Shown: piece by piece, positions 1 to 64,000 of the stretch
Position numbering within the stretch: the first letter of the stretch is position 1
Layout of the letters: every line of letters starts with the position of its first letter
NCBI RefSeq assembly: GCF_900107435.1
Contig: NZ_FNPZ01000001.1
Span: 1,336,960 to 1,400,959, forward strand
From: Herbiconiux ginsengi
Lineage (GTDB): Bacteria > Actinomycetota > Actinomycetes > Actinomycetales > Microbacteriaceae
DNA: 64,000 bases
Direction: 5' to 3'
Notes under the pieces: generated by a model
Told to the model about the DNA's origin: nothing
Seen by the model: only the letters and a program-made list of their open reading frames with translations
The model's database searches: none
Made by a program: the position numbers and the translations under genes

Positions 1-217
1 ACTGCAGGATGCCGAAGCCCAGCCCGTAGCCGAGCAGCCAGCGCACCTTCACACCGGGCCATTTCACGAACAACGCGGTCGGGATGGCCAGCACGAGAAA
101 GCGCAGCCCGACCAGGAAGAACGGCGGATAGTGCTCGAGCGAGAAGTGGATGGCGACGAAGTTCACGCCCCAGAGCAGCGCGACGAGTCCGGCCAGTAGT
201 CGATCGCGGAGGGGCAT
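1..217 (-). CDS. EamA/DMT-family transporter, N-terminal fragment
   Basis: The reverse strand encodes about 72 residues beginning MPLRDRLLAGLVALLWGVNF and running off the left edge, so only the first two transmembrane helices are visible. The Trp-Gly-Val-Asn-Phe stretch in helix 1 and the following FLVGLRFLVLAIP helix are typical of the EamA half-repeat of drug/metabolite exporters in the cytoplasmic membrane. The substrate cannot be told. The start is the only ATG in frame before the preceding noncoding stretch. The family call is good; everything beyond the fragment is unseen. Confidence 0.8.
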   Translation of the reverse strand, partial: MPLRDRLLAGLVALLWGVNFVAIHFSLEHYPPFFLVGLRFLVLAIPTALFVKWPGVKVRWLLGYGLGFGILQ

Positions 218-320
218 GCCCTCAGCCTCGCGCGCACGCCCCCACCCCACAAGCAACGCTTGCTTCATCCACGATGTGGCTGCTCTTCAGCCCGGCCCGC
301 GCCCCGATCGCGCGACGCGG

Positions 321-584
321 CTACCGCCCGTGCTTGGCGAGGATGGTGTCGAGGTCGATGCGCTTGAGCGTGCCGGCCCAGTCGAAGCTGCGCGCCGTGG
401 CGATCGCGGCGTCTTCGGCGAGCACCTTGCCGTTGCGCTCGATGGTCACGCCGGCCGGGGCCGCGTCGTTCAGGATGCGCAGGATCTCGTCGTTCACCGC
501 CTCCGCGTCGAAGTCGGCGCCGTAGCGGGCGTAGACATCTGCATTGACGGTGTAGTTCAGGATGGTGATTTCAGTGTGGGTCAC
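321..584 (-). CDS. Small conserved-looking hypothetical protein (87 aa)
   Basis: The reading frame gives a compact acidic protein (core around TEITILNYTVNADVYARYGA, ending LDTILAKHGR) with no membrane segment and no motif I recognise. The predicted pattern is mixed beta/alpha, with a repeated Ile/Leu periodicity near residues 25-40. The start is uncertain. GTG at 584 has a GGAGGG stretch directly against it, which is too close for a normal ribosome site. An in-frame ATG at about 638 with GGTGAG upstream would add 18 residues. It faces away from the DUF3054 gene, so the 585-677 gap should hold both promoters. Confidence 0.6.
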   Translation of the reverse strand: MTHTEITILNYTVNADVYARYGADFDAEAVNDEILRILNDAAPAGVTIERNGKVLAEDAAIATARSFDWAGTLKRIDLDTILAKHGR

Positions 585-677
585 CCCTCCATCTTCGCCC
601 AGATGTCTCAGGTGGGATAGCGGTCGGCGCGTCGCCATCGACTCACCGCACCCAGATGCGCCGCCTAGACTCCTCGG

Positions 678-1097
678 GTGAGTTCTGCATCGGTGTCGCC
701 CCCGCCCGCCCGCGTCTCGGCACGCCGCGCGAGCAGGAGGACGCTCGTGCTGGCGGTCGTGCTCGATGTCGCCCTCATCGCGGTCTTCGTGCTGATCGGT
801 CGGCGGAGCCACGACGAGGACTCGGCGCTCATCGGCTTCCTCACCACGCTCTGGCCGTTCCTCGCCGGCGCAGCCATCGGGTGGGTGGCGTCGCTCGCGT
901 GGCGGGCTCCGTTGCGTCTCGCGCCCACCGGCGTCGTGGTCTGGGCGGCCGCCGTGGTGGGAGGGATGCTCCTGCGCATCCTCTCGGGCCAGGGCGTGCA
1001 GTGGAGCTTCGTGATCGTCACGGCCGTGGTGCTCGGCGTCTTCCTCGTCGGCTGGCGGGCCATCGCCCTGTTGGTGCGTCGCCTCCGTCGGCGGTAG
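678..1097 (+). CDS. DUF3054 family membrane protein
   Basis: A 139-residue protein with four hydrophobic helices (about residues 22-42, 48-70, 80-100, 108-130) between a basic N-terminus and a basic RRLRRR tail. The length, the four-helix layout and the polar DEDSALIGFLTTLWPFLAGA segment fit the DUF3054 family of actinobacterial inner-membrane proteins, whose function is unknown. Translation is placed at GTG 678. It is followed after 50 bases by the molybdoenzyme gene on the same strand, so co-transcription is possible. Confidence 0.75.
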   Translation: MSSASVSPPPARVSARRASRRTLVLAVVLDVALIAVFVLIGRRSHDEDSALIGFLTTLWPFLAGAAIGWVASLAWRAPLRLAPTGVVVWAAAVVGGMLLRILSGQGVQWSFVIVTAVVLGVFLVGWRAIALLVRRLRRR

Positions 1098-1147
1098 CTC
1101 CGGCGCGCACACGGTCGGCGCACAGCCGCGCGTTCCTATGATGAGGC

Positions 1148-2692
1148 ATGCGACCAAGACTCTGGGCCGCGGCCTCGGGAGTGGTGGCCGCGGGAACCGT
1201 GCTCGCCACCGCCGAGCTGATCGCGCTGTTCGCGGGCTCGGAGTCGAGCCCCCTGTTCGCCGTCGGTTCGCTCGTGATCGACCTCGCGCCGCCCGGCGTG
1301 AAAGACACCGTCATCCAACTCTTCGGCACCGGCGACAAGGCCGTGCTGCTCATCCTGCTCGGTGTCGTGGTGCTGGTGCTCGCCGGCCTCGTGGGCATTC
1401 TCGAGCTCCGTCGGCCGCCCTTCGGCACCGCGCTGCTCGTGGTGGTGTCGGGCGTGGCCGTTCTCGCGGTCTCCACCCGGTCGGGCGCCGGCGCGTTCTC
1501 GGCCGTGCCGACCGTCATCGGCATGATCGTGGGCGTGCTGGTGCTGCGGATGCTCGTCGGCCGGTTGCGGCGCTGGCAGACCTCCGAGCAGGCCGACACC
1601 CCGCTCCGCGCACAGGCCGGCGTCGATCGGCGCGCCTTCCTCGTGCGCGGGGGCATCTCCGCCGTCGCCGCTCTCGTGGTGGGCAGCGTGGCGCGCACCA
1701 TGAACGCGGCCGCCACCGCCGTGAGCACGGCGCGCGAGGCCATCCTGCTGCCGCCCCCGACGACTCCCGCGCCCGCCATCCCGGCCGGCGCCGAACTCGG
1801 CCTCGACGGCCTCGCCCCCTACCTGACGCCCAACGACAGCTTCTACCGCATCGACACCGCGCTGCAGGTGCCGCAGGTCGAGGCGGCGAGCTGGAGCGTC
1901 AAGGTCACCGGAATGGTGGAGCAGGAGATCGAGCTCAGCTGGGACGAACTGCTCGCCCTCCCGCTCGAAGAGCACGCCGTCACCCTCGCCTGCGTCTCGA
2001 ACGAGGTGGGCGGCGAGTTGATCGGCAACGCCGTGTGGCTGGGCTACCCGATCCGCGAGCTGCTCGCCCGGGCCAAGCCCACCGCCGGCGCCGACATGGT
2101 GCTCTCCCGGAGCACCGACGGGTTCACGGCCGGCACCCCGCTCGAAGCGCTGCAAGACGCCGACCGGGTCGGCATCCTCGCCGTCGGCATGAACGGCGAG
2201 CCGCTCCCCGTGGAGCACGGCTACCCGGTTCGGATGGTGGTGGCCGGCCTCTACGGCTACGTGTCGGCCACCAAATGGGTGGTCGAGTTGAACGTCACGC
2301 GCTTCGCCGACGCGGAGGGCTACTGGACCCCGCGCGGCTGGTCGGCTCTCGGCCCGATCAAGACCGAGTCGCGGATCGACGTTCCGCGAGGCGGCGCATC
2401 CGTCTCCGCCGGCACGGTGCCCGTGGCCGGGGTCGCCTGGGCCCAGCACACCGGCATCGAGAAGGTCGAGGTGCGGATCGACGACGGCGACTGGGCCGAG
2501 GCCCGGCTCGCCGACACCGCCGGAATCGACACCTGGGTGCAGTGGGTCTACGAGTGGCAGGCGCAGCCCGGCTCGCACACCGTCGCGGTGCGGGCCACCG
2601 ACCGGTCCGGATACACCCAGACCTCCGACGAGGCGCCTCCGGCACCCGACGGGGCGACCGGTTGGGACAGCGTGAGTGTGAGCGTGAGCTGA
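1148..2692 (+). CDS. Membrane-anchored sulfite-oxidase-family molybdopterin oxidoreductase
   Basis: A 514-residue protein. Residues 1-145 contain about four transmembrane helices. A second signal-like segment starts at DRRAFLVRGG (about 160-185). Residues 230-400 carry the oxidoreductase molybdopterin-binding domain, and residues 405-514 look like the Ig-like Mo-co dimerisation domain. Cys282 in the VTLACVSNEVGG motif is the expected molybdenum ligand of the SUOX/YedY family. The catalytic part is predicted to lie outside the membrane. The physiological substrate is unknown; members act on sulfite, S- or N-oxides. No cofactor genes are nearby. The 54-base spacer before the LAL regulator contains a short C4-GATC-G4 dyad. 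Confidence 0.85.
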   Translation: MRPRLWAAASGVVAAGTVLATAELIALFAGSESSPLFAVGSLVIDLAPPGVKDTVIQLFGTGDKAVLLILLGVVVLVLAGLVGILELRRPPFGTALLVVVSGVAVLAVSTRSGAGAFSAVPTVIGMIVGVLVLRMLVGRLRRWQTSEQADTPLRAQAGVDRRAFLVRGGISAVAALVVGSVARTMNAAATAVSTAREAILLPPPTTPAPAIPAGAELGLDGLAPYLTPNDSFYRIDTALQVPQVEAASWSVKVTGMVEQEIELSWDELLALPLEEHAVTLACVSNEVGGELIGNAVWLGYPIRELLARAKPTAGADMVLSRSTDGFTAGTPLEALQDADRVGILAVGMNGEPLPVEHGYPVRMVVAGLYGYVSATKWVVELNVTRFADAEGYWTPRGWSALGPIKTESRIDVPRGGASVSAGTVPVAGVAWAQHTGIEKVEVRIDDGDWAEARLADTAGIDTWVQWVYEWQAQPGSHTVAVRATDRSGYTQTSDEAPPAPDGATGWDSVSVSVS

Positions 2693-2746
2693 GCTTAACC
2701 CCCCGATCGGGGAGGGATTCCCTAGAGTAGTCAACGAGGTGGGGTT

Positions 2747-5392
2747 GTGAGGGAAGTCGATCAGGGTGCGGTGGCGAGTCGCCGTCGACCCGGTTTCGCC
2801 GGCGCCCCGCGGCTGCCCCGGCAGCTGGTCGACCGGCCGCGACTGGTGCGGAGACTCGACACCGACGCACCGCTCACGATCGTGCGCGGGGTCGGCGGAG
2901 CGGGCAAGACCGTTCTGATGGCCGAGTGGGCGCGCACGCGATCCGCTGCCGATCGTCCGGGCCAATGGGTGTCGCTGCGTCGCCAGCCCTCCACCCGGCT
3001 CTCCTTCTGGCGCGACGTGGTCGATGCCACCATCGACTCGGGCATCGAGACCGGCGACTCGCCGCTCGCGAACCTCGTGGCCTCCCTCGGGAGGTCCGAC
3101 GACCCCCGCGCCACTCTCGTACGGGCCTTCGCGCGACTGCCCGAGGGCATCCACCTGATCATCGACAACTACGAGCGCGTCGACGACGAGGACGTGCACC
3201 TCGACCTGCTCGATGTGCTCGAGCACTGCCACGAGGTGCGCGTGACCCTTGCCACCCGGTCGATGGCGGGGCTGGATGCCGCGTTGCTGTCGCTGCGGGT
3301 CGACACCGAGATCGTGGGGCCCGAAGCCCTGCGCTTCGACGATCAGGAGGTCGCGGAGCTGTTCCGGCGGGCCGGAGCCGTCGCCTCGCCCGAGGTGGTG
3401 GCGGCGGTGCAGGGCGCCACCGACGGACTCGCGCTCCCGGTGCGCGCGGCGGCCAGCACGTTCGTGAGCGAGGGCCGCATGCTCGAGCCGCACGACATCC
3501 GCGTTCCGGATGCCGTGGTCTCCTACATCGCCGACACCGTGACGTACTTCGCGCCCGACGAACGGGTGCGCACCTTTCTGCTGAGGATCTCGGTTCCCGA
3601 GGGCGTGAGTGTCGCCCTCGCCCGAGACCTGACCGGCGAGGAGCACGCCGAGGACTTCTTGAACCAGGCGGAGTCCAACGGTCTCGGACTCTGGTCGGGC
3701 CAAGGCGAGGGGCTGGTCTTCCGGTTCTCGGGCGTCGTGCGCTCGGCGCTCTACGGAGAACTCGTGGCGCACCTGCCCGAGCAGGTGCCGGTGCTGCGCC
3801 GCCGCTACGCGGCCTGGGCGCGCTCGCACGGGCTCGCCTTCGTGGCTCTGTCGAACGCGGTCGAGGCGGGCGACCTCGAGTTCGCGTCGCGGATCACCCT
3901 GGAGTCGTGGGCTCAGCTGCTCGAGATGCACCTCGTCGAGGTCGTCGGGGTGCTTCAGGTCATTCCGTTGCGCACCATCCGGCACTATCCCCTGCTCGCC
4001 ATGGTGCTCGGGCTCGGCTACGACGCGCTCGGCGACAACCGCATGCGTGCCATCGAGCTCTTCACCCTCGCGATCGCGGCGTCGCGGGTGCGCGCGGGCA
4101 AGACCGATCGCGCGGAGCGCTTCGTGCTGGTGGCCGGTGAAAGCGCCGCCTATCGCCTGAGCGGGCGGTTCGAGCAGGCGGGCAAGTCGGGCGAGAACGC
4201 GCTGCAGATCTTCGAAGAGCTCGCGCCCGCCGATCGCGACGACCTCGAGCGCAACGCCCATCATCTGCTCGCGCACGCCGGCATCTCCCTGCTCTACGCC
4301 GGGCGACCGGATCGCGCACTCGAGGCTTTCCGCGCCGCCTACAGTGCGAGCACGCAGGTGCCGGAGCTGCGTGCCCGGTTGCAGCCGTTGTCGCTGATCG
4401 CAGGCACGCTCGCCCTGAGCGGCGAGATGGTGGAGGCGCGCGAACCGATCGCGCGACTCAACCGGATGACCTGGCCGGAAGGATGGAGCGAGGGCAATCC
4501 GGGCGCCCTCTATCGCCTGGCGCAGGGCTTCGGGGCCCTCGAGCGGTTCCACCCGGTCGGGGCGCAGGCGCACGTCGACGCCCTCGAGCGCTACCTGCCG
4601 GCAAGCGAGCACCGCGGCGCCTTCCTCCTGCTGCAAGCGCTCATCGACATCGCGACGCATCGGCACCGGGCGGGCAGTGTCGAGCTGCAGGTGGCGCTCG
4701 AGCGCGGAACGGGCAACGAGATCCCGCGGGTGATCGGAGAGTGGCTCTCGGCGCTGCTCGCCGTCGAGTACGTGGCCTCCGGCCGGCCGGCGCGAGCGGA
4801 TGCGGTGCTCGCGCACCAGCCCGCCGACGCTCCCGCCGTCATCCTCGTGCGCGCTCTGACGGCGTTACTCGGGGACGATCCGGCCGAGGCCCTGCGCCTG
4901 CTGAACGGGGTGCGGCAGCGCGGCTGGATGAGTCGGCACATCGAGGTGGCGCACGGTCTCGTGCGAGCCGCGGCGCTGCTCCGGCTCGGCAACCATGATC
5001 TCGCCGCCGACATCACCGACGAGACCGTCGCGCTGATGCTCGACCGCGACCTGCGCTTCGAGATCGTGTTCATCCCCGACGTCGACCGCGAGGCGCTGGC
5101 CCGGAACGCCTCGGCGCACGGGCTGACCTCGAGCGTCACCTTCTTCGACTCGGTCGCCGGCCAGCGCTCGTTCCTGCCCTCGGTGCTCGCGCGCACGCGG
5201 CTGACCGACCGGGAGGCCACGGTGCTGCACCAGCTCGTCGAGACCGGCAGCACCGCCGAGATCGCGGCGGCGCTGTTCGTGTCGACCAACACCGTGAAGA
5301 GTCAGTTGCGGAGTCTCTACCGCAAGCTCGGCGTCGCCTCTCGCGATGAGGCTCTCGTCGCTGCTGCCGAGCGAGGGCTCCTCGAGGGCTGA
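2747..5392 (+). CDS. LAL-type (MalT-like) LuxR transcriptional regulator
   Basis: An 881-residue regulator with the large-ATP-binding LuxR architecture. There is a P-loop GVGGAGKT at residues 48-55, an NB-ARC-like region with IIDNYE as Walker B (about 140), a helical TPR-like middle, and a C-terminal LuxR helix-turn-helix from LTDREATVLHQL onward (about 815-875, with the helix VSTNTVKSQLRSLYRKLGV). Such proteins act as ATP-dependent activators that respond to a small molecule; the ligand is unknown. The GTG start has a GAGGTGG site upstream. The stop lies inside a long perfect palindrome shared with the convergent yhgE-like gene. Two other regulators in the window (49421-52009, 60654-62309) have a very similar HTH. 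Confidence 0.88.
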   Translation: MREVDQGAVASRRRPGFAGAPRLPRQLVDRPRLVRRLDTDAPLTIVRGVGGAGKTVLMAEWARTRSAADRPGQWVSLRRQPSTRLSFWRDVVDATIDSGIETGDSPLANLVASLGRSDDPRATLVRAFARLPEGIHLIIDNYERVDDEDVHLDLLDVLEHCHEVRVTLATRSMAGLDAALLSLRVDTEIVGPEALRFDDQEVAELFRRAGAVASPEVVAAVQGATDGLALPVRAAASTFVSEGRMLEPHDIRVPDAVVSYIADTVTYFAPDERVRTFLLRISVPEGVSVALARDLTGEEHAEDFLNQAESNGLGLWSGQGEGLVFRFSGVVRSALYGELVAHLPEQVPVLRRRYAAWARSHGLAFVALSNAVEAGDLEFASRITLESWAQLLEMHLVEVVGVLQVIPLRTIRHYPLLAMVLGLGYDALGDNRMRAIELFTLAIAASRVRAGKTDRAERFVLVAGESAAYRLSGRFEQAGKSGENALQIFEELAPADRDDLERNAHHLLAHAGISLLYAGRPDRALEAFRAAYSASTQVPELRARLQPLSLIAGTLALSGEMVEAREPIARLNRMTWPEGWSEGNPGALYRLAQGFGALERFHPVGAQAHVDALERYLPASEHRGAFLLLQALIDIATHRHRAGSVELQVALERGTGNEIPRVIGEWLSALLAVEYVASGRPARADAVLAHQPADAPAVILVRALTALLGDDPAEALRLLNGVRQRGWMSRHIEVAHGLVRAAALLRLGNHDLAADITDETVALMLDRDLRFEIVFIPDVDREALARNASAHGLTSSVTFFDSVAGQRSFLPSVLARTRLTDREATVLHQLVETGSTAEIAAALFVSTNTVKSQLRSLYRKLGVASRDEALVAAAERGLLEG

Positions 5393-5411
5393 GGCCTCAG
5401 CCCTCGAGGAG
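5378..5411. terminator. 34-bp perfect palindrome, bidirectional terminator
   Basis: A gap-free perfect palindrome centred between 5394 and 5395 (GAGG|CCTC) covers the last codons and stop of the LAL gene and ends one base before the stop of the convergent YhgE-like gene. The RNA from either strand folds into a stem of about 15 bp with a 4-nt loop. No U-tract follows, as is common in high-GC actinobacteria. Confidence 0.7.
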
Positions 5412-5412
5412 G

Positions 5413-7308
5413 TCAGCCGATGAGGGAGGGGCGGAGGTCCCGGAGGGTGCGGTGACGCGTCATCCGGCGAGCCCCGAGGAACGAGATCAGCAGGGCGCCG
5501 AGCAGCCAGCACAGCAGGGCGGTGGCGTCGGCCGCGGCGAGGTCGAGGTTGCCGCCGTACATCAGCTGCCGGATGCCGTCGACCGCGTGACTCATCGGCA
5601 GGATGTTGTGCAGCACCTGCAGCGGCCCGGGCAGCGTCTGCCACGGGAAGGTGCCGCCCGCGGTCACGAGTTGCAGCACCATCAGCACCAATCCGAGGAA
5701 CTGCCCCACGCTGCCGAGCAAGATGTTCAGCGCGAGGATGATCGTGGCGAAGGTCGCCGAGGTGAGCACCATGAAGCCGAACATGCCCCAGCCGTGCTCC
5801 ACCTGGTAGCCGAGGGCGAGCGTGATGATGCCGAACACGGCGGTCATCTGCAGCGCGCCGAGGATGGCGGGGGTCAGCCAGCCGGCGGTGGTGACGGCGA
5901 GGGGCTTCTTCAGCGCCGTGAGGGCGCGGCGGGAGAGCGGCTTCACGATGAGGAAGAGGGCGTAGATGCCGATCCACGCGGCGAGGCTGATGAAGAACGG
6001 AGCCATTCCGGCGCCGTAGTTGCTCGCCTTGGTGACCGCGCTGGTGTCGAGGGAGACCGGGTCGGAGATGGTCTGCGCGGCGGCCTCACGCTGGTCGGCG
6101 GTCTGGTCGGGCACGTCGGCGAGACCGGATTCGAGACCGTCGCGGAGGGTGTCCGCTCCGCCGTTCAATTCGTTCAGGCCGTTGGAGAGGTCGAGTGAGC
6201 CCTGAGCGATCTGCGTGATGCCGGCGGAGAGTTCAGATGCCCCGGATGCCGCGCTCGCGATGCCGTTCGAGAGCGTGGGTGCACTGTCGGCCAGCTGCTG
6301 GGTGCCCGCTGCGACCGCGGCACTACCGGCAGCCAGCTCGCCGATCTTCGCGTTCGCATCCTGCACCTGGGCATTGCCGTCGTCGATCTTGGTGCCGACC
6401 TGGTCGAGCTGCGCCAGGATGGCGGCCTTCTGCTCGGGCGTGAGATCGGTCTGATCGAGCAGTGCGACGATGTCGGCGCGTGCCTGGGGAACCTGGTTCA
6501 CCGCATCCTGAACCGCGGATGCGACCTGGGTCGCCTTCGTCGACAGTTCGGCGTTGCCCGCGGCCACCTGCTGGGCGCCGTCGTTGAGGGCGGCTGCCTG
6601 GGCGGGCAGGTCGGCGGAGCCCGCCTGCAGTTGCTGCAGGCCGTCGTTCAGCTGCAGCGCGCCGATGTTGGCCGATCCGGAGCCCTGGGCGAGCGTCAAC
6701 GCCCCGTGGGCGGCAGTGGTGCTGCCGTCGGCGAGTTTCGTGGCGCCGTCGACGGCCTCCCCCAGGTTGGTGCGCACGGTCGCGAAGCCGTTGAGCAGGG
6801 TGAGCGCAGCCTCCTTGCCCACGCGTTCGGTGATGCTCGCCCGCACCTTCTCGGCCACCTGGCCCGCGATGGTGGTGGCGAGGAAGCTGTTGGTGTCGTT
6901 GGTGGTGAGTTTCACGACGGCCTGCTCGGGCGCGTTGCCGCTGGCCGAGGTGAGCGCGCTCGAGAAGTCGGGGCCGAGGGTGAGGATGAAGTCGAACTTC
7001 CCGTCGCGCACACCCTGTTCCGCGTCGGCGGCGGATGTCACGTGCCAGCCCACCGAGGCGTCTTTCAGCAGTTGGTCGCGCACCTCGTCGCCGTAGTTCA
7101 CGGCCTTGCCGTCAAGGGTGGCGCCGGTGTCTTCGACCACGAGTGCGACCGGCACGTCTTTGAGGTTTCCGTAGGGGTCGTTGTTGGCCCAGAGGTAGAG
7201 GCCCGCGTAGAGCACGGGCACGAGCATCAGCGCCACGAGGGCGAGCCGCGCCATGGAGGAGGCGGTGAGGCGCTTGAGCTCCGAGGCGACGAGGTGGACG
7301 ATCTTCAC
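5413..7308 (-). CDS. YhgE/Pip-domain ABC-2-type membrane protein
   Basis: A 631-residue protein of the YhgE/Pip (phage infection protein) family. It has one N-terminal membrane helix (about 15-38) and a YGNLKDVPVALVVED segment typical of the family. A long, largely coiled-coil and repeat-rich outside region of Ala/Gly/Ser/Leu heptads (LADGSTTAAHG-like) covers about 190-420, and five or six C-terminal helices follow from residue 430. In Gram-positives these proteins resemble ABC-2 permeases or the ESX-like secretion helper EsaA. It is the last gene of the TetR operon and overlaps the upstream gene by ATGA, so export or efflux induced by a TetR ligand is inferred. Confidence 0.85.
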   Translation of the reverse strand: MKIVHLVASELKRLTASSMARLALVALMLVPVLYAGLYLWANNDPYGNLKDVPVALVVEDTGATLDGKAVNYGDEVRDQLLKDASVGWHVTSAADAEQGVRDGKFDFILTLGPDFSSALTSASGNAPEQAVVKLTTNDTNSFLATTIAGQVAEKVRASITERVGKEAALTLLNGFATVRTNLGEAVDGATKLADGSTTAAHGALTLAQGSGSANIGALQLNDGLQQLQAGSADLPAQAAALNDGAQQVAAGNAELSTKATQVASAVQDAVNQVPQARADIVALLDQTDLTPEQKAAILAQLDQVGTKIDDGNAQVQDANAKIGELAAGSAAVAAGTQQLADSAPTLSNGIASAASGASELSAGITQIAQGSLDLSNGLNELNGGADTLRDGLESGLADVPDQTADQREAAAQTISDPVSLDTSAVTKASNYGAGMAPFFISLAAWIGIYALFLIVKPLSRRALTALKKPLAVTTAGWLTPAILGALQMTAVFGIITLALGYQVEHGWGMFGFMVLTSATFATIILALNILLGSVGQFLGLVLMVLQLVTAGGTFPWQTLPGPLQVLHNILPMSHAVDGIRQLMYGGNLDLAAADATALLCWLLGALLISFLGARRMTRHRTLRDLRPSLIG

Positions 7309-8129
7309 GCGGTGGGCTCCGATTCGGGGTGCGTGGTGGGTGCGGTGGGCGTGGACGCCGGGGCTGCGGCGGGCGCGGATTCAGCGGTGGCGGGCGCCGG
7401 GGCTGCGGCGTGCGCGGGGGTGGATGCGGTCGGAGCCGATGACGCGACGGATGCCTGCGGTGTGGCGGGGGCGGAGGTCGACGCGGCGGGTTCCGCTTCG
7501 GCGAGGGGTTCCGGCTCGGGCAAGCGCGCCGGCTCGGGCAGCAGCGGGCCGACGATCTCGGCGGAGGCCTCGCCGCAGACGACGAGCACCGCGAAGTCGC
7601 GCGCCGCGAGGTCGGTGGCGACAGCCAGCCATTCGCGGGGATCGCCGCCGTGCCGGTCAGGGCTCGTGATCACCAGACCCTGCACGCCGCGCCGGAACGC
7701 GGCCAGTTCGGTCAGCACCCGCACGCGCACGCCGGCGGGCACGTCGCCCATCCGCACACCGGCGTAGCGGCTGCCGCCCGCCTGGTCGATCACCTCGGTC
7801 ACCGTCTGGCGTGAGGTGGAGCGTCCGGCGTACATCAGCTCCTCGCGCACCACCCAGCGCAGCAGCAGGTCGGCGGCCGGCTCGCTCACCTCAGGGGCGT
7901 CGACGAGGGCGATCCGCTCGCGCACGAGCGCGGCATCCGCGACGCCGTCGAGAGTCACGGCTCCCGCGTCGGGCACCATGCGTCCGCTGGCGACGAGCGA
8001 GAGCACCGTCGGGTGGTCGCCGGTCTCGGCCACCGCGACGGTGACCCGGCCGGTCTCGAAGACGAGCGAGGTCTCAGGCAGCGGGATGCCGTCGGTGCCC
8101 TTGCTGACGGTGTCGGCGACGATCCTCAT
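7305..8129 (-). CDS. Degenerate ABC-ATPase-like protein without a P-loop
   Basis: A 274-residue protein lying between the TetR regulator and the YhgE-like membrane protein, with ATGA overlaps on both sides. Residues 35-70 keep the pattern that follows an ABC Walker A loop (LSLVASGRMVPDAGAVTLDG, compare G-R-x-x-P-x-x-G-x-V-x-x-x-G), but the loop itself reads ETGDHPTVL instead of GxxGxGKST. No clear signature LSGGQ motif is seen. Residues 225-274 form an Ala/Pro/Thr/Glu-rich tail. It is probably a non-hydrolysing partner or membrane-proximal adaptor of the YhgE protein. The ancestry call is inference from pattern, not from a search. Confidence 0.6.
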   Translation of the reverse strand: MRIVADTVSKGTDGIPLPETSLVFETGRVTVAVAETGDHPTVLSLVASGRMVPDAGAVTLDGVADAALVRERIALVDAPEVSEPAADLLLRWVVREELMYAGRSTSRQTVTEVIDQAGGSRYAGVRMGDVPAGVRVRVLTELAAFRRGVQGLVITSPDRHGGDPREWLAVATDLAARDFAVLVVCGEASAEIVGPLLPEPARLPEPEPLAEAEPAASTSAPATPQASVASSAPTASTPAHAAAPAPATAESAPAAAPASTPTAPTTHPESEPTA

Positions 8130-8944
8130 GCGGTGCGGCCCTTCGATGACGAGGCGGATGCGGTGCGGGTGGCCGCGGTGGTGGCGGCGGTGTGAGCTGC
8201 GGCGTCGCGTCTGCGTGCGACGGGCGCGGAGGTCGCCGCGGTGCGGCCGACGGGGGGAGCGGGAGCGCGTGTGGCGGGCGCCGTCGCGGTGGCCGGAGCC
8301 GACGGGGACGCGAGCTGCGGCGTCGCGTCGAGCAGGGCGTTCGCCTCGCGCCACGACAGTCCCGCGACAGACAGGCCCATCGTCATCACCAGACGGCGCC
8401 CGGCCGCCTCTGACAGGTCGGTGCGCACCGCCTCGTCGAGCACCGCGATCGCGGCGTCTTCGACGAGCCGCGCAAGCGACTCGACCGGCACGTCAGAGCG
8501 GAACCAGCCCGCCTCGACCCCGTCGCGAGCCGCGCGGCGAACGGATGCCCGCACCGGCGCCAGCGCCTCGGCCACCGTCTTCTCGAGCGGCCCGTGCAGC
8601 GCGAGCTGAGCGAGCACGCGCACCTGCTGCACTTCGCCCCACATGGCGGAGCCGATCAGGGCGAGATGGATGCGCGGATCGGCGTCGTGCACGCCGGCCA
8701 GCGCCGCCGAGATGCGGGCGCCGCCGCGCGTGAGCAGCTCGGCGAGCAGCTCGTCGCGGGAGGCGAAGTGACCGTAGAGGGCGCGGCGCGAGAGGCCGGC
8801 CTCGGAAGCCACGGCATCGAGCGACGCCTCGGGATCGAGCCGGAAGACGATGGCGGCCGCAGCGACGATCGCCTCGCGGTTCTCCGCGGCGTCTTTTCGT
8901 GGCGCACGCACTGCGACGCGTGGTGAGCTGGGAAGGGTGGACAC
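8126..8944 (-). CDS. TetR/AcrR-family transcriptional repressor
   Basis: A 272-residue regulator. Residues 20-68 form the TetR HTH (AENREAIVAAAA ... GLSRRALYGHFASRDELLAEL), followed by the all-helical ligand domain to about 205. An unusual Ala/Thr/Pro-rich tail of about 65 residues is unlikely to be folded. The GTG start at 8944 sits about 6 bases past a -10 element whose promoter is embedded in a perfect palindrome, so the gene is probably self-repressed and read from a leaderless mRNA. It heads the operon with the ABC-like and YhgE-like genes, which it most likely controls. Confidence 0.85.
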   Translation of the reverse strand: MSTLPSSPRVAVRAPRKDAAENREAIVAAAAIVFRLDPEASLDAVASEAGLSRRALYGHFASRDELLAELLTRGGARISAALAGVHDADPRIHLALIGSAMWGEVQQVRVLAQLALHGPLEKTVAEALAPVRASVRRAARDGVEAGWFRSDVPVESLARLVEDAAIAVLDEAVRTDLSEAAGRRLVMTMGLSVAGLSWREANALLDATPQLASPSAPATATAPATRAPAPPVGRTAATSAPVARRRDAAAHTAATTAATRTASASSSKGRTA

Positions 8945-8950
8945 GCCCTT

Positions 8951-8984
8951 ACTGTACTAACTTGCACACCATTGTGCAAGTTAG
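8951..8984 (-). promoter_or_regulatory. TetR operator overlapping a leaderless promoter
   Basis: CTAACTTGCACA (8957-8968) and its exact reverse complement TGTGCAAGTTAG (8973-8984) form a 12-bp-arm palindrome with a 4-base centre. On the minus strand TTGCAC (-35), a 17-base spacer and TACAGT (-10, 8956-8951) lie in and beside it. The expected transcription start falls on or next to the GTG start codon of the TetR gene at 8944, so no ribosome-binding site is present or needed. Confidence 0.75.
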
Positions 8985-9025
8985 CCGACGCATCCTTCGC
9001 CGCGGGGGCCACTGTCTGCTGAAAA

Positions 9026-9080
9026 CGCAAACGTGGTGGCGATCGCGCCTGTATGGAGGGCGGTTGACGCGACGTTTGCG
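9026..9080 (-). terminator. Inverted repeat after the oiaK operon, possible terminator
   Basis: CGCAAACGT (9026-9034) is repeated inverted as ACGTTTGCG (9072-9080) with a 37-base loop, located directly downstream of the last gene of the GH78-oiaK operon (stop at 9108). The long loop makes a simple intrinsic terminator uncertain. It could equally be an unrelated dyad in the intergenic stretch. Confidence 0.3.
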
Positions 9081-9107
9081 CTTTCGAACCGGAACAGGGC
9101 CAAGGCG

Positions 9108-10469
9108 CTAAAGCCCCACGGTGTCGAGACGGCGGATGCGCTCGAACAGGTCCACATCACCCACCTGGCCGCCCTTCAGCAGCAGCTCGAGCCCGTCGAT
9201 CGCCGCATCGGGCGTGTGCGCGGTGCAGAGCACGATGTTGCCCTCGGGGTTCGCCGCGATCGACAGCGACTCGACGCCCAGCAGGCGGGTCACGCGACTC
9301 GACGTGTCGCCGCCGCAGACGATCACGCGCCCTGCCGCTCCGGCTCGGGCGGCGCCGTCGACGACGGCCGCCGCGGCCTCTGCGAGGGCGACGAGCACCG
9401 GGCGCGCGCCCAGAGTCGTCAGGTCGGCGTCGTCGGAGGTGAGCGCGACGCTCGTTCCGCCACGCAGGGAGGAGACCACCGATGCGATGAACTCGGCGTC
9501 GGGTCTGAGCGGCAATGGCTGCACGGTCCAGCCCGCCGCGGCCGCCGCATCCGCCTGGCCCCGCGTGCGCGCCGAGCGGCTTCCCGACACCGCGAGCACC
9601 GCCCCTCGTGAAGGAGTCGCGCGGGGCAGCGGGTGCCCCGTGCGGTGCGCAGCCCGGGCGATGCCGAGGCTGAGACCCCCCGAACCGATCGCGAACACCG
9701 GCCGCTGCAGGCCGGCCACCGCTGAGCCGACGAGGTCGACGTGCCCCTCGTCCACGGCGTCGAGCACGACCGCAGCCGCCGGTGAGCCGGCGATCTCCGC
9801 CCCGAGGGCCGCCGCGTCGCGATACGCGGTGTAGGGCACCGAGCCGATCGGCAGTGCGGTCTGCGCCGAGAGGTGGCGCGCCAGATCCGACTCCGTCATC
9901 GGGGTCGACGGATGCGCCGACATCGTCGGCTGTCGATCGAGCCGGTGCACCGTGCCGCCCTCGGCCGCGAAGTGGTGGCCGAACACCGTGTAGCGCCCGA
10001 AGTCGGGCTGCGCGAACAGCAGCGGCACGGTGCGGGTGCCCACGACCTCCCGCCCGATCTCGATCACGCGGCCGAGGCTGCCGATCGAGGGCGAGGAGTC
10101 GGCCGTGGAGCAGGCCTTGTATTGGATGACCGCTGCACCCGTGCCCACGAGAGCCGTGAGCGCGGGTCGCACCTCGGCCTCGATCTCGGCGGTGGGCAGC
10201 GACCGCGCGATGCCCGCGATGCCGATGACGTCAGCGTCGCGGGCAGCGCGCGCGAGCGCGGCCGGCGTCGGCACGCCGACCAGCAGCCGACCTCTCCAGC
10301 CACCCCGGGCGAACTGCAGCAGTGCGTCGACGCTGCCGGTGAAGTCGTCGCCGTAGAACGCGGCCGTGGGCCGCGTGGCCGGCGATTCAGGCGCGGCTCC
10401 GGGCCGCAAGGCCGGTGCGGCTGTGGCGTCGGGCCCCACGAAGGCCCCCGTCGCGGCAGGGTCAGACAC
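9108..10469 (-). CDS. oiaK: Four-carbon acid sugar kinase family (DUF1537), probable 3-oxo-isoapionate kinase
   Basis: A 453-residue DUF1537 protein. The N-terminal sugar-acid-binding domain begins with the diagnostic FYGDDFTGSVDAL motif. The C-terminal nucleotide-binding domain carries VICGGDTSSRVTRLLG, whose GGDTS loop is typical of the family. These kinases phosphorylate aldonic-type acids in the cytoplasm. The GTG start overlaps the stop of the RuBisCO-like gene by 8 bases, and this kinase/RuBisCO-like pairing is the signature of the phosphorylating branch of D-apionate catabolism (3-oxo-isoapionate to its 4-phosphate). A different branched or four-carbon acid substrate cannot be excluded. 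It is the last gene of the operon. Confidence 0.72.
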   Translation of the reverse strand: MSDPAATGAFVGPDATAAPALRPGAAPESPATRPTAAFYGDDFTGSVDALLQFARGGWRGRLLVGVPTPAALARAARDADVIGIAGIARSLPTAEIEAEVRPALTALVGTGAAVIQYKACSTADSSPSIGSLGRVIEIGREVVGTRTVPLLFAQPDFGRYTVFGHHFAAEGGTVHRLDRQPTMSAHPSTPMTESDLARHLSAQTALPIGSVPYTAYRDAAALGAEIAGSPAAAVVLDAVDEGHVDLVGSAVAGLQRPVFAIGSGGLSLGIARAAHRTGHPLPRATPSRGAVLAVSGSRSARTRGQADAAAAAGWTVQPLPLRPDAEFIASVVSSLRGGTSVALTSDDADLTTLGARPVLVALAEAAAAVVDGAARAGAAGRVIVCGGDTSSRVTRLLGVESLSIAANPEGNIVLCTAHTPDAAIDGLELLLKGGQVGDVDLFERIRRLDTVGL

Positions 10470-11718
10470 GAACCGGCCCGAACACCTCGGTGGCGCGGCG
10501 CAGCGCCGGCGAGCGCTCCAGGGCGAGGGCGGCGCTCTCGCCCGATTCGGCCGACGCCCAGGCTTCGCGCATGCTGGCCACGCCCGCGGCCGCGCCATCG
10601 GGATGCCCGTGGATGCCGCCGCCGGCGAGCACGAGCAGATCGGTGGTGCCGACCGCGGCGTAGGTCGCGTGGGCGAGTCCGCCCCACTGGCCCGACGACA
10701 GCACGGGAACAGTGGGGCTGAGCCCGAGCAGCGGCTCGCGCACGGCGGCGATCGCGGCGAGCACCTCGGCATCCGACTCGTAGAACTTGTTGCTGATGCC
10801 GTTGGTGTGCAGGTGGTCGGCGCCGGAGAGCCGAGCGATCTTCTGCCAGGCGCCGAAGGCGATGCCCACCTGATCCGAGCGGCTGATCGCGCCGAACATC
10901 GTGCGGTGTCCATGGATGGGCAGCGACGAACGCGACCGGAGGTACTCCAGCCCCGCGAGGCCGACGAGGTTGATGCACGCCATCACGCAGGTGCCGCCGG
11001 CGGCGGCCACCAGGTCGTGGTTGGCCTCCAGCCGCCCGATGTCGTCGGTGATGTTGAAGGCGTACATCGGCTTCACACCCGTGCGGTCGGCATGGCGCTC
11101 GAGCACGGGCATCACCGCGCGTACTCGCTCGGCCAGCGGCGCCGTCGGCCCGTTGCCCTGCAGCTCGTCGTCTTTGATGAAGTCGACTCCGGCGCCGACG
11201 AGCTCGGTCACGACCTCCGCGAGCTCCGAGGGAGAGAGCCCGATGCTGGGCTTCACGATGGTGCCGATCATCGCGCCGGTCTCGCGGCCCATCAAGCGGC
11301 GGGTACCGGCCACCCCGAACGCCGGCCCGGGGTAGCGCGAAGCGAAGGCCGGTGGCAGCTCGAGATCGAGCAGTTTGATCGCGGCCAGCTCTTTGATCTC
11401 GAACAGGTTGCCCGCAACGGCGGCCAGCAGGTTCGGCAGCGACGGCCCGAAGTTGTCGAGCGGGAACCGCAGGCGCAGCACGGCCCGGAGTCGCTCGGCC
11501 GGATCGCCGACGGTGCCGGGCAGCGCGGACGACCCCGTGAGCGGCACTTCCTCGAGCGAGACGATCTGTGCGGCGAACCGCGCTCTCAGGTCGGCGGACT
11601 CGCGGGCGACGCGCACGAAGGTGCCGGTGGACTGCTCCCCGGCGAGCACCTCGGCGGCCCGTTCGAGGGGCAGAGAGGTCTCGATGTGGTAAGTCGCGAC
11701 GACGTCGTCAGTGCTCAT
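10462..11718 (-). CDS. RuBisCO-like protein (form IV), probable 3-oxo-isoapionate-4-phosphate decarboxylase or transcarboxylase/hydrolase
   Basis: A 418-residue RuBisCO large-subunit homologue. Aligned by eye with true RuBisCO it keeps the base Lys (K156 in GTIVKPS), the metal/carbamate motif KDDE (182-185), the His-Arg of the substrate site (H271-R272) and a Lys in loop 6 (K311). The second active-site Lys of the KPK motif is Ser158, so it is not a CO2-fixing enzyme. Next to a DUF1537 kinase, such proteins cleave or decarboxylate 3-oxo-isoapionate 4-phosphate (OiaX/OiaT functions). Which of the two reactions applies cannot be read from the sequence. It starts 4 bases after the GH127 stop. 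Confidence 0.8.
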   Translation of the reverse strand: MSTDDVVATYHIETSLPLERAAEVLAGEQSTGTFVRVARESADLRARFAAQIVSLEEVPLTGSSALPGTVGDPAERLRAVLRLRFPLDNFGPSLPNLLAAVAGNLFEIKELAAIKLLDLELPPAFASRYPGPAFGVAGTRRLMGRETGAMIGTIVKPSIGLSPSELAEVVTELVGAGVDFIKDDELQGNGPTAPLAERVRAVMPVLERHADRTGVKPMYAFNITDDIGRLEANHDLVAAAGGTCVMACINLVGLAGLEYLRSRSSLPIHGHRTMFGAISRSDQVGIAFGAWQKIARLSGADHLHTNGISNKFYESDAEVLAAIAAVREPLLGLSPTVPVLSSGQWGGLAHATYAAVGTTDLLVLAGGGIHGHPDGAAAGVASMREAWASAESGESAALALERSPALRRATEVFGPVRV

Positions 11719-11722
11719 CGTG

Positions 11723-13699
11723 TCACCACACCACCGGCAGCCAGACCGACATCTCGCCGGCCCCGCGATTGCCCCAGGCGAAGTAGGGCACGAGCCGGGC
11801 CGGCACGGTGCCGAGCTCGCCGGCCCCGAGGTCGTCGTAGAGGGCCTCTCCGGTCTCGGGGAGCAGGGCCAGCTCGGTGTCGAGGGCGAGCATCCGCTGC
11901 CCCGCGATCTCGGTCTCCACCGGGCGCAGATCGGCGTTGCGGCGCAGGGCCACGCGCTCCACGCCGACGCCCGTCGGCAGGTCGGCGGTCTCCACGCAGT
12001 AGACGAGCGGCCCGCGTTGCACGGCCACCTGGTTCGCGAGCTCCTCGGCCAGGCGGTGTCCCCGCAGCACGCGCACCGCCATCGGCAGCTCGAGCGTCAC
12101 CACGTCGCCCACCGTCCAGTCGCGGTCCAGTCGCAGGTAGGAACCGGATGCCGCGGGCCGGCCGGCCTCGTCGTTCACGGCGATCGTGGCATCCTTCGAC
12201 CAGCCGGGCACCCGCAGGTGCAGCGGCATCCCGCCGCCGCGGGCCTCGGTCACCACGAAGCGGATCGTGCCGTGCCACGGGTAGTCGCTCTCCTCGCGCA
12301 GGCGCAGCGCGCGGTTGCCGTCGTCGACGCCGAACTCGCTGCCGCCGTAGTGGTGCACGTACAGTCCGTCCGCCGAGACCGACGCCGCGCGCTCGCCGAA
12401 GCGGGCCAGGGTGCGCGCCGTGTTGGGCGGGCAGCAGAAGCAGCTGAGGTAGCGTTCGCGCAGGCGTTCGTCGGAGGGCGGCGGCGCGGGCACCGGGTTC
12501 AGCCCGGTGTCGCCGGCCCGTCGCAGCGCGTAGGGCAGATCCCGCACCTGGCGCAGCGGGTTGGTGTAGAGGTACTCCGTGCCGGTCAGGCTGATGCCGG
12601 CGAGCAGGCTGTTCAGGGCGACCTGCTCGATCACGTCGGCGTAGCGCGCGTCGGGCCGGAGGGCCAGCATCCGCTCGCTCCAGAGGATCAGGCCGATGTT
12701 CGCGCACGACTCGTTGTGCGCTGTGGTGTGCGGCAGCTGGTAGGCGCGACCGTAGGCCTGGTGCACGCGGCTGATCTGCTCCTGCCAGGGCGAGGCATCC
12801 GGCGACGCCCCGTCGTAGAGTGCGCCGCAGCCGCCGGTGATCGCCAGCTTCGTTCCGACCACGTCGGTCCACAGGGTGTCGAGCACGCCGTGCAGCTGGT
12901 CGTCGCCCGTCTCGGCCACCAGGTCGGCGAGACCGGCGTAGAGGTAGTTGGCGCGCACGGCGTGGCCGGCGACCGTGGTCTGTTCGCGCACGGGCACGCG
13001 GTCCTGGTTGTCGTCGCCCCCTTCGAAGTCGTCGCGCACGCGCACGAACGCCTCGGCCAGCCGCAGCCAGCGCTCCTCGCCGGTGGCGCGGTAGAGCTCG
13101 ATCACCGCCATGTAGTGCGACGGGCAGATGGCGCTCTTGGCGAGCTCGAGCGGCTTGTTCGTGGCGAGGTCTTCGAGAAAGCCCGCGGCCTTGCGGGCCA
13201 CGTCGAGCAGCGTCGTGCTGCCCGTGACCTCGTAGTGGCGCACCGCGGCCGTGATGAGGTGGCCGAGGTTGTAGGTCTCGAAGTGGAACCGGTCGGCCAG
13301 CGCGGCGACGTCGACCTCGTTGCGGGTGGCGATGAGCGTGGGGGTGTGCAGGTAGCCGTCTTCCCGCTGCACCGAGGCGATGAGCCGGGCGAGCTCGTCG
13401 ACGAGCTCGGCGAGCCAGGGCTCACCGGTGGTCTCGAGCTGCGAGACCGCGGCTTCGAGCCACTTGTAGAAGTCGCCGTCCATGAACGGCGGGCCGAGGT
13501 GCTCGCCCTCTTCGAGGCCGGCCGCCACGCGGAAGTTGCGGAGCCCGGGGCTCACGGCGGGGTCGCTCAGTGCCTGCCACATGTCGGGCACGGTGTGCTC
13601 GTGGGTGCGGCGCAGCACGTCGCCCCAGAAGCCGGTCGCCCAGCGTGCGTCGGCCGCGGTGAGCGGGCGCAGGGGCGCGATGGTGGTCGTGGTCGTCAT
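11723..13699 (-). CDS. GH127 beta-L-arabinofuranosidase (DUF1680)
   Basis: A 658-residue glycoside hydrolase with an (alpha/alpha)6-barrel followed by beta-sandwich domains, close to the usual HypBA1 length. The zinc/cysteine active site is visible as E330-x-C332 (HNESCANIG) and the Cys pair C422-C423 in CFCCPPN; in this family one cysteine is the nucleophile held by Zn. It removes terminal beta-L-arabinofuranose from plant glycans. No signal peptide is present, so it should act on imported oligosaccharides. It overlaps the upstream racemase-like gene by ATGA, placing it firmly in the GH78-oiaK operon. Confidence 0.88.
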   Translation of the reverse strand: MTTTTTIAPLRPLTAADARWATGFWGDVLRRTHEHTVPDMWQALSDPAVSPGLRNFRVAAGLEEGEHLGPPFMDGDFYKWLEAAVSQLETTGEPWLAELVDELARLIASVQREDGYLHTPTLIATRNEVDVAALADRFHFETYNLGHLITAAVRHYEVTGSTTLLDVARKAAGFLEDLATNKPLELAKSAICPSHYMAVIELYRATGEERWLRLAEAFVRVRDDFEGGDDNQDRVPVREQTTVAGHAVRANYLYAGLADLVAETGDDQLHGVLDTLWTDVVGTKLAITGGCGALYDGASPDASPWQEQISRVHQAYGRAYQLPHTTAHNESCANIGLILWSERMLALRPDARYADVIEQVALNSLLAGISLTGTEYLYTNPLRQVRDLPYALRRAGDTGLNPVPAPPPSDERLRERYLSCFCCPPNTARTLARFGERAASVSADGLYVHHYGGSEFGVDDGNRALRLREESDYPWHGTIRFVVTEARGGGMPLHLRVPGWSKDATIAVNDEAGRPAASGSYLRLDRDWTVGDVVTLELPMAVRVLRGHRLAEELANQVAVQRGPLVYCVETADLPTGVGVERVALRRNADLRPVETEIAGQRMLALDTELALLPETGEALYDDLGAGELGTVPARLVPYFAWGNRGAGEMSVWLPVVW

Positions 13700-14418
13700 C
13701 GGAGCTCCGTTCCCGGTCGCGTTCCGGCGTCGAAGGGCGCGTCGAATCCGGCGTCGAAGGGCGCGTCGAATCCGGCGTCGAGGATGCTCCGCAGCCGGTC
13801 GATCCCCGGAGCGACGCTGGTCAGTACCGGCACGTCGGTGTGGGCCGCGTCGGCCGCGGAGGCCATCGAGGCCTGGGCGAGCACGATCACGTCGGCCGCC
13901 GGGGCGTGCCGTTCGATCGCGGCGGCCACCAGCCGGTCGTGGCTGTCGCGGTCGCCCGAGGAGACGGCGGCGAACGCGCCCTCGATCACCTCCTCGGCGA
14001 TCTGCACCGACGCGCCGGCCAGGGCCGCGCGCTCGCGCAGCAGCACCACCGTCGGCACCAGCGTCGTCGGCAGCGTCGCCAGCACCGCGATCCGGGTGCC
14101 GGTGCGCACCGCGTCGTCGGCCATGGCCTCGTCGATGCGCAGCACCGGGATGCCGGCGGCCTGCGCGGTGGCCGCCGCCAGGTGCGAGATGGAGGAGCAG
14201 GTGAACATCACCGCGTCGGCGCCGCCGGCTAGGGCAGCCGAGGCCAGATCGATGAGCCGCTCGGGCACGGAGGCGGCGCGTTCCGGATCGCCGAGATCGG
14301 CGACGATGCGGTCGTCGAGGTAGTTCACGATCGTGGCATCCGGGATCGTCGCACGTGCGCGGTCGGCGATCGGCCCGATCACCACAGCGCCGGTGTGCAG
14401 CAGGGCGACCCGGGTCAC
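13696..14418 (-). CDS. Asp/Glu/hydantoin racemase superfamily protein with one catalytic cysteine
   Basis: A 240-residue protein with the two-domain racemase fold pattern. The first-half cysteine is present (C74 in MFTCSSISHL), but the position of the second catalytic cysteine (usually GCT or similar) reads VLAQASMA (residues 179-186). A two-base racemase mechanism is therefore unlikely. One-cysteine relatives include decarboxylases and isomerases. The gene lies between a rhamnosidase and an arabinofuranosidase, upstream of the RuBisCO-like/kinase pair, so a role on a branched sugar acid is inferred. The C-terminus carries a 24-base tandem duplication (FDAPFDAG repeated). GTG start; GTGA overlap with GH78. 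Confidence 0.7.
   Translation of the reverse strand: MTRVALLHTGAVVIGPIADRARATIPDATIVNYLDDRIVADLGDPERAASVPERLIDLASAALAGGADAVMFTCSSISHLAAATAQAAGIPVLRIDEAMADDAVRTGTRIAVLATLPTTLVPTVVLLRERAALAGASVQIAEEVIEGAFAAVSSGDRDSHDRLVAAAIERHAPAADVIVLAQASMASAADAAHTDVPVLTSVAPGIDRLRSILDAGFDAPFDAGFDAPFDAGTRPGTELR
13724..13781. repeat. 24-bp tandem repeat at the 3' end of the racemase-like gene
   Basis: A 24-base unit beginning CCGGCGTCGAAGGGCGCGTC occurs twice in full (13724-13747, 13748-13771) and once in part, adding eight residues (DAGFDAPF type) per copy to the protein tail. The in-frame unit length leaves the reading frame intact. Confidence 0.85.
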
Positions 14419-17024
14419 GCTGCGCTCACCGCCTCGGCCAGGGCGAGTTCGCGTTCGTGCACGCCGTGGCCGACGTGCTCGGGCTCGCCGCCGTCGAGAT
14501 CGATGATGCCCGTCGCGCCCACCGGCACCTCGACGCGCACGCGCAGCGTGCCGTCGACGATGTGCCACGAGACGGAGGCTTCGCCATAGGGCGTGCGATG
14601 GCGGGCGGATGCCGAGGTCAGGCCTCCACCGGGCCGCGGGGCGAACCGGATGACGCGGTAGCCCGCCTCCTCCGGCGCGAGGCCGGCCACCACGCGGTGC
14701 AGCCAATCGGCCACGGCGCCGAGCGCGTAGTGGTTGAACGAGGTCATCGAGCCCGGGTTCACCGTGCCGTCGGGCAGCATCGAGTCCCAGCGCTCCCAGA
14801 TCGTGGTCGCGCCCATCGACACCTGGTAGAGCCAGGAGGGGCATTCGCGCTCCAGCAGCAGGTCGTAGGCGGCGTCGAGGCGACCCTCGGAGCTCAGCGC
14901 GTCGGTCACCAGCGGCGTGCCCACGAATCCGGTCGCGATGCGGCTGCCGGATGCGCGCACGAGCTCGGCGAGCCGGTCGGCGGCTCGGGCGCGGAGGCCG
15001 GCCGGCAGCAGCTCGAACCGCAGGGCGAGTGCGTAGGCGGTCTGCGCATCCGACGCCATCCGCCCGTCGTCTCCCACGTAGCGGCCCACGAAGGCGTCGC
15101 GTGCCTCATCGGCGAGCGTCGTGTAGGAGGCTTCGGCCTCCGTGTCGCCGAGCACTCCGGCCATCCGCGCCACGAGCCGGGCCGAATGGGCGAAGTACGC
15201 GCTCGCGACGAGGTAGCGGTCGGTCTGTGCATCGGCGGGATCCTGCGGTGGTGCGGCGGGGTCGAGCCAGTCGCCCAGCTGGAACCCGGTGTCCCACAGG
15301 CGCGAGGGTCCGGCGATGTCGGCCTGCAGATCGACCCAACGGCGTGCGCTGTCGAACTGGGCGCGCAGCACTCCGGTGTCGCCGAAGCGCTGGTACAGCG
15401 TCCAGGGCACCACCGTCGCGGCGTCGCCCCAGGCGGCCCCCGGGCGCTGCGGGGTCCACATCGTGTCGGCCGGGATGACCGGCACGTACCAGGGCACCGT
15501 GCCGTCGGGCAGCTGCTCGGCGGAGAGGTCGCGGAGCCAGCCGGTGAGCATGCCCGACACGTCGAAGAGGAAGGATGCGGTGGGCGCGAACACCTGGATG
15601 TCGCCTGTCCAGCCGAGGCGCTCGTCGCGCTGCGGGCAGTCGGTGGGCAGGTCGACGAAGTTGCCGCGCATGCCCCACACCACGTTCTCGTGCAGGCGGT
15701 CGAGATCGGGCTCCGACGAGGAGAACCAGCCGGTGCGCTCGAGGTCGGAGTGCAGGATGCGCGCGATCAGCGCGCCCTCGGTCACATCGGCGTCGAGATC
15801 GCCGGCCCAACCCTCGACCTCCACGTAGCGGAAGCCGTGGAACGTGAAGCGCGGCTCCCACTCCTCGCCCTCGGGGCGGCCGGCGAAGGTGTAGTGGTCG
15901 GTGGAGCGCGCGTTGCGCAGTGGGCGGGTGTAGAGCTCGCCGTCCTGGAGCACCTCGGCGGTGCGCAGCGTCACCGTCGTGCCGGCGGGAGCGGTGGCAC
16001 GCAGGCGCACCACACCCACGAGGTTCTGCCCGAAGTCCAGGATGCGCCGTCCGCTCGGCGTGGTGAGCACGGCGAGCGGGGCGCGCTCCTCGGTCACGCG
16101 CACGGGGGCGGCGGTGGGAGCGACCAGGGTGGCCGGATCGCGGTGGCGCAGCTGCACGCGGTCCCAGTCCGTGTCGTCGTAGCCGGCCCGCGACCATCCG
16201 GGCAGTTCGGCGCGGGCGTCGTAGTCCTCGCCGTCGTAGATGCCGGAGGCGATGATGGGGCTCGGCGCCGAGCGCCACGAGGTGTCGGTCGCCACCACCT
16301 CGCGCGAGCCGTCGGCGTAGCTCAGTTCGAGCTGGCCGAGGAAGGAGAGGTCGTCGCCGTAGACGTTGCGGAAGCCGCCGCGCCAGCCGAGGCGTCCGCG
16401 GTACCAGCCGTCGCCGAGCCAGGCGCCGATCGCGTTCGGGCCCTCGGAGAGCTGGGCGGTGACGTCGTAGGTGTAATAGCGCAGCCGCTTGCCGTAGACG
16501 GTCCAGCCGGGGGAGAGCAGGTCGTCGCCGACGCGGCTGCCGTTGAGCTCGGCCTGGTAGAGGCCGTGCGCCGTGGCGTAGAGGCGCGCGCGCACGAGTC
16601 CCGGGCGCACCGGGAATTCCCGGCGCACGAGCGAGGGCCGGCGGTCGTCTCTCAGCGGGTTCTCGTTGCGGATCGCGCCGATCGGGCCTGCGACCCAATC
16701 GCCGGGCTCGAGCAGCCCGGCTTCCACCCGCGCCCAGTCGCCGGGCGCGCTCCAGGAGCCGTCGGCGCCGGCGACGCTCACGCGCACCCGGCTGCTCTCG
16801 CGGGAGACCAGTGACTCGTCGGGCCAGGCCACCAGCACCTGCTCTGCCGAGGCGACCTCGAAGGCGCGAACGGAGCCGCCGCGCTCGATCTCGACCCGGT
16901 AGGCGCGCTGCACCCAGCCGGCCGGAGCGCTCTCGACCACCCACGACAGGCGGGGGCGGCTCTCACCGACGCCGAGCGCGTCGCGGTGATGCTCGAAACG
17001 GGCGGCGGAGACGGTGGCCGTCAT
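14415..17024 (-). CDS. GH78 alpha-L-rhamnosidase
   Basis: An 869-residue enzyme with the full GH78 layout: an N-terminal beta domain (about 1-130), the rhamnosidase N-domain around 140-310, the concanavalin-like domain around 320-430, and the (alpha/alpha)6 barrel from about 440 with the diagnostic DCPQRDERLGWTGD motif near residues 455-470 containing the general-acid region. A C-terminal beta-sandwich ends with YGEASVSWHI. It releases alpha-L-rhamnose from plant glycosides or pectin side chains. No signal peptide. AGGAG lies 6 bases before ATG 17024. It is the first gene of the operon and carries a LacI-type box (17042-17055) just upstream. Confidence 0.9.
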   Translation of the reverse strand: MTATVSAARFEHHRDALGVGESRPRLSWVVESAPAGWVQRAYRVEIERGGSVRAFEVASAEQVLVAWPDESLVSRESSRVRVSVAGADGSWSAPGDWARVEAGLLEPGDWVAGPIGAIRNENPLRDDRRPSLVRREFPVRPGLVRARLYATAHGLYQAELNGSRVGDDLLSPGWTVYGKRLRYYTYDVTAQLSEGPNAIGAWLGDGWYRGRLGWRGGFRNVYGDDLSFLGQLELSYADGSREVVATDTSWRSAPSPIIASGIYDGEDYDARAELPGWSRAGYDDTDWDRVQLRHRDPATLVAPTAAPVRVTEERAPLAVLTTPSGRRILDFGQNLVGVVRLRATAPAGTTVTLRTAEVLQDGELYTRPLRNARSTDHYTFAGRPEGEEWEPRFTFHGFRYVEVEGWAGDLDADVTEGALIARILHSDLERTGWFSSSEPDLDRLHENVVWGMRGNFVDLPTDCPQRDERLGWTGDIQVFAPTASFLFDVSGMLTGWLRDLSAEQLPDGTVPWYVPVIPADTMWTPQRPGAAWGDAATVVPWTLYQRFGDTGVLRAQFDSARRWVDLQADIAGPSRLWDTGFQLGDWLDPAAPPQDPADAQTDRYLVASAYFAHSARLVARMAGVLGDTEAEASYTTLADEARDAFVGRYVGDDGRMASDAQTAYALALRFELLPAGLRARAADRLAELVRASGSRIATGFVGTPLVTDALSSEGRLDAAYDLLLERECPSWLYQVSMGATTIWERWDSMLPDGTVNPGSMTSFNHYALGAVADWLHRVVAGLAPEEAGYRVIRFAPRPGGGLTSASARHRTPYGEASVSWHIVDGTLRVRVEVPVGATGIIDLDGGEPEHVGHGVHERELALAEAVSAA

Positions 17025-17041
17025 CGGGCACTCCTGTGAGG

Positions 17042-17055
17042 TCGAAACGTTTCAG
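17042..17055 (-). promoter_or_regulatory. LacI-family operator upstream of the GH78 operon
   Basis: The 10-bp perfect palindrome GAAACGTTTC (17044-17053, flanked as TCGAAACGTTTCAG) lies 20 bases before the GH78 start codon. Near-identical boxes occur upstream of the ABC importer, the SDR gene and the GH63-like gene. The adjacent LacI protein (21615-22625) is the likely binder. Confidence 0.75.
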
Positions 17056-17091
17056 AGTAGAGTTCGCTATATCTGCTCTGGTGGACAGGGA

Positions 17092-17113
17092 TAAGATTGT
17101 TACGTTTCAAACG
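17092..17113 (+). promoter_or_regulatory. -10 element and overlapping LacI half-inverted box for the SDR gene
   Basis: TAAGAT (17092-17097) is a good -10 candidate. The expected transcription start lies inside CGTTTCAAACG (17103-17113), a palindrome around a central C that shares the GTTTCAAAC core with the other boxes. A convincing -35 was not found. The pair of boxes (17044 and 17103, about 60 bp apart) could allow joint control of the two divergent units. Confidence 0.5.
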
Positions 17114-17209
17114 ATACCGCACGGATGCGCCCCCGGCCGATCCGGCGGCGGTGTCAGACTGGCTGCGGCCCGGCACCGTCCGGCCGCGATTCGATCGGAG
17201 AGCGACCGC

Positions 17210-18040
17210 ATGATCATCGGCGTCACGGGAAGCGAAGGAAAACTCGGCCGGGCCACGGCCGACCGACTGCGAGCCGACGGGCACGACGTCATCGGCTTCG
17301 ACCTGGCCGGCCCGGCCGGTGTGGGCTTCACGCGCGTCGACCTCACCGACTACGGTCAGGCGCTCGACGCGATGCTCGGCGTCACCGCGCGGCACGGCGG
17401 GCTCGATGCCCTGGTGCACCTCGCGGCCATCCCGGTGAACGGGCTCGTGCCCGATGCGGCGACCTTCGACAACAACATGTCGGTCTCGTTCCACGCGCTC
17501 TTCGGAGCGGTGCGCGCCGGCATCCGCACCATCGTGTCGGCGTCGAGCATCACGGCCATGGGCTTCCCCTACGAGGTCGCCCCGCCGCGACTGCCCGTCG
17601 ACGAGCAGTACACGGCGGCCTTCAACACCTACGGCCTCGGCAAGGTGCTCGAGGAGCAGCTGGCCGCGCAGCTGGTGGGCTGGCACGACGACCTCTCCAT
17701 CACCGCGCTGCGCTTCACCAACGTGGTGGACGAAGGCGAATACGACACCTTCGCCCGGGCAGCCGAGCCCGACTACCGCCGCGACCTGCTCGGATCGTGG
17801 ATCGATGCCCGCGACGGAGCGGCGGCCGTGAGCCTTGCTCTCGCCGCCGCCCGACCGGGCTTCGAGGTCTACAACGTCGCCGCCCCGGAGTCGGGCACCG
17901 CCGCACCGAGCCGGGAGACGGCCGAGCGCTGGTTCCCGGGGGTTCCCGTCGCCGACGACCTGGGCGAGTTCGAGTCGCTGATGTCGACCCGCAAGATCCG
18001 CGAGCGGCTCGGCTTCACGACGCAGCACGACTGGCGCTGA
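17210..18040 (+). CDS. NAD(P)-dependent SDR-type oxidoreductase, uronate-dehydrogenase-like; candidate sugar 1-dehydrogenase
   Basis: A 276-residue extended-SDR protein. The Rossmann motif GSEGKLG follows beta-1 (residues 7-13), Ser112-Ser113 lie in the ASSIT strand, and the catalytic pair is Tyr141/Lys145 in YGLGK. The overall length and the GKLG loop resemble bacterial uronate dehydrogenases, which oxidise the C1 hydroxyl of cyclic sugars to lactones. It shares the LacI-controlled divergent region with the GH78 operon. Since the locus needs an enzyme making D-apionolactone and none of the other genes fits, this is the best candidate. That substrate is inference; sugar epimerase activity is the alternative. 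GGAG lies 9 bases upstream of the ATG. Confidence 0.7.
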   Translation: MIIGVTGSEGKLGRATADRLRADGHDVIGFDLAGPAGVGFTRVDLTDYGQALDAMLGVTARHGGLDALVHLAAIPVNGLVPDAATFDNNMSVSFHALFGAVRAGIRTIVSASSITAMGFPYEVAPPRLPVDEQYTAAFNTYGLGKVLEEQLAAQLVGWHDDLSITALRFTNVVDEGEYDTFARAAEPDYRRDLLGSWIDARDGAAAVSLALAAARPGFEVYNVAAPESGTAAPSRETAERWFPGVPVADDLGEFESLMSTRKIRERLGFTTQHDWR

Positions 18041-18055
18041 GCGCAGCAGCATCGG

Positions 18056-18895
18056 TCAGCCCTTGACCGCTCCCGCGGCGAGGCCCTTGATGATCTGCTG
18101 GTTGAGAACCAGGTAGAGCACCAGGATGCCGCCGACGGTGATGCAGATCGCCGCGAACAGCGGACCGTAGTTGATCGAGCCGTACTCGCCCGAGAAGTTC
18201 AGCAGACCCACCTGGATGGTGTTGAGCTTGCGCTGGCCGGCGAAGATGAGCGCGAAGAGCAGATCGTTCCAGATCTGGAAGAACTGCACGATCGCCACCG
18301 TGAGGATGGCGTTGCGCATCATCGGCATGCCGATCGAGAAGAAGGCACGGGTCATCGAGGCGCCGTCGATGGTCGAAGCCTCGAAGATCTCGCGCGGGAT
18401 GGCGCGGAAGTAGGTGGCCATCATGAAGACGGTGAGCGGCAGCCCGGTGGCGGTGTAGATGAGGATCAGCGGCAGCAGCGATCCCGTGATGCCGATGTTG
18501 AACGACGCCGTGAACAGCGGCAGCACGATCATCTGGCCGGGGATCATGATGCCGGCCAGGAACAGCAGCAGGATCGTGCCGCGGCCCTTGAACACCAGCA
18601 CCTCGAGGGCGTAGCCCGCCGCCGTGCCGAAGAGCACGAGCAGGATGAGTGCCGGGAAGGTCACGATGATCGAGTTGACGATGGTCGTGGAGAGATTCGC
18701 GGTCTCCCAGCCGGTGACGTAGTTCTCCCACGTCCACACCTCCGGCAGGGCGTACGACGGGTTGTTGAGGAAGTCGCTGTTCGACTTCAGGGAGTTGATG
18801 AACATCCAGAAGAGCGGATACGCGGTGATCAGGATGAGGAAGGCGATGGTGAGGAGCGCCGGGATCCGGCGCAGGCCCCGAGTGATCGTTGACAT
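18056..18895 (-). CDS. ABC sugar transporter permease (MalG/MsmG type)
   Basis: A 279-residue inner-membrane protein with six predicted helices. The EAA loop is present as EASTIDGASMTRAFFSIGMPMMRNA, the site that docks the ATPase. It ends with QQIIKGLAAGAVKG, typical of the CUT1 family. It is 11 bases downstream of the partner permease and belongs to the SBP-permease-permease operon. Probable cargo is an apiose- or rhamnose-containing mono- or oligosaccharide; this comes from context only. Confidence 0.88.
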   Translation of the reverse strand: MSTITRGLRRIPALLTIAFLILITAYPLFWMFINSLKSNSDFLNNPSYALPEVWTWENYVTGWETANLSTTIVNSIIVTFPALILLVLFGTAAGYALEVLVFKGRGTILLLFLAGIMIPGQMIVLPLFTASFNIGITGSLLPLILIYTATGLPLTVFMMATYFRAIPREIFEASTIDGASMTRAFFSIGMPMMRNAILTVAIVQFFQIWNDLLFALIFAGQRKLNTIQVGLLNFSGEYGSINYGPLFAAICITVGGILVLYLVLNQQIIKGLAAGAVKG

Positions 18896-18906
18896 GTCGG
18901 CGCCTT

Positions 18907-19788
18907 TCAGGAGGTGATGTCGCGGCGCGACGAGCGGAAGATGAACAGGGTCACGACGAGGCAGATCATCGTCAGCAGCAGGGCGATGGTGGAGCCGTAG
19001 CCGTAATCGCTGTACTGGAAGGCCGTGCGGTACATGTAGAGCGTGAGCGGTGTGGTGGAGTCGCCGGGTCCGCCTCCGGTGAGGGCGAACACCGAATCGA
19101 AGACCTTGATGGTGCCGTTGATGCTGAAGATGAACGACGCGAACACGATCGGCAGCGACATCGGCAGCACGATGTGCCGGAAGAGGCGGAAGCCGCTGGC
19201 GCCGTCCAGGCGCGAAGATTCGATGATCTCGTCGGGGATGTCGAGCAGCCCCGAGAAGATGAGGATGCCGTAGAAGCCGATCGAGCGCCAGACGTCCATG
19301 ATCACGATCACGACGAAGGCGGTGGTGCCGGCGCCCAGCCAGTCGACCGAGCCGAGCCCGACGTTCACGAGCAGCTCGTTGACCAGGCCGTCGGTCGGGG
19401 CCGACTGGAAGATCTTCTGGTAGAGCAGTGAGACGGCCACCGTGGGGAGCACGACCGGGAAGAACACGAGCGTGCGCACGAGCACCGACGACTTGCGCAG
19501 CACGAAGTTGTAGAGCAGGGCGAGACCGTAGCCGAGCACGACCTGGAACAGCGTCACGAGGATGGCGTAACGGATGGTGAACCAGAGCGCCTCCCAGACC
19601 GCGGAGTCGGAGAAGAGCCGGATGAAGTTGTCGAATCCCGCGAACTCGAAGCCGCCCAGCGGGCTGCCCTCGAAGAAGGTCAGGCCGAGTGACCACAGCA
19701 CCGGGACGAGCATGATGAGGGTGTAGACGAGCAGGGCGGGCGTCAACAGGAGGACGATCGCCTTGCGGTCACCGAGGACGGACTTCAT
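18907..19788 (-). CDS. ABC sugar transporter permease (MalF/MsmF type)
   Basis: A 293-residue protein with six membrane helices and an EAA-type loop (ESSRLDGASGFRLFRHIVLPMS). Its N-terminal helix (KAIVLLLTPALLVYTLIMLVP) and PLTLYMYRTAF segment are usual for the first permease of CUT1 carbohydrate importers. It follows the solute-binding protein after about 90 bases that contain a strong hairpin. No ATPase gene is present in the operon, so a shared MsiK-like ATPase encoded elsewhere is expected. Confidence 0.88.
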   Translation of the reverse strand: MKSVLGDRKAIVLLLTPALLVYTLIMLVPVLWSLGLTFFEGSPLGGFEFAGFDNFIRLFSDSAVWEALWFTIRYAILVTLFQVVLGYGLALLYNFVLRKSSVLVRTLVFFPVVLPTVAVSLLYQKIFQSAPTDGLVNELLVNVGLGSVDWLGAGTTAFVVIVIMDVWRSIGFYGILIFSGLLDIPDEIIESSRLDGASGFRLFRHIVLPMSLPIVFASFIFSINGTIKVFDSVFALTGGGPGDSTTPLTLYMYRTAFQYSDYGYGSTIALLLTMICLVVTLFIFRSSRRDITS

Positions 19789-19833
19789 CGATGGCCTTTC
19801 GAGTCGGATTCGGGCAGGGGCACGCAGAAAGAA

Positions 19834-19871
19834 GGCGCCTCCGGTGCGGTGTTCGTCGCACCGGAGGCGCC
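19834..19871 (-). terminator. Intra-operon hairpin between SBP and permease genes
   Basis: GGCGCCTCCGGTGCG (19834-19848) and its exact reverse complement (19857-19871) form a 15-bp stem with an 8-nt loop, directly after the SBP stop. In this position such stems usually protect the SBP message and partly terminate transcription, giving more binding protein than permease. Confidence 0.75.
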
Positions 19872-19877
19872 GGGGTC

Positions 19878-21185
19878 TCACGGGTTGTCGATCGCGTCCT
19901 GCACGGTCGACATGAACTCCTCGGGCGACATCTGGCCGGTCACGAGCAGCGCCGCGCTGGTCGACGAGATCTGGCTCGCCTTGGCGGGGAAGAGCGCCTC
20001 GAACCACAGTACGCTGTCGGTCGAATCGGCGATCGTCTCCTGCACCTTCTGCGAGATCTCCGGCAGGTCGGCGGATGCGGAGGGGTCGGCCACGAATCCG
20101 GTGATCTGACCCTGCTTCAGGGCCTCCGTGCCGTAGTTGGTGGCGATGCAGCCGAGCCAGCTGGCGACGTCATCCGAGTAGGCGGCCTTGCTGAAGGTGG
20201 CCGGGAGGCCGACGTTCGCCGGGTACTGGTCGATCGAGCCGGCACCGCCCTCGACGGCGGGGAAGGGGAAGAAGCTCATGTTCTCGGCTCCCACCTGGTT
20301 GTCGGCGCCGTTGATGTTGCCGAGGATCCAGCTGCCCATGTAGATCATCGGCGACTTGCCGGTGAGGAACAGGTTGTAGGAGCCGTCGATGTCGAGCGAG
20401 GCGACGTTGTCGCCGAAGTAGCCCTTGGCGCCCAGGTCGGCGATGGCAGCGGCGGCCTTGACGTACTCGGGGTCGGTGAGCTTGGCGTCGCCGTCGGCGA
20501 TCTTCTGCATCGCGTCGGGGCCGAGTTCACGGAACAGGTAGGTGGAGATGAGGCGGGTGATCGGCCAGCCCTGCTCGCCCGAGGCCGAGAACGGGGTGTA
20601 GCCGGCGGCCTTCGCCTTGGCGGCGACGTCGAGGAGCTCGTCCCACGTGGTGGGCACCTCCCAGCCGTTGTCGGAGAAGATCTTGGTGTTGTACCAGATG
20701 CCCTCGATGTTGTACTGGAACGGCAGGAAGTCGAAGCCGCCGCCGTAGAGCTTCTCGATGGTGGAGACCGCACCGGGGGCGATCTTGTCGCGCACGCCCA
20801 GGTCGGTGAGCGCCTTGTCGAAGTCGACGAGCACGTCGGCGTCGGCGAGTTTCGCGCCTTCTGCGGGGTTGCCGCCGGCCGAGAACATGGGGGGCAGACC
20901 GCCCTGGCTGGCGAGCAGCTGAACCTGCGAGTCGAGGTCGGCCTGCGGCTGCGAGCTGATCTCGAGCGGCAGCTTCTCGTTCTCGGCCTTGCACTCGCCG
21001 TCGGCCAGCACGTTCAGCACGGGCTCGGTGGTGGTGTTCTCCGAGTTCTTCAAGAACTCGAACGACGACGGTGCGGATCCTCCGCCGCTGCCGCCGGAGC
21101 AGCCGACGAGCGCGAGAGCGCTGGCGCCGACGAGGGCGACGCCGATCAGCGCCTTGCGGCTGCGGCGCGATGTTGCTGTGGACAC
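19878..21185 (-). CDS. ABC transporter solute-binding lipoprotein (CUT1 sugar type)
   Basis: A 435-residue extracytoplasmic binding protein. A lipoprotein signal ends in LALVGC with Cys29 as the lipidated residue, followed by a Gly/Ser linker and the bacterial extracellular-solute-binding fold (family 1 type). The GTG at 21185 was chosen over an upstream in-frame start because AAGGAGG sits 4 bases before it. The promoter and LacI box are directly upstream. In the apiose locus it is the obvious cargo receptor; direct ligand evidence is absent. Confidence 0.88.
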   Translation of the reverse strand: MSTATSRRSRKALIGVALVGASALALVGCSGGSGGGSAPSSFEFLKNSENTTTEPVLNVLADGECKAENEKLPLEISSQPQADLDSQVQLLASQGGLPPMFSAGGNPAEGAKLADADVLVDFDKALTDLGVRDKIAPGAVSTIEKLYGGGFDFLPFQYNIEGIWYNTKIFSDNGWEVPTTWDELLDVAAKAKAAGYTPFSASGEQGWPITRLISTYLFRELGPDAMQKIADGDAKLTDPEYVKAAAAIADLGAKGYFGDNVASLDIDGSYNLFLTGKSPMIYMGSWILGNINGADNQVGAENMSFFPFPAVEGGAGSIDQYPANVGLPATFSKAAYSDDVASWLGCIATNYGTEALKQGQITGFVADPSASADLPEISQKVQETIADSTDSVLWFEALFPAKASQISSTSAALLVTGQMSPEEFMSTVQDAIDNP

Positions 21186-21214
21186 GATTCCTCCTTGAAC
21201 GGTGCTCAATCTCT

Positions 21215-21263
21215 TTGAGACGTTTCAATTTGGGATGTTATGGTGGGCTGGGCGTCATGTCAA
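21215..21263 (-). promoter_or_regulatory. Promoter and LacI operator of the ABC importer
   Basis: On the minus strand TTGACA (21263-21258), exactly 17 bases, then TAACAT (21240-21235) make a near-consensus sigma-70 promoter. The predicted start point is near 21228, the edge of TTGAGACGTTTCAA (21215-21228), a LacI-type palindrome with one mismatch. Repressor bound here would block initiation. Confidence 0.75.
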
Positions 21264-21350
21264 GCGACGGATTCGCAACAGTTGTCGCAGAATGAGAGAT
21301 CCGAACAGCTCGGATTCGACAGTGCGGGGTGCCGAGAGGGCCGACTATGG

Positions 21351-21364
21351 TTGAAACGTCACAA
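21351..21364 (+). promoter_or_regulatory. Second LacI-type box in the SBP-lacI intergenic region
   Basis: TTGAAACGTCACAA is an imperfect palindrome sharing the TTGAAACGT half with the other boxes. It lies 251 bases before the LacI start, so it may give autoregulation. It could also be a leftover operator of the vanished GH3 gene whose remnant starts 30 bases downstream. Confidence 0.5.
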
Positions 21365-21394
21365 GGATGGGCGAGGCGGTTCTCGGCCACGCAG

Positions 21395-21538
21395 CGGCGT
21401 GCTCGACTCGTGGCCGGACGCTCCGGATCTCGCCTCGTCGAGCCCGGAGCGGTGCAGCTGATCCTCGCGGCCGATGCGGCGAATGCGGACCACCGCGTCT
21501 CGGTCGAGCTCTCCGATCCGATGCGCGACGTGCCGAGG
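21395..21538 (+). pseudogene. Possible GH3 glycoside hydrolase C-terminal remnant
   Basis: The 429-base gap 21186-21614 contains an in-frame stretch reading RRARLVAGRSGSRLVEPGAV followed by QLILAADAANADHRVSVELS and DPMRDV. This matches, by eye, the fibronectin-III-like end of GH3 beta-glucosidases/xylosidases (R-x-V-E-P-G-x-V-x-L-x-V-G...ADIRH...V-x-L-x-G-x-V-R-x-V). No catalytic part is nearby. It could be a scar of a deleted GH3 gene or a chance short reading frame; the rest of the gap holds only the promoter and two LacI boxes. Confidence 0.35.
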
Positions 21539-21614
21539 CTCGCCGAGGCGCCGGTCTGGACCAGATCCGGTACAGTCACCTGGAGCCCGGAACCGGGCGA
21601 ACGAGGGGGCGACG

Positions 21615-22625
21615 ATGGCTAGGGTCGGCATTCGCGACGTCGCCGCGCTCGCCGGCGTGGCCGTCGGAACGGTGTCGCACTACCTCAACCATCCCGACCG
21701 CGTCTCGCACGAGAAGGCCCTGCGCATCCGCTCGGCCATCGACACTCTCGGCTTCGTGCCCTCGAGCGCCGGCCGTCAGTTGCGGCTGGGCATCAGCACC
21801 GTCGTGGGCTACCTGGCTCCCGATGTGAGCAACCCGTACTTCGCCGAGATCGCCGAGAGCATCGAGCGCCGCGCATCCGAACTCGGCATGAGCGTGCTGC
21901 TCGCGAATTCGCATCGCGATCGCGAGCGCGAAGACCACTACCTGCAGATGTTCGAGGAGTATCGCGTGCGCGGACTCATCGTCTCGTCGCACCAGGCGAT
22001 CGAGGAGCGCCTCGCCGGGGTGCGCCAGCGCGGCACCCCGTCGGTGCTCGTGGGCCAGGCCGCGCGGTCGCCCGAGCAGGTATCGGTGTCGCTCGACGAC
22101 GTCGACGGCGGCCGCCAGGTGGTGCAGCACCTGCTCGACCTCGGCCATCGTCGTATCGCCTTCATCGGCGGGCCCCTGGCCATTCCGCAGGTCGCCGACC
22201 GGCTCGCCGGTGCCAGTGCCGCGATCGAGAGTTGGGGAACGGCGAGTCTCGAGGTCATCGCCCAGGCGGATCGCACGATCGCGGGCGGCCGCGACGTCGG
22301 CCGCATCCTGGCGGCCCGGCCGGCCGATGTGCGTCCCGAAGCGGTGTTCGCCGCCAACGACCTGCTCGCGCTCGGCATCATGCACGAGTTCGTGGCCGCC
22401 GGCCTGCGGATTCCGCAGGACATCGCGGTGGCGGGCTACGACGACATCGAGTTCGCCGCCTCCTCGCTGATCTCCCTCACCTCGGTGCAGGGCCGGCACG
22501 CGGGCTACGGCTTCGCGGTCGTCGACATGCTGACCGAGGTGATGGCCGGGCATCCGATCGCCGAGGCGCACCGCGTCTTCACGCCCGAGCTGGTGGTGCG
22601 CGAGAGCACGGTCGGCCGCGGCTGA
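21615..22625 (+). CDS. LacI-family transcriptional regulator of the apiose/rhamnosidase regulon
   Basis: A 336-residue repressor. The N-terminal HTH (residues 4-50, GIRDVAALAGVAVGTVSHYL) includes the hinge region ending near residue 60. The periplasmic-binding-like effector domain starts at STVVGYLAPDVSNPYFAEIA and carries FAANDLLALGIM and VAGYDDIEFAAS, classic LacI/PurR landmarks. GAGGGGG precedes the ATG. It is divergent from the ABC importer and lies inside the locus whose promoters share GAAACGTTTC boxes, so it is the probable regulator of all of them. The effector is presumably a sugar or pathway intermediate. Confidence 0.85.
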   Translation: MARVGIRDVAALAGVAVGTVSHYLNHPDRVSHEKALRIRSAIDTLGFVPSSAGRQLRLGISTVVGYLAPDVSNPYFAEIAESIERRASELGMSVLLANSHRDREREDHYLQMFEEYRVRGLIVSSHQAIEERLAGVRQRGTPSVLVGQAARSPEQVSVSLDDVDGGRQVVQHLLDLGHRRIAFIGGPLAIPQVADRLAGASAAIESWGTASLEVIAQADRTIAGGRDVGRILAARPADVRPEAVFAANDLLALGIMHEFVAAGLRIPQDIAVAGYDDIEFAASSLISLTSVQGRHAGYGFAVVDMLTEVMAGHPIAEAHRVFTPELVVRESTVGRG

Positions 22626-22763
22626 GGCCTGCCTCCCGCACCGTGGAGGACTCGGGTCGGGAAAAGTGGATACGTAGTAGACTCGTCGTCGTCACCCCAT
22701 CGCGGTGGGGCTGGAAGTGAACCCTGGGAGATCCTGCAGTTGTAGGGCCCGGGGTTTCGCGTT

Positions 22764-23151
22764 TTAACCGCCGTGGGTCTCGACAAGGTGCAGACGGTCG
22801 CCCAGACCGTTCACCAGGGCACTTCCCGTCGAGTTGCTCGAGTTCGTAGAACATGCGCATCAGGCAGACGCGGCGGCGCCGCTCGCCGGACGCCTCGATG
22901 CCGCCGAGCCGGATGACCACCAGATGCTCCACGTCGAGTGCGCTGACCGCATTCACCAGGCCGGGACGGTCGGCGTTGCGTGTGTCCCGCCAGTGCAGCT
23001 TGGATGCGCCGAGCGGCTTCATCTCACGGAGGGCTTCGCGGAGCTCCTCCAGACGGTGAGTCGAGCACAGAGCTGCGGCGAGGATGTATGTTCCCGGGTC
23101 CGCCGACTGACGGGATTCGGACTCGTCGACGAACGCAAGAATCTGGGTCAC
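22764..23151 (-). pseudogene. Broken DUF3800-like gene
   Basis: From GTG 23151 the frame reads TQILAFVDESESRQSADPGT and continues to MRMFYELEQL (about 107 residues). The opening FVDES, an Asp-Glu strand followed by a long helix, is the usual start of DUF3800 proteins (RNase-H-like, often linked to mobile DNA or defence). The frame then runs into unrelated basic sequence. A neighbouring frame over 22764-22840 reads GSALVNGLGDRLHLVETHGG and stops at 22764, which looks like the original C-terminus. A deletion plus frameshift has therefore removed the middle. It lies directly after apnL; family assignment is by pattern only. Confidence 0.5.
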
Positions 23152-23191
23152 TCGGCACCCAAGTCCACCCCAGTGCATGCATGAGCAATCA

Positions 23192-25108
23192 TCACCTAAT
23201 TCTAGACACGCCTCGTCCAGAGATGTTCCCTCCCAGACGCGCCCAACCGAGCGGCGGCACGTCGACGTGGGTGGTGCGCCACGCCGCATCCGTCGACGGC
23301 ACCGTGAGCTCGAGGGTGCGTTCGACGCGGTCGAGGTTCGCGGCCAGCAGCACGGTACCGCCGGCGGTGCGGGCGCCGAGGGCCCAGAGGAGGCCGTCGG
23401 GGGAGTCGCCCGCGAGGAGCTCCGCGCCGGCGAGGGGCGCGAGGGCCTCGAGCGCTGCGGCGACCGGCAGGGGTGCGCCGTCGGCCGAGCGGATGCCGCG
23501 GGGGCCCCATTCCTCGAAGTACGTCAGCGCGGCGACTCCCGGTATTGCGAGGGCCGCGGCGCTCGCGATGGTCCAGGCGGCGAGCTCGGGCGTGCCCTGG
23601 CGGGGGTCGACGCCACCGGTGAACTGCGCACCGTAGCCCTCGGCGAGGTCGCTGCGCGTGGGGCCGGGCTGGGGCCCGGTGGCCACGTCGTTGAAGCGCG
23701 GCCGCAGCGCGATCGGACCGATCCGCACCGGCAGGCCGGCCGCAGAGTCCACCGTCTGGCGGGCGACCAGGCGCTGCATGGCGACCGATTCGCGCAGCTG
23801 GGCCGAGGAGTGCGCGTGGAACAGCGGGGTCACGGTCGTGACCAGGCCGGCCAGGTCGCCGGGCATCCGGTCGCGCTCCCGGTTGAGTTCGGTGAAGTGC
23901 GAGCGGCTGCCGCCGACGACGGGCGCGGTGACGCCGGCAGCGTCGAGGGCGTCGCGCAACGGGGCCACCCACTCGGTCACCGAGACGTGGAAATACGGGT
24001 GGAACACGGCCACGCGGGCGACCCGGACGCCCCTCAGTGCCTGCGCGAGGGCGTCCAGCTTCGCGCGGTCGGGTTCGCCGAGCACCACCCGCACGTCGAG
24101 GGGCAGGCCGCGGTCGGCCGCGCGGCGGAGGGCCGCCGGCCAGTTCGGGGTGTCGAGATCGAGTTCGACGAGCAGCTCCGCACCCACCGTCGGCAGGTCG
24201 GGTGGCTCCGGATCGGGCGCCGTCGACGCCGAGACGCCGACGGCGGGGAACGGCCCGGCCGGTTCGAGTCGGATGCGCGCCGTCGCGGCACCGGCATCGG
24301 GTGCGGGCCCAGACGCGAAGTCGGAATCGGAGCGCGAGCCGTGGCGGTGATCGGACTCGGCACCCGAGCCGGCCGTCGAGTCGGTGCGCGCGACCGAGGC
24401 GGATGCGGGGGTCGAGCGGGCGTCCGCTGCGGGTTCGGGGGCGGCGCCGTCGTCGACTGGCCGCACCTCCACGTCGATGCGCTGCCGCACGCGCTCGCCG
24501 GCGGCGAGATCGTACGGGAACGGCAGCGAGAGCGGCCGGCTGTACGTCTTGAACGACGCATCCGTCCAGTTCCGCTGGTCCTCCATCTCGAAGACGTCAC
24601 CGCTGAAGTCGACGCTGATCTCCGATCCGTCGTCGCTCCAGCGGAGTCCGGCGATGTCGAACACCGGCTGGTGCGCGCTGAGCGCGACCGGGAAGGTCGT
24701 CGACGACCGCGTGCCGTCCGGATGCCGCACCCGCAACGCCGCGCCACTCGTCTGCGGCGGGTGCAGCACCACGAGTCCGGTGCGGTTCGTCGCGAAGGCG
24801 CCGTGTGAGACAGCGTCGAAGGTCACCGAGAGGCCGTCGGGCGTCGCCGCCACCACGACCTCACCGCGCAGGTCGCTGCCGTAGCCGGTCGATCGCAACG
24901 GGATGCGCAGCATCCGCTCGCCCGCCACCGGCTGGCCGGTGATCCACGAGGCCGTGTTCCAGTCGCGATCGCGCACGACGGCGCGGATGCTGCGCAGCAC
25001 CCGCCGCCCGCCGTGCGTGAGGTCGGCGACCTCGTCGCCGCGCACCTCGAGGGCCCACGGCCCCGAGCGCCACACGACGCCGTGATCGTCCCACTCCGTC
25101 TGTTCCAT
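23192..25108 (-). CDS. apnL: D-apionate lactonase
   Basis: A 638-residue protein with three parts. An N-terminal beta-sandwich carries the landmark FEMEDQRNWTDASFKTY (residues 173-189), a TIM-barrel-like middle covers about 280-560, and a C-terminal beta domain ends WARLGGNISG. This is the layout of ApnL, which opens D-apionolactone to D-apionate in the cytoplasm. It is the last gene of the apn operon, 20 bases after apnO. A 60-residue Ala/Ser/Asp-rich, low-complexity insertion (about 217-277) between the first two domains looks like a local expansion. Confidence 0.82.
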   Translation of the reverse strand: MEQTEWDDHGVVWRSGPWALEVRGDEVADLTHGGRRVLRSIRAVVRDRDWNTASWITGQPVAGERMLRIPLRSTGYGSDLRGEVVVAATPDGLSVTFDAVSHGAFATNRTGLVVLHPPQTSGAALRVRHPDGTRSSTTFPVALSAHQPVFDIAGLRWSDDGSEISVDFSGDVFEMEDQRNWTDASFKTYSRPLSLPFPYDLAAGERVRQRIDVEVRPVDDGAAPEPAADARSTPASASVARTDSTAGSGAESDHRHGSRSDSDFASGPAPDAGAATARIRLEPAGPFPAVGVSASTAPDPEPPDLPTVGAELLVELDLDTPNWPAALRRAADRGLPLDVRVVLGEPDRAKLDALAQALRGVRVARVAVFHPYFHVSVTEWVAPLRDALDAAGVTAPVVGGSRSHFTELNRERDRMPGDLAGLVTTVTPLFHAHSSAQLRESVAMQRLVARQTVDSAAGLPVRIGPIALRPRFNDVATGPQPGPTRSDLAEGYGAQFTGGVDPRQGTPELAAWTIASAAALAIPGVAALTYFEEWGPRGIRSADGAPLPVAAALEALAPLAGAELLAGDSPDGLLWALGARTAGGTVLLAANLDRVERTLELTVPSTDAAWRTTHVDVPPLGWARLGGNISGRGVSRIR

Positions 25109-25128
25109 CAGAGCGAGGCTAGCCGCGA

Positions 25129-25992
25129 TCAGCGCGTGATCGCGGGCAGGTGCAGCATGCGTGCGAGGTTCTTGTCGAGCTCGTCGTCGCGGAAGATCTT
25201 CTTCCAGTCGTCCTTGATGATGCTCTCGCGGCCGTAGTCCATGGCGATCAGGCAGGCGTCGCTGAACGGGTTGTCGCCGCGCAGCCCGTTGGCCAGCGCC
25301 ACCTGGGTGTGGCCGTAGAGGATGCTGCGGGCGGCGGCCGCGGGCACGCCCATGGTGTTGACGGTCTCCTCCAGCGCCTCGTTGAGCAGCGCGCCGATCA
25401 TGCACGCGACGGTCTCCACGAGCGTGGGCTCGAGCTGGGCGAGTTGCTTGATGGTGACCCAGTGCACGTCGATCACGGGGGCGTAGATCGCCCGCACGGT
25501 GGCTTCGACGATCGCCTGGTGCTCGGGAGCATCCGATTCGACCGCGGCGATGGCATCCTGCGGCGCCGCGATGCCGCCGAAGGTGTCGGCCCACTCCTCG
25601 GGGCTCTGCCGCTGCAGGAAGATCGAGGGGTGGCAGGGGTGCGCGACGGCCTGGATGACGTCGTCGCGCGTGGTGAGCAGGCCCGCGTACGCGGCGGCCG
25701 GGTCGAGCGTCAGCACGATCGCGCCCGACTTGAGCTGCGGCACCAGGTCGGCGGTCACCGGGCCGAGGGCGAGGTCGGGCACGGCGAGCACCACGATGTC
25801 GGCGTCGGCGACCGCGGTGGCGGCGTCCGTCAGTTCGCGGCCGGCCTCGCGGGTTCGCTCCTGACCGGCCGGCGAGTTCTCGACGTACCAGACGGTGTGG
25901 TCGGTCTTCACGAGGTTGTTGGACACGCGCATGCCCATCTTTCCCCCGGCGCCGATGACGGCGATCTTGTAGGTCTCGGTGGTCGTGCTCAT
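25129..25992 (-). CDS. apnO: D-apionate oxidoisomerase
   Basis: A 287-residue NAD-dependent enzyme. The Rossmann loop GAGGKMG is at residues 14-20. The C-terminal helical domain has phosphogluconate-dehydrogenase-C character (WVTIKQLAQLEPTLVETVAC, LYGHTQVALA, SDACLIAMDYG), the annotation usually given to ApnO. The reaction is oxidation of D-apionate with migration of the hydroxymethyl group to give 3-oxo-isoapionate. It overlaps the OiaC-like gene by ATGA and is followed by apnL, an order that fits only the apiose pathway. Confidence 0.82.
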   Translation of the reverse strand: MSTTTETYKIAVIGAGGKMGMRVSNNLVKTDHTVWYVENSPAGQERTREAGRELTDAATAVADADIVVLAVPDLALGPVTADLVPQLKSGAIVLTLDPAAAYAGLLTTRDDVIQAVAHPCHPSIFLQRQSPEEWADTFGGIAAPQDAIAAVESDAPEHQAIVEATVRAIYAPVIDVHWVTIKQLAQLEPTLVETVACMIGALLNEALEETVNTMGVPAAAARSILYGHTQVALANGLRGDNPFSDACLIAMDYGRESIIKDDWKKIFRDDELDKNLARMLHLPAITR

Positions 25993-26783
25993 GACATGCT
26001 CCTCAAATAGTCGATGCTCTGTTGGGTCCAGGCGCGCTCGGTGCGGATGGTGGTCTCGGGGTCGCCCTGCCAGGGCAGCCAGTGCTCGACGATCTCATCG
26101 ATGCCGCGCTCGCGCGGGCGGACGGTCTCGAGCAGGTGCTCGTAGTCGTGCAGGCCCTCGCCCATCGCGGCGCCGCTGTAGGTGAAGCCCACCCAGCCCG
26201 GCTGGCGCGCGAATGCGAAGTCCTTCGCGTGCACGTTGCCGGTGAGCGCGGCGGTGCGCTCGACGCAGTCGCGGGGCAGCTCGAGGCGCGCCACGACGTT
26301 CGCGGGGTCGAGGCAGATGGTGAGGTGGTCGCTGCCGATCGACTCGACGAGATCGACGAGATCGGTCGTCGCCACCTGCTCGTAGGTCTCCAGGGCCAAG
26401 GTGACTCCGGATGCCTCGTATGCGGGCAGAGCGGCGCGCAGCTGGGCCTCGGCCTCGGCGAGGGTCGGCCGCGAGCCGGGCCCGTAGAGCATGCTGCGCA
26501 CCAGCCGGGCGTCGAACGCCTCGGCCAGCTCGAGATAGCGGGCGAGGTGCGCGGGCGGGATGCCCTTGGTGCCGAGCTGGATGCCCACACCGAAGTCGCG
26601 GGCGGCCGCCGCCGCCTCGGACACTTCGGCGTCGGACATCGCGTCGAGCGGCGCGTAGTCGCAGATCTGGAACAGCTCGACGTCGAGGGCGCGCGTGGCC
26701 TCGAGAGCGCCGCGCAGGGTCAGCGGGTCGTCGACCCGGTCGGAGTGCTGCCAGAAGAAGGCGTAGGTGCCGAGACCGATCAT
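25989..26783 (-). CDS. oiaC: Sugar-phosphate isomerase/epimerase-fold protein, probable 3-oxo-isoapionate decarboxylase
   Basis: A 264-residue TIM-barrel protein of the AP-endonuclease-2/xylose-isomerase-like superfamily. Candidate metal ligands are E132 (LALETYEQ), D159 (CLDPANVV) and H185 (NVHAKDF), with another Glu in MGEGLHDY. In apiose-degrading bacteria a protein of this superfamily (OiaC) decarboxylates 3-oxo-isoapionate to L-erythrulose; its place between apnO and the erythrulose-phosphate isomerases supports this. Without structural data an epimerase role remains possible. It overlaps neighbours by 4 bases on both sides. Confidence 0.7.
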   Translation of the reverse strand: MIGLGTYAFFWQHSDRVDDPLTLRGALEATRALDVELFQICDYAPLDAMSDAEVSEAAAAARDFGVGIQLGTKGIPPAHLARYLELAEAFDARLVRSMLYGPGSRPTLAEAEAQLRAALPAYEASGVTLALETYEQVATTDLVDLVESIGSDHLTICLDPANVVARLELPRDCVERTAALTGNVHAKDFAFARQPGWVGFTYSGAAMGEGLHDYEHLLETVRPRERGIDEIVEHWLPWQGDPETTIRTERAWTQQSIDYLRSMS

Positions 26784-27604
26784 GCGCTGTGCCCCCTTGC
26801 GGATGGGCCGGATGCGCCGGGTGCCGTGGATACGTCGGCCGCCCGTGCCGCCGCCAGGGCCGCCGCCTCGTCGAGAACGGCGATCAGGTTCGCCGGGTCG
26901 TGGCCGAAGCGGCCGAGGAACAGGCCGTCGACCGCGCCGCCGAGGCGGGTGAGCAGGCCCGGCCCGGCGGAACCGCCGTAGATGACCGCGCTGCCGGCGC
27001 GCTCGTCGAGAGCGTCGAGCGCTGCACGCAGAGCGGTGCTGACGGCCACGATGTGCTCGGCGGGCGCCGGTTCAGGGGCGCCGATGGCCCAGACGGGCTC
27101 GTAGGCCACGATCACAGGTCCCGCGGGCGCGCCCGCGAGATCGGCGTGCAGCTGCGCGACCACCGTGGCGGCCGCCTCAGCCGGGGCCAGTCGCTCGCTC
27201 TCCCCGAGGCAGAGCACGGGCTCGAGGCCGTGGGTGAGCGCGGCGGAAGCCTTCGCAGCGGTGTCGGCATCCGTCTCTCCGAACAGGCGCCGGCGTTCGG
27301 CGTGCCCGATCTCGGCCACTCGCACGCCGATCTCGGCGAGTTCGGCCGCCGTCACCTCGCCGGTGAACGCGCCGGGGGCATGAGCTGAGACATCCTGGGC
27401 GCCGATCAGCACGGGAGTGCCCCGGAAGGCCTTCACCGCGGCGGCCACCTGCAGGTAGGTCGGGATGACGAAGAGCCGCACCGTGCCGTCGGCGGCAGCC
27501 GGCGCATCCGGCAGGCGCGCGGCGACGTCGGCGAACCAGGCCGCGGCGCGGGCGTTGCCGAAATACGTCTTGAGGCTGATGCCGACGGTGACCGGTGCGA
27601 TCAT
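26780..27604 (-). CDS. lerI: Triosephosphate-isomerase homologue, probable L-erythrulose-1-phosphate isomerase
   Basis: A 274-residue TIM-barrel protein keeping the catalytic triad of triosephosphate isomerase: K12 (ISLKTYFG), H101 (IGHAERR) and E169 (VAYEPVWAIG). The loop-1 Asn-Trp-Lys-Met motif of housekeeping TIM is replaced by SLKTYFG, the variant seen in LerI/EryH-type isomerases acting on four-carbon ketose phosphates. It converts L-erythrulose 1-phosphate to D-erythrulose 4-phosphate. The stop of derI and this start share one base (TGATG), so translation is coupled. A C-terminal tail of about 15 Ser/Ala/Gly residues is non-essential in appearance. Confidence 0.78.
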   Translation of the reverse strand: MIAPVTVGISLKTYFGNARAAAWFADVAARLPDAPAAADGTVRLFVIPTYLQVAAAVKAFRGTPVLIGAQDVSAHAPGAFTGEVTAAELAEIGVRVAEIGHAERRRLFGETDADTAAKASAALTHGLEPVLCLGESERLAPAEAAATVVAQLHADLAGAPAGPVIVAYEPVWAIGAPEPAPAEHIVAVSTALRAALDALDERAGSAVIYGGSAGPGLLTRLGGAVDGLFLGRFGHDPANLIAVLDEAAALAAARAADVSTAPGASGPSARGHSA

Positions 27605-28080
27605 CAGCAGGAGCCGGTGGTCTCGTACCGGCCGATCACCGCGACCTTCTCGGCCGAGGCCGACGTCGGGTCGAAACGGTAGCCGAGCCATTCGCGCACG
27701 AGGCGGCGGGCGAGCTCGATGCCCACCACCCGCTGGCCCATGGTGAGCACCTGGGCGTCGTTGGAGAGCACGGCGCGCTCCACCGAGAAGGAGTCGTGCG
27801 CCGTGACAGCACGGATGCCTGCGACCTTGTTCGCCGAGATCGCGACCCCGAGGCCGGTGCCGCAGATCAGCAGCGCACGGTCGGCTTCGCCGTTCGCGAC
27901 GAGTTCGGCGGCGGCGATCGCGACCTTCGGATAGGCGGTGTGGCCGTCGGCATCCACGCCCACGTCGACGACGGATGCGACGCCGGGGTTCGCCAGGAGA
28001 TCCTTCTTCAGGATCTCCTTGTAGTCGAATCCGGCGTCGTCGGCGCCGATCACCAGGCGCAGGGGGGTGAGGTCGGTCAT
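27604..28080 (-). CDS. derI: RpiB-family isomerase, probable D-erythrulose-4-phosphate isomerase
   Basis: A 158-residue RpiB/LacAB-type sugar-phosphate isomerase. It has the N-terminal [11 protein letters not shown] phosphate/ring-binding motif and catalytic Cys73 in [20 protein letters not shown]. In erythritol and apiose catabolism this subfamily interconverts D-erythrulose 4-phosphate and D-erythrose 4-phosphate, feeding the pentose phosphate pathway. A ribose-5-phosphate isomerase role is the fallback reading. It sits between lerK and lerI. Confidence 0.78.
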
Positions 28081-28143
28081 GGTCGGTGTCCTTTCGGGGA
28101 GGCGGAAGTCAGGGGCGTCGGCAGCGCCGACGGGTCGGGGAGC

Positions 28144-29889
28144 TCACGGGCGGTCAGCTAGGACGCTCCCGAGCACGGTGGCGATGAGGGCGAGCGAGAC
28201 CGCGCCCGGGTCGGGAGTGCCGATCGAGTGCTCGCCGTGGGTGCGGGCGCGGCCCATGCGCGGCAGGAGGTCGGCGGTGTCGCGCGCCGCGACGGTCGCG
28301 GCCTCCGCGGCCTCGGCCCAGGCGCTCCTGAGGGAGGAGCCGGAGTCGATGCCTCGCGTCAGTGCGGCGCTGAAGGGCACGAGCGCGTCGACCAGGGTCT
28401 TGTCGCCCGGTTCGGCTTTGCCGTAGGCCATGACGCCCGCGGATCCCGCCGCGACCCCGGCCGCGACATCTGCGCCGGCCGGGCTTCCGGTGTCGCCGAG
28501 TTCGCGTGCGACGGCGCGCAGGATGACGCCCCAGAGCGCGCCGGAGGTGCCGCCGGCCTTGTCGGCCCACGCGTCGGCCGCCCGGGTCAGTGTCGTGCCG
28601 GCGCCGGCACCCGCCTCGAGCGCGGCGGTCGCGGCGGCGAGGGCCGCGTGCGATCCGCGCTGCATGCCGATGCCGTGATCGCCGTCGCCGGCGACCGCGT
28701 CGATCCGGCCCAGCTCGTCGACGTGCTCGTCGACCACCGCTGCGATCGCGGCGACCGCCGCGAGCACCGTGGCCGCGGCGGTGCGTGAAGCGTCGTCGGA
28801 GGCCGGGATCTCGGCCTCCGCGTCGGCAGTGGCATCGGCAGCGCTGACCGCGTCGGTCACGCGTTCCGCGGCCACGACCGATCCGCGGCGGTAGGCCGGG
28901 GTGTCGACCGGGGTCTCCCACAGTGCCTCGAGCTCGTCGTCGATCCAGTAGAGCGTCAGCGAGGTGCCGGCCATGTCGAAGGAGGTGCAGAACTCGCCCA
29001 CGTGCGGGTCGACGACCACGACGCCCGCTGTCTCGAGCAGCTGTGCGACGCGGCGGTAGACGACGAACATCTCCTCGTACTTCAGCGAGCCCAGCCCGTT
29101 GAGGATCGGGATCACCCGGGCCCCGCGCGCCGAGTCGACGCCCTCGGGGAGTTCGGCGGGATCGAGCAGCGTCGACACGAGGAGCCCGGCCAGTTCATCG
29201 GCGGTCGGGATGGCGACCTCGTCGATGCCGGGTTCGCCGTGGATGCCGAGCCCCACCGCCATCCGTCCCTCCGGCACGGTGAACAGCGGCTTCTCCGCGC
29301 CGGGGAGCGTGCACCCGGTGAACGCGACGCCGAAGGAGCGGGTGCGCTCGTTGGCCTTGCGGGCGATCGCCGTGACTCCTTCGAGGTCGGCGCCGCGCTC
29401 GGCGGCGGCCGCGGCGGCACGGAACACGGTGAGGTCGCCGGCGATGCCGCGACGGCGATGCTTCTCGCCGATCGGCGCCGACTTCACGTCGTCGGTCACC
29501 GTCACTGTTGCGGCCGCGATGCCCTCGGCGAGCAGGCGATCCTGTGCGGCATCGAAGTTGAGCACGTCGCCGGCGTAGTTGCCGTAGCTGAAGAACACGC
29601 CGCCCCCGGCCTCCGCCGCCCTGGCCACCGAGTGCACCTGCTGAGTCGAGGGTGAGGCGAACAGATTGCCCATCGCTGCGCCGTGCGCGAGTCCCTGGCC
29701 CACCAGTCCGCCGAACGCGGGGTAGTGGCCCGAGCCGCCGCCCACCACGACCGCCACCTGACCCTCGGGCACGACCGTCGATCGCACCACGCCGCCCGTG
29801 ACCCGGCGCACGTACCGGCCGTTGGCCGCCACGAAACCGTCGATCATCTCGTCGGCGAAATCCGCCGGTTCGTTCCAGAGTCTGGTCAT
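28144..29889 (-). CDS. lerK: DhaK-DhaL fusion kinase, probable L-erythrulose kinase
   Basis: A 581-residue single-chain ATP-dependent kinase. The DhaK domain (about 1-330) keeps His55 of GGSGH and the covalent substrate-binding His217 of LGIHGEPG. A 30-residue Ala/Asp-rich linker leads to the DhaL domain (about 375-581), with the Mg-binding DGDHGIGMQRG and GGTSGALWG motifs. This fusion is the form of dihydroxyacetone kinases and of LerK, which makes L-erythrulose 1-phosphate. It is the first gene of the apn operon; ATG 29889 is preferred over an upstream in-frame ATG because GAAGG lies 7 bases upstream and the FadR-type palindrome would otherwise be coding. Confidence 0.8.
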   Translation of the reverse strand: MTRLWNEPADFADEMIDGFVAANGRYVRRVTGGVVRSTVVPEGQVAVVVGGGSGHYPAFGGLVGQGLAHGAAMGNLFASPSTQQVHSVARAAEAGGGVFFSYGNYAGDVLNFDAAQDRLLAEGIAAATVTVTDDVKSAPIGEKHRRRGIAGDLTVFRAAAAAAERGADLEGVTAIARKANERTRSFGVAFTGCTLPGAEKPLFTVPEGRMAVGLGIHGEPGIDEVAIPTADELAGLLVSTLLDPAELPEGVDSARGARVIPILNGLGSLKYEEMFVVYRRVAQLLETAGVVVVDPHVGEFCTSFDMAGTSLTLYWIDDELEALWETPVDTPAYRRGSVVAAERVTDAVSAADATADAEAEIPASDDASRTAAATVLAAVAAIAAVVDEHVDELGRIDAVAGDGDHGIGMQRGSHAALAAATAALEAGAGAGTTLTRAADAWADKAGGTSGALWGVILRAVARELGDTGSPAGADVAAGVAAGSAGVMAYGKAEPGDKTLVDALVPFSAALTRGIDSGSSLRSAWAEAAEAATVAARDTADLLPRMGRARTHGEHSIGTPDPGAVSLALIATVLGSVLADRP

Positions 29890-29912
29890 CGTTCGCCCTT
29901 CCGCCGAGTAGT

Positions 29913-29932
29913 TTGGCAAACCGGTTGACCAA
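29913..29932. promoter_or_regulatory. Operator-like palindrome of the divergent GntR regulator
   Basis: TTGGCAAACCGGTTGACCAA fits the symmetric form TTGG-nn-AACCGGTT-nn-CCAA and lies in the 84-base space between lerK and the FadR-type gene. Its position, upstream of lerK by 24 bases and of the regulator by 42, suits repression of both genes. Confidence 0.6.
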
Positions 29933-29973
29933 TTGCAAGTGGAATCGGATGCCGCGGAAGGTAAGTTGTTCGC

Positions 29974-30711
29974 ATGCCCTCCTATCCCGGCGATCGCAGC
30001 ACCGACATCGCCGCCGCGCTCGGCGCGCTCCCGGCGAGCACTCCGGTGTCAGAAGTCGCCCGGCGCCTGCTCGACCTGTTCACGAGCGGCTCCATCGAGC
30101 CCGGCACCCGGCTGCCACCGGAGCGCCAGCTGGCCGCGACCCTGGGCGTGGGCCGGTCGGCGGTGCGCGAGGCGCTCGCCGCGCTCGAGATCCTCGGCAT
30201 CGTCGACGTGCGGCCCGGATCGGGCACCTATCTGCGCGGGGCGGCGAGCGAGCTGCTGCCGCAGACGCTGCGCTGGGGGCTGCTGATCGGCGAGCGCAAC
30301 ACCGCCGAGCTGCTCGACCTGCGCTCCGGGCTGGAGATCTACGTCGCCCGGCTCGCGGCCGGACGAGCGGATGCCGCGGCCATCGCCGCCCTGTCGTCAT
30401 CGCTCGAGCACATGCGCGGTTCGGCCGCGAACCTCCAGGCGTTCGCCCGCGCCGACCGCGATTTCCACCTCGCCCTCTCGACCGCGGCGGCCAACCTGAT
30501 CCTGGTCGACCTGCTGCACGTCGTGCGCACACTGCTGCAGGTCTACGACGACCGCGCCGTGCATGACGCCGACCAGGTGGCCGCGGCGATCGCCGAGCAT
30601 GCGGAGGTGCTGCGAGCCGTCGAATCCGGCGACGGGGATGCGGCGGCGTCGGCCATGGCGGCGCACATGGCCACCGCATCCGCTCGCCTCAGCGGCGAAG
30701 CGCGCGCCTGA
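29974..30711 (+). CDS. FadR-subfamily GntR transcriptional regulator
   Basis: A 245-residue regulator with an N-terminal winged HTH (about 22-85: PGTRLPPERQLAATLGVGRS, AVREALAALEILGIVDVRPG) and a C-terminal all-helical FCD effector domain (about 100-230). The domain contains Asp/His residues (DRDFHLAL, AIAEHAEVLRA) that bind a metal and carboxylate ligands in related proteins. Divergent from the apn operon, it probably represses it until a sugar acid such as D-apionate or 3-oxo-isoapionate accumulates. It is distinct from the LacI control of the other half of the locus. Confidence 0.85.
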   Translation: MPSYPGDRSTDIAAALGALPASTPVSEVARRLLDLFTSGSIEPGTRLPPERQLAATLGVGRSAVREALAALEILGIVDVRPGSGTYLRGAASELLPQTLRWGLLIGERNTAELLDLRSGLEIYVARLAAGRADAAAIAALSSSLEHMRGSAANLQAFARADRDFHLALSTAAANLILVDLLHVVRTLLQVYDDRAVHDADQVAAAIAEHAEVLRAVESGDGDAAASAMAAHMATASARLSGEARA

Positions 30712-30750
30712 CCCCGCGCTCCGCCTCCCACTCGTCCCAAGCTTCCCCTC

Positions 30751-30806
30751 CGACTCGTCCCAAATCGGGCAGAATCTGCCGTCTTGGCCCGATTCGGGAC
30801 GAGTCG
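30751..30806. terminator. Bidirectional terminator between convergent genes
   Basis: Two 20-base arms (30751-30770 and 30787-30806) pair with a single mismatch around a 16-nt loop, in the space between the ends of the GntR gene and the GH63-like gene. The layout, and a CAGAAT-type loop sequence, resembles the intergenic elements at 42971 and 43990. Confidence 0.75.
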
Positions 30807-30812
30807 CGCACC

Positions 30813-32081
30813 TCAGAACTCGCTGATCGCGGGGCGGCCCTCGAGGTGGGCGATCATGTTCAGCGCCAAGAAGTTCCAGTTCTGGAAGTTGTGCGTGACG
30901 ATCGGCTCGCCGTTGTCGGGGTTGTAGTACTCGTGCAGCGATCCGTTCGTCTCGAGGTCGGCGCCGAACAGCGCGATCGTCTTCTCGGCCAGTTCGCGGG
31001 CGTCGTCGGCGAAGCCGTACTTCGCCAGGCCCCGGAACACGAGGTAGTTGCTGATGCCCCAGACCGGTCCCAGCCAGTTCGAGGGGTTGTTCGACGCGCG
31101 CAGGTCGTACTGCTTCTCGAGGCGGGAGAGCGTGCGCACGCCGTAGGTGGCGTTGAAGGTGCGGGGGTCGAGGTAGCGCTCGCGCATCCGCTCGGCCTGC
31201 TGCTGCGTGGCGAAGCCGGCCCAGAGCGGCAGGAAGCTCGACCAGTTGTCGATGCGCAGGAGTTGACCCGACCAGTGCCGCGGAGCGCCGCGGTGCAGCC
31301 AGTCGTCGGGATCGATCGGGCGGAGGTCGATGTCGACGCTGTAGAAGGTGCCGTCGCGCTCGTCCCAGGCGTGGGTGTGCAGGGCGTCGGCGAGATCCTG
31401 GGCCCGGCCGCGCCAGACGTTCGCGGTGGGGAGGTCGCCGAGCTCCTCCCAGAGGTAGCCGGCGGCGAGCAGTTCGCGGTAGAGCAGGCTGTTGAGGTAG
31501 ATCGAGGCCGTGGAGCGGTCGGGGCGGTAGAAGACCGACGGGTCGTTGTCGACGCCGACCGCGAAGTCGGTCTGCCAGTAGGCGAGCCCGAGCTCCGGAT
31601 GCACGTGGCTCTCGAGGTAGCGGTTCAGGAACGCGTCGACCGTCGCCATGTGCGGACGCATCCACTCGGCGTCGCGGCGACGGCGGGAGAGAAGTGCGGC
31701 GTGCTGCGCGAGCACGGGCTTGTGCATGTTCTGCGAGAACCCGCCCGCGCGGCCGGGGTCGCCGTGCTCGAGCGAGTCGGTGGGGTTCAGCCGGATGGGC
31801 ATGACGCCGTCGGCGTCGGTGTGGTCGAGGAAGTTCAGGATGCTGCCCATTTCGTAGGCGCCGAAACGCCCGGGCTGCGCGGTGTCGGCCTCGACCTGGC
31901 CGAGCGCGATGCTAATCGTCCAGGAATCCCAATCCCAGAGCGACGACGAGTAATAGGGGGAGTCGGGGCTCGAGGGCACCGTGTACGGGTGTGTGAGGAT
32001 GCCCTCGCTCTCGCGCGTCATCTCCTCCGCACTCCGATGGATGTACTCCGTCAGCAGTCGGCTCCAGCGTTCCAGCATCAT
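30813..32081 (-). CDS. GH63-like (alpha/alpha)6-barrel glycosidase
   Basis: A 422-residue cytoplasmic protein with the SLWDWDSW motif near residue 47, a QTDFAVGVDNDPSVFY substrate loop, and a late NPSNWLGPVWGISNY signature. Together these indicate the GH63/trehalase-like clan of inverting alpha-glycosidases (for example mannosylglycerate hydrolases). The exact glycan is unknown. A GAAACGTTTC operator sits 41 bases upstream, linking it to the LacI regulon of the apiose locus. Two adjacent ATGs are possible starts; GGGAG is better spaced for the second (32078). Confidence 0.75.
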   Translation of the reverse strand: MMLERWSRLLTEYIHRSAEEMTRESEGILTHPYTVPSSPDSPYYSSSLWDWDSWTISIALGQVEADTAQPGRFGAYEMGSILNFLDHTDADGVMPIRLNPTDSLEHGDPGRAGGFSQNMHKPVLAQHAALLSRRRRDAEWMRPHMATVDAFLNRYLESHVHPELGLAYWQTDFAVGVDNDPSVFYRPDRSTASIYLNSLLYRELLAAGYLWEELGDLPTANVWRGRAQDLADALHTHAWDERDGTFYSVDIDLRPIDPDDWLHRGAPRHWSGQLLRIDNWSSFLPLWAGFATQQQAERMRERYLDPRTFNATYGVRTLSRLEKQYDLRASNNPSNWLGPVWGISNYLVFRGLAKYGFADDARELAEKTIALFGADLETNGSLHEYYNPDNGEPIVTHNFQNWNFLALNMIAHLEGRPAISEF

Positions 32082-32110
32082 CGCTCCCAGGTTGGTGTCA
32101 GGCGCTGACG

Positions 32111-32133
32111 ATCTTAGCGTCGAAACGTTTCAA
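32111..32133 (-). promoter_or_regulatory. -10 element and LacI operator of the GH63-like gene
   Basis: TCGAAACGTTTCAA (32120-32133) contains the perfect GAAACGTTTC palindrome. On the minus strand TAAGAT (32116-32111) is a good -10, so the operator occupies the promoter spacer. The box is the same as that upstream of the GH78 operon 15 kb away. Confidence 0.7.
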
Positions 32134-32242
32134 GTGGCGAGCTGGGTGTCTCGGGTTCTTCCCGGGCTCGCCCGGCCTTCGGCTGGGCGGGCCCTCATTG
32201 CTCGCGCCGCCGCTGCTGCGGCGCGAGGCGACATGTTCGCGT

Positions 32243-32469
32243 GAGGTCGCTGACGCGGCCTCGCGCTCACCCTGGGTCGTCGAGAAAGGCCTGCGGCTTT
32301 CAGTGCCGTTCCGGTTGAGGTCGCTGACGGGGCGGCCTCGCGCTCACCTTGGGTCGTCGAGAAAGGCCTGCGGCTTTCGGTGCCGTTCCGGTTGAGGTCG
32401 CTGACGGGGCGGCCTCGCGCTCACCCTGGGTCGTCGAGCGCGGCCTGCGGCTTTCAGTGCCGTTCCGGT
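32243..32469. repeat. Three tandem 74-77-bp repeats in an intergenic region
   Basis: Units beginning GAGGTCGCTGACG start at 32243, 32317 and 32394. Each contains GCCTCGCGCTCACC, GGGTCGTCGAG, GCCTGCGGCTTTC and GTGCCGTTCCGGT. They differ at only a few positions, apart from a 3-base gap in the first and an AGAAAG/GCGCG change in the third. They lie in the 524-base gap 32082-32605, in which I see no coding sequence; the gap also holds the GH63 operator and the inverted repeat at 32525. Confidence 0.85.
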
Positions 32470-32524
32470 ACGACGGGTGGGTGAGGAGGCGTTCCGGCTC
32501 GTGCCCGTGCTGCCGACGGGCGGT

Positions 32525-32580
32525 GATTCGCCAAGACACGCCGTATTGCCCGCGGGGATAGCGGCGTGTTTTGGCGAATG
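32525..32580. repeat. Dispersed inverted-repeat element, copy A
   Basis: ATTCGCCAAGACACGCCG (32526-32543) pairs with 32562-32579 (one mismatch) around an 18-nt loop. Its left half is nearly the same as the left half of the elements at 42971 and 43990. It lies just beyond the stop of the MerR gene and may end that transcript. Confidence 0.75.
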
Positions 32581-32605
32581 GATGGTTCGGGCCGAACGGG
32601 GCGGG

Positions 32606-33565
32606 CTACTCGGCGGTGCGGAAGATGGGCCAGGCGATCTCCGTGACGGGATCGGCGGGGCCGTCGAGCTCCGAGACCAGATAGCTCTCGCGCACCGGAG
32701 CCTCGATGCTGAGCTCGTGGCGGGCGACGTAGGCGCCGAGCGCGCCGTAACTGCGGTCGATCTCGGCGTCGCCGCCGGAGTGCACCGTCACCGCGAAGTC
32801 GCCCCCGGCCAGGGTGCCGGCGCGCACCCTCCCGTCGCCGCCCCACGCGGCAGTTGCCGCCGCGCCCCCACGGCCCGCACCGCCCTGACCCGCACCGCCC
32901 TGACCCGCACCGCCCTGACCCGCTCCGCCCGCGCGAGTGCGGTCGGACGCGACGGTGCCCGGCAGCGCGACCGGGCGGAAGACCGTCGCCGCGCCACGTT
33001 CGTCGCGGAAGAGCTCGGTCGACCAGAGGCCGCCCCGCGGGCCGGTGGCCGGGAGGCCCGAGCGCGCGACGGCCGCATCGAGCTCGTGGAACGCATCCGT
33101 GTACCAGCGGCCGAGGTCGGCGAGGTCGATCACGTCGTCGATCCGCAGCACCTCGGTGGCCGGCAGTGAGCGGCGTTCGACCGCGATGCCGGCGCCCCCG
33201 GCGACCTCCACGCCGCCGCCGGTCGACGGATGTTCGAGCAGGCTGCGCAGCGACTCCACCGCCGCCCGCGTCGAAGCCAACTGCTCCTCCATCCGCCCGA
33301 GGTGCGCGACGATCAGCGCATTGCGCTCACGCGGATCGGAGGCGGCGAGCACCGCGCGGATGATGTCGACCGGCATGTCGAGCGCCCGGAACCGGCGGAT
33401 CACCTGTGCGGTCGGCAACTGCTCGAGGGAGTACTCGCGATACCCGTTCGCCGGATCGATGCCCGACGGTTCGAGCAGGCCCTCGCGGTGGTAGAACCGC
33501 AGGGCCTTGGCGCTCAGATGCGTCATCCGCGAGAATTCGCCGATGGACAGGGCCGGAGAATTCAT
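32606..33565 (-). CDS. MerR-family regulator with GyrI-like effector domain
   Basis: A 319-residue protein. Residues 5-75 are the MerR winged HTH (SIGEFSRMTHLSAKALRFYH), a coiled dimerisation helix spans about 80-115, and the rest is a GyrI-like small-molecule-binding domain (VERRSLPATEVLRID onward). An unusual insert around residue 228-252 consists of four or five GGAGQ repeats encoded by a 15-base tandem repeat near 32877-32930. Divergent from the NTF2-like gene, with the 19-bp-spacer promoter typical of MerR activators between them. Confidence 0.85.
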   Translation of the reverse strand: MNSPALSIGEFSRMTHLSAKALRFYHREGLLEPSGIDPANGYREYSLEQLPTAQVIRRFRALDMPVDIIRAVLAASDPRERNALIVAHLGRMEEQLASTRAAVESLRSLLEHPSTGGGVEVAGGAGIAVERRSLPATEVLRIDDVIDLADLGRWYTDAFHELDAAVARSGLPATGPRGGLWSTELFRDERGAATVFRPVALPGTVASDRTRAGGAGQGGAGQGGAGQGGAGRGGAAATAAWGGDGRVRAGTLAGGDFAVTVHSGGDAEIDRSYGALGAYVARHELSIEAPVRESYLVSELDGPADPVTEIAWPIFRTAE

Positions 33566-33575
33566 GTGCCTATTC

Positions 33576-33606
33576 TTGACCTTCCCCGTGGGGGAACGTC
33601 CAGTGT
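33576..33606 (+). promoter_or_regulatory. MerR-type promoter with 19-bp spacer and operator
   Basis: TTGACC (33576-33581), 19 bases, then CAGTGT (33601-33606). The spacer holds the palindrome TTCCCC-GTG-GGGGAA (33582-33596). A long 19-bp spacer with a central dyad is the hallmark of promoters twisted into shape by MerR activators. The predicted start is at about 33613, the A of the next ATG, implying a leaderless message. Confidence 0.7.
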
Positions 33607-33612
33607 GAAGGC

Positions 33613-33945
33613 ATGAGCATCCGATTCCCGTTCCAGGTGGCCGTGTATCTCGACGCCGTCGCGCGCGACGACCTCGAGGCTTCACTGGCCACGTTCACCC
33701 CCGACGCCGTCGTCATCGACGAGGGCCGGAGCCGTCGCGGCCCCGAGATCCGTGAGTGGCGGCAGACGACCGCCTCCGAGTACACGTACACGACCGACTT
33801 CCGCACTCTGGAGGGCCAGGACGAGACGCACTTCGTGGCCCTGCACCACCTCGAGGGCGACTTCCCCGGCGGCGTCGTCGACCTGCGCTACCGTTTCGAG
33901 CTGGCCCCCGACGGCCGCATCGCCCGGCTGGAAATCGCGCCTTAG
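33613..33945 (+). CDS. NTF2-like / SnoaL-fold small protein
   Basis: A 110-residue protein beginning with a helix (FQVAVYLDAVARDDLEASLA), then TFTPDAVVIDEG and paired strands ending LRYRFELAPDGRIARLEIAP. This is the curved-sheet cone of the NTF2-like/SnoaL superfamily, which includes isomerases, cyclases and ligand carriers. The activity is unknown. It is the probable target of the divergent MerR activator. The GAAGG next to the ATG is too close to be a normal ribosome site, which agrees with leaderless start. Confidence 0.7.
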   Translation: MSIRFPFQVAVYLDAVARDDLEASLATFTPDAVVIDEGRSRRGPEIREWRQTTASEYTYTTDFRTLEGQDETHFVALHHLEGDFPGGVVDLRYRFELAPDGRIARLEIAP

Positions 33946-33948
33946 CCC

Positions 33949-34018
33949 GGACTTCTCCAAACGAGACGCCGAACTCCGCCCCATACGGGCGGGGCGGCCG
34001 CGACGCCTGGAGAAGTCG
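33949..34018. terminator. Nested hairpin terminator between convergent genes
   Basis: ACTTCTCC near 33953 pairs with GGAGAAGT near 34008, and inside it CCGCCC-CATAC-GGGCGG forms a second stem. The structure fills the 79-base gap between the NTF2-like gene and the convergent aldo-keto reductase gene. Confidence 0.65.
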
Positions 34019-34024
34019 GCCGAG

Positions 34025-35041
34025 CTAGCCGCGCGCCGTGCCGTCCACCGCGTAGGGCTCGATCGCCGCGATCTCCGACGACGTCAGCGGCGCCGCATCC
34101 AGCGCCGCCACGTTCTGCTCGAGCTGGGCGACGCTCGACGCGCCGATCAGCGCCGACGTCACCTGCGGGTGCCGCAGCACCCAGGTGAGGGCGAGCTGCG
34201 CGAGCGTCTGGCCGCGGCCGGCCGCGATCTCGTTCAGCGCCCGGACCCGCGTGAGATAGGTCTCGTCGATCCGCGACGAGGGCAGGAAGTGCGAGGTCGC
34301 GGCCCGCGAGCCCTCCGGCACCGTGCCGTCGAGGTAGCGGTCGGTGAGCAGGCCCTGCTGCAAGGGCGAGAACACGATGCTGCCGGCCCCGACCTCGTCG
34401 AGCACGGGCAGCAGCCCGCCCTCGATGTGGCGGTTGAACATCGAGTAGGAAGGCTGGTGGATGGTGAGCGGGATGCCGTGCGACGCCAGCAGAGCGGCCG
34501 CCCGCCGTGTGTCGTCGGGCGAGTAGTTCGAGACGCCGACGTAGAGCGCTTTGCCCGAGGTCACCGCGGTCGCGAGCGCGCCCATCGTCTCCTCGAGCGG
34601 CGTCGACGGGTCGAAGCGGTGCGAGTAGAAGATGTCGACGTAGTCGAGGCCGAGCCGTCCGAGCGACTGGTCGAGCGAGGCGAGCATGCTCTTGCGCGAG
34701 CCCCACTCCCCGTAGGGGCCGGGCCACATCAGGTAACCGGCCTTCGACGACACCACGATCTCGTCGCGGTAGGCCCGGAAGTCCTCGGCGAAGATGCGCC
34801 CGAAGTTGGTCTCGGCCGATCCGGGCGGCGGGCCGTAGTTGTTCGCGAGGTCGAAATGCGTGATGCCGAGGTCGAAGGCGCGGCGCAGGATGGCGCGCTG
34901 CGTCTCGGTGCTGCGCGAGTCGCCGAAGTTGTGCCAGAGACCGAGGGAGAGCGCGGGCAGGAGCAGGCCGCTTCGGCCGGAACGGTTGTACGGCATCCGG
35001 TCGTAGCGGGCGGGGGCGGCGGGGTAGGTGCCGTCAGGCAT
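34025..35041 (-). CDS. Aldo-keto reductase (YghZ / L-glyceraldehyde-3-phosphate reductase type)
   Basis: A 338-residue NADP-dependent reductase with the AKR tetrad in place: Asp and Tyr in FDLANNYGPPPGSAE, Lys in VVSSKAGY and His in YVDIFYSHRFD. The LGLWHNFGD opening and the GPYGEWGSRK loop are characteristic of the YghZ/Kv-beta-like branch, which reduces small aldehydes such as L-glyceraldehyde 3-phosphate. It may detoxify or recycle aldehydes made from sugars. It lies in the same direction as the LacI gene 58 bases upstream. Confidence 0.82.
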   Translation of the reverse strand: MPDGTYPAAPARYDRMPYNRSGRSGLLLPALSLGLWHNFGDSRSTETQRAILRRAFDLGITHFDLANNYGPPPGSAETNFGRIFAEDFRAYRDEIVVSSKAGYLMWPGPYGEWGSRKSMLASLDQSLGRLGLDYVDIFYSHRFDPSTPLEETMGALATAVTSGKALYVGVSNYSPDDTRRAAALLASHGIPLTIHQPSYSMFNRHIEGGLLPVLDEVGAGSIVFSPLQQGLLTDRYLDGTVPEGSRAATSHFLPSSRIDETYLTRVRALNEIAAGRGQTLAQLALTWVLRHPQVTSALIGASSVAQLEQNVAALDAAPLTSSEIAAIEPYAVDGTARG

Positions 35042-35099
35042 CGGTGGTCCTTCCGAGGTGTGCCGGGTGTGGCGGGTTCGGGCCGTCAAGCCCCTTCGA

Positions 35100-36146
35100 T
35101 CATGCCAGGCGAACGGACGGCGCGGGCCCGGTGCTCTCGCGCACCACGAGCCGGGTCTCCACCATGAACGTCTCCGGCAGCGCCTGCTGCCCTTCGATCT
35201 CGGCCACCAGCACCTCGATCCCGGTCTGCCCCACCACGTCGAAGCGCTGGTGGATCGTGGTGAGTGGCGGCCAGAACGAATCCGACTCGGCCATGTCGTC
35301 GAAACCGATCACGCTCACCTCGTCGGGCACCCGCCGCCCGGCTTCGTGGAAGGCGCGCAGGATGCCGAGCGCCATCTGGTCGTTGCCGGCGAACACCGCG
35401 GTCACGCCCTCGCGCTGCAGCAGGTCGATGCCCGCCCGATAGCCGGATGCGGTGGTCCAGTCGCCGCGCACCACGGGGGGCACCGCGCGCCCCGCCCGCT
35501 CCAGCGTCGCGCGCCAGGATGCCTCGCGTCGGGTGGCCGAATAGGAGTCGGACGGCCCCGCCACGTGCCACACCGTGTCATGCCCGAGGTCGAGCAGGTG
35601 CTGGGTGGCGAGCTGCGCGCCCATCGCCTGGTCGGTGTCGACCACGGGGTAGTCGTCGCGCTCGCTGGAGTCGATGACCACCACGGGCAGCCCTTCGGGC
35701 AACTCGACGTCGGCCTGGCTCACGAAGTGCGCCTCGATCACGATCACGATCCCGTCGACGGCCTGTTCGGCGAGCCGCGCGAAGGCCTTGGTGACGTGCT
35801 CCTGGGTGGGTTCCTCGACCGGGATGAGGGTGATCGAATACCCGGCCCGGGCGGCCGCGATGGAAATGGATTCGAGTGTTCGCATGTTGCCGAACGACGA
35901 CAGGGTGAACATGATCACGCCGATCGTGCGGTACTGGCCCGAACGCAGCGCTCGCGCTGCCCGATTGGGGCGGTAGCCCAGCTCGCGCATCGAGGCCAGC
36001 ACGCGGTCGCGCGTCGCCGGCTCGACGTTCGAGAGTCCGTTCGACACCCGCGACACCGTCTGGGTCGAGACGCCGGCGTGGCGTGCCACGTCGGCCATGG
36101 ACGGCCCGCGATGCCGCTTCGAGCCCGCTCGGACGGTGTCGGTCAC
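35100..36146 (-). CDS. LacI-family regulator of the GH51/GH35 operon
   Basis: A 348-residue repressor. The HTH begins at PSMADVARHAGVSTQTVSRV, the hinge ends at GYRPNRAARALRSG, and the effector domain includes FAGNDQMALGILRAF and IGFDDMAESDSF. The GTG start at 36146 was chosen because AGGGG lies 7 bases upstream and the extra upstream frame would read through the operators. It is divergent from the importer-GH51-GH35 operon and most likely binds the two CATGTT...AACATG sites between them; its operator differs clearly from the GAAACGTTTC type. Confidence 0.85.
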   Translation of the reverse strand: MTDTVRAGSKRHRGPSMADVARHAGVSTQTVSRVSNGLSNVEPATRDRVLASMRELGYRPNRAARALRSGQYRTIGVIMFTLSSFGNMRTLESISIAAARAGYSITLIPVEEPTQEHVTKAFARLAEQAVDGIVIVIEAHFVSQADVELPEGLPVVVIDSSERDDYPVVDTDQAMGAQLATQHLLDLGHDTVWHVAGPSDSYSATRREASWRATLERAGRAVPPVVRGDWTTASGYRAGIDLLQREGVTAVFAGNDQMALGILRAFHEAGRRVPDEVSVIGFDDMAESDSFWPPLTTIHQRFDVVGQTGIEVLVAEIEGQQALPETFMVETRLVVRESTGPAPSVRLA

Positions 36147-36196
36147 CTGTGCACCCCTGAATGTGTCGATTGTGGATGAATCGCCGGAACCACTTG

Positions 36197-36248
36197 CATG
36201 GTTACGTGAACATGTTATGCTCGCTCCGTTCATGTTGACGTAAACATG
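36197..36248. promoter_or_regulatory. Pair of 18-bp LacI-type operators
   Basis: CATGGTTACGTGAACATG (36197-36214) and CATGTTGACGTAAACATG (36231-36248) fit one symmetric consensus, CATGTT-n-ACGT-n-AACATG. Their centres are 34 bp apart, about three helical turns, so two dimers could bind the same DNA face. They lie between the divergent LacI gene and the permease operon. Confidence 0.8.
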
Positions 36249-36285
36249 GCCACAACACAATTCTCCACAGAACAGGATTTGGACA

Positions 36286-37194
36286 ATGGCGTCGGTGAGT
36301 GTCACACGATCCCGCCCCTTCCGCCGTGCGCGTCGGGACTGGCGCGGTTGGGCCTTCGTAGCCCCGTTCATGGTGGTCTTCCTGGCCGTTCTGGTCGCCC
36401 CCGTGGTCTACGCGATCGTGCTGAGCCTGTTCCGTCAGCAGCTGGTGGGCGGCACCGGCTTCGTGGGTCTCGGCAACTACGGGCAGCTCTTCCAAGACCC
36501 GAAGTTCTGGGAGTCGCTGTTCCGCGTCACCCTCTTCCTCGTCATCCAGGTGCCGATCATGCTGGCCCTGTCGCTCTTCGTGGCCCTTGCCATCGACAGC
36601 GCGCGGCTGCACGGATCGAGCTTCTTCCGCATCGCGATCTTCCTGCCCTACGCCGTTCCCGGCGTCGTGGCCGCTCTCATCTGGGGCTTCATCTACGGCA
36701 ACCAGTTCGGCCTGGCGGGCTCGATCAACGATCTGATCGGCTTCGACCTGCTGCAGCCCTTCTCCTCCGACTGGATCCTCGCGTCGATCGGCAACATCGT
36801 CACCTGGGAGTTCATGGGCTACAACATGCTCATCTTCTACGCGGCGTTGAAGGTCGTGCCGACGGAACTCTACGAGGCCGCCGAGCTCGACGGCGCCGGC
36901 CAGTTCCGCATCGTCACGGGCATCAAGCTGCCGGCGCTGCGCGGCGCGATCGTCATCGCCACGGTCTTCTCCATCATCGGCAGCTTCCAGCTCTTCAACG
37001 AGCCGAACCTGTTGAAAGCCCTGGCCCCCAACGTCATCTCGAGCTACTTCACGCCGAACATGTACGCCTACAACCTCTCGTTCGCCGGGCAGCAGTTCAA
37101 CTACTCCGCCACCGTCGCGATCGTGATGGGCATCATCACGGCGGTCATCGCCTACATCGTGCAATTGCGCGGTTCCCGTCAGGAGGTGCGCTGA
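36286..37194 (+). CDS. ABC sugar transporter permease (MalF/MsmF type)
   Basis: A 302-residue CUT1 permease with six helices, a basic N-terminus and the EAA loop EAAELDGAGQFRIVTGIKLP. First gene of the operon permease-permease-SBP-GH51-GH35. AGGA lies 8 bases before the ATG and the operators end 37 bases upstream. The linked enzymes suggest arabinose- and galactose-containing oligosaccharides as cargo. Confidence 0.88.
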   Translation: MASVSVTRSRPFRRARRDWRGWAFVAPFMVVFLAVLVAPVVYAIVLSLFRQQLVGGTGFVGLGNYGQLFQDPKFWESLFRVTLFLVIQVPIMLALSLFVALAIDSARLHGSSFFRIAIFLPYAVPGVVAALIWGFIYGNQFGLAGSINDLIGFDLLQPFSSDWILASIGNIVTWEFMGYNMLIFYAALKVVPTELYEAAELDGAGQFRIVTGIKLPALRGAIVIATVFSIIGSFQLFNEPNLLKALAPNVISSYFTPNMYAYNLSFAGQQFNYSATVAIVMGIITAVIAYIVQLRGSRQEVR

Positions 37195-37195
37195 G

Positions 37196-38119
37196 TTGAG
37201 CGCCGTCACCACGCCCCGAAAGAGCACCGGCCGCCGGCCCGCCTTCGTGCAGAACCGCAAGCCCACGAAGCACACCCGCACGCGCAAGTCGATCACCCTC
37301 ACCATCGTGATGGCGATCTTCGTCATCTACTCCGTGGTGCCGCTGGTCTGGCTGATCGTCAACGCCACCAAAGACCAGGGCGACCTGTTCTCGACCTTCG
37401 GCCTCTGGTTCGGGCCCGACTTCAACCTGTTCCAGAACATCGCCGACACCCTCACCTACCGCAACGGCATCTTCGTGCAGTGGTTCGGCAACACCCTCCT
37501 CTACGTCGTGGTGGGCGCGGGTGGCGCCACCTTCCTCGCCACGCTGGCGGGCTACGGCCTGGCGAAGTTCAACTTCCCCGGCCGCCGCGCGGTGTTCGCC
37601 GTGGTGCTGGGCGCCGTTGCCATCCCGGGAACCGCCCTCGCGGTGCCGACCTTCCTCATGTTCAGCCAGCTCGGCATCACGAACACGCCGTGGGCCGTCA
37701 TCCTGCCCTCCCTGATCAGCCCGTTCGGCCTCTACCTGGTCTGGACCTTCGCATCCGACGCCGTGCCCACCGAGATCCTCGAAGCGGCCCGGATGGACGG
37801 GGCCGGTGAGTTCCGCACCTTCTTCACGATCTCGCTGCGGCTGCTCGCCCCCGGCATCGTGACGGTGCTGCTGTTCGCCGTCGTGGCCACCTGGAACAAC
37901 TACTTCCTCCCCCTGATCATGCTCTCCGAGCCCACCTGGTACCCGCTCACCGTCGGGCTCAGCCAGTGGAGCGCGCAATCCACGGGCGTCGCGGCGCAGC
38001 CGATCTACAACCTGGTGATCACCGGCGCCCTGCTCACGATCGTGCCGATCGTGATCGCCTTCCTCTTCCTCCAGCGGTTCTGGCAGTCCGGCCTGAGCGC
38101 GGGAAGCGTCAAGCAATGA
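37196..38119 (+). CDS. ABC sugar transporter permease (MalG/MsmG type)
   Basis: A 307-residue CUT1 permease: an unusually long basic cytoplasmic N-terminus (about 38 residues), six helices, EAA loop EAARMDGAGEFRTFFTISLR, and a C-terminal FWQSGLSAGSVKQ of the kind that ends MalG-type subunits. The start is TTG 37196, supported by AGGAGG at 37181-37186, with only one base after the previous stop. No ATPase is encoded in the operon. Confidence 0.87.
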   Translation: MSAVTTPRKSTGRRPAFVQNRKPTKHTRTRKSITLTIVMAIFVIYSVVPLVWLIVNATKDQGDLFSTFGLWFGPDFNLFQNIADTLTYRNGIFVQWFGNTLLYVVVGAGGATFLATLAGYGLAKFNFPGRRAVFAVVLGAVAIPGTALAVPTFLMFSQLGITNTPWAVILPSLISPFGLYLVWTFASDAVPTEILEAARMDGAGEFRTFFTISLRLLAPGIVTVLLFAVVATWNNYFLPLIMLSEPTWYPLTVGLSQWSAQSTGVAAQPIYNLVITGALLTIVPIVIAFLFLQRFWQSGLSAGSVKQ

Positions 38120-38171
38120 CGGCAATCGCAATTCCCCTTACAACGAAGTAGACAGCACGAAAGGAACACAG

Positions 38172-39506
38172 ATGCGCAAAACGACTCTGCGCCGCGTGGC
38201 ACTCGCCACGGCATCGACCCTGGCGCTGGGGCTCAGCCTCGCCGCCTGCGCCTCGGGCGGCGGCTCCTCGTCAGGCGGCGGCTCCGCCGACGACATCGAG
38301 GCCGCGCTCGAAAAGGGCGGCACCATCACCTACTGGAGCTGGACCCCCTCCGCCGAGGCCCAGGTCGCCGCGTTCGAGAAGGCCTACCCGAACGTCGACG
38401 TGAAGTACGTCAACGCCGGCACCAACACCGACGAGTACACCAAGCTGCAGAACGCCATCACCGCGGGTTCGGGCGCTCCGGATGTCGCGCAGGTCGAGTA
38501 CTACGCCATCCCGCAGTTCGCGCTCTCCGACTCGCTCGTCGACCTCAGCTCCTACGGCTTCGGCGACCTGGAGAAGGACTACAGCGCCGGCCCCTGGAGC
38601 TCGGTGGCCTTCGACGGCAAGATCTACGGACTGCCGCAGGACTCGGGCCCCATGGCGATGTTCTACAACAAGACGGTCTTCGACAAGTACGGCATCGAGG
38701 TGCCGACGACGTACGACGAGTACATCGCCGCCGCCCAGAAGCTGCACGCGGCCGACCCGAACGCCTACATCACCAACGACACCGGCGACGCCGGCTTCAC
38801 CACGAGCATGATCTGGCAGGCCGGCGGCCAGCCGTTCAGCGCGTCGGGCACGGATGTCTCGATCAACCTCCAGGACGACGGCTCCAAGAAGTGGGCCGAC
38901 GAGTGGAACCAGCTGGTCGAGGGCAAGCTCGTCTCCACCGTTCCCGGCTGGAGCGACGAGTGGTACAAGGCGCTCGGCGACGGCACCATCGCCACCCTGC
39001 TGACCGGTGCGTGGATGCCGGGCGTGCTCGAGTCGTCGGTGCCCCAGGCATCCGGTGACTGGCGTGTGGCCCCCATGCCCACCTACGACGGCACCCCGGT
39101 GACCGCCGAGAACGGCGGCGGCGGTCAGGTCGTGCTGAAGCAGTCGAAGAACCAGGCCCTCGCGGCGGGCTTCCTCAAGTGGCTGAACAACGACCCCGAG
39201 TCGATCAAGGTCTTCCTCGCGTCGGGCGGATTCCCCTCCACCACGGCCGACCTCGAGTCTCCCGACTTCCTCGCCCAGACCCCCGAGTACTTCGGTGGAC
39301 AGGCGATCAACGAGACCCTCGTCGACGCGTCGAAGAACGTGCCGAGCGGATGGCACTACCTGCCCTACCAGGTGTACGCCAACAGCATCTTCGGCGACAC
39401 CGTCGGTCAGGCCTACAAGAACAGCAGTGACCTGAACGAGGGCCTGCAGAGCTGGCAGGACCAGCTGGTCGAGTACGGCAACCAGCAGGGCTTCACCGTC
39501 AAGTAG
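38172..39506 (+). CDS. ABC transporter solute-binding lipoprotein (CUT1 sugar type)
   Basis: A 444-residue family-1 solute-binding protein. The lipoprotein signal ends LSLAAC with lipidated Cys26, then a Gly/Ser linker. The mature part opens with ITYWSWTPSAEAQVAAFEKA, a standard start for oligosaccharide-binding proteins, and includes YGLPQDSGPMAMFYNKTVFD. AAAGGA precedes the ATG. It is third in the operon behind the permeases rather than first, which differs from the other importer in the window. Confidence 0.88.
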   Translation: MRKTTLRRVALATASTLALGLSLAACASGGGSSSGGGSADDIEAALEKGGTITYWSWTPSAEAQVAAFEKAYPNVDVKYVNAGTNTDEYTKLQNAITAGSGAPDVAQVEYYAIPQFALSDSLVDLSSYGFGDLEKDYSAGPWSSVAFDGKIYGLPQDSGPMAMFYNKTVFDKYGIEVPTTYDEYIAAAQKLHAADPNAYITNDTGDAGFTTSMIWQAGGQPFSASGTDVSINLQDDGSKKWADEWNQLVEGKLVSTVPGWSDEWYKALGDGTIATLLTGAWMPGVLESSVPQASGDWRVAPMPTYDGTPVTAENGGGGQVVLKQSKNQALAAGFLKWLNNDPESIKVFLASGGFPSTTADLESPDFLAQTPEYFGGQAINETLVDASKNVPSGWHYLPYQVYANSIFGDTVGQAYKNSSDLNEGLQSWQDQLVEYGNQQGFTVK

Positions 39507-39571
39507 CACCACCCGAGGCGCGGCGGTCGTTCCCTGGCCGCCGCGCCTCATCCACTCCGAAAGGCTTCAGG

Positions 39572-41149
39572 ATGTACTCCGCCCGACTCGTGATCGACCC
39601 CGGCTCCGCGTTCGCCCGCGTTCCGCGACGGATCTTCGGCACCTTCGTCGAGCACATGGGCCGGAGCGTCCACGAGGGCATCTACGAGCCCGGTCACCCC
39701 TCCGCCGACGACTCCGGGTTCCGGAGCGACGTGCTCGCGCTGGTGCAGGAGCTCGGCGCCACCACGGTGCGGTACCCGGGCGGCAACTTCGTCTCCGGCT
39801 ACCGCTGGGAAGACGGCGTCGGCCCCCGCGACGAGCGACCCGTGCGGCTCGACGCCGCCTGGCACAGTGTCGAGACCAACCAGGTGGGCCTGCACGAGTT
39901 CGCCGAGTGGGCCGATCAGGCCGGTCTCGAGCTGATGTACGCGGTGAACCTCGGCACGCGCGGCATCGCCGAGGCGGCCGACGTGCTGGAGTACGCCAAT
40001 CACCCGGGCGGCACCGAGCTCTCCGAGCGCCGCCGCCGCAACGGCGCCGACGAACCCTTCGGCATCCGGCTCTGGTGCCTCGGCAACGAGGTCGACGGGC
40101 CGTGGCAGATCGGCCACAAGACGGCCGAGGAGTACGGCCGCCTCGCCGCCGAGAGCGCGCGGCTGATGAAGTTCATCGACCCCACGGTCGAGCTCGTGGC
40201 CGCGGGCTCGTCGAACGCCGAGATGCCGACCTTCGGCGAGTGGGAGCGCACCGTGCTGCGCCACACCGCCGGGCTCGTCGACCACATCTCGGTGCACGCC
40301 TACTACGAGGAGTCCGACGGCGACGCCGGGAGCTTCCTCGCCTCCGGAACCGGTCTCGACCGCTACCTCGAGACCGTCGCCGCGATCATCGACGAGGCGG
40401 GTGCGGGGCCGGGGTCCGAGCATCCGGTCGGCATCTCGGTCGACGAATGGAACGTCTGGTACCAGCGCCGCTGGAACGAGATCGACAAGCCGCGCGTCAT
40501 GACGGGCGAGTGGCCCGAGGCCCCGCGCCTGATCGAAGACGCCTACTCGGTGACGGATGCGGTGGTGGTCGGCTCTCTGCTGGTCTCGCTGCTGCGCCAC
40601 GCCGACCGCGTCTCCATGGCCAACCTCGCACAGCTCGTGAACGTCATCGCCCCCATCCGCAGCGAGCCGAACGGGCCGGCCTGGCGGCAGAGCACCTTCT
40701 TCCCGTTCCAGCGCACCGCGCAGCTGGCGGCGGGGCGCGTGATCGACCCGGCCGCGCATCCGGATGCCGCGGTGCCGCTGTACGACACCGCTCGCTACGG
40801 CTCGGTTCCGCTCGTCGACGCCGTGTCGACGGTGGGCGACGACGGCACGATCGCGCTCTTCGTGACGAACCGCTCCCTCACCGAGGACGCGTCGATCGAG
40901 ATCTCGATCGCGGCCACGGGCGTGCGCCTCGTGCGCGCGGAGACGCTCACCACCCCTCCCGGCGGCGACCGCCACACCATCAACGACGCCGAGGCGCAGC
41001 CGGTCGGCTTCACCGACCTGGGTGAGGCGGCACGTCTCGTGCCTGCCGACGCCGACGGCGCATCCGTTCTCCACCTCACCGTGCCGGCCCTCTCCTGGTC
41101 GGCCGTCGAACTCACTTCCGCCCCCGAAACCGAGGACGCCCATGTCTGA
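39572..41149 (+). CDS. GH51 alpha-L-arabinofuranosidase
   Basis: A 525-residue enzyme of standard GH51 length. The TIM-barrel part carries the acid/base E173 in CLGNEVDGPW and the nucleophile E292 in SVDEWNVWY, followed by the C-terminal beta-sandwich. It removes terminal alpha-L-arabinofuranose from arabinan, arabinoxylan or arabinogalactan fragments in the cytoplasm (no signal peptide). GAAAGG lies 7 bases before the ATG. Its stop overlaps the GH35 start by 8 bases. Confidence 0.92.
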   Translation: MYSARLVIDPGSAFARVPRRIFGTFVEHMGRSVHEGIYEPGHPSADDSGFRSDVLALVQELGATTVRYPGGNFVSGYRWEDGVGPRDERPVRLDAAWHSVETNQVGLHEFAEWADQAGLELMYAVNLGTRGIAEAADVLEYANHPGGTELSERRRRNGADEPFGIRLWCLGNEVDGPWQIGHKTAEEYGRLAAESARLMKFIDPTVELVAAGSSNAEMPTFGEWERTVLRHTAGLVDHISVHAYYEESDGDAGSFLASGTGLDRYLETVAAIIDEAGAGPGSEHPVGISVDEWNVWYQRRWNEIDKPRVMTGEWPEAPRLIEDAYSVTDAVVVGSLLVSLLRHADRVSMANLAQLVNVIAPIRSEPNGPAWRQSTFFPFQRTAQLAAGRVIDPAAHPDAAVPLYDTARYGSVPLVDAVSTVGDDGTIALFVTNRSLTEDASIEISIAATGVRLVRAETLTTPPGGDRHTINDAEAQPVGFTDLGEAARLVPADADGASVLHLTVPALSWSAVELTSAPETEDAHV

Positions 41150-42947
41150 CTTCCGCATCGGCGACGAGCACTTCCTGCTCGACGGCGAACCGTTCCGCAT
41201 CCTCTCGGGTGCCCTGCACTACTTCCGGGTGCATCCGGATCTCTGGCGCGACCGCATCCGCAAGGCCCGCCAGATGGGCCTCAACACGATCGAGACCTAC
41301 GTGGCCTGGAACGCGCACGCGCCGCGCGAGGGCGAGTTCGACCTCAGCGGTGGGCTCGACCTGGGCCGCTTCCTCGACGACGTGGCGGCCGAGGGCATGC
41401 ACGCGATCGTGCGCCCCGGCCCCTACATCTGTGCCGAGTGGGACAACGGCGGGCTGCCGGCCTGGCTCTTCGAGTCGGGCACGGTGGGCGTGCGTCGCGA
41501 CGAGCCCCAGTACCTCGCGGCCGTGTCGCAGTATCTCGAGCAGCTGGCCCCGGTGCTCGTGCCGCGGCAGATCGACCAGGGTGGCCCGATCATCCTGGTG
41601 CAGATCGAGAACGAGTACGGGGCCTACGGCTCCGACCCCGTGTACCTGCAGAAGCTGGTGGAGATGAACCGGCGGATCGGGCTCACGGTGCCGTTCACGA
41701 CGGTCGACCAGCCCACGGCGCAGATGCTCGAAGACGGCAGCCTGCCTAGCCTGCACAAGACGGCCTCGTTCGGTTCGCGTTCGGTGGAGCGGCTCGCGAC
41801 GCTGCGCGAGCACCAGCCGACCGGACCGCTGATGTGCTCCGAATTCTGGGACGGCTGGTTCGACCACTGGGGTGCCCATCACCACACCACGTCGGTCGCC
41901 CAGTCGGCTGAGGACCTCGACGACCTGCTCGCGGCCGGCGCGTCGGTGAACATCTACATGTTCCACGGCGGCACCAACTTCGGGTTCACCAACGGGGCGA
42001 ACGACAAGGGCGTGTACCAGCCGATCGTCACCTCCTACGACTATGACGCTCCGCTGGACGAGGCGGGCAACCCGACCGAGAAATACCACGCCTTCCGCGA
42101 GGTGCTGGCGAAGTACGGTTCGGTCTCCGGTCCCGCTCCCGAGGCGGCCGGCCCGGCGCGCACGCTCGACGTGCCGCTCGCCCGCTCGGTGGCCCTGTCC
42201 TCGGTGGTCGACCGCCTCGGTTCGTGGACGCCGCGTGAGGAGCTCCCCTCGATGGACTCGCTCGGCCGTTACACCGGGTTCGCGCTCTACCGCGCCGAGA
42301 TCGACATCGTCGGTCCCGCCGTGCTCGAGATCGACGAGGTGCGCGACCGCGCCCAGGTCTTTCTCGACGGCACGCCGATCGGTGTGTTCGCCCGCGACCA
42401 CCACGACCGGTCGATCGCCCTGCCGATGGATGCGCGGGGTGTGCTCGAGATCCTGGTCGAAGACCAGGGGCGGGTCGACTACGGCCCGCGCATCGGGGAG
42501 CCGAAGGGGCTCATCGGCAGTGCGCGCATCAACGGCGAACCCCTGCTGCGCTGGCTCGTTCTGCCGCTCGAACTCGACCCGACCGAGGGGGCGGATGCCT
42601 CGCAGGGCTTCTCCGGTGTGATCACGGCACTGTCCTCCGTGGCGCCGGGCGAGGCATCCGTCGTCTCCGGTCCGGCTTTCGCTCTGGGTCGCTTCGATCT
42701 CCCGCCGGTGCGGGCGGGTCAGTCGGCCGATCTCTTCCTCGACACCCGCTCGTGGGGCAAGGGCGTGGTGTGGGTGAACGGGTTCTGCCTCGGCCGCTAC
42801 TGGTCGCGGGGTCCGCAGCACACCCTCTACGTTCCGGCGCCGGTGCTCCGCGAGTCGGGCAACGAGATCGTGATCCTCGAGCTGCACTCCGCGGCCACCG
42901 CGGCCTCCTTCGTGCCGGCCCCGGAGCTCGGTCACACCGACTTCTGA
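41142..42947 (+). CDS. GH35 beta-galactosidase
   Basis: A 601-residue GH35 enzyme. The barrel contains RPGPYICAEWDNGGLPAWL, the acid/base E158 in VQIENEYG and the nucleophile E234 in CSEFWDGWFDHWG, followed by beta-galactosidase jelly-roll domains (GVVWVNGFCLGRYW). No signal peptide. Together with GH51 and the importer it fits uptake of arabinogalactan-type or pectic side-chain oligosaccharides. ATG 41142 is used; upstream in-frame sequence is GH51 coding in another frame. Confidence 0.92.
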   Translation: MSDFRIGDEHFLLDGEPFRILSGALHYFRVHPDLWRDRIRKARQMGLNTIETYVAWNAHAPREGEFDLSGGLDLGRFLDDVAAEGMHAIVRPGPYICAEWDNGGLPAWLFESGTVGVRRDEPQYLAAVSQYLEQLAPVLVPRQIDQGGPIILVQIENEYGAYGSDPVYLQKLVEMNRRIGLTVPFTTVDQPTAQMLEDGSLPSLHKTASFGSRSVERLATLREHQPTGPLMCSEFWDGWFDHWGAHHHTTSVAQSAEDLDDLLAAGASVNIYMFHGGTNFGFTNGANDKGVYQPIVTSYDYDAPLDEAGNPTEKYHAFREVLAKYGSVSGPAPEAAGPARTLDVPLARSVALSSVVDRLGSWTPREELPSMDSLGRYTGFALYRAEIDIVGPAVLEIDEVRDRAQVFLDGTPIGVFARDHHDRSIALPMDARGVLEILVEDQGRVDYGPRIGEPKGLIGSARINGEPLLRWLVLPLELDPTEGADASQGFSGVITALSSVAPGEASVVSGPAFALGRFDLPPVRAGQSADLFLDTRSWGKGVVWVNGFCLGRYWSRGPQHTLYVPAPVLRESGNEIVILELHSAATAASFVPAPELGHTDF

Positions 42948-42970
42948 CCGCGCGCGCCCGCGCGCCTCGT

Positions 42971-43031
42971 CGATTCGCCAAAACACGCCGCAACGTTCCC
43001 CGCCATTCCGGCAGAAATTGGCGATTCGGCG
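42971..43031. repeat. Dispersed inverted-repeat element, copy B
   Basis: A 61-base element starting CGATTCGCCAAAACACGCCG, with TTGGCGATTCG near its right end so that TCGCCAA/TTGGCGA can pair. It is about 85 percent identical, in the same orientation, to the copy at 43990. It lies just after the GH35 stop and may also end that transcript. Confidence 0.8.
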
Positions 43032-43085
43032 TCGACCTGTGGAGAACGCGACGCACGGATGCGCGGGATGCGGCATCGTGTGCGG

Positions 43086-43979
43086 ATGAGTCCGCGATCG
43101 CCACGCCCGCAGGTGTTTCCCGAGAGGGCGTTCACCGTCGCCGAGGCGCGCGCCAACGGTGTGCGGGAGCGGCGGCTTCGGGCGCGGGACCTCAGTGCGC
43201 CGTTCCCCGGCATCCGCGTCGTCGCCGGCGATGCCCCGCTCGACTTCGTGGGCCGATGCCGCGCCCTGGTGCCGCGCCTTCCCCCCGGCGCGGCGATCAG
43301 CCATGCCAGCGCGGCGGAACTTCACCGGTTGCCGCTTCCCTCGCGGCTGCGCGGCGAAGCCATCCACACCCTCGTCCCGCCCCCGCATCGAGCGATCCGG
43401 ATGCGCGGCGTCGTGGGGCACGAGCGCCCGCTCGGTCCCGACGAGGTCACCCGTCTCGCCGGGATTCCCGTCACAACGGTGGTGCGCACGTGGCTCGACC
43501 TCGCCGACCAGATGACGACTGCTGAACTGGTCGCGACCGGCGACCACATCATCCATCGTGACCTGCCGCTCGCCAGTCGGGAGGAACTGGCTCGGGCCCT
43601 TGCCACGCGAACGTCCCGACGGGGAATCCGATCCCTGCGCAGCGCGCTCGGACTGCTGGACGACCTCGCCGAATCGCCGCGGGAGTCGCTCCTTCGCGTG
43701 CTCCTCATCGAGGCCGGGCTCCCACGCCCGCAGACGCAGCTCGAGATATTCGACTCCCACGGGTTGTTCGTCGCGCGGGTCGACCTCGCCTACCCCGAAC
43801 GCCGCGTCGCGATCGAGTACGAGGGCGACCACCACCGCACCGACAAGGCTCAGTGGCGGAAGGACATCACCCGGGTGCAGCGCCTGCACGCGCTCGGATG
43901 GACCGTGATCCGGGTGACGCAGGCCGACCTCGTCGCGTCTGCCGCGCTCCTGCGAGACCTGCGTGCCCTCCTCGGGTGA
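43086..43979 (+). CDS. DUF559-type endonuclease-fold protein with AbiEi-like N-terminus
   Basis: A 297-residue protein. The N-terminal part (PERAFTVAEARANGVRERRL) resembles the winged-helix antitoxin-like domain seen before DUF559. The C-terminal part has the restriction-endonuclease-like core RVDLAYPERRVAIEYEGDHH, whose D...E-x-E spacing supplies a probable metal site, followed by W-RKDITRVQRLHALGW. Such genes are common and scattered in actinobacteria, with unproven function. An in-frame ATG at 43059 is an alternative start; neither has a good ribosome site. It is bracketed by repeat copies B and C. Confidence 0.7.
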   Translation: MSPRSPRPQVFPERAFTVAEARANGVRERRLRARDLSAPFPGIRVVAGDAPLDFVGRCRALVPRLPPGAAISHASAAELHRLPLPSRLRGEAIHTLVPPPHRAIRMRGVVGHERPLGPDEVTRLAGIPVTTVVRTWLDLADQMTTAELVATGDHIIHRDLPLASREELARALATRTSRRGIRSLRSALGLLDDLAESPRESLLRVLLIEAGLPRPQTQLEIFDSHGLFVARVDLAYPERRVAIEYEGDHHRTDKAQWRKDITRVQRLHALGWTVIRVTQADLVASAALLRDLRALLG

Positions 43980-43989
43980 GCGGCCGCAC

Positions 43990-44050
43990 CGAATCGCCAA
44001 GACACGCCGCAACGTCGACCGTCATTCCGACAGAATTTGGCGATTCGACG
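43990..44050. repeat. Dispersed inverted-repeat element, copy C
   Basis: A 61-base element starting CGAATCGCCAAGACACGCCG and ending TTGGCGATTCGACG. The 11-base ends CGAATCGCCAA and TTGGCGATTCG are perfect inverted repeats. It matches copy B in direct orientation, 1019 bp away; a further fragment GATTCGCCAAAAATGC occurs at about 44111. Confidence 0.8.
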
Positions 44051-44172
44051 AGTGTGCTCGCGACGAGGCCGTCTGGGAATCCGCGGTGTCCGGATTGACA
44101 GGGGAGGCGGGATTCGCCAAAAATGCAGCGAGAGGCCGTGAACATCATGGTCGTCGACGAACGGGAACACCG

Positions 44173-44616
44173 ATGACACCGAGCGCTGAGGCAGCCGACG
44201 ACACGCGCGTGCAGACGGTGGCGAAGGAGCTCGTGGCGTTCCGTTCGGTGCTCCGGGCCCAGGGCAGGCTGGTGCTCGGCGGTCGCGTGGTGCTGCTGGG
44301 TGATGACGACGATGCGGTCGTGGTCGCGCGGGCGCTTCTGGCCATCGGTGTGCAGGAGCTCACTCTCGCGGCGGCGGATCCCGCCCTGCGGGACGTTGCG
44401 GCGCAGCTGCTCGGCGACCGCTCGTCTCGCGACGTCACGGTGGCGACGGGCCCCGAATTGCTCGCGCAGTGGCAGAGCGCTCACGGCGTGGTCGATGCGC
44501 GGCCTGCGACTGAGGCGTCGTTGCCGCTCGACCCCGCGCTCCTTGCGCCGGGCGCCTGGCTGATCCGCTGCCGACGGCCGCATCCCGACGCCTCCTTCGT
44601 GGTCTCGCAGCCCTGA
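44173..44616 (+). CDS. Hypothetical protein with a Rossmann-like half-motif (147 aa)
   Basis: The frame from ATG 44173 gives a 147-residue soluble protein. Residues 30-60 read GRVVLLGDDDDAVVVARALL followed by AIGVQELTLAA, a strand-loop-helix-strand pattern like the start of a ThiF or dinucleotide-binding fold but with Asp residues where glycines are expected. I do not recognise a family. The ribosome site (CGGGAA) is weak. It converges on the quinone-oxidoreductase gene across a terminator-like structure. Confidence 0.55.
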   Translation: MTPSAEAADDTRVQTVAKELVAFRSVLRAQGRLVLGGRVVLLGDDDDAVVVARALLAIGVQELTLAAADPALRDVAAQLLGDRSSRDVTVATGPELLAQWQSAHGVVDARPATEASLPLDPALLAPGAWLIRCRRPHPDASFVVSQP

Positions 44617-44640
44617 GCACGCGCGTCGCGCCCTGACCGC

Positions 44641-44721
44641 CGCCCGAAACGACGGAGATTCCGCCGAAAGACGGAATCGATGAAGCCTCGGCCCGTCGAT
44701 GGCGTGAGACTCCGTCGGGCG
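44641..44721. terminator. Nested stem-loop between convergent genes
   Basis: CGCCCG and GACGGAG (44641-44657) pair with CTCCGTCGGGCG (44710-44721) across a small bulge. Within it GATTCCG (44657-44663) and CGGAATC (44672-44678) form a second hairpin. Located in the gap between two genes that end toward each other. Confidence 0.6.
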
Positions 44722-44746
44722 GAACGCCGAGCCGACAGATGCAGCG

Positions 44747-45697
44747 TCAGGCGCTCGGGTCGAGGATGATCTTGCCGCGGTGCTCGCCCGACATGCTCGC
44801 CCGCTGCGCCTCGGCGGCGGCCGAGAGCGGGTAGCGGGCGCCGATCTCGACCTCGAAGTCGCCGAGCTCCATCAGTTCGAGCGTCACTCCGTAGGCTTCG
44901 GCGCGCAGGGCCTGCTCTTCGGCGGTGAGCGGCAGCGGATTGCCGCCCGCCCAGGCCTGGATGCCCAGCTCCGCGGCGCGCGCGCCCACCACGACGGTGC
45001 CGATCTTCGAGCGGTCGGCCACCAGCGCGAAGGAGGCCTCGAGCGCCTCGTCGGTGCCCGCGGCGTCGAGCACGATGTCGATCGGGCCGGGAGCGGCAGC
45101 GCGGATGTTCTGCAGCAGTCCGGGGCCGTACTCCACTGGGATCGCACCCAGCTCGCCCATCCGTGCCTGGTTGCGCTCGCCGCCGGTGGCGACGACCGTT
45201 GCGCCCCAGTTGCGGGCGAACTGGATGGCGGCCTGCCCGACCGCGCCCGATCCCGCGTGGATCAGCACGACCGAGCCCACCTCCACACCGAGCGTCCGTA
45301 GAGCCTGGTAGGCAGTCGAGGCCGGCACGCCGATGGCCGCCGCCTCGTCCCAGCCGACTCCGGCGGGCTTCCGCACCAGCTGAGCCGCGGATGCGATGAC
45401 GTGCGTCGCGTAGGTGCCGTGCGCCCCGCGCAGCACCACCTGGTCGCCCGTGACCCAGTCGGTCACGCCGGCGCCGACGGCGACCACGACGCCCGACGCA
45501 TCCGACCCCGGCACGCGCGGCGCGGTGAGGGGCGAACTCGCCCGTGCTCCCGACCGCAGCTTCGAGTCGATCGGATTCACTCCGACGGCCCGCGTCTCGA
45601 CCACCACGCCGTCCGCAGGCGCCGAGGGCATCGGCACCTCGACGTACGAGAGCACCTCCGGTCCGCCGAACTCGCTGTACTGCACCTGTGCGCTCAT
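44747..45697 (-). CDS. Zinc-independent NADPH:quinone-reductase-like MDR oxidoreductase
   Basis: A 316-residue medium-chain dehydrogenase. It has an N-terminal GroES-like domain (GGPEVLSYVEVPMPSAPADG, VGVNPIDSKLRSG, PGSDASGVV) and the nucleotide-binding motif AGSGAVGQAAIQFAR near residues 148-162. The zinc-ligand Cys/His residues of alcohol dehydrogenases are absent. Such enzymes reduce quinones or enones. Single gene, divergent from the membrane-anchored hypothetical at 45866. Confidence 0.85.
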   Translation of the reverse strand: MSAQVQYSEFGGPEVLSYVEVPMPSAPADGVVVETRAVGVNPIDSKLRSGARASSPLTAPRVPGSDASGVVVAVGAGVTDWVTGDQVVLRGAHGTYATHVIASAAQLVRKPAGVGWDEAAAIGVPASTAYQALRTLGVEVGSVVLIHAGSGAVGQAAIQFARNWGATVVATGGERNQARMGELGAIPVEYGPGLLQNIRAAAPGPIDIVLDAAGTDEALEASFALVADRSKIGTVVVGARAAELGIQAWAGGNPLPLTAEEQALRAEAYGVTLELMELGDFEVEIGARYPLSAAAEAQRASMSGEHRGKIILDPSA

Positions 45698-45865
45698 GTT
45701 GCTCCTCTTCGTGCCGTCCCCACCCCATCCAATCACCCCGCCGGGAGGCCGATCGCCCGCGTCAGACGTTCGGAACGCCGCAACGGCATCCACCGTCGCG
45801 TATCGGCCGCCGAAGCGCGCGGACGCGCCGCCGCCTCGCAGCGGAGCCCGGGTAGCCTGGAGGAG

Positions 45866-46429
45866 ATGAGCGTTTCTGACAGCCGCACCTGGCGGCTCTT
45901 CGCCCCGAAGAAGCCGCCGCGCCTGCCTCCCAAGGGGGAGCGGTGGGGCGGACTGCTGCGGCCGGCGACCCTGGTCACCGTCGGTGTCGTGGGGGCGGTC
46001 GTCGCCGCGGTCTGGATCGGCGTCGCCGTCGCACGGCCGAGCGCACCCACCACGCTCGAGGGCGTGACCGCCGAGGTCATGACCGAGGTCGACACCGTCA
46101 CCGGCCTCCTGGGCGACCCGGTCGGGCCGGCGGATGACGCGACCGACGTCATCCCGTGTCCCGACGGCGGTGCCGGGCAGCAGTACGTCGTCACCCGCAC
46201 CGAGACGCTGCCCGCCTCCGTGAGCCCCGGCGACGCGATCGACACCATCACCGCGGCATACGAACAGCGCGAATGGAAGGTCAGCTCCTCGCCCTTCGGC
46301 ACCGAAGGCGGTCGCGAAGCGCTCGTGATCGGCAAGAACCTCGTGCCGGTGGAGCTCACGCTCGCGCCCGACGACACGGCTGTGAAGGCGACGATCCACA
46401 GCGAATCGCGCTGCACCGCGGCGGGCTGA
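45866..46429 (+). CDS. Membrane-anchored hypothetical protein (187 aa)
   Basis: A Pro/Lys-rich cytoplasmic start (FAPKKPPRLPPKGERW) is followed by one transmembrane helix at about 34-54 (TLVTVGVVGAVVAAVWIGVA). The remaining 130 residues should lie outside the cell and contain two cysteines (VIPCPDGG and SESRCTAAG) that may pair. The pattern V-T-R-T-E...AIDTITAAYEQREWKV recalls small actinobacterial lipoprotein-like or LppA-type domains, but no family is certain. GGAGGAG abuts the ATG. Confidence 0.65.
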   Translation: MSVSDSRTWRLFAPKKPPRLPPKGERWGGLLRPATLVTVGVVGAVVAAVWIGVAVARPSAPTTLEGVTAEVMTEVDTVTGLLGDPVGPADDATDVIPCPDGGAGQQYVVTRTETLPASVSPGDAIDTITAAYEQREWKVSSSPFGTEGGREALVIGKNLVPVELTLAPDDTAVKATIHSESRCTAAG

Positions 46430-46479
46430 CCCGCGCGGCACCGGTCGGCGCGCATTGGTCAAGACCCCCGTTAGTGGTG

Positions 46480-46508
46480 TTGGCTGATGCCGCATTCGTC
46501 GGTACGGT
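46480..46508 (+). promoter_or_regulatory. Possible promoter of the 97-aa gene
   Basis: TTGGCT (46480-46485), 17 bases, TACGGT (46503-46508), then 24 bases to the ATG with AAAGGGG in between. Matches are moderate. Confidence 0.35.
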
Positions 46509-46532
46509 CAGGTACCCGGCGAAAGGGGAACG

Positions 46533-46826
46533 ATGGAGATGACCGTCCTCGTCGCGTGCCACGAGGAGTGGGTGCTGTCCCCGGTCGCGGATCGTGATGC
46601 GCTCTCCCGAGAGATCGCCTCGGTGGCGGAGAACGGCGGCGGCTTCCTTGATTTCCTCGTACTGGGAGACGTGCTTTACACGCTCCTGGTGAGTGAACCG
46701 ATTTCGATTCACATGGCGAGACGACAGATCGAGCGAACTGACCTGCCGGTCTACCCGGCCCCCCGGTTCATCGTGTCTCGTTGTCACCACGGCGCTGGAG
46801 GCGGAACCGCCGAGAGCGTCACGTGA
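46533..46826 (+). CDS. Small hypothetical protein (97 aa)
   Basis: A 97-residue frame with a well-placed AAAGGGG four bases before ATG. The predicted fold is alpha/beta with a hydrophobic centre (GGGFLDFLVLGDVLYTLLVS) and a late PVYPAPRF segment. No family recognised. The SPVADRDALSREI stretch and small size would suit a conserved Microbacteriaceae protein of unknown role. It converges on the AraC-type gene at 46872. Confidence 0.55.
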   Translation: MEMTVLVACHEEWVLSPVADRDALSREIASVAENGGGFLDFLVLGDVLYTLLVSEPISIHMARRQIERTDLPVYPAPRFIVSRCHHGAGGGTAESVT

Positions 46827-46871
46827 AGTGGCACAGGCGGCGCGATCCTGGCGACGAGAGAAGTCTCGGGG

Positions 46872-47804
46872 CTATCGGCCGGCCGGATCTTCGCCGATGC
46901 GTGCACCCACGTTGGTCGATCCGTGACCGGGTTCCGTGCCGGTGGTGGCGTGCCTGCGGAGTGATTCCCGCATCCAGCGCACACTCGTGTATCCCGTGCT
47001 GCTCGCGATCGATCTCAAATCCTCTGACGACTGGGGAGCGGCGCGTGCGAGCAGGTCTCGCGCTGACCGGGCGCGCTCGCGCGCGATCTCTGCCCGCACC
47101 GAGGTCCCGCGCTGAGAAAGCGCGCGTCGCAGTGTTCGCTCGGACACGTTCAAGCGCCGCGCCAGAACGCCGACGGACAAGCGCGGGTCACGAGCCTCGC
47201 GACGGATCATCCCCAGAGCCTCGTTGACAAGAGTCTCCTGACGGCTCGGCCGCACCGGAGGGGGCGGCTCTTGGAATGACGCCGCCAGAAGATGCTCGAT
47301 CGCGATACGGAAGTCGGCGAACGCGGCATCCTGGGGGCTCACGGCGGAGGACAGCGCCGCGTTCACGGTGGCGATGAGGGCGGCGCGGTATCCGGATTCG
47401 TCGACGACCCGAATACTGCGCGAAAGGGCCGGCGAAGCCTGCATGCGATCAGAGGAGATCTCCATCCGGGCCGCGGGTGCCCTGGACCTCAATTCGAAAT
47501 GGTCGGACAGAGCCACCAGCGTGCATGTGCCCGGCTCGAGCCGGATCGGTTCGGCCTGCGCACCGGTCGTCAGCATCGTCTCGCCGTCGAGTTGAATGAT
47601 CGCCACGAAGCCGGAAGCATGACGATCTGCGCGGTGCGTGAGATGAGCCGTCGTGTGCCACACGCGCGCGACCTCGAAACCAGACGCACTCAGAGTATCC
47701 GCGAAGACCTGGACGGACTGCTGCGGCGCGATCCATTGCCCCCGGCCTTCGAACCACTGGGCCGCAGCACCGTCCCGTTTCGCGACCCCACGCTCCACTC
47801 GCAC
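46872..47804 (-). CDS. AraC-family transcriptional regulator
   Basis: A regulator of up to 310 residues. The N-terminal half is a cupin-like sensing domain (VARVWHTTAHLTHRADRHAS, LEPGTCTLVALSDHFELRS). The C-terminal AraC HTH covers about 195-295 (LSVGVLARRLNVSERTLRRAL and ASSTGYTSVRWMRESLRRHA). It is clearly related to the regulator at 48375-49424. The GTG start 10 bases after the end of the 36-residue peptide gene is tentative, because no strong ribosome site is seen; translation may depend on the upstream genes. Confidence 0.82.
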   Translation of the reverse strand: MRVERGVAKRDGAAAQWFEGRGQWIAPQQSVQVFADTLSASGFEVARVWHTTAHLTHRADRHASGFVAIIQLDGETMLTTGAQAEPIRLEPGTCTLVALSDHFELRSRAPAARMEISSDRMQASPALSRSIRVVDESGYRAALIATVNAALSSAVSPQDAAFADFRIAIEHLLAASFQEPPPPVRPSRQETLVNEALGMIRREARDPRLSVGVLARRLNVSERTLRRALSQRGTSVRAEIARERARSARDLLARAAPQSSEDLRSIASSTGYTSVRWMRESLRRHATTGTEPGHGSTNVGARIGEDPAGR

Positions 47805-47813
47805 GGGTGTCGT

Positions 47814-47924
47814 TCAGGGCTGGCGTGCGAAGGCGATGATCGTCAGCATGATGGCCGCGATCCCCGTCACGGCGATGGTCGAGAACTTGACGACGAACCA
47901 TTTGCTCACCGGCTCACGACTCAT
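47814..47924 (-). CDS. 36-residue single-span membrane peptide
   Basis: A short frame [20 protein letters not shown]... ending IIAFARQP, with a basic-aromatic start and one transmembrane helix of about 20 residues. Its ATG lies inside the last codons of tatA (11-base overlap) and its stop is 10 bases before the AraC gene, so it is placed like a true operon member. The function is unknown; it could stabilise TatA or be a regulatory leader. Confidence 0.5.
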
Positions 47925-48102
47925 TCGGCTGCTGTCGGTTCGGGTCATCGTCGGCCTCCCTTCCGGCTCGTGTCTCGTCCTTGAAGATCCGCATCGATTG
48001 GCCTAGCGACCTGCTCAAAGCGGGGAGTCGGGTGGCGCCGAACAAGAGCAGGATCACGGCGAGAATGATCACGAGATGCCACCCATTGAGGTTGCCGAGC
48101 AC
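47914..48102 (-). CDS. tatA: Stand-alone TatA-type twin-arginine translocase subunit
   Basis: A 62-residue protein. A short outside start (LGNLNGWH) is followed by the membrane helix [20 protein letters not shown]. The TatA hallmark Phe-Gly sits at the hinge before the amphipathic helix ([15 protein letters not shown]), and the tail is acidic. TatA oligomers form the protein-conducting element for folded Tat substrates. No tatC or tatB is adjacent, so this is an extra copy linked to AraC/LAL regulators. GTG 48102 is chosen because homologues start at this residue; upstream codons look noncoding. Confidence 0.8.
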
Positions 48103-48140
48103 GGTTGTCCAATCGATGAGGTGGGCGGTGAGAAGGGGGT

Positions 48141-48188
48141 GCGCCCCGCGGGTCTGGGTGCAGAGTTGGGACTCTGTCCGCGGGGCGC
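48141..48188 (-). terminator. Strong double hairpin between araC-type gene and tatA
   Basis: GCGCCCCGCGG (48141-48151) pairs exactly with CCGCGGGGCGC (48178-48188). Inside, CAGAGT (48161-48166) pairs with ACTCTG (48171-48176). It lies between the AraC gene end and the tatA start on the same strand, so it may end the first transcript or act as a cis-regulatory RNA for tatA. Confidence 0.65.
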
Positions 48189-48374
48189 GTGACGAGCGGG
48201 ATGGGGTCGCGACCGTCACTCGTCATCGTAAACAGGCCGGGAGGCGAGATGGCGAGCGCTGTGAGCATTGGAGCGGCCAGCCGTGGATTCTGTATCGCAT
48301 CTGCGGCGATTCGCCGCCGAACGGGACTCTGCGATGGTGTGTTGCTGGGCCCTGCCCGGCACTGGGCATTCCGG

Positions 48375-49424
48375 TCAGGCCTCGGGGTGGTCTCGCAGCG
48401 CGGCACGCATAGTCGTGACGTCCCGGAATCCCGCCAGGCGCGCTGCGTCCGTCAGCGTGAGCGGGTGACGGGAACTGGCGGATTGCAAGTGACTGCGCGC
48501 CATGGCGGCGCGAGCGGCACGGATCTCGGCCCGCGCTGTGCTGCCGTGGGAAGCGAAGATGCGGCGCAGATAGGGCGCCGAGATCCGGAGCTCGAGCGCG
48601 AGCGCGGTGACGGAGAACGCCGGGTCGATGGCGCGGCGGCTGATCACATCCCGGGCGAGTCGGTACAAGACCGCCTCGCGACCCGACCGGGCGGGATCGG
48701 CGGCGGTGGGAGTGGCATCGAGGAGCAGGGACGCGACGTGGTGGCGGAGCGCGAGACGGAATGCGGGAAACCCATGATCGTTCGGGTGCATGGTCGAGTT
48801 GAGGACGGTGTTCACCACTTCGACGAGCACGGCTCGGGCGCTGGGCGGAGGCGCATGGAACACGGCGCCCTCACTCAGCGACGATGCCACCAGTGGAGGA
48901 AGAGCGATGCCGGTCGTCTCCACCTCGATCTGCGCCGACGGTATGTCGCTGGACAGCGTGAAAGTGCTGCCGGTCGGGAGGTATGCCAGGTCTCCCGCTT
49001 CCAGAGCGGCGTCTGCTCCATTCGTTCGAGTGAAGCGAATCCGCGTGGTGCCTTCGATCTGGATGAGCAGCAGCGCCGTGCCACGTGGCCGGTGTGATTC
49101 GAGGCGACCCGAAGTGCGCCACGTGCGGGCTATGCGGAACTCCGGAGCGGTGATCTCGTCGGCGAACAGCTGGAGGTCGCGCGCAGTCGCCTGGTAGCCG
49201 CGCTCCGCGAACCAAGCGACCGCGTCGGCGTTCCGGCGCGCCACACCTCGGACCGCGGTGCGGGCGCCGACGACGCCGTCCGGCGTCGTCGACCGGCGTG
49301 AGGGAAGCGGGCTGCCGTCGCGATGCGGCTGAACGAAGGAAGGCACGAGGGAAGCGTGTCCTCGGGAGCGCCTGAATCGATTCACGACCCTCGTTTTATC
49401 GCACCGGAAATCACCCTCTGTCAC
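48375..49424 (-). CDS. AraC-family transcriptional regulator (paralogue)
   Basis: A regulator of up to 349 residues with the same two-part design as the 46872 protein. The sensing domain (AWFAERGYQATARDLQLFAD, IARTWRTSGRLESHRPRGTA, LEAGDLAYLPTGSTFTLSS) is followed by a C-terminal HTH (FSVTALALELRISAPYLRRIF). The GTG start overlaps the LAL gene stop as GTGA, so LAL and AraC are translationally coupled. The first 60 residues are basic and poorly ordered, and a later start is possible. Confidence 0.82.
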   Translation of the reverse strand: MTEGDFRCDKTRVVNRFRRSRGHASLVPSFVQPHRDGSPLPSRRSTTPDGVVGARTAVRGVARRNADAVAWFAERGYQATARDLQLFADEITAPEFRIARTWRTSGRLESHRPRGTALLLIQIEGTTRIRFTRTNGADAALEAGDLAYLPTGSTFTLSSDIPSAQIEVETTGIALPPLVASSLSEGAVFHAPPPSARAVLVEVVNTVLNSTMHPNDHGFPAFRLALRHHVASLLLDATPTAADPARSGREAVLYRLARDVISRRAIDPAFSVTALALELRISAPYLRRIFASHGSTARAEIRAARAAMARSHLQSASSRHPLTLTDAARLAGFRDVTTMRAALRDHPEA

Positions 49425-52009
49425 CGTTCGGAATCGTCGCGCAGAATACCGTGGATGCGTGCTGTTGCGAGCGCTTCGGGTCGGGAGCGCACGCCGAGTT
49501 TGCGGTAGATGTTCGTCAGGTGCGATTTCACCGTGTTGGTGGAGACGTGCAGGGTCGCCGCGAGTTCATCGATGCGTCCCGTGTGTTCGAGGGCCTTCAG
49601 CACCCGGATCTGTGCGCGGGTCAGTGTCCAATCATCGGTCGGTTCGGGGAACACGTCTGGCACTCCGGAGAGGAATCCGCTCCTGTTGATGCCGAGCCGT
49701 TCCAGCAACGCCTCGAGGTCGGATCGCGGTATGCCGATGAGGGGGCGGCGGAGCTCGAATGCGTCGAGGAGTTCGAGGGCGCGCTCGAGCGCCTCCACAG
49801 CATCTGCAGTGTTCCCCAAGCGATGTGAGGCCGAGGCGACGATGAGCATCGCTTCGGCCTTTGCCCGCGGGTGCGGATTCTCCGACCAGGCGACACGTGC
49901 GGCCGTTCCGGCCGCACGATGAAACCCACCGGTGAACAGTTCCAGCCTGGCGCGGGCAAGGTGGGTACTTGGGTAGGGCCGTTCCCGGCTCGCTGCACCG
50001 GCAGCGCGGCGGAGTTGATGGTCGGCGATCAGGAGATCCGTGCGCGTGGCGGCGAGCATGGCCGACACGGCGCGACTGGTCGGCGGGCGGCCCGCATGAG
50101 CAGCAAGGTCGCGGTCCAAGGTGGTCAGGCCGAGGTTCGGGGTGCCGGCGACGAGGGCGGCGATGGCGCGGAGGTTGGCGATCAGCGCCCAGTGCTCGAT
50201 GGTGAGCTCGTGGCGCGCGAGCTCGGCGAGTTCCCGGCGAGCCGCCGCGGTGTCGAACCGTTCGAGCGCCAGATACGACGCGCCGAGATGGTGTCCAGCG
50301 GAGCTGTAGGTGCCTCGCCAACCTTGCGGACGCCGGACCGCTTCCGCCTTCTCGAGCGCCGATCGGGTCGCTGTCATGTCGCCACCGACAGCGAGCACCA
50401 GAGTCTGCATGCTCGCGGCGTGCACGGTGTTCCAGGCTCGGTCGCGCTCTTCGGCGACCCTCGCGGCGACGTGCAACAGCTCAGCTGCCCGTGTGAGATC
50501 GCCGGCATAGAAGAAGGTCGTCGCTAGCTGCACCCACGCACTGGGGAGCATCCCGGCCAGCGCCTCCTGACTCGGGCGATCGAGCACCGCAAGGGTGGAG
50601 GCGAGTTGTGCCGCGGTCTTGAGCGCCGGATCGTAGTGGCCGGCGGCCCGCTGAGCGCCGAGGATGGCGAGCAGGATCGAAATCCTGTCGACGGGTTTGC
50701 CACGGCCCAGACGTGCGCGTGCCGCCGAGATCGCGAGCGAAGCCATGTGCAGCAGGCTCAAGCGGGGCTCACCAGGCTTGGCATACGTTCGCAGCATGAT
50801 CATGACGAGGAGTTCCGGATGCCGGCTCAACTCGGCCTGATCGACAGCGCGGAGGATCTTCACGAACTCCTCGACATGGGTGAGGAGGAGATCATTGAAG
50901 AAGCGGCGCACCAGCACCACGATCTGCCCGAGATCTCCGATGGCCGCATACTGCCGGGTCGCTTCGAGCGGATCGCCGTGGTCGGCTCGATCGCGTGCGT
51001 AGGTGGCGCGCAGAACCGGCACCTCGTCAGGCAATCGGGTGACAAGGGTAGCCTCCAGTTGCTGCCGGAAGAAGGGGTTCAGCACGAACTCCGGCTCCGT
51101 CTGGGTCGACCAGGTTCCCAGCCCGTCGCGCTCCGCTCGCGCGAGAAGACGTTCGGCATCGCTTCCTCCGAGTTCGACCGCAAGCGCCTGGGTCAGGCGC
51201 CGTGCCACCGAACACCGCAGGAGGAACGCCTCGTAGTCCGCATCGCTGGGATCGAGCACGAACCCTCCCGAGCGCTCCACGCGCGCAACGGCGTCGTTCA
51301 CGCTCGTAGCCCGGCCGAGCGCCAATTCCAGGAGTGCGGCTCGCGTGGGCAGCGCCCATCCGCCGAACGCCGCGAGGATCTCGGGAACGGCCGCTGTATC
51401 CGCCACCCCCAAGGCATCGGCGGCTTGCGCGACCTCCTCCTGGCTGAGGGGAAGCTCGGGCGCGAGCACGATCCCCGTGTCGACCCGGGCCACGTGCTCG
51501 AGGTCCTCGAGCGCACCCGCGACCCGGGTCCCGATGGCGATCCGCAGTTTCGCACCCGACCTCAACAACCAATGGATGTCGTCGTGGACCTCCGTGTCCG
51601 TGACCTCGTCGTAGTCATCGAGCACCACCGTGATCGTCTCCGGTAATGCGGTGAAACCTCGCAGCAGCATGGTGCGAAGGGACGGAGTGGATTCGAACGT
51701 CACCACCGTCTCGCGCAACGGTGCGCCGTCGGGTGGGAGCCCGGCCGTGACGATGGCGGCGACCACTCTCTGCCAGAACGCCACACGACTCCGGCTCGAC
51801 GCATCCACCGTCACCCACACGCCGGGGCCCGGTTGCTGCAGCGCCCAGCTCGCAAGAAGTGTCGTCTTCCCACTCCCGCCTGGCCCGCGCACGATGAGAA
51901 GTGGATGCCCGTCGTACTCGGCCAACCGCTGCAGCAGACGAGGGCGGGAGACGATCGACGCGGGAAGGCGAGGCAAGAAGGCGAACTCGGCCCCCGGCAC
52001 GAACGACAA
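49421..52009 (-). CDS. LAL-type (MalT-like) LuxR transcriptional regulator
   Basis: An 862-residue regulator: P-loop GPGGSGKT (residues 42-49), VVLDDYDEV as Walker B (about 127), a helical TPR-like centre, and a C-terminal LuxR HTH (LTRAQIRVLKALEHTGRIDE, STNTVKSHLTNIYRKLGV). Like the 2747 protein it should be an ATP-dependent activator. It heads a minus-strand group LAL - AraC - tatA - small peptide - AraC. A plausible target is the neighbouring Tat-signal repeat protein and the membrane gene at 52079, but that is inference. Confidence 0.87.
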   Translation of the reverse strand: MSFVPGAEFAFLPRLPASIVSRPRLLQRLAEYDGHPLLIVRGPGGSGKTTLLASWALQQPGPGVWVTVDASSRSRVAFWQRVVAAIVTAGLPPDGAPLRETVVTFESTPSLRTMLLRGFTALPETITVVLDDYDEVTDTEVHDDIHWLLRSGAKLRIAIGTRVAGALEDLEHVARVDTGIVLAPELPLSQEEVAQAADALGVADTAAVPEILAAFGGWALPTRAALLELALGRATSVNDAVARVERSGGFVLDPSDADYEAFLLRCSVARRLTQALAVELGGSDAERLLARAERDGLGTWSTQTEPEFVLNPFFRQQLEATLVTRLPDEVPVLRATYARDRADHGDPLEATRQYAAIGDLGQIVVLVRRFFNDLLLTHVEEFVKILRAVDQAELSRHPELLVMIMLRTYAKPGEPRLSLLHMASLAISAARARLGRGKPVDRISILLAILGAQRAAGHYDPALKTAAQLASTLAVLDRPSQEALAGMLPSAWVQLATTFFYAGDLTRAAELLHVAARVAEERDRAWNTVHAASMQTLVLAVGGDMTATRSALEKAEAVRRPQGWRGTYSSAGHHLGASYLALERFDTAAARRELAELARHELTIEHWALIANLRAIAALVAGTPNLGLTTLDRDLAAHAGRPPTSRAVSAMLAATRTDLLIADHQLRRAAGAASRERPYPSTHLARARLELFTGGFHRAAGTAARVAWSENPHPRAKAEAMLIVASASHRLGNTADAVEALERALELLDAFELRRPLIGIPRSDLEALLERLGINRSGFLSGVPDVFPEPTDDWTLTRAQIRVLKALEHTGRIDELAATLHVSTNTVKSHLTNIYRKLGVRSRPEALATARIHGILRDDSER

Positions 52010-52078
52010 CGAGAACCCCCCACTAGTTCACCCGCTCTCCAGCGTAATCGAGACGTACGGGGCGCGATCGCCTCGCCG

Positions 52079-52675
52079 TCAGCGCCGCGTGTGGACCGGC
52101 CGTCGGATGCCGACGCGAACCAGGGCGCGCACGACGAGCCCGGCCACGACGACAGCGCCGAGCTCTCCGATCAGTCGTCCGGCGAGTGTCAGTCCGAGCC
52201 ACGCGGGTGAGAGGTGGTGTGGCGAGAACACCGGCAACGACACGGCGAACAGCGCGGCGGCCGCCGCGGCCGCCGCGACGAGAAAGCGTGCTTCGTCGTG
52301 CAGGCCCAGGGGGCGAGCGGGTTCAGGCGAGCGCCTCTCCCACAGCAGAAGCGTCAGATCGAAGATCGCACCCGTGAGTGTCCAGAGAAGCACCAAGATC
52401 GGCCCCACCGGGCTGAATACGGCGGCGATCAGGGCACCGATCAGGCCCGTGATCGTGGCAGTACCGGTGATCCCCGTGAACCGGCGCGCCGTGAAGACCA
52501 TCACGCTCTGCACCCCGGCGACGATCGCGTAGAGCGGCGGCGCAAGAGCTGCGATCGCACCGCCCGGTGCTGACAGCGGGACATACGCCACCACCCCCGC
52601 TGCAGCGAACGCCGCACACGTCATCAACACCGGCGTCGAGAACCACGGGCGGCCTGAACGCGCACTGCTCATCAT
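52079..52675 (-). CDS. Six-helix membrane protein, ECF-transporter S-component-like
   Basis: A 198-residue, very hydrophobic protein with five or six helices. The segment PLSAPGGAIAALAPPLYAIV followed by ITGTATITGLIGALIAAVFS resembles the substrate-binding (S) subunits of energy-coupling-factor vitamin transporters such as MptD or HmpT relatives. No ECF A/T genes are present. GGAG precedes the double ATG. Family call is tentative and the vitamin, if any, is unknown. Confidence 0.55.
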   Translation of the reverse strand: MMSSARSGRPWFSTPVLMTCAAFAAAGVVAYVPLSAPGGAIAALAPPLYAIVAGVQSVMVFTARRFTGITGTATITGLIGALIAAVFSPVGPILVLLWTLTGAIFDLTLLLWERRSPEPARPLGLHDEARFLVAAAAAAAALFAVSLPVFSPHHLSPAWLGLTLAGRLIGELGAVVVAGLVVRALVRVGIRRPVHTRR

Positions 52676-52805
52676 CACTCCGCCTTCGAACAGGTTTCGG
52701 CCATCCTCGAGACGTATTTCGGCCAGACTGCATCCGTTCTCTGGCACTGACACGTCTCTTGTCGCCAGCATCGCACTGACCACTCCTCTCACAGAAGGCC
52801 GGTAC

Positions 52806-54155
52806 TTGGCAATGACGGACGACCGCAACAAAGACGACCGCCCCGTGATCCTGGGCGAAGACCGGGCAATACCGGTCCATCCCGCCAATCCCGGCTTAGA
52901 CCGGCGCACGGTGCTCTCCGGCGCCGCCTGGACTCTCCCGGTCATCGCGCTCGCCGTCGCCACCCCCCTCGCCGCGGCATCCGCGACGAACCCCACACTG
53001 ACCTTCATCAACGGACCTTATGCCGTCGACAGCTGCGATGACCTCGGCCCCGTCACCGTCGAGGTGGCAACCGGCGATCCCACGGCCTCGCCGGCTGGAC
53101 AGTCGGTGAACGTGACGCTTCCGGCGGGCCTGGCGTGGGCCGACGGAGGCACGGAAGCCACTCGCGCGTTCGGGCCGACTGACGCATCCGGGCGCGTCAC
53201 GATTCCTGCCGGGACCATCACCACCGTCGGAACGGGCGGTGGAGACCTCACCCTGATTGCGACTGCGAGCAACGGCGCTTCAGCGACTGCCCCGGTGGTC
53301 GTGACGATGACCGGAGAGGTCACCAACTGGGATCCGGTCATCGGGTATGGCAGTCTCACCACCGCCTTGCTCGACGCGACCCTCGTGGGCTACAACATGT
53401 GGCTTCGTCCCAACGGTGACCTCTGGTACGGCAACAGCGTCATCGCGTCGGGCGTGACCCACGCGGCCGCCGAATTCGATCCGTCGATCGGCGTTCCGCG
53501 GGTCAGCTTCACGCAGAACGGCGCGGCTCAGAACTGGGACCTGATCGGCGGATACGGGGCGCTCAGCCCGGTTCTCGCGGATTCCATCCCGGTGGGTTAC
53601 AACGTGTGGCTTCGTCCCAACGGTGACCTCTGGTACGGCAACGGCGTCATCGCATCGGGCGTGACCGGCGCGATCTCCGAATTCGACCAAGCGCTCGGCA
53701 TCCCGCGAGTCAGCTTCACGCAGAACGGCGTGGCTCAGAACTGGGACCCGGTGGCCGGATACGGAACGGTGAACCCCGTTCTCGCCGACGCGACCCTCGT
53801 GGGCTACAACATGTGGCTTCGTCCCAACGGTGACCTCTGGTACGGCAACAGCGTCATCGCGTCGGGCGTGACCCACGCGGCCGCCGAATTCGATCCGTCG
53901 ATCGGCGTTCCGCGGGTCAGCTTCACGCAGAACGGCGCGGCTCAGAACTGGGACCTGATCGGCGGATACGGGGCGCTCAGCCCGGTTCTCGCGGATTCCA
54001 TCCCGGTGGGTTACAACGTGTGGCTTCGTCCCAACGGTGACCTCTGGTACGGCAGCGGCGTCATCGCATCGGGCGTGACCGGCGCGATCTCCGAATTCGA
54101 CGAAGTGCAGGGCATTCCGCACGTGAGTTTCATCACCCGGCCGAAGTGCTTCTAG
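52806..54155 (+). CDS. Tat-signal surface/secreted protein with tandem 69-residue repeats
   Basis: A 449-residue protein. A twin-arginine signal (DRRTVLSGAAWTLPVIALAV, cleavage near ATPLAAAS, residue 60) is followed by an Ig-like domain (about 62-168) and four tandem repeats. Each contains NWD---GYG, VGYN-WLRPNGDLWYG, VIASGVT, EFD and PRVSFTQNG. Repeats 1 and 3, and 2 and 4, are almost identical because of a 414-bp duplication. It ends shortly after RPKCF with a lone cysteine. The function is unknown; the pattern suggests a repetitive extracellular binding or wall protein. TTG 52806 is favoured by GAAGG 7 bases upstream. Confidence 0.75.
   Translation: MAMTDDRNKDDRPVILGEDRAIPVHPANPGLDRRTVLSGAAWTLPVIALAVATPLAAASATNPTLTFINGPYAVDSCDDLGPVTVEVATGDPTASPAGQSVNVTLPAGLAWADGGTEATRAFGPTDASGRVTIPAGTITTVGTGGGDLTLIATASNGASATAPVVVTMTGEVTNWDPVIGYGSLTTALLDATLVGYNMWLRPNGDLWYGNSVIASGVTHAAAEFDPSIGVPRVSFTQNGAAQNWDLIGGYGALSPVLADSIPVGYNVWLRPNGDLWYGNGVIASGVTGAISEFDQALGIPRVSFTQNGVAQNWDPVAGYGTVNPVLADATLVGYNMWLRPNGDLWYGNSVIASGVTHAAAEFDPSIGVPRVSFTQNGAAQNWDLIGGYGALSPVLADSIPVGYNVWLRPNGDLWYGSGVIASGVTGAISEFDEVQGIPHVSFITRPKCF
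53373..54104 (+). repeat. 414-bp tandem duplication within the repeat-protein gene
   Basis: Sequence from 53373 recurs from 53787 with a period of 414 bp (138 codons, two protein repeats). Over about 318 bp I found one base change (AAC at about 53640 versus AGC at about 54054, Asn to Ser). The high identity means recent duplication or gene conversion. Confidence 0.9.
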
Positions 54156-54556
54156 CCCTTCACCTGATCGATCGGTGGAATCTCACGCGGCGCGTGGGCC
54201 TGCTCGAAGGACTGCGCGGTGAGCTCGTCGAGCACGAGGATGTCGCGGCGGAAGTGATTCGTGCGGTAGGCCGCTCGGCCCACCATGTGGGCCGAGACGG
54301 GCGCGGTGAGGCTCTGGAAGACGATGATCGCGACCGCCAGGGTGATCGTGCCGACCGAGGGGTTCGTGACCGCGACATCCGCCACGATCGCCATGATGCC
54401 GAGGATCTGCGGCTTCGTGGCCGCGTGCAGCCGCGACAGCACGTCGGGGAAGCGGATGAGGCCCACTCCCGCCGCGAAGCACATGAGGGCGGCGAGCAGT
54501 ACGAGCACCGCCGTGATGACGTCGCGCAGGTCGAAGCCGAGGTCGATGGGGTTCAT
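54152..54556 (-). CDS. mrpG: Mrp Na+/H+ antiporter subunit G
   Basis: A 134-residue subunit with three helices and the family segment GVGLIRFPDVLSRLHAATKP, which is nearly invariant in MrpG/MnhG/PhaG. Part of the multi-subunit cation/proton antiporter for sodium and alkali tolerance. Last gene of the mrpACDEFG operon. Its TAG stop shares a CTAG with the stop of the convergent repeat-protein gene. Confidence 0.9.
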   Translation of the reverse strand: MNPIDLGFDLRDVITAVLVLLAALMCFAAGVGLIRFPDVLSRLHAATKPQILGIMAIVADVAVTNPSVGTITLAVAIIVFQSLTAPVSAHMVGRAAYRTNHFRRDILVLDELTAQSFEQAHAPREIPPIDQVKG

Positions 54557-54816
54557 GTGTCGTCCCTCGAGGCCAGGAAGCGGGCGACGCTCACTGAGCC
54601 GACGATGCCGAACAGGGCGAGTCCGAGCAGCACGGGCAGGGTGTCGGTGTGGCGGTTGATCGCCATCTCGGCGCCGATCGCACACATCGCGGTGGCGACC
54701 AGGACATCCGAGGCGATGATGCGGTCGAGCGCCGAGGGGCCGCGGATGATTCGCCACAGCGCCCCGACGGCGCCGGCCGCGAACAGCAGCCCGGCGATGA
54801 TGATGACGACGATCAT
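54553..54816 (-). CDS. mrpF: Mrp Na+/H+ antiporter subunit F
   Basis: An 87-residue three-helix protein with the RIIRGPSALDRIIASDVLVA signature of MrpF/PhaF. The Asp in DRIIASD is conserved and needed for transport in characterised systems. Overlaps mrpE and mrpG by 4 bases each. Confidence 0.9.
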   Translation of the reverse strand: MIVVIIIAGLLFAAGAVGALWRIIRGPSALDRIIASDVLVATAMCAIGAEMAINRHTDTLPVLLGLALFGIVGSVSVARFLASRDDT

Positions 54817-55397
54817 GCGGCGCCCCCTTCCCGGCGCACGGAGCCCGGCGCATCCGAACCGCCCGCCGCCTCCGCCTCCCGCAACCGCGCGAGGTCGTCG
54901 GCCGAGCCCGCGGCCAGGATCAGCCGACGCTCCGTCGCCAGCACCGAGCGCTTCAGGGCCGGAACGTCGTCGACCGATCGCACGTTGAGCGCGTGCAGGT
55001 AGAGCGTGGCGGTCTCGCGGTCGACGTCGAGCACGATCGATCCGGGCACCAGCGACACGGCCTCGGCCGTGAACGTCATCACCAGATCCGAGCGCGTGCG
55101 CAACGGCACGGCGATGATGGCGTTGCTCGGGCGGTACCTCGGGTTCACCGCCGTCCAGGCGATCTGCAACGACGCCAGCACGATGTCGACGAGCAGTCGC
55201 CCGGCGAACGCGAGGGCGCGCAGGATGTTCAGCCGCCCGCTCAGCGCCACGGCCGGCAGGTAGAACGCGACCGAGACGAGCAGGCTCAGCACGACACCGG
55301 TGAGCAGCGACAGCCAGGTGAATTCTCCCCAGATCAGCATCCAGAGCAGCACGAGGCCGAGGAAGGGCACCAGCCCGCTTGCGATCCGAGCCTTCAT
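54813..55397 (-). CDS. mrpE: Mrp Na+/H+ antiporter subunit E
   Basis: A 194-residue protein with two or three N-terminal helices (LGLVLLWMLIWGEFTWLSLL), then a cytoplasmic alpha/beta domain beginning NPRYRPSNAIIAVPLRTRSD and LVPGSIVLDVDRETATLYLH, as in MrpE/PhaE. The C-terminal 30 residues are Glu/Ala/Arg-rich. Confidence 0.9.
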   Translation of the reverse strand: MKARIASGLVPFLGLVLLWMLIWGEFTWLSLLTGVVLSLLVSVAFYLPAVALSGRLNILRALAFAGRLLVDIVLASLQIAWTAVNPRYRPSNAIIAVPLRTRSDLVMTFTAEAVSLVPGSIVLDVDRETATLYLHALNVRSVDDVPALKRSVLATERRLILAAGSADDLARLREAEAAGGSDAPGSVRREGGAA

Positions 55398-56998
55398 CGC
55401 GCATCACCTCCCGACAGGCTGTCCGGCACGCCGCCGGGGAACACGGAGTCGACGTAGGTCTCGGGCGTCGCGACGTTGCCCGCTGCCCGCTGCGCCAGGT
55501 CGAACAGCGGCCCCGCGAACACCGTGAGGCAGAGGGTCAACGCGATGAGACCCGTGGTCGCCCCCACCATGAGCTTCGAGGTGCCCACCGCGGTCGCGAC
55601 GCCGATCGCCGTGCCGTCGGTCGACTCGGGGCTCTCCTGCAGCGATTCGATGAGCGGCGACTCGTAGCCCTCCACGTCTTCCTTCGGCCGCCAGAACGCC
55701 ATGTTCCACACCCGCATCAGCGCGTAGAGCGTGAGCAACGACGTGATGACGCCGGCACCGATCAGCACGTACACGAGCGGCGAGGGTGAGGCCGCACCCG
55801 CCTCGAACAGTCCGATCTTGCCGAGGAACCCCGAGAACGGTGGGATGCCGCCGAGGTTCAGCGCCCCGATGAAGAAGAGGATCGCGACATACGGCGCCTT
55901 CTTCAGCAACCCGCCGAGCCGCGTGATCGATGTCGACCGCCCCACCCGCTCGATCAACCCCACCACGAGGAACAAGGCCGTCTGCACCGTGATGTGATGC
56001 ACGATGTAGTAGATCGTGGCCCCGGTGGCGAGCTCGGTGCCGATCGCGACGCCGAAGATCATGTAGCCGATGTGGCTCACCAGCGTGAACGAGAGCAGCC
56101 GCTTCACGTCGGCCTGCGCGAGCGCACCGAGGATGCCGACGAGCATCGTCAGCCCGCCGATGATGAGCAGCGGCACCGTCAGGGGCACGTCGAAGAACAG
56201 CAGCTTGTCGGTGCGGATGATGGCGTACACACCCACTTTCGTCAGCAACCCGGCGAACACGGCGGTGACGGGTGCGGGCGCCGTCGGATACGAATCCGGC
56301 AACCAGAACGACAGCGGGAACACGGCCGCCTTCACCGCGAATCCGATCAGCAGGGCCGCGCACAGGATCACCTGCACGTCGAGCGGCAGTTCCCGGATGC
56401 GGTCGGACAGCAGCGCCATCGTCACCGTTCCGGTGGCGCCGTAGATGAGCGCGATGGCGCCGAGGAACAGCAGTGACGACACGAGACTGACGACGACGTA
56501 GGTGACGCCGGCCCGGATGCGCGACCCGGTTCCGCCGAGCGTCAGCAGCACGTAGCTGGCCGCGAGCAGCATCTCGAATCCGACGTACATGTTGAACAGG
56601 TCGCCCGCGATGAAGGCGTCGAACAGCCCGCCGGCCAGGATCAGGTAGGTGGGGTGGAAGATCGAGACCGGGGTGTCGCGATCCCGGTCGGCGATGCCCT
56701 GACCCACCGCGAACACGAGCACGCCGAGCAGCATCAGCGCTGACACCACCACCATGATGGCCGCCAGCCGGTCGACCACGAGCACGATGCCGAAGGGCGG
56801 CGGCCAGGCGCCGACCTCCACCACGGCGGGCACCCCGGTGCGGTCGACGTCGGCGAGCAGGACGGCGGCGGTCGCCGTCACGGCCACCAGCGCCGTGACG
56901 CTGATCGCGATCTGCACGCGCCGGTAGCGGCCGAGGATCAGCGTGATCGCCGCTCCGACGAGCGGGATGATGACGAGCAGCGGAACGAGAGCGTTCAT
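55394..56998 (-). CDS. mrpD: Mrp Na+/H+ antiporter subunit D
   Basis: A 534-residue, roughly 14-helix protein homologous to the proton-pumping NuoM/NuoN subunits. The conserved motifs GDLFNMYVGFEMLLAASYVL (helix 5 Glu), LLIGFAVKAAVFPLSFWLPD (Lys of helix 7) and LGKIGLFEAG near the end are visible. It forms one of the two antiporter-like channels of the complex. Confidence 0.93.
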   Translation of the reverse strand: MNALVPLLVIIPLVGAAITLILGRYRRVQIAISVTALVAVTATAAVLLADVDRTGVPAVVEVGAWPPPFGIVLVVDRLAAIMVVVSALMLLGVLVFAVGQGIADRDRDTPVSIFHPTYLILAGGLFDAFIAGDLFNMYVGFEMLLAASYVLLTLGGTGSRIRAGVTYVVVSLVSSLLFLGAIALIYGATGTVTMALLSDRIRELPLDVQVILCAALLIGFAVKAAVFPLSFWLPDSYPTAPAPVTAVFAGLLTKVGVYAIIRTDKLLFFDVPLTVPLLIIGGLTMLVGILGALAQADVKRLLSFTLVSHIGYMIFGVAIGTELATGATIYYIVHHITVQTALFLVVGLIERVGRSTSITRLGGLLKKAPYVAILFFIGALNLGGIPPFSGFLGKIGLFEAGAASPSPLVYVLIGAGVITSLLTLYALMRVWNMAFWRPKEDVEGYESPLIESLQESPESTDGTAIGVATAVGTSKLMVGATTGLIALTLCLTVFAGPLFDLAQRAAGNVATPETYVDSVFPGGVPDSLSGGDAR

Positions 56999-57489
56999 CG
57001 CATCACGTCCCGATCCTGCTCGCTGGGCTCCGGGTCGGGGTCGTCGTCGGCGCCCTCGCCGAGCACGGCGCGCACCGCGTCGTCGTCGCCCTCGAGGTTG
57101 GTGTGGAACACGAGGGCCTCATCGGCCTCGGCGGCATCCATCTCCTCTTCGTCGCTCGTGACGTCGTCACCCTCGTCGCCGAGGTTCGAGAGCCACCAGG
57201 AGCGGTAGATGAGCGCCAGGATGAACGCGGTGACGCCGAAGTTGATGACGATCGCCGTGAGCATCAGCACCTGCGGCACCGGGTCGACGATGTCGGCGGG
57301 CTGCGTGGTGCCGTCGATGATGGGCGCTTCGCCGGATCGGCCCGACATCAGGAAGATCAGGAGGTTCGTGGCGTTGCCGACGAGCAGGAAGCCGATGAGG
57401 ATGCGCGTGAGACTGCGTTCGAGCATCACGTAGACGCCGGCGCCGTACAGCACGGCCATCAACACCACGAGGGTCAATGAGGCGCTCAT
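56995..57489 (-). CDS. mrpC: Mrp Na+/H+ antiporter subunit C
   Basis: A NuoK-like three-helix subunit (YGAGVYVMLERSLTRILIGF, GNATNLLIFL, VLMLTAIVINFGVTAFILAL). It is 164 residues long, longer than usual because of a strongly acidic C-terminal extension of about 60 residues (DDVTSDEEEMDAAEADEA and more). Overlaps mrpA and mrpD by 4 bases. Confidence 0.92.
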   Translation of the reverse strand: MSASLTLVVLMAVLYGAGVYVMLERSLTRILIGFLLVGNATNLLIFLMSGRSGEAPIIDGTTQPADIVDPVPQVLMLTAIVINFGVTAFILALIYRSWWLSNLGDEGDDVTSDEEEMDAAEADEALVFHTNLEGDDDAVRAVLGEGADDDPDPEPSEQDRDVMR

Positions 57490-60400
57490 GCGGCACCGCC
57501 CCCGCTCGTGCCGGTCGAGGCTCCGGCCGCGCGGCGGTCGGCGGGACCGCTCGTGTCGCGCCCGGCCACCCGGCCGCGGGTCTCGGCCTCGTCGGCCACC
57601 ACCGAGTGGTCGTCGGGCGCGGCATCCACGTCGTCCTCGGCCTGCTGCCGGTCGACCTCGCCGCCCAGGGCGCGCAGGATGTCGAGCACCACACCGATCA
57701 CCACGAGGTAGACGCCGATGTCGAAGATGGTGGAGGTGCCGAAGGAGAGGTGGCCGAGGATCGGCACGTCGGCCTCGAAATACGCCGACTGCAGGATCTC
57801 GCCGCCGAAGAAGAGCGACCCCACCGCGGTGCCCGTGGCGAGCAGCATGCCGGCGCCGAGGATGACGCCGGGCCCGATCGGCAGGGTCTCGCCGATCTCG
57901 TAGCGCCCGCCCGCGAGGTAGCGGGCGATCAGCGCGAGCCCGGCCAGGATGCCCGCCGCGAAGCCGCCGCCGGGAGCGTTGTGTCCTGCGAAGAGCAGGA
58001 AGACCGACACCACGATCGCGGGGTGGAAGATGAGCCGCACCAGCACCTCGAGGATGAGGGAGCGGTTCTCGGGCGAGAGCGTCTTGCCGCCGAGCAGCCA
58101 CGAGTGCTGGCGCGAATCCGGGTCGTCGGCCGAGGCGGCGGTGTGCGGATCGTCGACCAAGCGGGTGCGCTCCCCGCCGCTGCGGCGCTTCCGCGACTCA
58201 CGCAGGCGCGGCACCGTGAAGTTGCGGCCGGTCACGAAGATGAGGCTCGCGACGCCGGTGGCCACCACGACGAGCACCGAGAGTTCGTTCATCGTGTCCC
58301 AGGCGCGGATGTCGACGAGCATCACGTTCACCACGTTCTTGCCGTGCCCCACCTCGACCGCGAGCCGCGCGAGCTCCTCGCCGAGCCCGGGCGCCTGGCG
58401 GGCGCCGAGAGCGATCAGGCCCACGAGCCCCATCGTCACACCCACGAGTGTGCCGATGAGGATGCGCCAGCCTTTGCGCACCGGGGTGTTGTGCTGCGCG
58501 ATCTTCACCGGCAGACGGCGCAGCACCAGCACGAAGACGACGATGGTGACGCTCTCGACGAGGGCCTGCGTGAGGGCGAGATCCGGAGCCCCGTGGAAGG
58601 CGAAGAGCACGACGAGGCCGAAGCCGGTCGCGCCCACCAGCAGCACGGCGGCGAGCCGGTGCGTCGCGCGCGCCGCCATCACCGCCGCGACCGCCATCGC
58701 GGCGGCCACGAACACCTGTGCCGGATAGTCCCAGGCCACGAACTCGGTGGGCCAGGTGCGGTTCAGGGCCGTCGCCGCGCCCAGACAGAGCACGAAGACG
58801 AGCAGGATCGTGCCGATGTACTGCGGCAGACCCCCCTTCTGGGCCGTCAGCGTCACCCGGGCTGCGAGCTGGTCGACGCCGCGCACCATCGACCAGTAGG
58901 TGCGGGAGGCGTCGATGAGGGGCGGCACCTTCTTCTGCAGACGCGCGAACCGCTTGCGCACGGCGAAGAGGCCGAGACCGGCCGCGACGATGAGGGCCGA
59001 GATGCCCAGCGCGGGTTCGAAGCCGTGCCAGAGGGCGAGGTGGTAGTCGCCGCCGCCGGGGACGGTGTCGGCGTAGGTCTCGAGGGCGTGGCCGATGGGG
59101 GTGGCTGCCAGGCCGCCGGCGATCGTGGCGATGGTGAGGATGATCGGGGCGGTGAGGATCGCTTTGTCGGGCTTGTGCGTGGGCTCGCTGTGCGTCGCGG
59201 GGGGCTCCGGCGTCAGGTTCTGGGGGCTCTGCCCGTGAACGCCCGCCACACCGGAGCCCCCAGAACCTGACGCCGGAGCCGGCTTGGTGGCGAAGGCGCC
59301 CCAGAAGAAGCGGGCGGAGTAGGCGACTGTGAGGATCGAACCGAGAGTGACGCCGATGAGGGCCACCCAGCCCCACGGGGTGTCGGCGTCGAGGAAGGCG
59401 GTGAGGACGGCCTCCTTGGCCACGAAGCCGAGGAGAGGGGGGATGCCGGCCATGCTGGCTACGGCGATGAGGGCTAGTGCTGGCAGCAACGGTCTTCTGC
59501 GGCCGAGGCCGGAGATCTCACGGAGGTCACGGGTGCCCTCGTCGTGGTCGACTATGCCGACCACTAAGAAGAGGGTGGCCTTGAAGAGGGCGTGGGCCAG
59601 GAGGAGGGCGGCCCCCGCGAGGGCGGCGTCTCGGGTGCCGAAGCCGACGACGACCGTCAGAAAGCCGAGTTGGCTCACCGTGCCGTAGGCGAGCAGCAGT
59701 TTCAGGTCGTTCTGGCGCAGGGAGCGCCAAGCTCCGAGCAGCATGGTCCAGACGCCGAGGCTCACGAGCAGCGGAGTCCAGCCCGGGGTGTCGGCGAAGC
59801 CCGGTGCGAGGCGGGCGATGAGGTAGATGCCGGCCTTCACCATCGCGGCGGCGTGCAGGTAGGCGCTCACCGGCGTGGGCGCGGCCATGGCGGCGGGTAG
59901 CCAGAAGTGGAACGGCACGAGAGCCGACTTCGAGAGCGCGCCCACCAGGATGAGCACGATCGCGGTCGTGACGAGCGGGCCGCCGGGCGGAGGGTCGCTG
60001 ACCAGCCGTGCGATCGAGCTGGTGCCCGCATCCACGGTCAGCAGCACCACGCCGACGAGCATCGCAAGGCCGCCGAAGGTGGTCACGAGCAGCGCCTGCA
60101 GGGCGGCGCCACGGCTCTCCTTGCGCTCCGTGTAGTGGCCGATGAGCAGATAGGAGAGCACGCTCGTGATCTCCCAGAACATGAACATGATGTAGATGTC
60201 GTCGGCGGTGACGAGCCCGTACATCGTGCCGGCGAACGCGAGCAGCAGGGCGGCGAAGCGGCCGAGCGCCGGTTCCCGGGGCGAGAAGTACCGCGCGCAG
60301 TAGATGAGCACGAGGGCGCCGACGCCGGTCACCACGAGCGCGAGCAGCCAGGCGAGCGTGTCGACCCGGAACGACAGGGCGATGCCGAGTTGCGGAATCC

Positions 60401-60578
60401 ACTCCACCGTCTCGGTCGCCGCCCCGCCGTGCAGCACCGTGTCGGTCTGCGTGAGCGTGAACACGAACGCGGCCGCCGGGAGGGCTGCGATGACGTAGAA
60501 CACCCGGGTCGAGAGCATCCTCGTCAACAACGGAGTGAGCGCTGCAAGCCCTGCGAACAGCAGCAGGACCAGGATCAC
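57486..60578 (-). CDS. mrpA: Mrp Na+/H+ antiporter subunit A fused to subunit B
   Basis: A 1030-residue protein. Residues 1-480 are the NuoL-like antiporter unit (MFWEITSVLSYLLIGHYTER with its helix-5 Glu, and KSALVPFHFWLPAAMAAPTP). The following helices end in the MrpB domain from about 820 (FHPAIVVSVFLLFAGHNAPG, GGFAAGILAGLALI), so A and B are one chain and no separate mrpB exists. A Gly/Ser/Pro linker near 450 is longer than usual. First gene of the operon; the promoter should lie in 60579-60653 or upstream of the LuxR gene. Confidence 0.93.
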   Translation of the reverse strand: MILVLLLFAGLAALTPLLTRMLSTRVFYVIAALPAAAFVFTLTQTDTVLHGGAATETVEWIPQLGIALSFRVDTLAWLLALVVTGVGALVLIYCARYFSPREPALGRFAALLLAFAGTMYGLVTADDIYIMFMFWEITSVLSYLLIGHYTERKESRGAALQALLVTTFGGLAMLVGVVLLTVDAGTSSIARLVSDPPPGGPLVTTAIVLILVGALSKSALVPFHFWLPAAMAAPTPVSAYLHAAAMVKAGIYLIARLAPGFADTPGWTPLLVSLGVWTMLLGAWRSLRQNDLKLLLAYGTVSQLGFLTVVVGFGTRDAALAGAALLLAHALFKATLFLVVGIVDHDEGTRDLREISGLGRRRPLLPALALIAVASMAGIPPLLGFVAKEAVLTAFLDADTPWGWVALIGVTLGSILTVAYSARFFWGAFATKPAPASGSGGSGVAGVHGQSPQNLTPEPPATHSEPTHKPDKAILTAPIILTIATIAGGLAATPIGHALETYADTVPGGGDYHLALWHGFEPALGISALIVAAGLGLFAVRKRFARLQKKVPPLIDASRTYWSMVRGVDQLAARVTLTAQKGGLPQYIGTILLVFVLCLGAATALNRTWPTEFVAWDYPAQVFVAAAMAVAAVMAARATHRLAAVLLVGATGFGLVVLFAFHGAPDLALTQALVESVTIVVFVLVLRRLPVKIAQHNTPVRKGWRILIGTLVGVTMGLVGLIALGARQAPGLGEELARLAVEVGHGKNVVNVMLVDIRAWDTMNELSVLVVVATGVASLIFVTGRNFTVPRLRESRKRRSGGERTRLVDDPHTAASADDPDSRQHSWLLGGKTLSPENRSLILEVLVRLIFHPAIVVSVFLLFAGHNAPGGGFAAGILAGLALIARYLAGGRYEIGETLPIGPGVILGAGMLLATGTAVGSLFFGGEILQSAYFEADVPILGHLSFGTSTIFDIGVYLVVIGVVLDILRALGGEVDRQQAEDDVDAAPDDHSVVADEAETRGRVAGRDTSGPADRRAAGASTGTSGGGAA

Positions 60579-60653
60579 GCGGATCTCCTCGTGTCGGGGA
60601 GAGGGGCAGGTGTCCAGTCTACCCGGGGCCGCTCAGCGGGGCTGTGGCGCCGA

Positions 60654-62309
60654 TCATGCCGTAGCGCGCCCCGAGACGGTGACCGTACGGAGTTCCTCGA
60701 GAGAGTTGATGCCGACCTTTCGGTAGATGCTGCGGAGCTGCGTCTTGATCGTGTTCGTCGACACGAAGAGTGCAGCCGCGATCTCGGCGATGCTCTGGTA
60801 GCGGACGGCGGTGGTGGCGACCTCGCGTTCGCGGGCGCTGAGCCGGCGGAATGGATCATGGGCTCCATCGGAGACCGCGTTCGACAGAAGATCCTCGTGG
60901 AGGTGGTCGGGGATCGAGCCGGGGTGGAGGGCGAGGAGTTCGGCCAGATCGGTTCGCGGGATGAGCGTCAGAGACAAATAGAGTCGGTGTCGGCGAGCAT
61001 GTTGCGAGGCGAGCTCGAAGGCGTTCGACGCCGTCTCCGTGTCGCCCGTGCGGCGTGCTGCGGCGGCGCGGAGGGCGAGTGCGCCGATGAGGATGCGGGG
61101 CGTGCCGAACGAGCTCTGAATCAGCATCGCCGCTTCGCGTGCGACCCGGGAGTGATCCTCGGTGAGCAGTGCCGCTCCGACGTCCCAGAGCAGGCCGAGT
61201 TGAGAACCGAAGCCGCCCGTATCCGCGGCGTCGGTCAGCTGCCGGATGGCGTTCCTGGAGCCCGTGAAGTCTCCCACGCGTGTGAGCAGGATCGAGCGTG
61301 CAACGGCGACGATCGGGGCTTGGCCTTCGTTCTCAGGTCTGCTGTCGGTGGCGGGGCGGTTCGAATCGATCTGGGTCACGACGTCGAAGGAGCGCGACGG
61401 ATCCTTCTCGGTGATCGCTGCGAGGTACTTCTGTGCCGGCCACCGCTCCGGCGACGCGGCCAAGTCGACCTTCGCCAGTTCGACGCCGGCTTCCTGTTCG
61501 CGGAGCTCGTCGAGGAGCAGGTGGGTGCGGGCGAAGCGGGCCGTGATCGAAGCGCGATCTTCCCACCATTCCCCCGTGGGATCGGGCACGCGTCGAAGCC
61601 AGTGGCGGGCTTGGATGTTCCGGCCCGCGAGCGCGTGCACCCACGCCACCGACCCGGCAGCCGCTGCCTGGATGAAGCGATGCCCGGCCAAGACGGCGGC
61701 ATTGAAACTGTCGGTGTATTCGAGAGCCGCTCGATCGAGGTCTTCGGCGTACTCCCACGCCATGCCCCACTGATAGTGAAGATCCGGAAGAAGCGGATGG
61801 AGCCCGTCGATCGCCTCGTCGTCGCTCTCGGCCAGGAGTGCGCGTGCTTCGGCGGCCCCCGCGGCGGCGGCCGCCATCCGCCCTGTTGCGCGGCGATCGG
61901 CGATCTTGCTGGTCAACACGACGAGCACGTCCATCAGGGTGCGTGGAGTGCCCGTGATCGGGGGATGCCGATAGCTGGTGGTCAGCTTCTCGGCGGGGCC
62001 GACGAGTCGATCGAGGTAGCTTCGCGCGATGACCCACCCCGGAGCCTGCTGGAGGATGTCGACGGGAAGGGATTCGATGGCAGTACGAAGGCCTTGCGGA
62101 TCCGCCAGGAGTTGGGTCACCCACTCCGTTTGCAGCACGGCGAGGACGGCCCCCCAATCACGGTTCGCGACGTGATCGCGCAGGTGCTCCTCGAGCGTCG
62201 CCCCGGTCGGCCCCGCCGCCGCCCATCTGCTCTCCGTGCTCGAGCGCGGAGGCGCGAGCGCCGCTGCGATGACGGGGAGGGACCATGCCGGACCGAGTTT
62301 GTTCGCCAT
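60654..62309 (-). CDS. LuxR-family regulator with TPR-like body and no P-loop
   Basis: A 551-residue protein. The helical region (about 40-440) resembles the TPR part of LAL regulators, and the C-terminal HTH (SAREREVATTAVRYQSIAEI, AAALFVSTNTIKTQLRSIYR) is nearly the same as in the 2747 and 49421 proteins. The N-terminal ATPase domain is missing and replaced by a short Ala/Pro-rich start. It is divergent from the sigma-factor fusion gene, which it may control, and is followed by the mrp operon on the same strand. Confidence 0.8.
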   Translation of the reverse strand: MANKLGPAWSLPVIAAALAPPRSSTESRWAAAGPTGATLEEHLRDHVANRDWGAVLAVLQTEWVTQLLADPQGLRTAIESLPVDILQQAPGWVIARSYLDRLVGPAEKLTTSYRHPPITGTPRTLMDVLVVLTSKIADRRATGRMAAAAAGAAEARALLAESDDEAIDGLHPLLPDLHYQWGMAWEYAEDLDRAALEYTDSFNAAVLAGHRFIQAAAAGSVAWVHALAGRNIQARHWLRRVPDPTGEWWEDRASITARFARTHLLLDELREQEAGVELAKVDLAASPERWPAQKYLAAITEKDPSRSFDVVTQIDSNRPATDSRPENEGQAPIVAVARSILLTRVGDFTGSRNAIRQLTDAADTGGFGSQLGLLWDVGAALLTEDHSRVAREAAMLIQSSFGTPRILIGALALRAAAARRTGDTETASNAFELASQHARRHRLYLSLTLIPRTDLAELLALHPGSIPDHLHEDLLSNAVSDGAHDPFRRLSAREREVATTAVRYQSIAEIAAALFVSTNTIKTQLRSIYRKVGINSLEELRTVTVSGRATA

Positions 62310-62488
62310 TCTCGATCCGCCACGTGGTGTTTCTGGTTCGACTGCTTTCACATTGCGCCCCCGTCGATTTCGTATCCCCAATGGAGTGTCCGAAGATTAA
62401 GGAGTGACGAACGCGAGAAAAGTGACGTCACGCATGGTGGCAAGCGCTCTGCTCTTGCCCCGAACGGAGCCTTGGGGGAGGGGCGGAC

Positions 62489-64000
62489 ATGCGGGGTGCC
62501 AGCGATACGGAGCTCTTGAAGGCAGTTCGGGAAGGGGATCGCGACAGCTATGACATGCTGTGGCGACGCCATTCGGATGCCGCCTACCGATACGCCAGTC
62601 GACTGATTCCGGCTCAAGCCGACGACCTCGTGTCCGAGGCGTTCGTCGCGATCCTCCACCAAGTCACGACAACCGACAAAGGGCCCCAATTCGCGTTCCG
62701 GTCCTATCTCAAGGCAGTGATACGCAACACGGCTGCCGAGTGGGAACGGCAGGCGGGGCGGTATCTCAACTCGGACGACCTCGACCAGGCGGACCTCCGC
62801 GACGGCCTCAGCCTGCTCGAGCAGAAATCGGACTCCGAGGACGTGATCACCGCATTCCGCTCCTTGCCCGACCGGTGGCAGCGCGTGTTGTGGCTCGCCG
62901 AGGTCACGGAAGCGGGCAGAGCCGAGATCGCGAAGGAACTGGGAATCAAGCCGAACGCGGTGTCCGCACTGCAACGGCGGGCGCGCACCGGTCTGAGGTT
63001 CCAGTGGCTCACCCAACAGATTCCCGCCGCGCTTCGCGACGACACAGACCACGTGGCCCGTCTGATTCCGCAGTACCTGACCGAGCCGAACAACGGCGCC
63101 GTCGCCGTCGCCGTCACGACCCATGTTCGCACCTGCTCGGTCTGCGAGGACCTCCTGCGAAGCACCCGTGCCCGTGCCGCCGGGCTCCGCGGTGGCGCTC
63201 TCGCGATTGTGCTGGCATCTGCGGGTGTGGGAGCGACGACGACGGTCACCCTGTCGTCGGGAACCGCCGCTGCTGCAGCCATCGCCGGAGTCTCGGGTTG
63301 GTTTCTCATCGGCGGTGCGACGGTGGCCGCCGTCGGCGGACTCATCGTGACCTCGGTCGTCATCACAGCGCCGCCGTCATCCGCACCGGCCGACGCCGCG
63401 GCTCCGGTGAGCGTGTCGCCACCTGCTCCTGTGCCGGAATCCGGCCCGGCTCCGTCCGCCATCATCCCCGTGGCGCCCCCCATCCCTGCGGCGCCTCCCA
63501 CGCCGGCATCGCCCGTGTCAGACGAGGAGCCCACCGGGCGGCTGGTGACGGATCCGACGGTCCCGTCGGTCACCCTCATCGACGACCCTGACCAAGAAAT
63601 GCCCAGTGCGCCGCCCCGGCCGACGCCCGCCCCGCCTGACACCCCTGAACCAGGCACGGAGCCATCGACCCAGCTCTCCCCGGGAGTCACCAGCCCCGTG
63701 ACGTACACCGGATACTCGGCACCAGTCATCACCGGGAGAACATCTCCCGGAGACGACGTCGCTGTCGCACTCGACGCACGGCGCTACGCTCCTGTGGTCG
63801 CCGACGACGGCACCTGGAGCTTCGACCCGCGCGCGCTTCAACTCGACGCAGGCACCTACGATTACCAGGTCTGGGCCTACAACGCGACATCGCAATCCGT
63901 CGCCGTCGCAGGAACGTTCACGGTGCTGCCACTCCAGCTGAGGGGATTCGAGCAACTCACCGGGTTCGAAGACATGACCGTCGAGGAAGCGCAGACCACG
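62489..64000 (+). CDS. ECF sigma factor fused to a zinc-type anti-sigma motif, membrane segment and outer domain (3'-truncated)
   Basis: An open frame of 504 codons from ATG 62489 (GGAGGGG upstream) to the window edge. Residues about 8-85 form the ECF sigma-2 region (DRDSYDMLWRRHSDAAYRYA, AQADDLVSEAFVAIL) and about 115-165 the sigma-4 HTH (LPDRWQRVLWLAEVTEAGRA, KPNAVSALQRRAR). Residues 212-219 are H-x3-C-x2-C, the zinc anti-sigma signature. Hydrophobic stretches follow at about 230-290, then a 100-residue Pro/Ala/Ser-rich stalk and an Ig-like domain from about 405. One chain thus joins factor, inhibitor and sensor. The C-terminus is unseen. Confidence 0.82.
   Translation, partial: MRGASDTELLKAVREGDRDSYDMLWRRHSDAAYRYASRLIPAQADDLVSEAFVAILHQVTTTDKGPQFAFRSYLKAVIRNTAAEWERQAGRYLNSDDLDQADLRDGLSLLEQKSDSEDVITAFRSLPDRWQRVLWLAEVTEAGRAEIAKELGIKPNAVSALQRRARTGLRFQWLTQQIPAALRDDTDHVARLIPQYLTEPNNGAVAVAVTTHVRTCSVCEDLLRSTRARAAGLRGGALAIVLASAGVGATTTVTLSSGTAAAAAIAGVSGWFLIGGATVAAVGGLIVTSVVITAPPSSAPADAAAPVSVSPPAPVPESGPAPSAIIPVAPPIPAAPPTPASPVSDEEPTGRLVTDPTVPSVTLIDDPDQEMPSAPPRPTPAPPDTPEPGTEPSTQLSPGVTSPVTYTGYSAPVITGRTSPGDDVAVALDARRYAPVVADDGTWSFDPRALQLDAGTYDYQVWAYNATSQSVAVAGTFTVLPLQLRGFEQLTGFEDMTVEEAQTT

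Follow-up and report, generated by a model that had tools for sequence, protein, structure and literature searches.

The window, a stretch of 64,000 nucleotides from Herbiconiux ginsengi, carries two operons on its minus strand with ABC transporter genes and a LacI-family gene lying between them (Table 1). One contains six adjacent open reading frames (23192-29889) encoding ApnL-, ApnO-, OiaC-, LerI-, DerI- and DhaK-DhaL-like proteins, just as the earlier note on this DNA had described. Its description of these genes as overlapping holds for DerI/LerI, LerI/OiaC and OiaC/ApnO, which touch or overlap, but not for LerK-DerI and ApnO-ApnL, which are separated by 63 and 20 nt. The start of the LerI-like gene is uncertain (ATG at 27604 or 27691). 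The other operon has the composition GH78-AGR-GH127-RLP-DUF1537, where AGR denotes a protein of the Asp/Glu-racemase fold and RLP a RuBisCO-like protein. The RLP and DUF1537 kinase genes, which the earlier note placed near the six-gene operon, are both real but lie about 11 kb away in this different operon. The intervening GH127, GH78, racemase-like and SDR genes do not appear in that note's text.

Table 1. Genes of the two operons and their surroundings, with window positions, strand and the evidence for each assignment (scores in bits)
Feature	Position	Strand	Evidence
DUF1537 (four-carbon acid sugar) kinase	9108..10469	-	family match; 8-base overlap with RLP gene
RuBisCO-like protein (RLP), proposed decarboxylase of 2-carboxy-3-keto sugar phosphate	10462..11718	-	family scores, tree, residues
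GH127, aceric acid hydrolase type	11723..13699	-	NF049879 755, cut-off 950; PDB 5mqo 600
Asp/Glu-racemase-fold protein (AGR), putative isomerase with one conserved Cys	13696..14418	-	PF01177; fold
GH78 alpha-L-rhamnosidase, first gene of RLP operon	14415..17024	-	family match
Extended SDR; candidate D-apiose 1-dehydrogenase	17210..18040	+	Epimerase PF01370; context
ABC permease	18056..18895	-	family match
ABC permease, start uncertain	18907..20007	-	family match
ABC sugar-binding protein	19878..21209	-	family match
LacI-family regulator	21474..22625	+	family match; homologues adjoin ApnO and SDR
ApnL-like D-apionate lactonase, divergent	23192..25108	-	NF049900 195, cut-off 750
ApnO-like D-apionate oxidoisomerase	25129..25992	-	PGDH_C 189; 57% Pantoea, 42% Rhizobium
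AP_endonuc_2 TIM barrel, OiaC-like (putative 3-oxo-isoapionate decarboxylase)	25989..26783	-	AP_endonuc_2 64; 50% to Pantoea
TIM-family isomerase, LerI-like	26780..27604	-	TIM 170; 49% to Pantoea
RpiB-family isomerase, DerI-like	27604..28080	-	LacAB_rpiB 150; NF051858 (DerI) 147, cut-off 240; TIGR02133 ribose-5-phosphate isomerase 207, cut-off 168 (passed)
DhaK-DhaL kinase, LerK-like (putative L-erythrulose kinase)	28144..29889	-	Dak1 355, Dak2 158; PRK14479 733, cut-off 492; 59% to Pantoea operon protein
GntR/FCD regulator, putatively of apionate operon	29974..30711	+	family match; frequent at ApnO loci
GH63/MGH1-like glycoside hydrolase, possible apioside-releasing enzyme	30813..32081	-	family match; in 6 of the 80 named ApnO loci listed

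The proposal in the earlier note that the six-gene operon constitutes a D-apionate route is well supported by sequence comparison, being backed by conserved synteny and by a Pantoea operon in which four of the genes follow the same order, their proteins being 49-59% identical to those in the window; the Pantoea RpiB gene is near that operon, on the opposite strand. We surveyed 80 named ApnO loci, listed out of at least 478 relatives and some of them ending at contig ends, using gene-presence thresholds of our own. Within these 80, ApnO, OiaC, LerI, DerI and LerK are grouped in 62, which indicates an association beyond chance, whilst OiaC adjoins ApnO in 79, a GntR/FCD regulator is present in 71 and ApnL in 51. 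Judged by whether ApnL and ApnO fall within characterised clusters, on which the earlier note had staked its reading, the outcome is divided. The ApnL-like protein scores far below the cut-off of its family model, for which the Rhizobium N324 protein reaches 1046 bits, and the DerI-like protein is also below the cut-off of the DerI model. The ApnO-like protein matches no apionate-named NCBIfam model, and its identity to two ApnO-like proteins from proteobacteria is 42-57%; its nearest PDB chain by sequence is 5t57 (214 bits). A further TIM-family gene, whose product is 40% identical to the LerI-like protein, is found on another contig of the same genome (C3). In the predicted pathway D-apiose would be converted to its lactone by the SDR, the lactone opened by ApnL, and D-apionate oxidized and rearranged by ApnO to 3-oxo-isoapionate, which OiaC would decarboxylate to L-erythrulose; phosphorylation by LerK and isomerization by LerI and DerI would then give D-erythrose 4-phosphate.

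For the initial step, none of 40 Pfam-scanned ORFs of the window falls in the Gfo/Idh/MocA family. The SDR, a candidate by context only, may supply the apiose dehydrogenase that the pathway otherwise lacks. Its S-Y-K residues are invariant in all eight aligned sequences, and the gene is present at 14 of the 80 named ApnO loci listed from the at least 478 relatives. It adjoins a LacI gene, near ApnL-ApnO-OiaC, in five of the six ApnO loci examined from family f53, and at a further locus (L037) it adjoins an SGL gluconolactonase-type lactonase gene with ApnO near. We set aside a role as UDP-sugar epimerase, although structure does not speak against it: the top solved matches are at 19-26% and the AlphaFold prediction is of low quality (pLDDT 63). 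A GH140-type apiosidase was also considered, but the single PF13204 match in the genome (44 bits, cut-off 26.5) lies about 0.6 Mb distant. The ABC sugar-binding protein is 69-72% identical to a set adjoining ApnL and a GH63-like gene at three other loci (L069, L078 and L107).

The GH127, AGR, RLP and DUF1537 genes (9108-14418) are a module separate from the apionate operon. We do not regard the RLP as a plain OiaX/OiaT, nor the RLP and kinase simply as parts of the apionate pathway: they track a GH127 of the aceric acid hydrolase type and not ApnO, and probably belong to another pathway. The RLP scores 406 bits against the OiaX model NF042437 and the kinase 243 bits against the OiaK model NF042436, each with a cut-off of 700, though the kinase encoded in the OiaX cluster of Rhizobium N324 likewise falls below the OiaK cut-off, at 470. 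In the RLP tree a branch with 99/97 support splits the window RLP from five ApnO-linked RLPs and one that is OiaK/ApnL-linked. RuBisCO-type active-site positions are conserved in the RLP alignment, and in the AGR alignment the cysteine and an AQASM motif are present in 21 of 21 sequences. An AGR homologue in Rhizobium C104 has no adjoining kinase gene.

The closest solved structure to the window GH127 is 5mqo, which we take to be BT1003. The lead over the next solved GH127 is 255 bits, with the solved arabinofuranosidases at 345 and 232-233, and NF049879 is the only NCBIfam model matched, below its cut-off. BT1003, a GH127 enzyme, is an aceric acid hydrolase (PMC5698469, PMC10850190).

The distribution of this type of GH127 closely follows that of the RLP. 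Across the order, 14 of the 396 genomes have an RLP of at least 63% identity, and these are precisely the 14 with a GH127 above 600 bits, the next best GH127 scoring 477; these 14 belong to two families and so are not independent. In 11 of the 12 new genomes among them RLP, DUF1537, GH127 and AGR are clustered, in an order that varies between genomes, whilst in the remaining genome (G302) RLP and kinase are at a contig start and GH127 is on a separate contig. ApnO, which was sought in the class set and in these 12 genomes, is present at 77% identity or more in six of the 12, as a 33% homologue in one, and in five yields nothing at E 1e-8. Two of these five are assembled into one contig (G344) and two contigs (G514), and in both the module is flanked by pectinesterase, GH28, BNR-repeat and GH78 genes, joined in G514 by GH2 and apiosidase-like genes. 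In the class set, eight RLP-linked GH127s, including that of the window, score 666-779 bits and all others at most 426 (19 genomes tested), and in 16 other ApnO genomes a high-scoring GH127 is found in seven of eight with RLP and none of eight without (p 0.0014). Overall, RLP-linked GH127s score 616-779 bits and the others compared at most 477, except for a Rufibacter plasmid GH127 at 1189. The linkage is not universal. Two Streptomyces plasmids have an RLP (59-60%) and kinase with no GH127 above 393 bits; in Croceibacterium the RLP gene adjoins a GH127-like gene scoring merely 87 bits; in G131, which carries RLP-DUF1537-AGR, no GH127 score exceeds 404 bits; and in G075, where RLP is near a contig end, no GH127 anywhere exceeds 351 bits. 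One Streptomyces plasmid also carries FGGY kinase, split transketolase and TIM barrel genes, whose identity as apulose enzymes is not confirmed.

Aceric acid, 3-C-carboxy-5-deoxy-L-xylose, is a rare sugar of rhamnogalacturonan-II, a highly complex pectin. From gene content, linkage, co-occurrence and family scores we judge, on balance, that the locus comprises two catabolic modules for branched plant-glycan sugars, one for apionate and one for aceric acid, and that the RLP-centred module most likely serves aceric acid breakdown. GH127 would release aceric acid, and AGR would isomerize this aldose into the corresponding ketose, HOCH2-CO-C(OH)(COOH)-CHOH-CH3. The AGR reaction is the least secure step, and we know of no isomerase precedent in the AGR family. 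The DUF1537 kinase would phosphorylate the CH2OH of the ketose, and the RLP would decarboxylate the resulting 2-carboxy-3-keto phosphate to a 5-deoxypentulose 1-phosphate, much as OiaX/OiaT act on 3-oxo-isoapionate 4-phosphate, which has CH2OH in place of CHOH-CH3. An aldolase could then split this product into DHAP and acetaldehyde. That GH127, AGR, DUF1537 and RLP make up the first pathway of aceric acid catabolism, with these enzymatic roles, we propose tentatively and with slightly less than even confidence. Titles and abstract openings of the open-licence literature searched contain no description of organismal metabolism of aceric acid, although the releasing enzyme is known. If correct, the proposal would provide a new physiological substrate and task for RuBisCO-like proteins, a function for a racemase-fold family that is so far an orphan, and a genetic marker of aceric-acid-using bacteria. 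It would also revise the assumption that RLP-DUF1537 pairs found near ApnO belong to apiose catabolism.

A rival reading keeps that assumption. OiaX and OiaK are the nearest named families, and of the ten other class-set genomes with an RLP, eight have ApnO. The pair might form a second, parallel apionate branch (OiaK with OiaX or OiaT) in which 3-oxo-isoapionate is phosphorylated and then decarboxylated or split, with GH127 linked to it as a partner in the use of the same plant glycans. In the class set, RLP is found in all five ApnO genomes that lack OiaC and in three of the eleven that have it (Fisher p 0.026; the five belong to a single genus). In those five genomes (G041, G059, G075, G144 and G192) ApnO and RLP are present with no OiaC at E 1e-10 and no LerI beyond TIM proteins of 39-40% identity, so the RLP and kinase there may process 3-oxo-isoapionate. 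A parallel branch in the window is nonetheless rather unlikely given the sub-threshold model scores, the position across the 99/97 branch from ApnO-linked RLPs, a distribution that follows GH127 rather than ApnO, and the module-bearing genomes in which ApnO is absent or represented only by the 33% homologue.

The RLP may also serve apiose alongside aceric acid. The two substrates share HOOC-C(OH)(R)-CO-CH2OH, where R is CH2OH (apiose) or CHOH-CH3 (aceric acid), and a single RLP-kinase pair for both sugars, a reading that overlaps with the two preceding ones, would account for the GH127 linkage and the OiaC-less genomes alike. We consider such promiscuity distinctly improbable, as an OiaC gene is also present in ten module-bearing genomes, the window genome included. 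Alternatively, GH127 could be a beta-L-arabinofuranosidase and the module act on another pectin sugar acid, for instance an oxidised derivative of rhamnose or arabinose. Arabinofuranosidases of this kind account for nearly all the characterised members of the GH127/GH146 tree in PMC10850190, and GH78 shares the operon. The window GH127 is, however, much more similar to 5mqo than to any GH127 arabinofuranosidase of solved structure, which makes this reading very unlikely.

The oxidative pathways for D-apiose and D-apionate were reportedly described by Carter et al. in 2018 and are summarised in PMC6302742. As in those D-apionate pathways, ApnL-, ApnO-, OiaC-, LerI-, DerI- and LerK-like genes occur here, in a single operon, with the LerK-LerI-OiaC-ApnO order of Pantoea At-9b. 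The window differs in its divergent ApnL, in having an SDR rather than a Gfo/Idh/MocA gene among the ORFs scanned, and in the placement of RLP and kinase in a separate operon. The module resembles the OiaX/OiaT RLPs with OiaK in pairing a DUF1537 kinase with an RLP of conserved RuBisCO active-site positions. However, the proteins share 42-51% identity and lie on opposite sides of the RLP tree, and the window-type RLP is linked to GH127 and AGR and occurs without ApnO. An operon in Deinococcus taeanensis, with no GH127 annotated in the stretch examined, has SDR (36%), AGR (40%) and DUF1537 kinase genes in a row as in the window, but there a class II aldolase takes the place of the RLP.

All the genes named by the earlier note are present as open reading frames in the window, which covers bases 1336960-1400959 of contig C2 in a 4.85 Mb genome and has a G+C content of 64-73% in 2-kb blocks. 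The apionate locus described there is, from its synteny, a real operon of a kind already known. Its six genes are adjacent, although only three of the five junctions touch or overlap as had been claimed, the other two being gaps of 63 and 20 nt. The RuBisCO-like protein (RLP) and DUF1537 kinase do not belong to it. They sit in a separate operon with GH78, GH127 and an Asp/Glu-racemase-fold protein (AGR), in which all junctions overlap apart from a 4 nt gap between GH127 and RLP. This is a distinct RLP module that had been folded into the apionate pathway, and it is the more interesting part of the locus.

Features of the window discussed in the text
Feature	Position	Strand	Remark
DUF1537 kinase	9108-10469	minus	RLP module operon
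RLP	10462-11718	minus	RLP module operon
GH127	11723-13699	minus	RLP module operon
AGR	13696-14418	minus	RLP module operon
GH78	14415-17024	minus	RLP module operon
SDR	17210-18040	plus	between the two operons
ABC importer	18056-21209		between the two operons
LacI gene	21474-22625		between the two operons
ORF	22579-23289	minus	downstream of ApnL
ApnL-like gene	23192-25108	minus	last gene of six-gene operon
RpiB/DerI-like, TIM/LerI-like, OiaC-like, ApnO-like	between DhaK-DhaL kinase and ApnL-like gene, in that order	minus	six-gene operon
DhaK-DhaL kinase	28144-29889	minus	first gene of six-gene operon
GntR gene	29974-30711	plus	points away from six-gene operon
GH63/MGH1-like gene	30813-32081	minus	glycoside hydrolase
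Second sugar ABC importer, then GH51-type gene and GH35 beta-galactosidase	36286-42947	plus	LacI, aldo-keto reductase nearby

The RLP occurs in 10 other genomes of the class-level set (46-82% identity), clustered in seven of them, as in the window, with the DUF1537 kinase, GH127 and AGR. The GH127s of these clusters and the window score 666-779 bits, and all others in the 19 genomes tested score at most 426, including those of eight ApnO genomes that have no RLP. Among the 16 other ApnO genomes, a high-scoring GH127 is present in seven of the eight with RLP and none of the eight without (p 0.0014). Three class-set genomes are exceptions: G131 has just the RLP, kinase and AGR, G002 just a kinase and a 46% RLP, and G075, whose RLP is close to the end of a contig, lacks a GH127 of this kind. 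Across 396 genomes of the order, our own included, an RLP of at least 63% identity is found in 14 (G002 excluded for its 46% RLP), and a GH127 above 600 bits is found in the same 14, the next scoring 477. The hypergeometric chance of this overlap is 5e-26, with the 14 genomes representing two families and thus far fewer independent events. The four genes lie near one another in 11 of the 12 new order genomes; in the twelfth, G302, the RLP-kinase pair opens one contig and a different contig carries the GH127. Gene order in the module differs between lineages (the window, genus g49 and two groups of family f53), which argues that selection holds the set together. The module has a pectin setting in G344 and G514, where its neighbours include pectinesterase, GH28, BNR-repeat and GH78 genes; G514 adds GH2 and an apiosidase-like gene.

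The 12 new RLP-bearing genomes include six with ApnO at 77% identity or more and one with a 33% homologue (G564); no ApnO match at E 1e-8 was found in the other five, among them G344 (one contig) and G514 (two). Nor was ApnO found in the sequences of the Rufibacter, Croceibacterium and two Streptomyces plasmids that carry an RLP-kinase pair. The Rufibacter plasmid encodes a GH140 protein, a GH127 that exceeds the model cut-off at 1189 bits, and RLP-kinase-AGR; around the circular plasmid, RLP-kinase-AGR and the GH127 are about 144 kb apart in one direction and 86 kb in the other. This plasmid stands apart because its RLP groups, on a long branch, with OiaX, the RLP of a known apionate branch. 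With the OiaX model the window RLP reaches 406 of 700 bits, and with that of its partner OiaK the kinase reaches 243 of 700. The tree of 36 RLPs is divided by a branch (support 99/97) that has on one side the 21 module RLPs, the two from Streptomyces and those of G131 and G002. The other side holds 11: five with a linked ApnO, two of which are named OiaX, one from Paraburkholderia with linked OiaK and ApnL-like genes, those of Rufibacter and Croceibacterium, and three without ApnO. The module RLPs by themselves form one group with weak support (64/66). RuBisCO-type catalytic positions, matched to RuBisCO numbering, are conserved in the 36 aligned proteins.

Further putative RLP-kinase pathways are represented by L165, L166 and L167, plasmid loci with RLP-DUF1537 pairs and no close ApnO on the plasmid. 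The neighbours of these pairs are TRAP transporters and a VOC protein in Azospirillum and Roseivivax, and an MFS transporter in Chimaeribacter.

The window GH127 scores 755 of 950 bits against the NCBI aceric acid hydrolase model and 600 bits against PDB chain 5mqo, the structure of BT1003 (next GH127, 345 bits). Two papers describe BT1003 as an aceric acid hydrolase (PMC5698469, PMC10850190), and the former adds 3-C-carboxy-5-deoxy-L-xylose and rhamnogalacturonan-II. The kinase-RLP chemistry would require HOOC-C(OH)(R)-CO-CH2OH. In the apiose route R would be CH2OH, the substrate being produced by ApnO; from aceric acid, an aldose-ketose isomerisation alone would yield R = CHOH-CH3. The isomerase, the least certain step, would be AGR, the sole other always-present module protein that might do this. 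Its predicted fold is that of Asp/Glu racemases (pLDDT 87), and none of the 50 solved chains listed exceeds 22% identity to it. It has one invariant Cys and, in 21 of 21 aligned sequences, AQASM at the site of the racemases' second Cys. An isomerase role ahead of the kinase would fit a Deinococcus plasmid operon (L197) that runs SDR-AGR-DUF1537 kinase and then class II aldolase, and also has a sugar ABC importer; this operon is itself a putative acid-sugar pathway. Aceric acid breakdown is described in no title or abstract opening among the open-licence papers that the literature searches listed, weak evidence of novelty because it covers such papers only.

Given the results that follow, a live rival is that the RLP has a dual use, acting on apiose-derived 3-oxo-isoapionate as well as the aceric acid substrate. 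Five g49 genomes have ApnO and RLP, with neither OiaC nor LerI found anywhere in them, and their 3-oxo-isoapionate perhaps passes through this RLP; the Streptomyces RLPs (59-60%) have no high-scoring GH127 and, over the stretches read, nothing matching AGR. At least one of OiaC and RLP is present in all 16 other ApnO genomes of the class set (for the exchange, Fisher p 0.026, where the five come from a single genus), and G124 and G217, also of g49, have OiaC, LerI and RLP together. ApnO stands without OiaC or LerI in g49 loci L037, L038, L039, L040 and L042 and in L133, with SDR and GH78 beside it in all but L038. In L037 (genome G041) a single stretch contains GH78, the SDR, an SGL protein of the gluconolactonase type, LacI and ApnO.

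ApnO itself turns up in 16 other genomes of the class-level survey (296 genomes, own included) with at least 64% identity, and in four more at 35%. Among the matches listed from named genomes the closest are Corynebacterium-like bacterium B27 (95%) and then many Microbacterium (up to 93%), so that the source organism probably belongs to the Microbacteriaceae. Locus counts use the best 80 of at least 478 relatives in a scan of named genomes, with neighbour-gene thresholds set by us. OiaC adjoins ApnO in 79 of the 80, the exception being Jiangella aurantiaca (L133); GntR is a neighbour in 71, LerI in 68, DerI in 65, LerK in 64 and ApnL in 51. The core set of five is complete in 62 loci, and core set and ApnL are found together in 37. 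The GH63/MGH1-like hydrolase, a candidate for releasing apiose from glycosides, has homologues in six (L069, L076, L078, L107, L126, L135), and an apiosidase-like PF13204 gene lies ~4 kb from ApnO in G168, G124 and G217. The ORF beside ApnL has no Pfam or NCBIfam match; its middle part resembles the start of a DUF3800-type protein, and it is perhaps a remnant. The second importer region is probably an arabinan/galactan locus, its GH51-type gene scoring 618 bits against an ArfA cut-off of 625. A Streptomyces plasmid locus (L157, 146-4498) encodes an FGGY kinase, split transketolase and TIM barrel protein with pectin genes adjoining, a set that resembles the non-oxidative apiose route.

The SDR is present in 14 of the best 80 loci, and adjoins LacI near ApnL-ApnO-OiaC in five of the six f53 genomes with close ApnO. 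Its S-Y-K residues do not vary across eight aligned sequences, which points to an active dehydrogenase; the AlphaFold model is of too low quality to add to the assignment. The SDR would supply the otherwise missing first step by oxidising apiose to the lactone, replacing the Gfo/Idh/MocA enzyme that occurs in the clusters of Rhizobium, Salipiger and Phyllobacterium.

The reactions assigned to the apionate families reportedly come from Carter et al. 2018. Window ApnL (195 of 750 bits; Rhizobium ApnL, 1046) and DerI (147 of 240, a ribose-5-phosphate isomerase model being passed instead) miss the curated-name cut-offs. This makes the actinobacterial genes a divergent branch, with a function that rests mostly on synteny. 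A Pantoea plasmid has LerK-LerI-OiaC-ApnO in the window's order (59, 49, 50 and 57% identity), with an RpiB gene (49%) nearby on the opposite strand; the Rhizobium N324 plasmid, with an ApnO 42% identical to ours, carries the OiaX version of the pathway.
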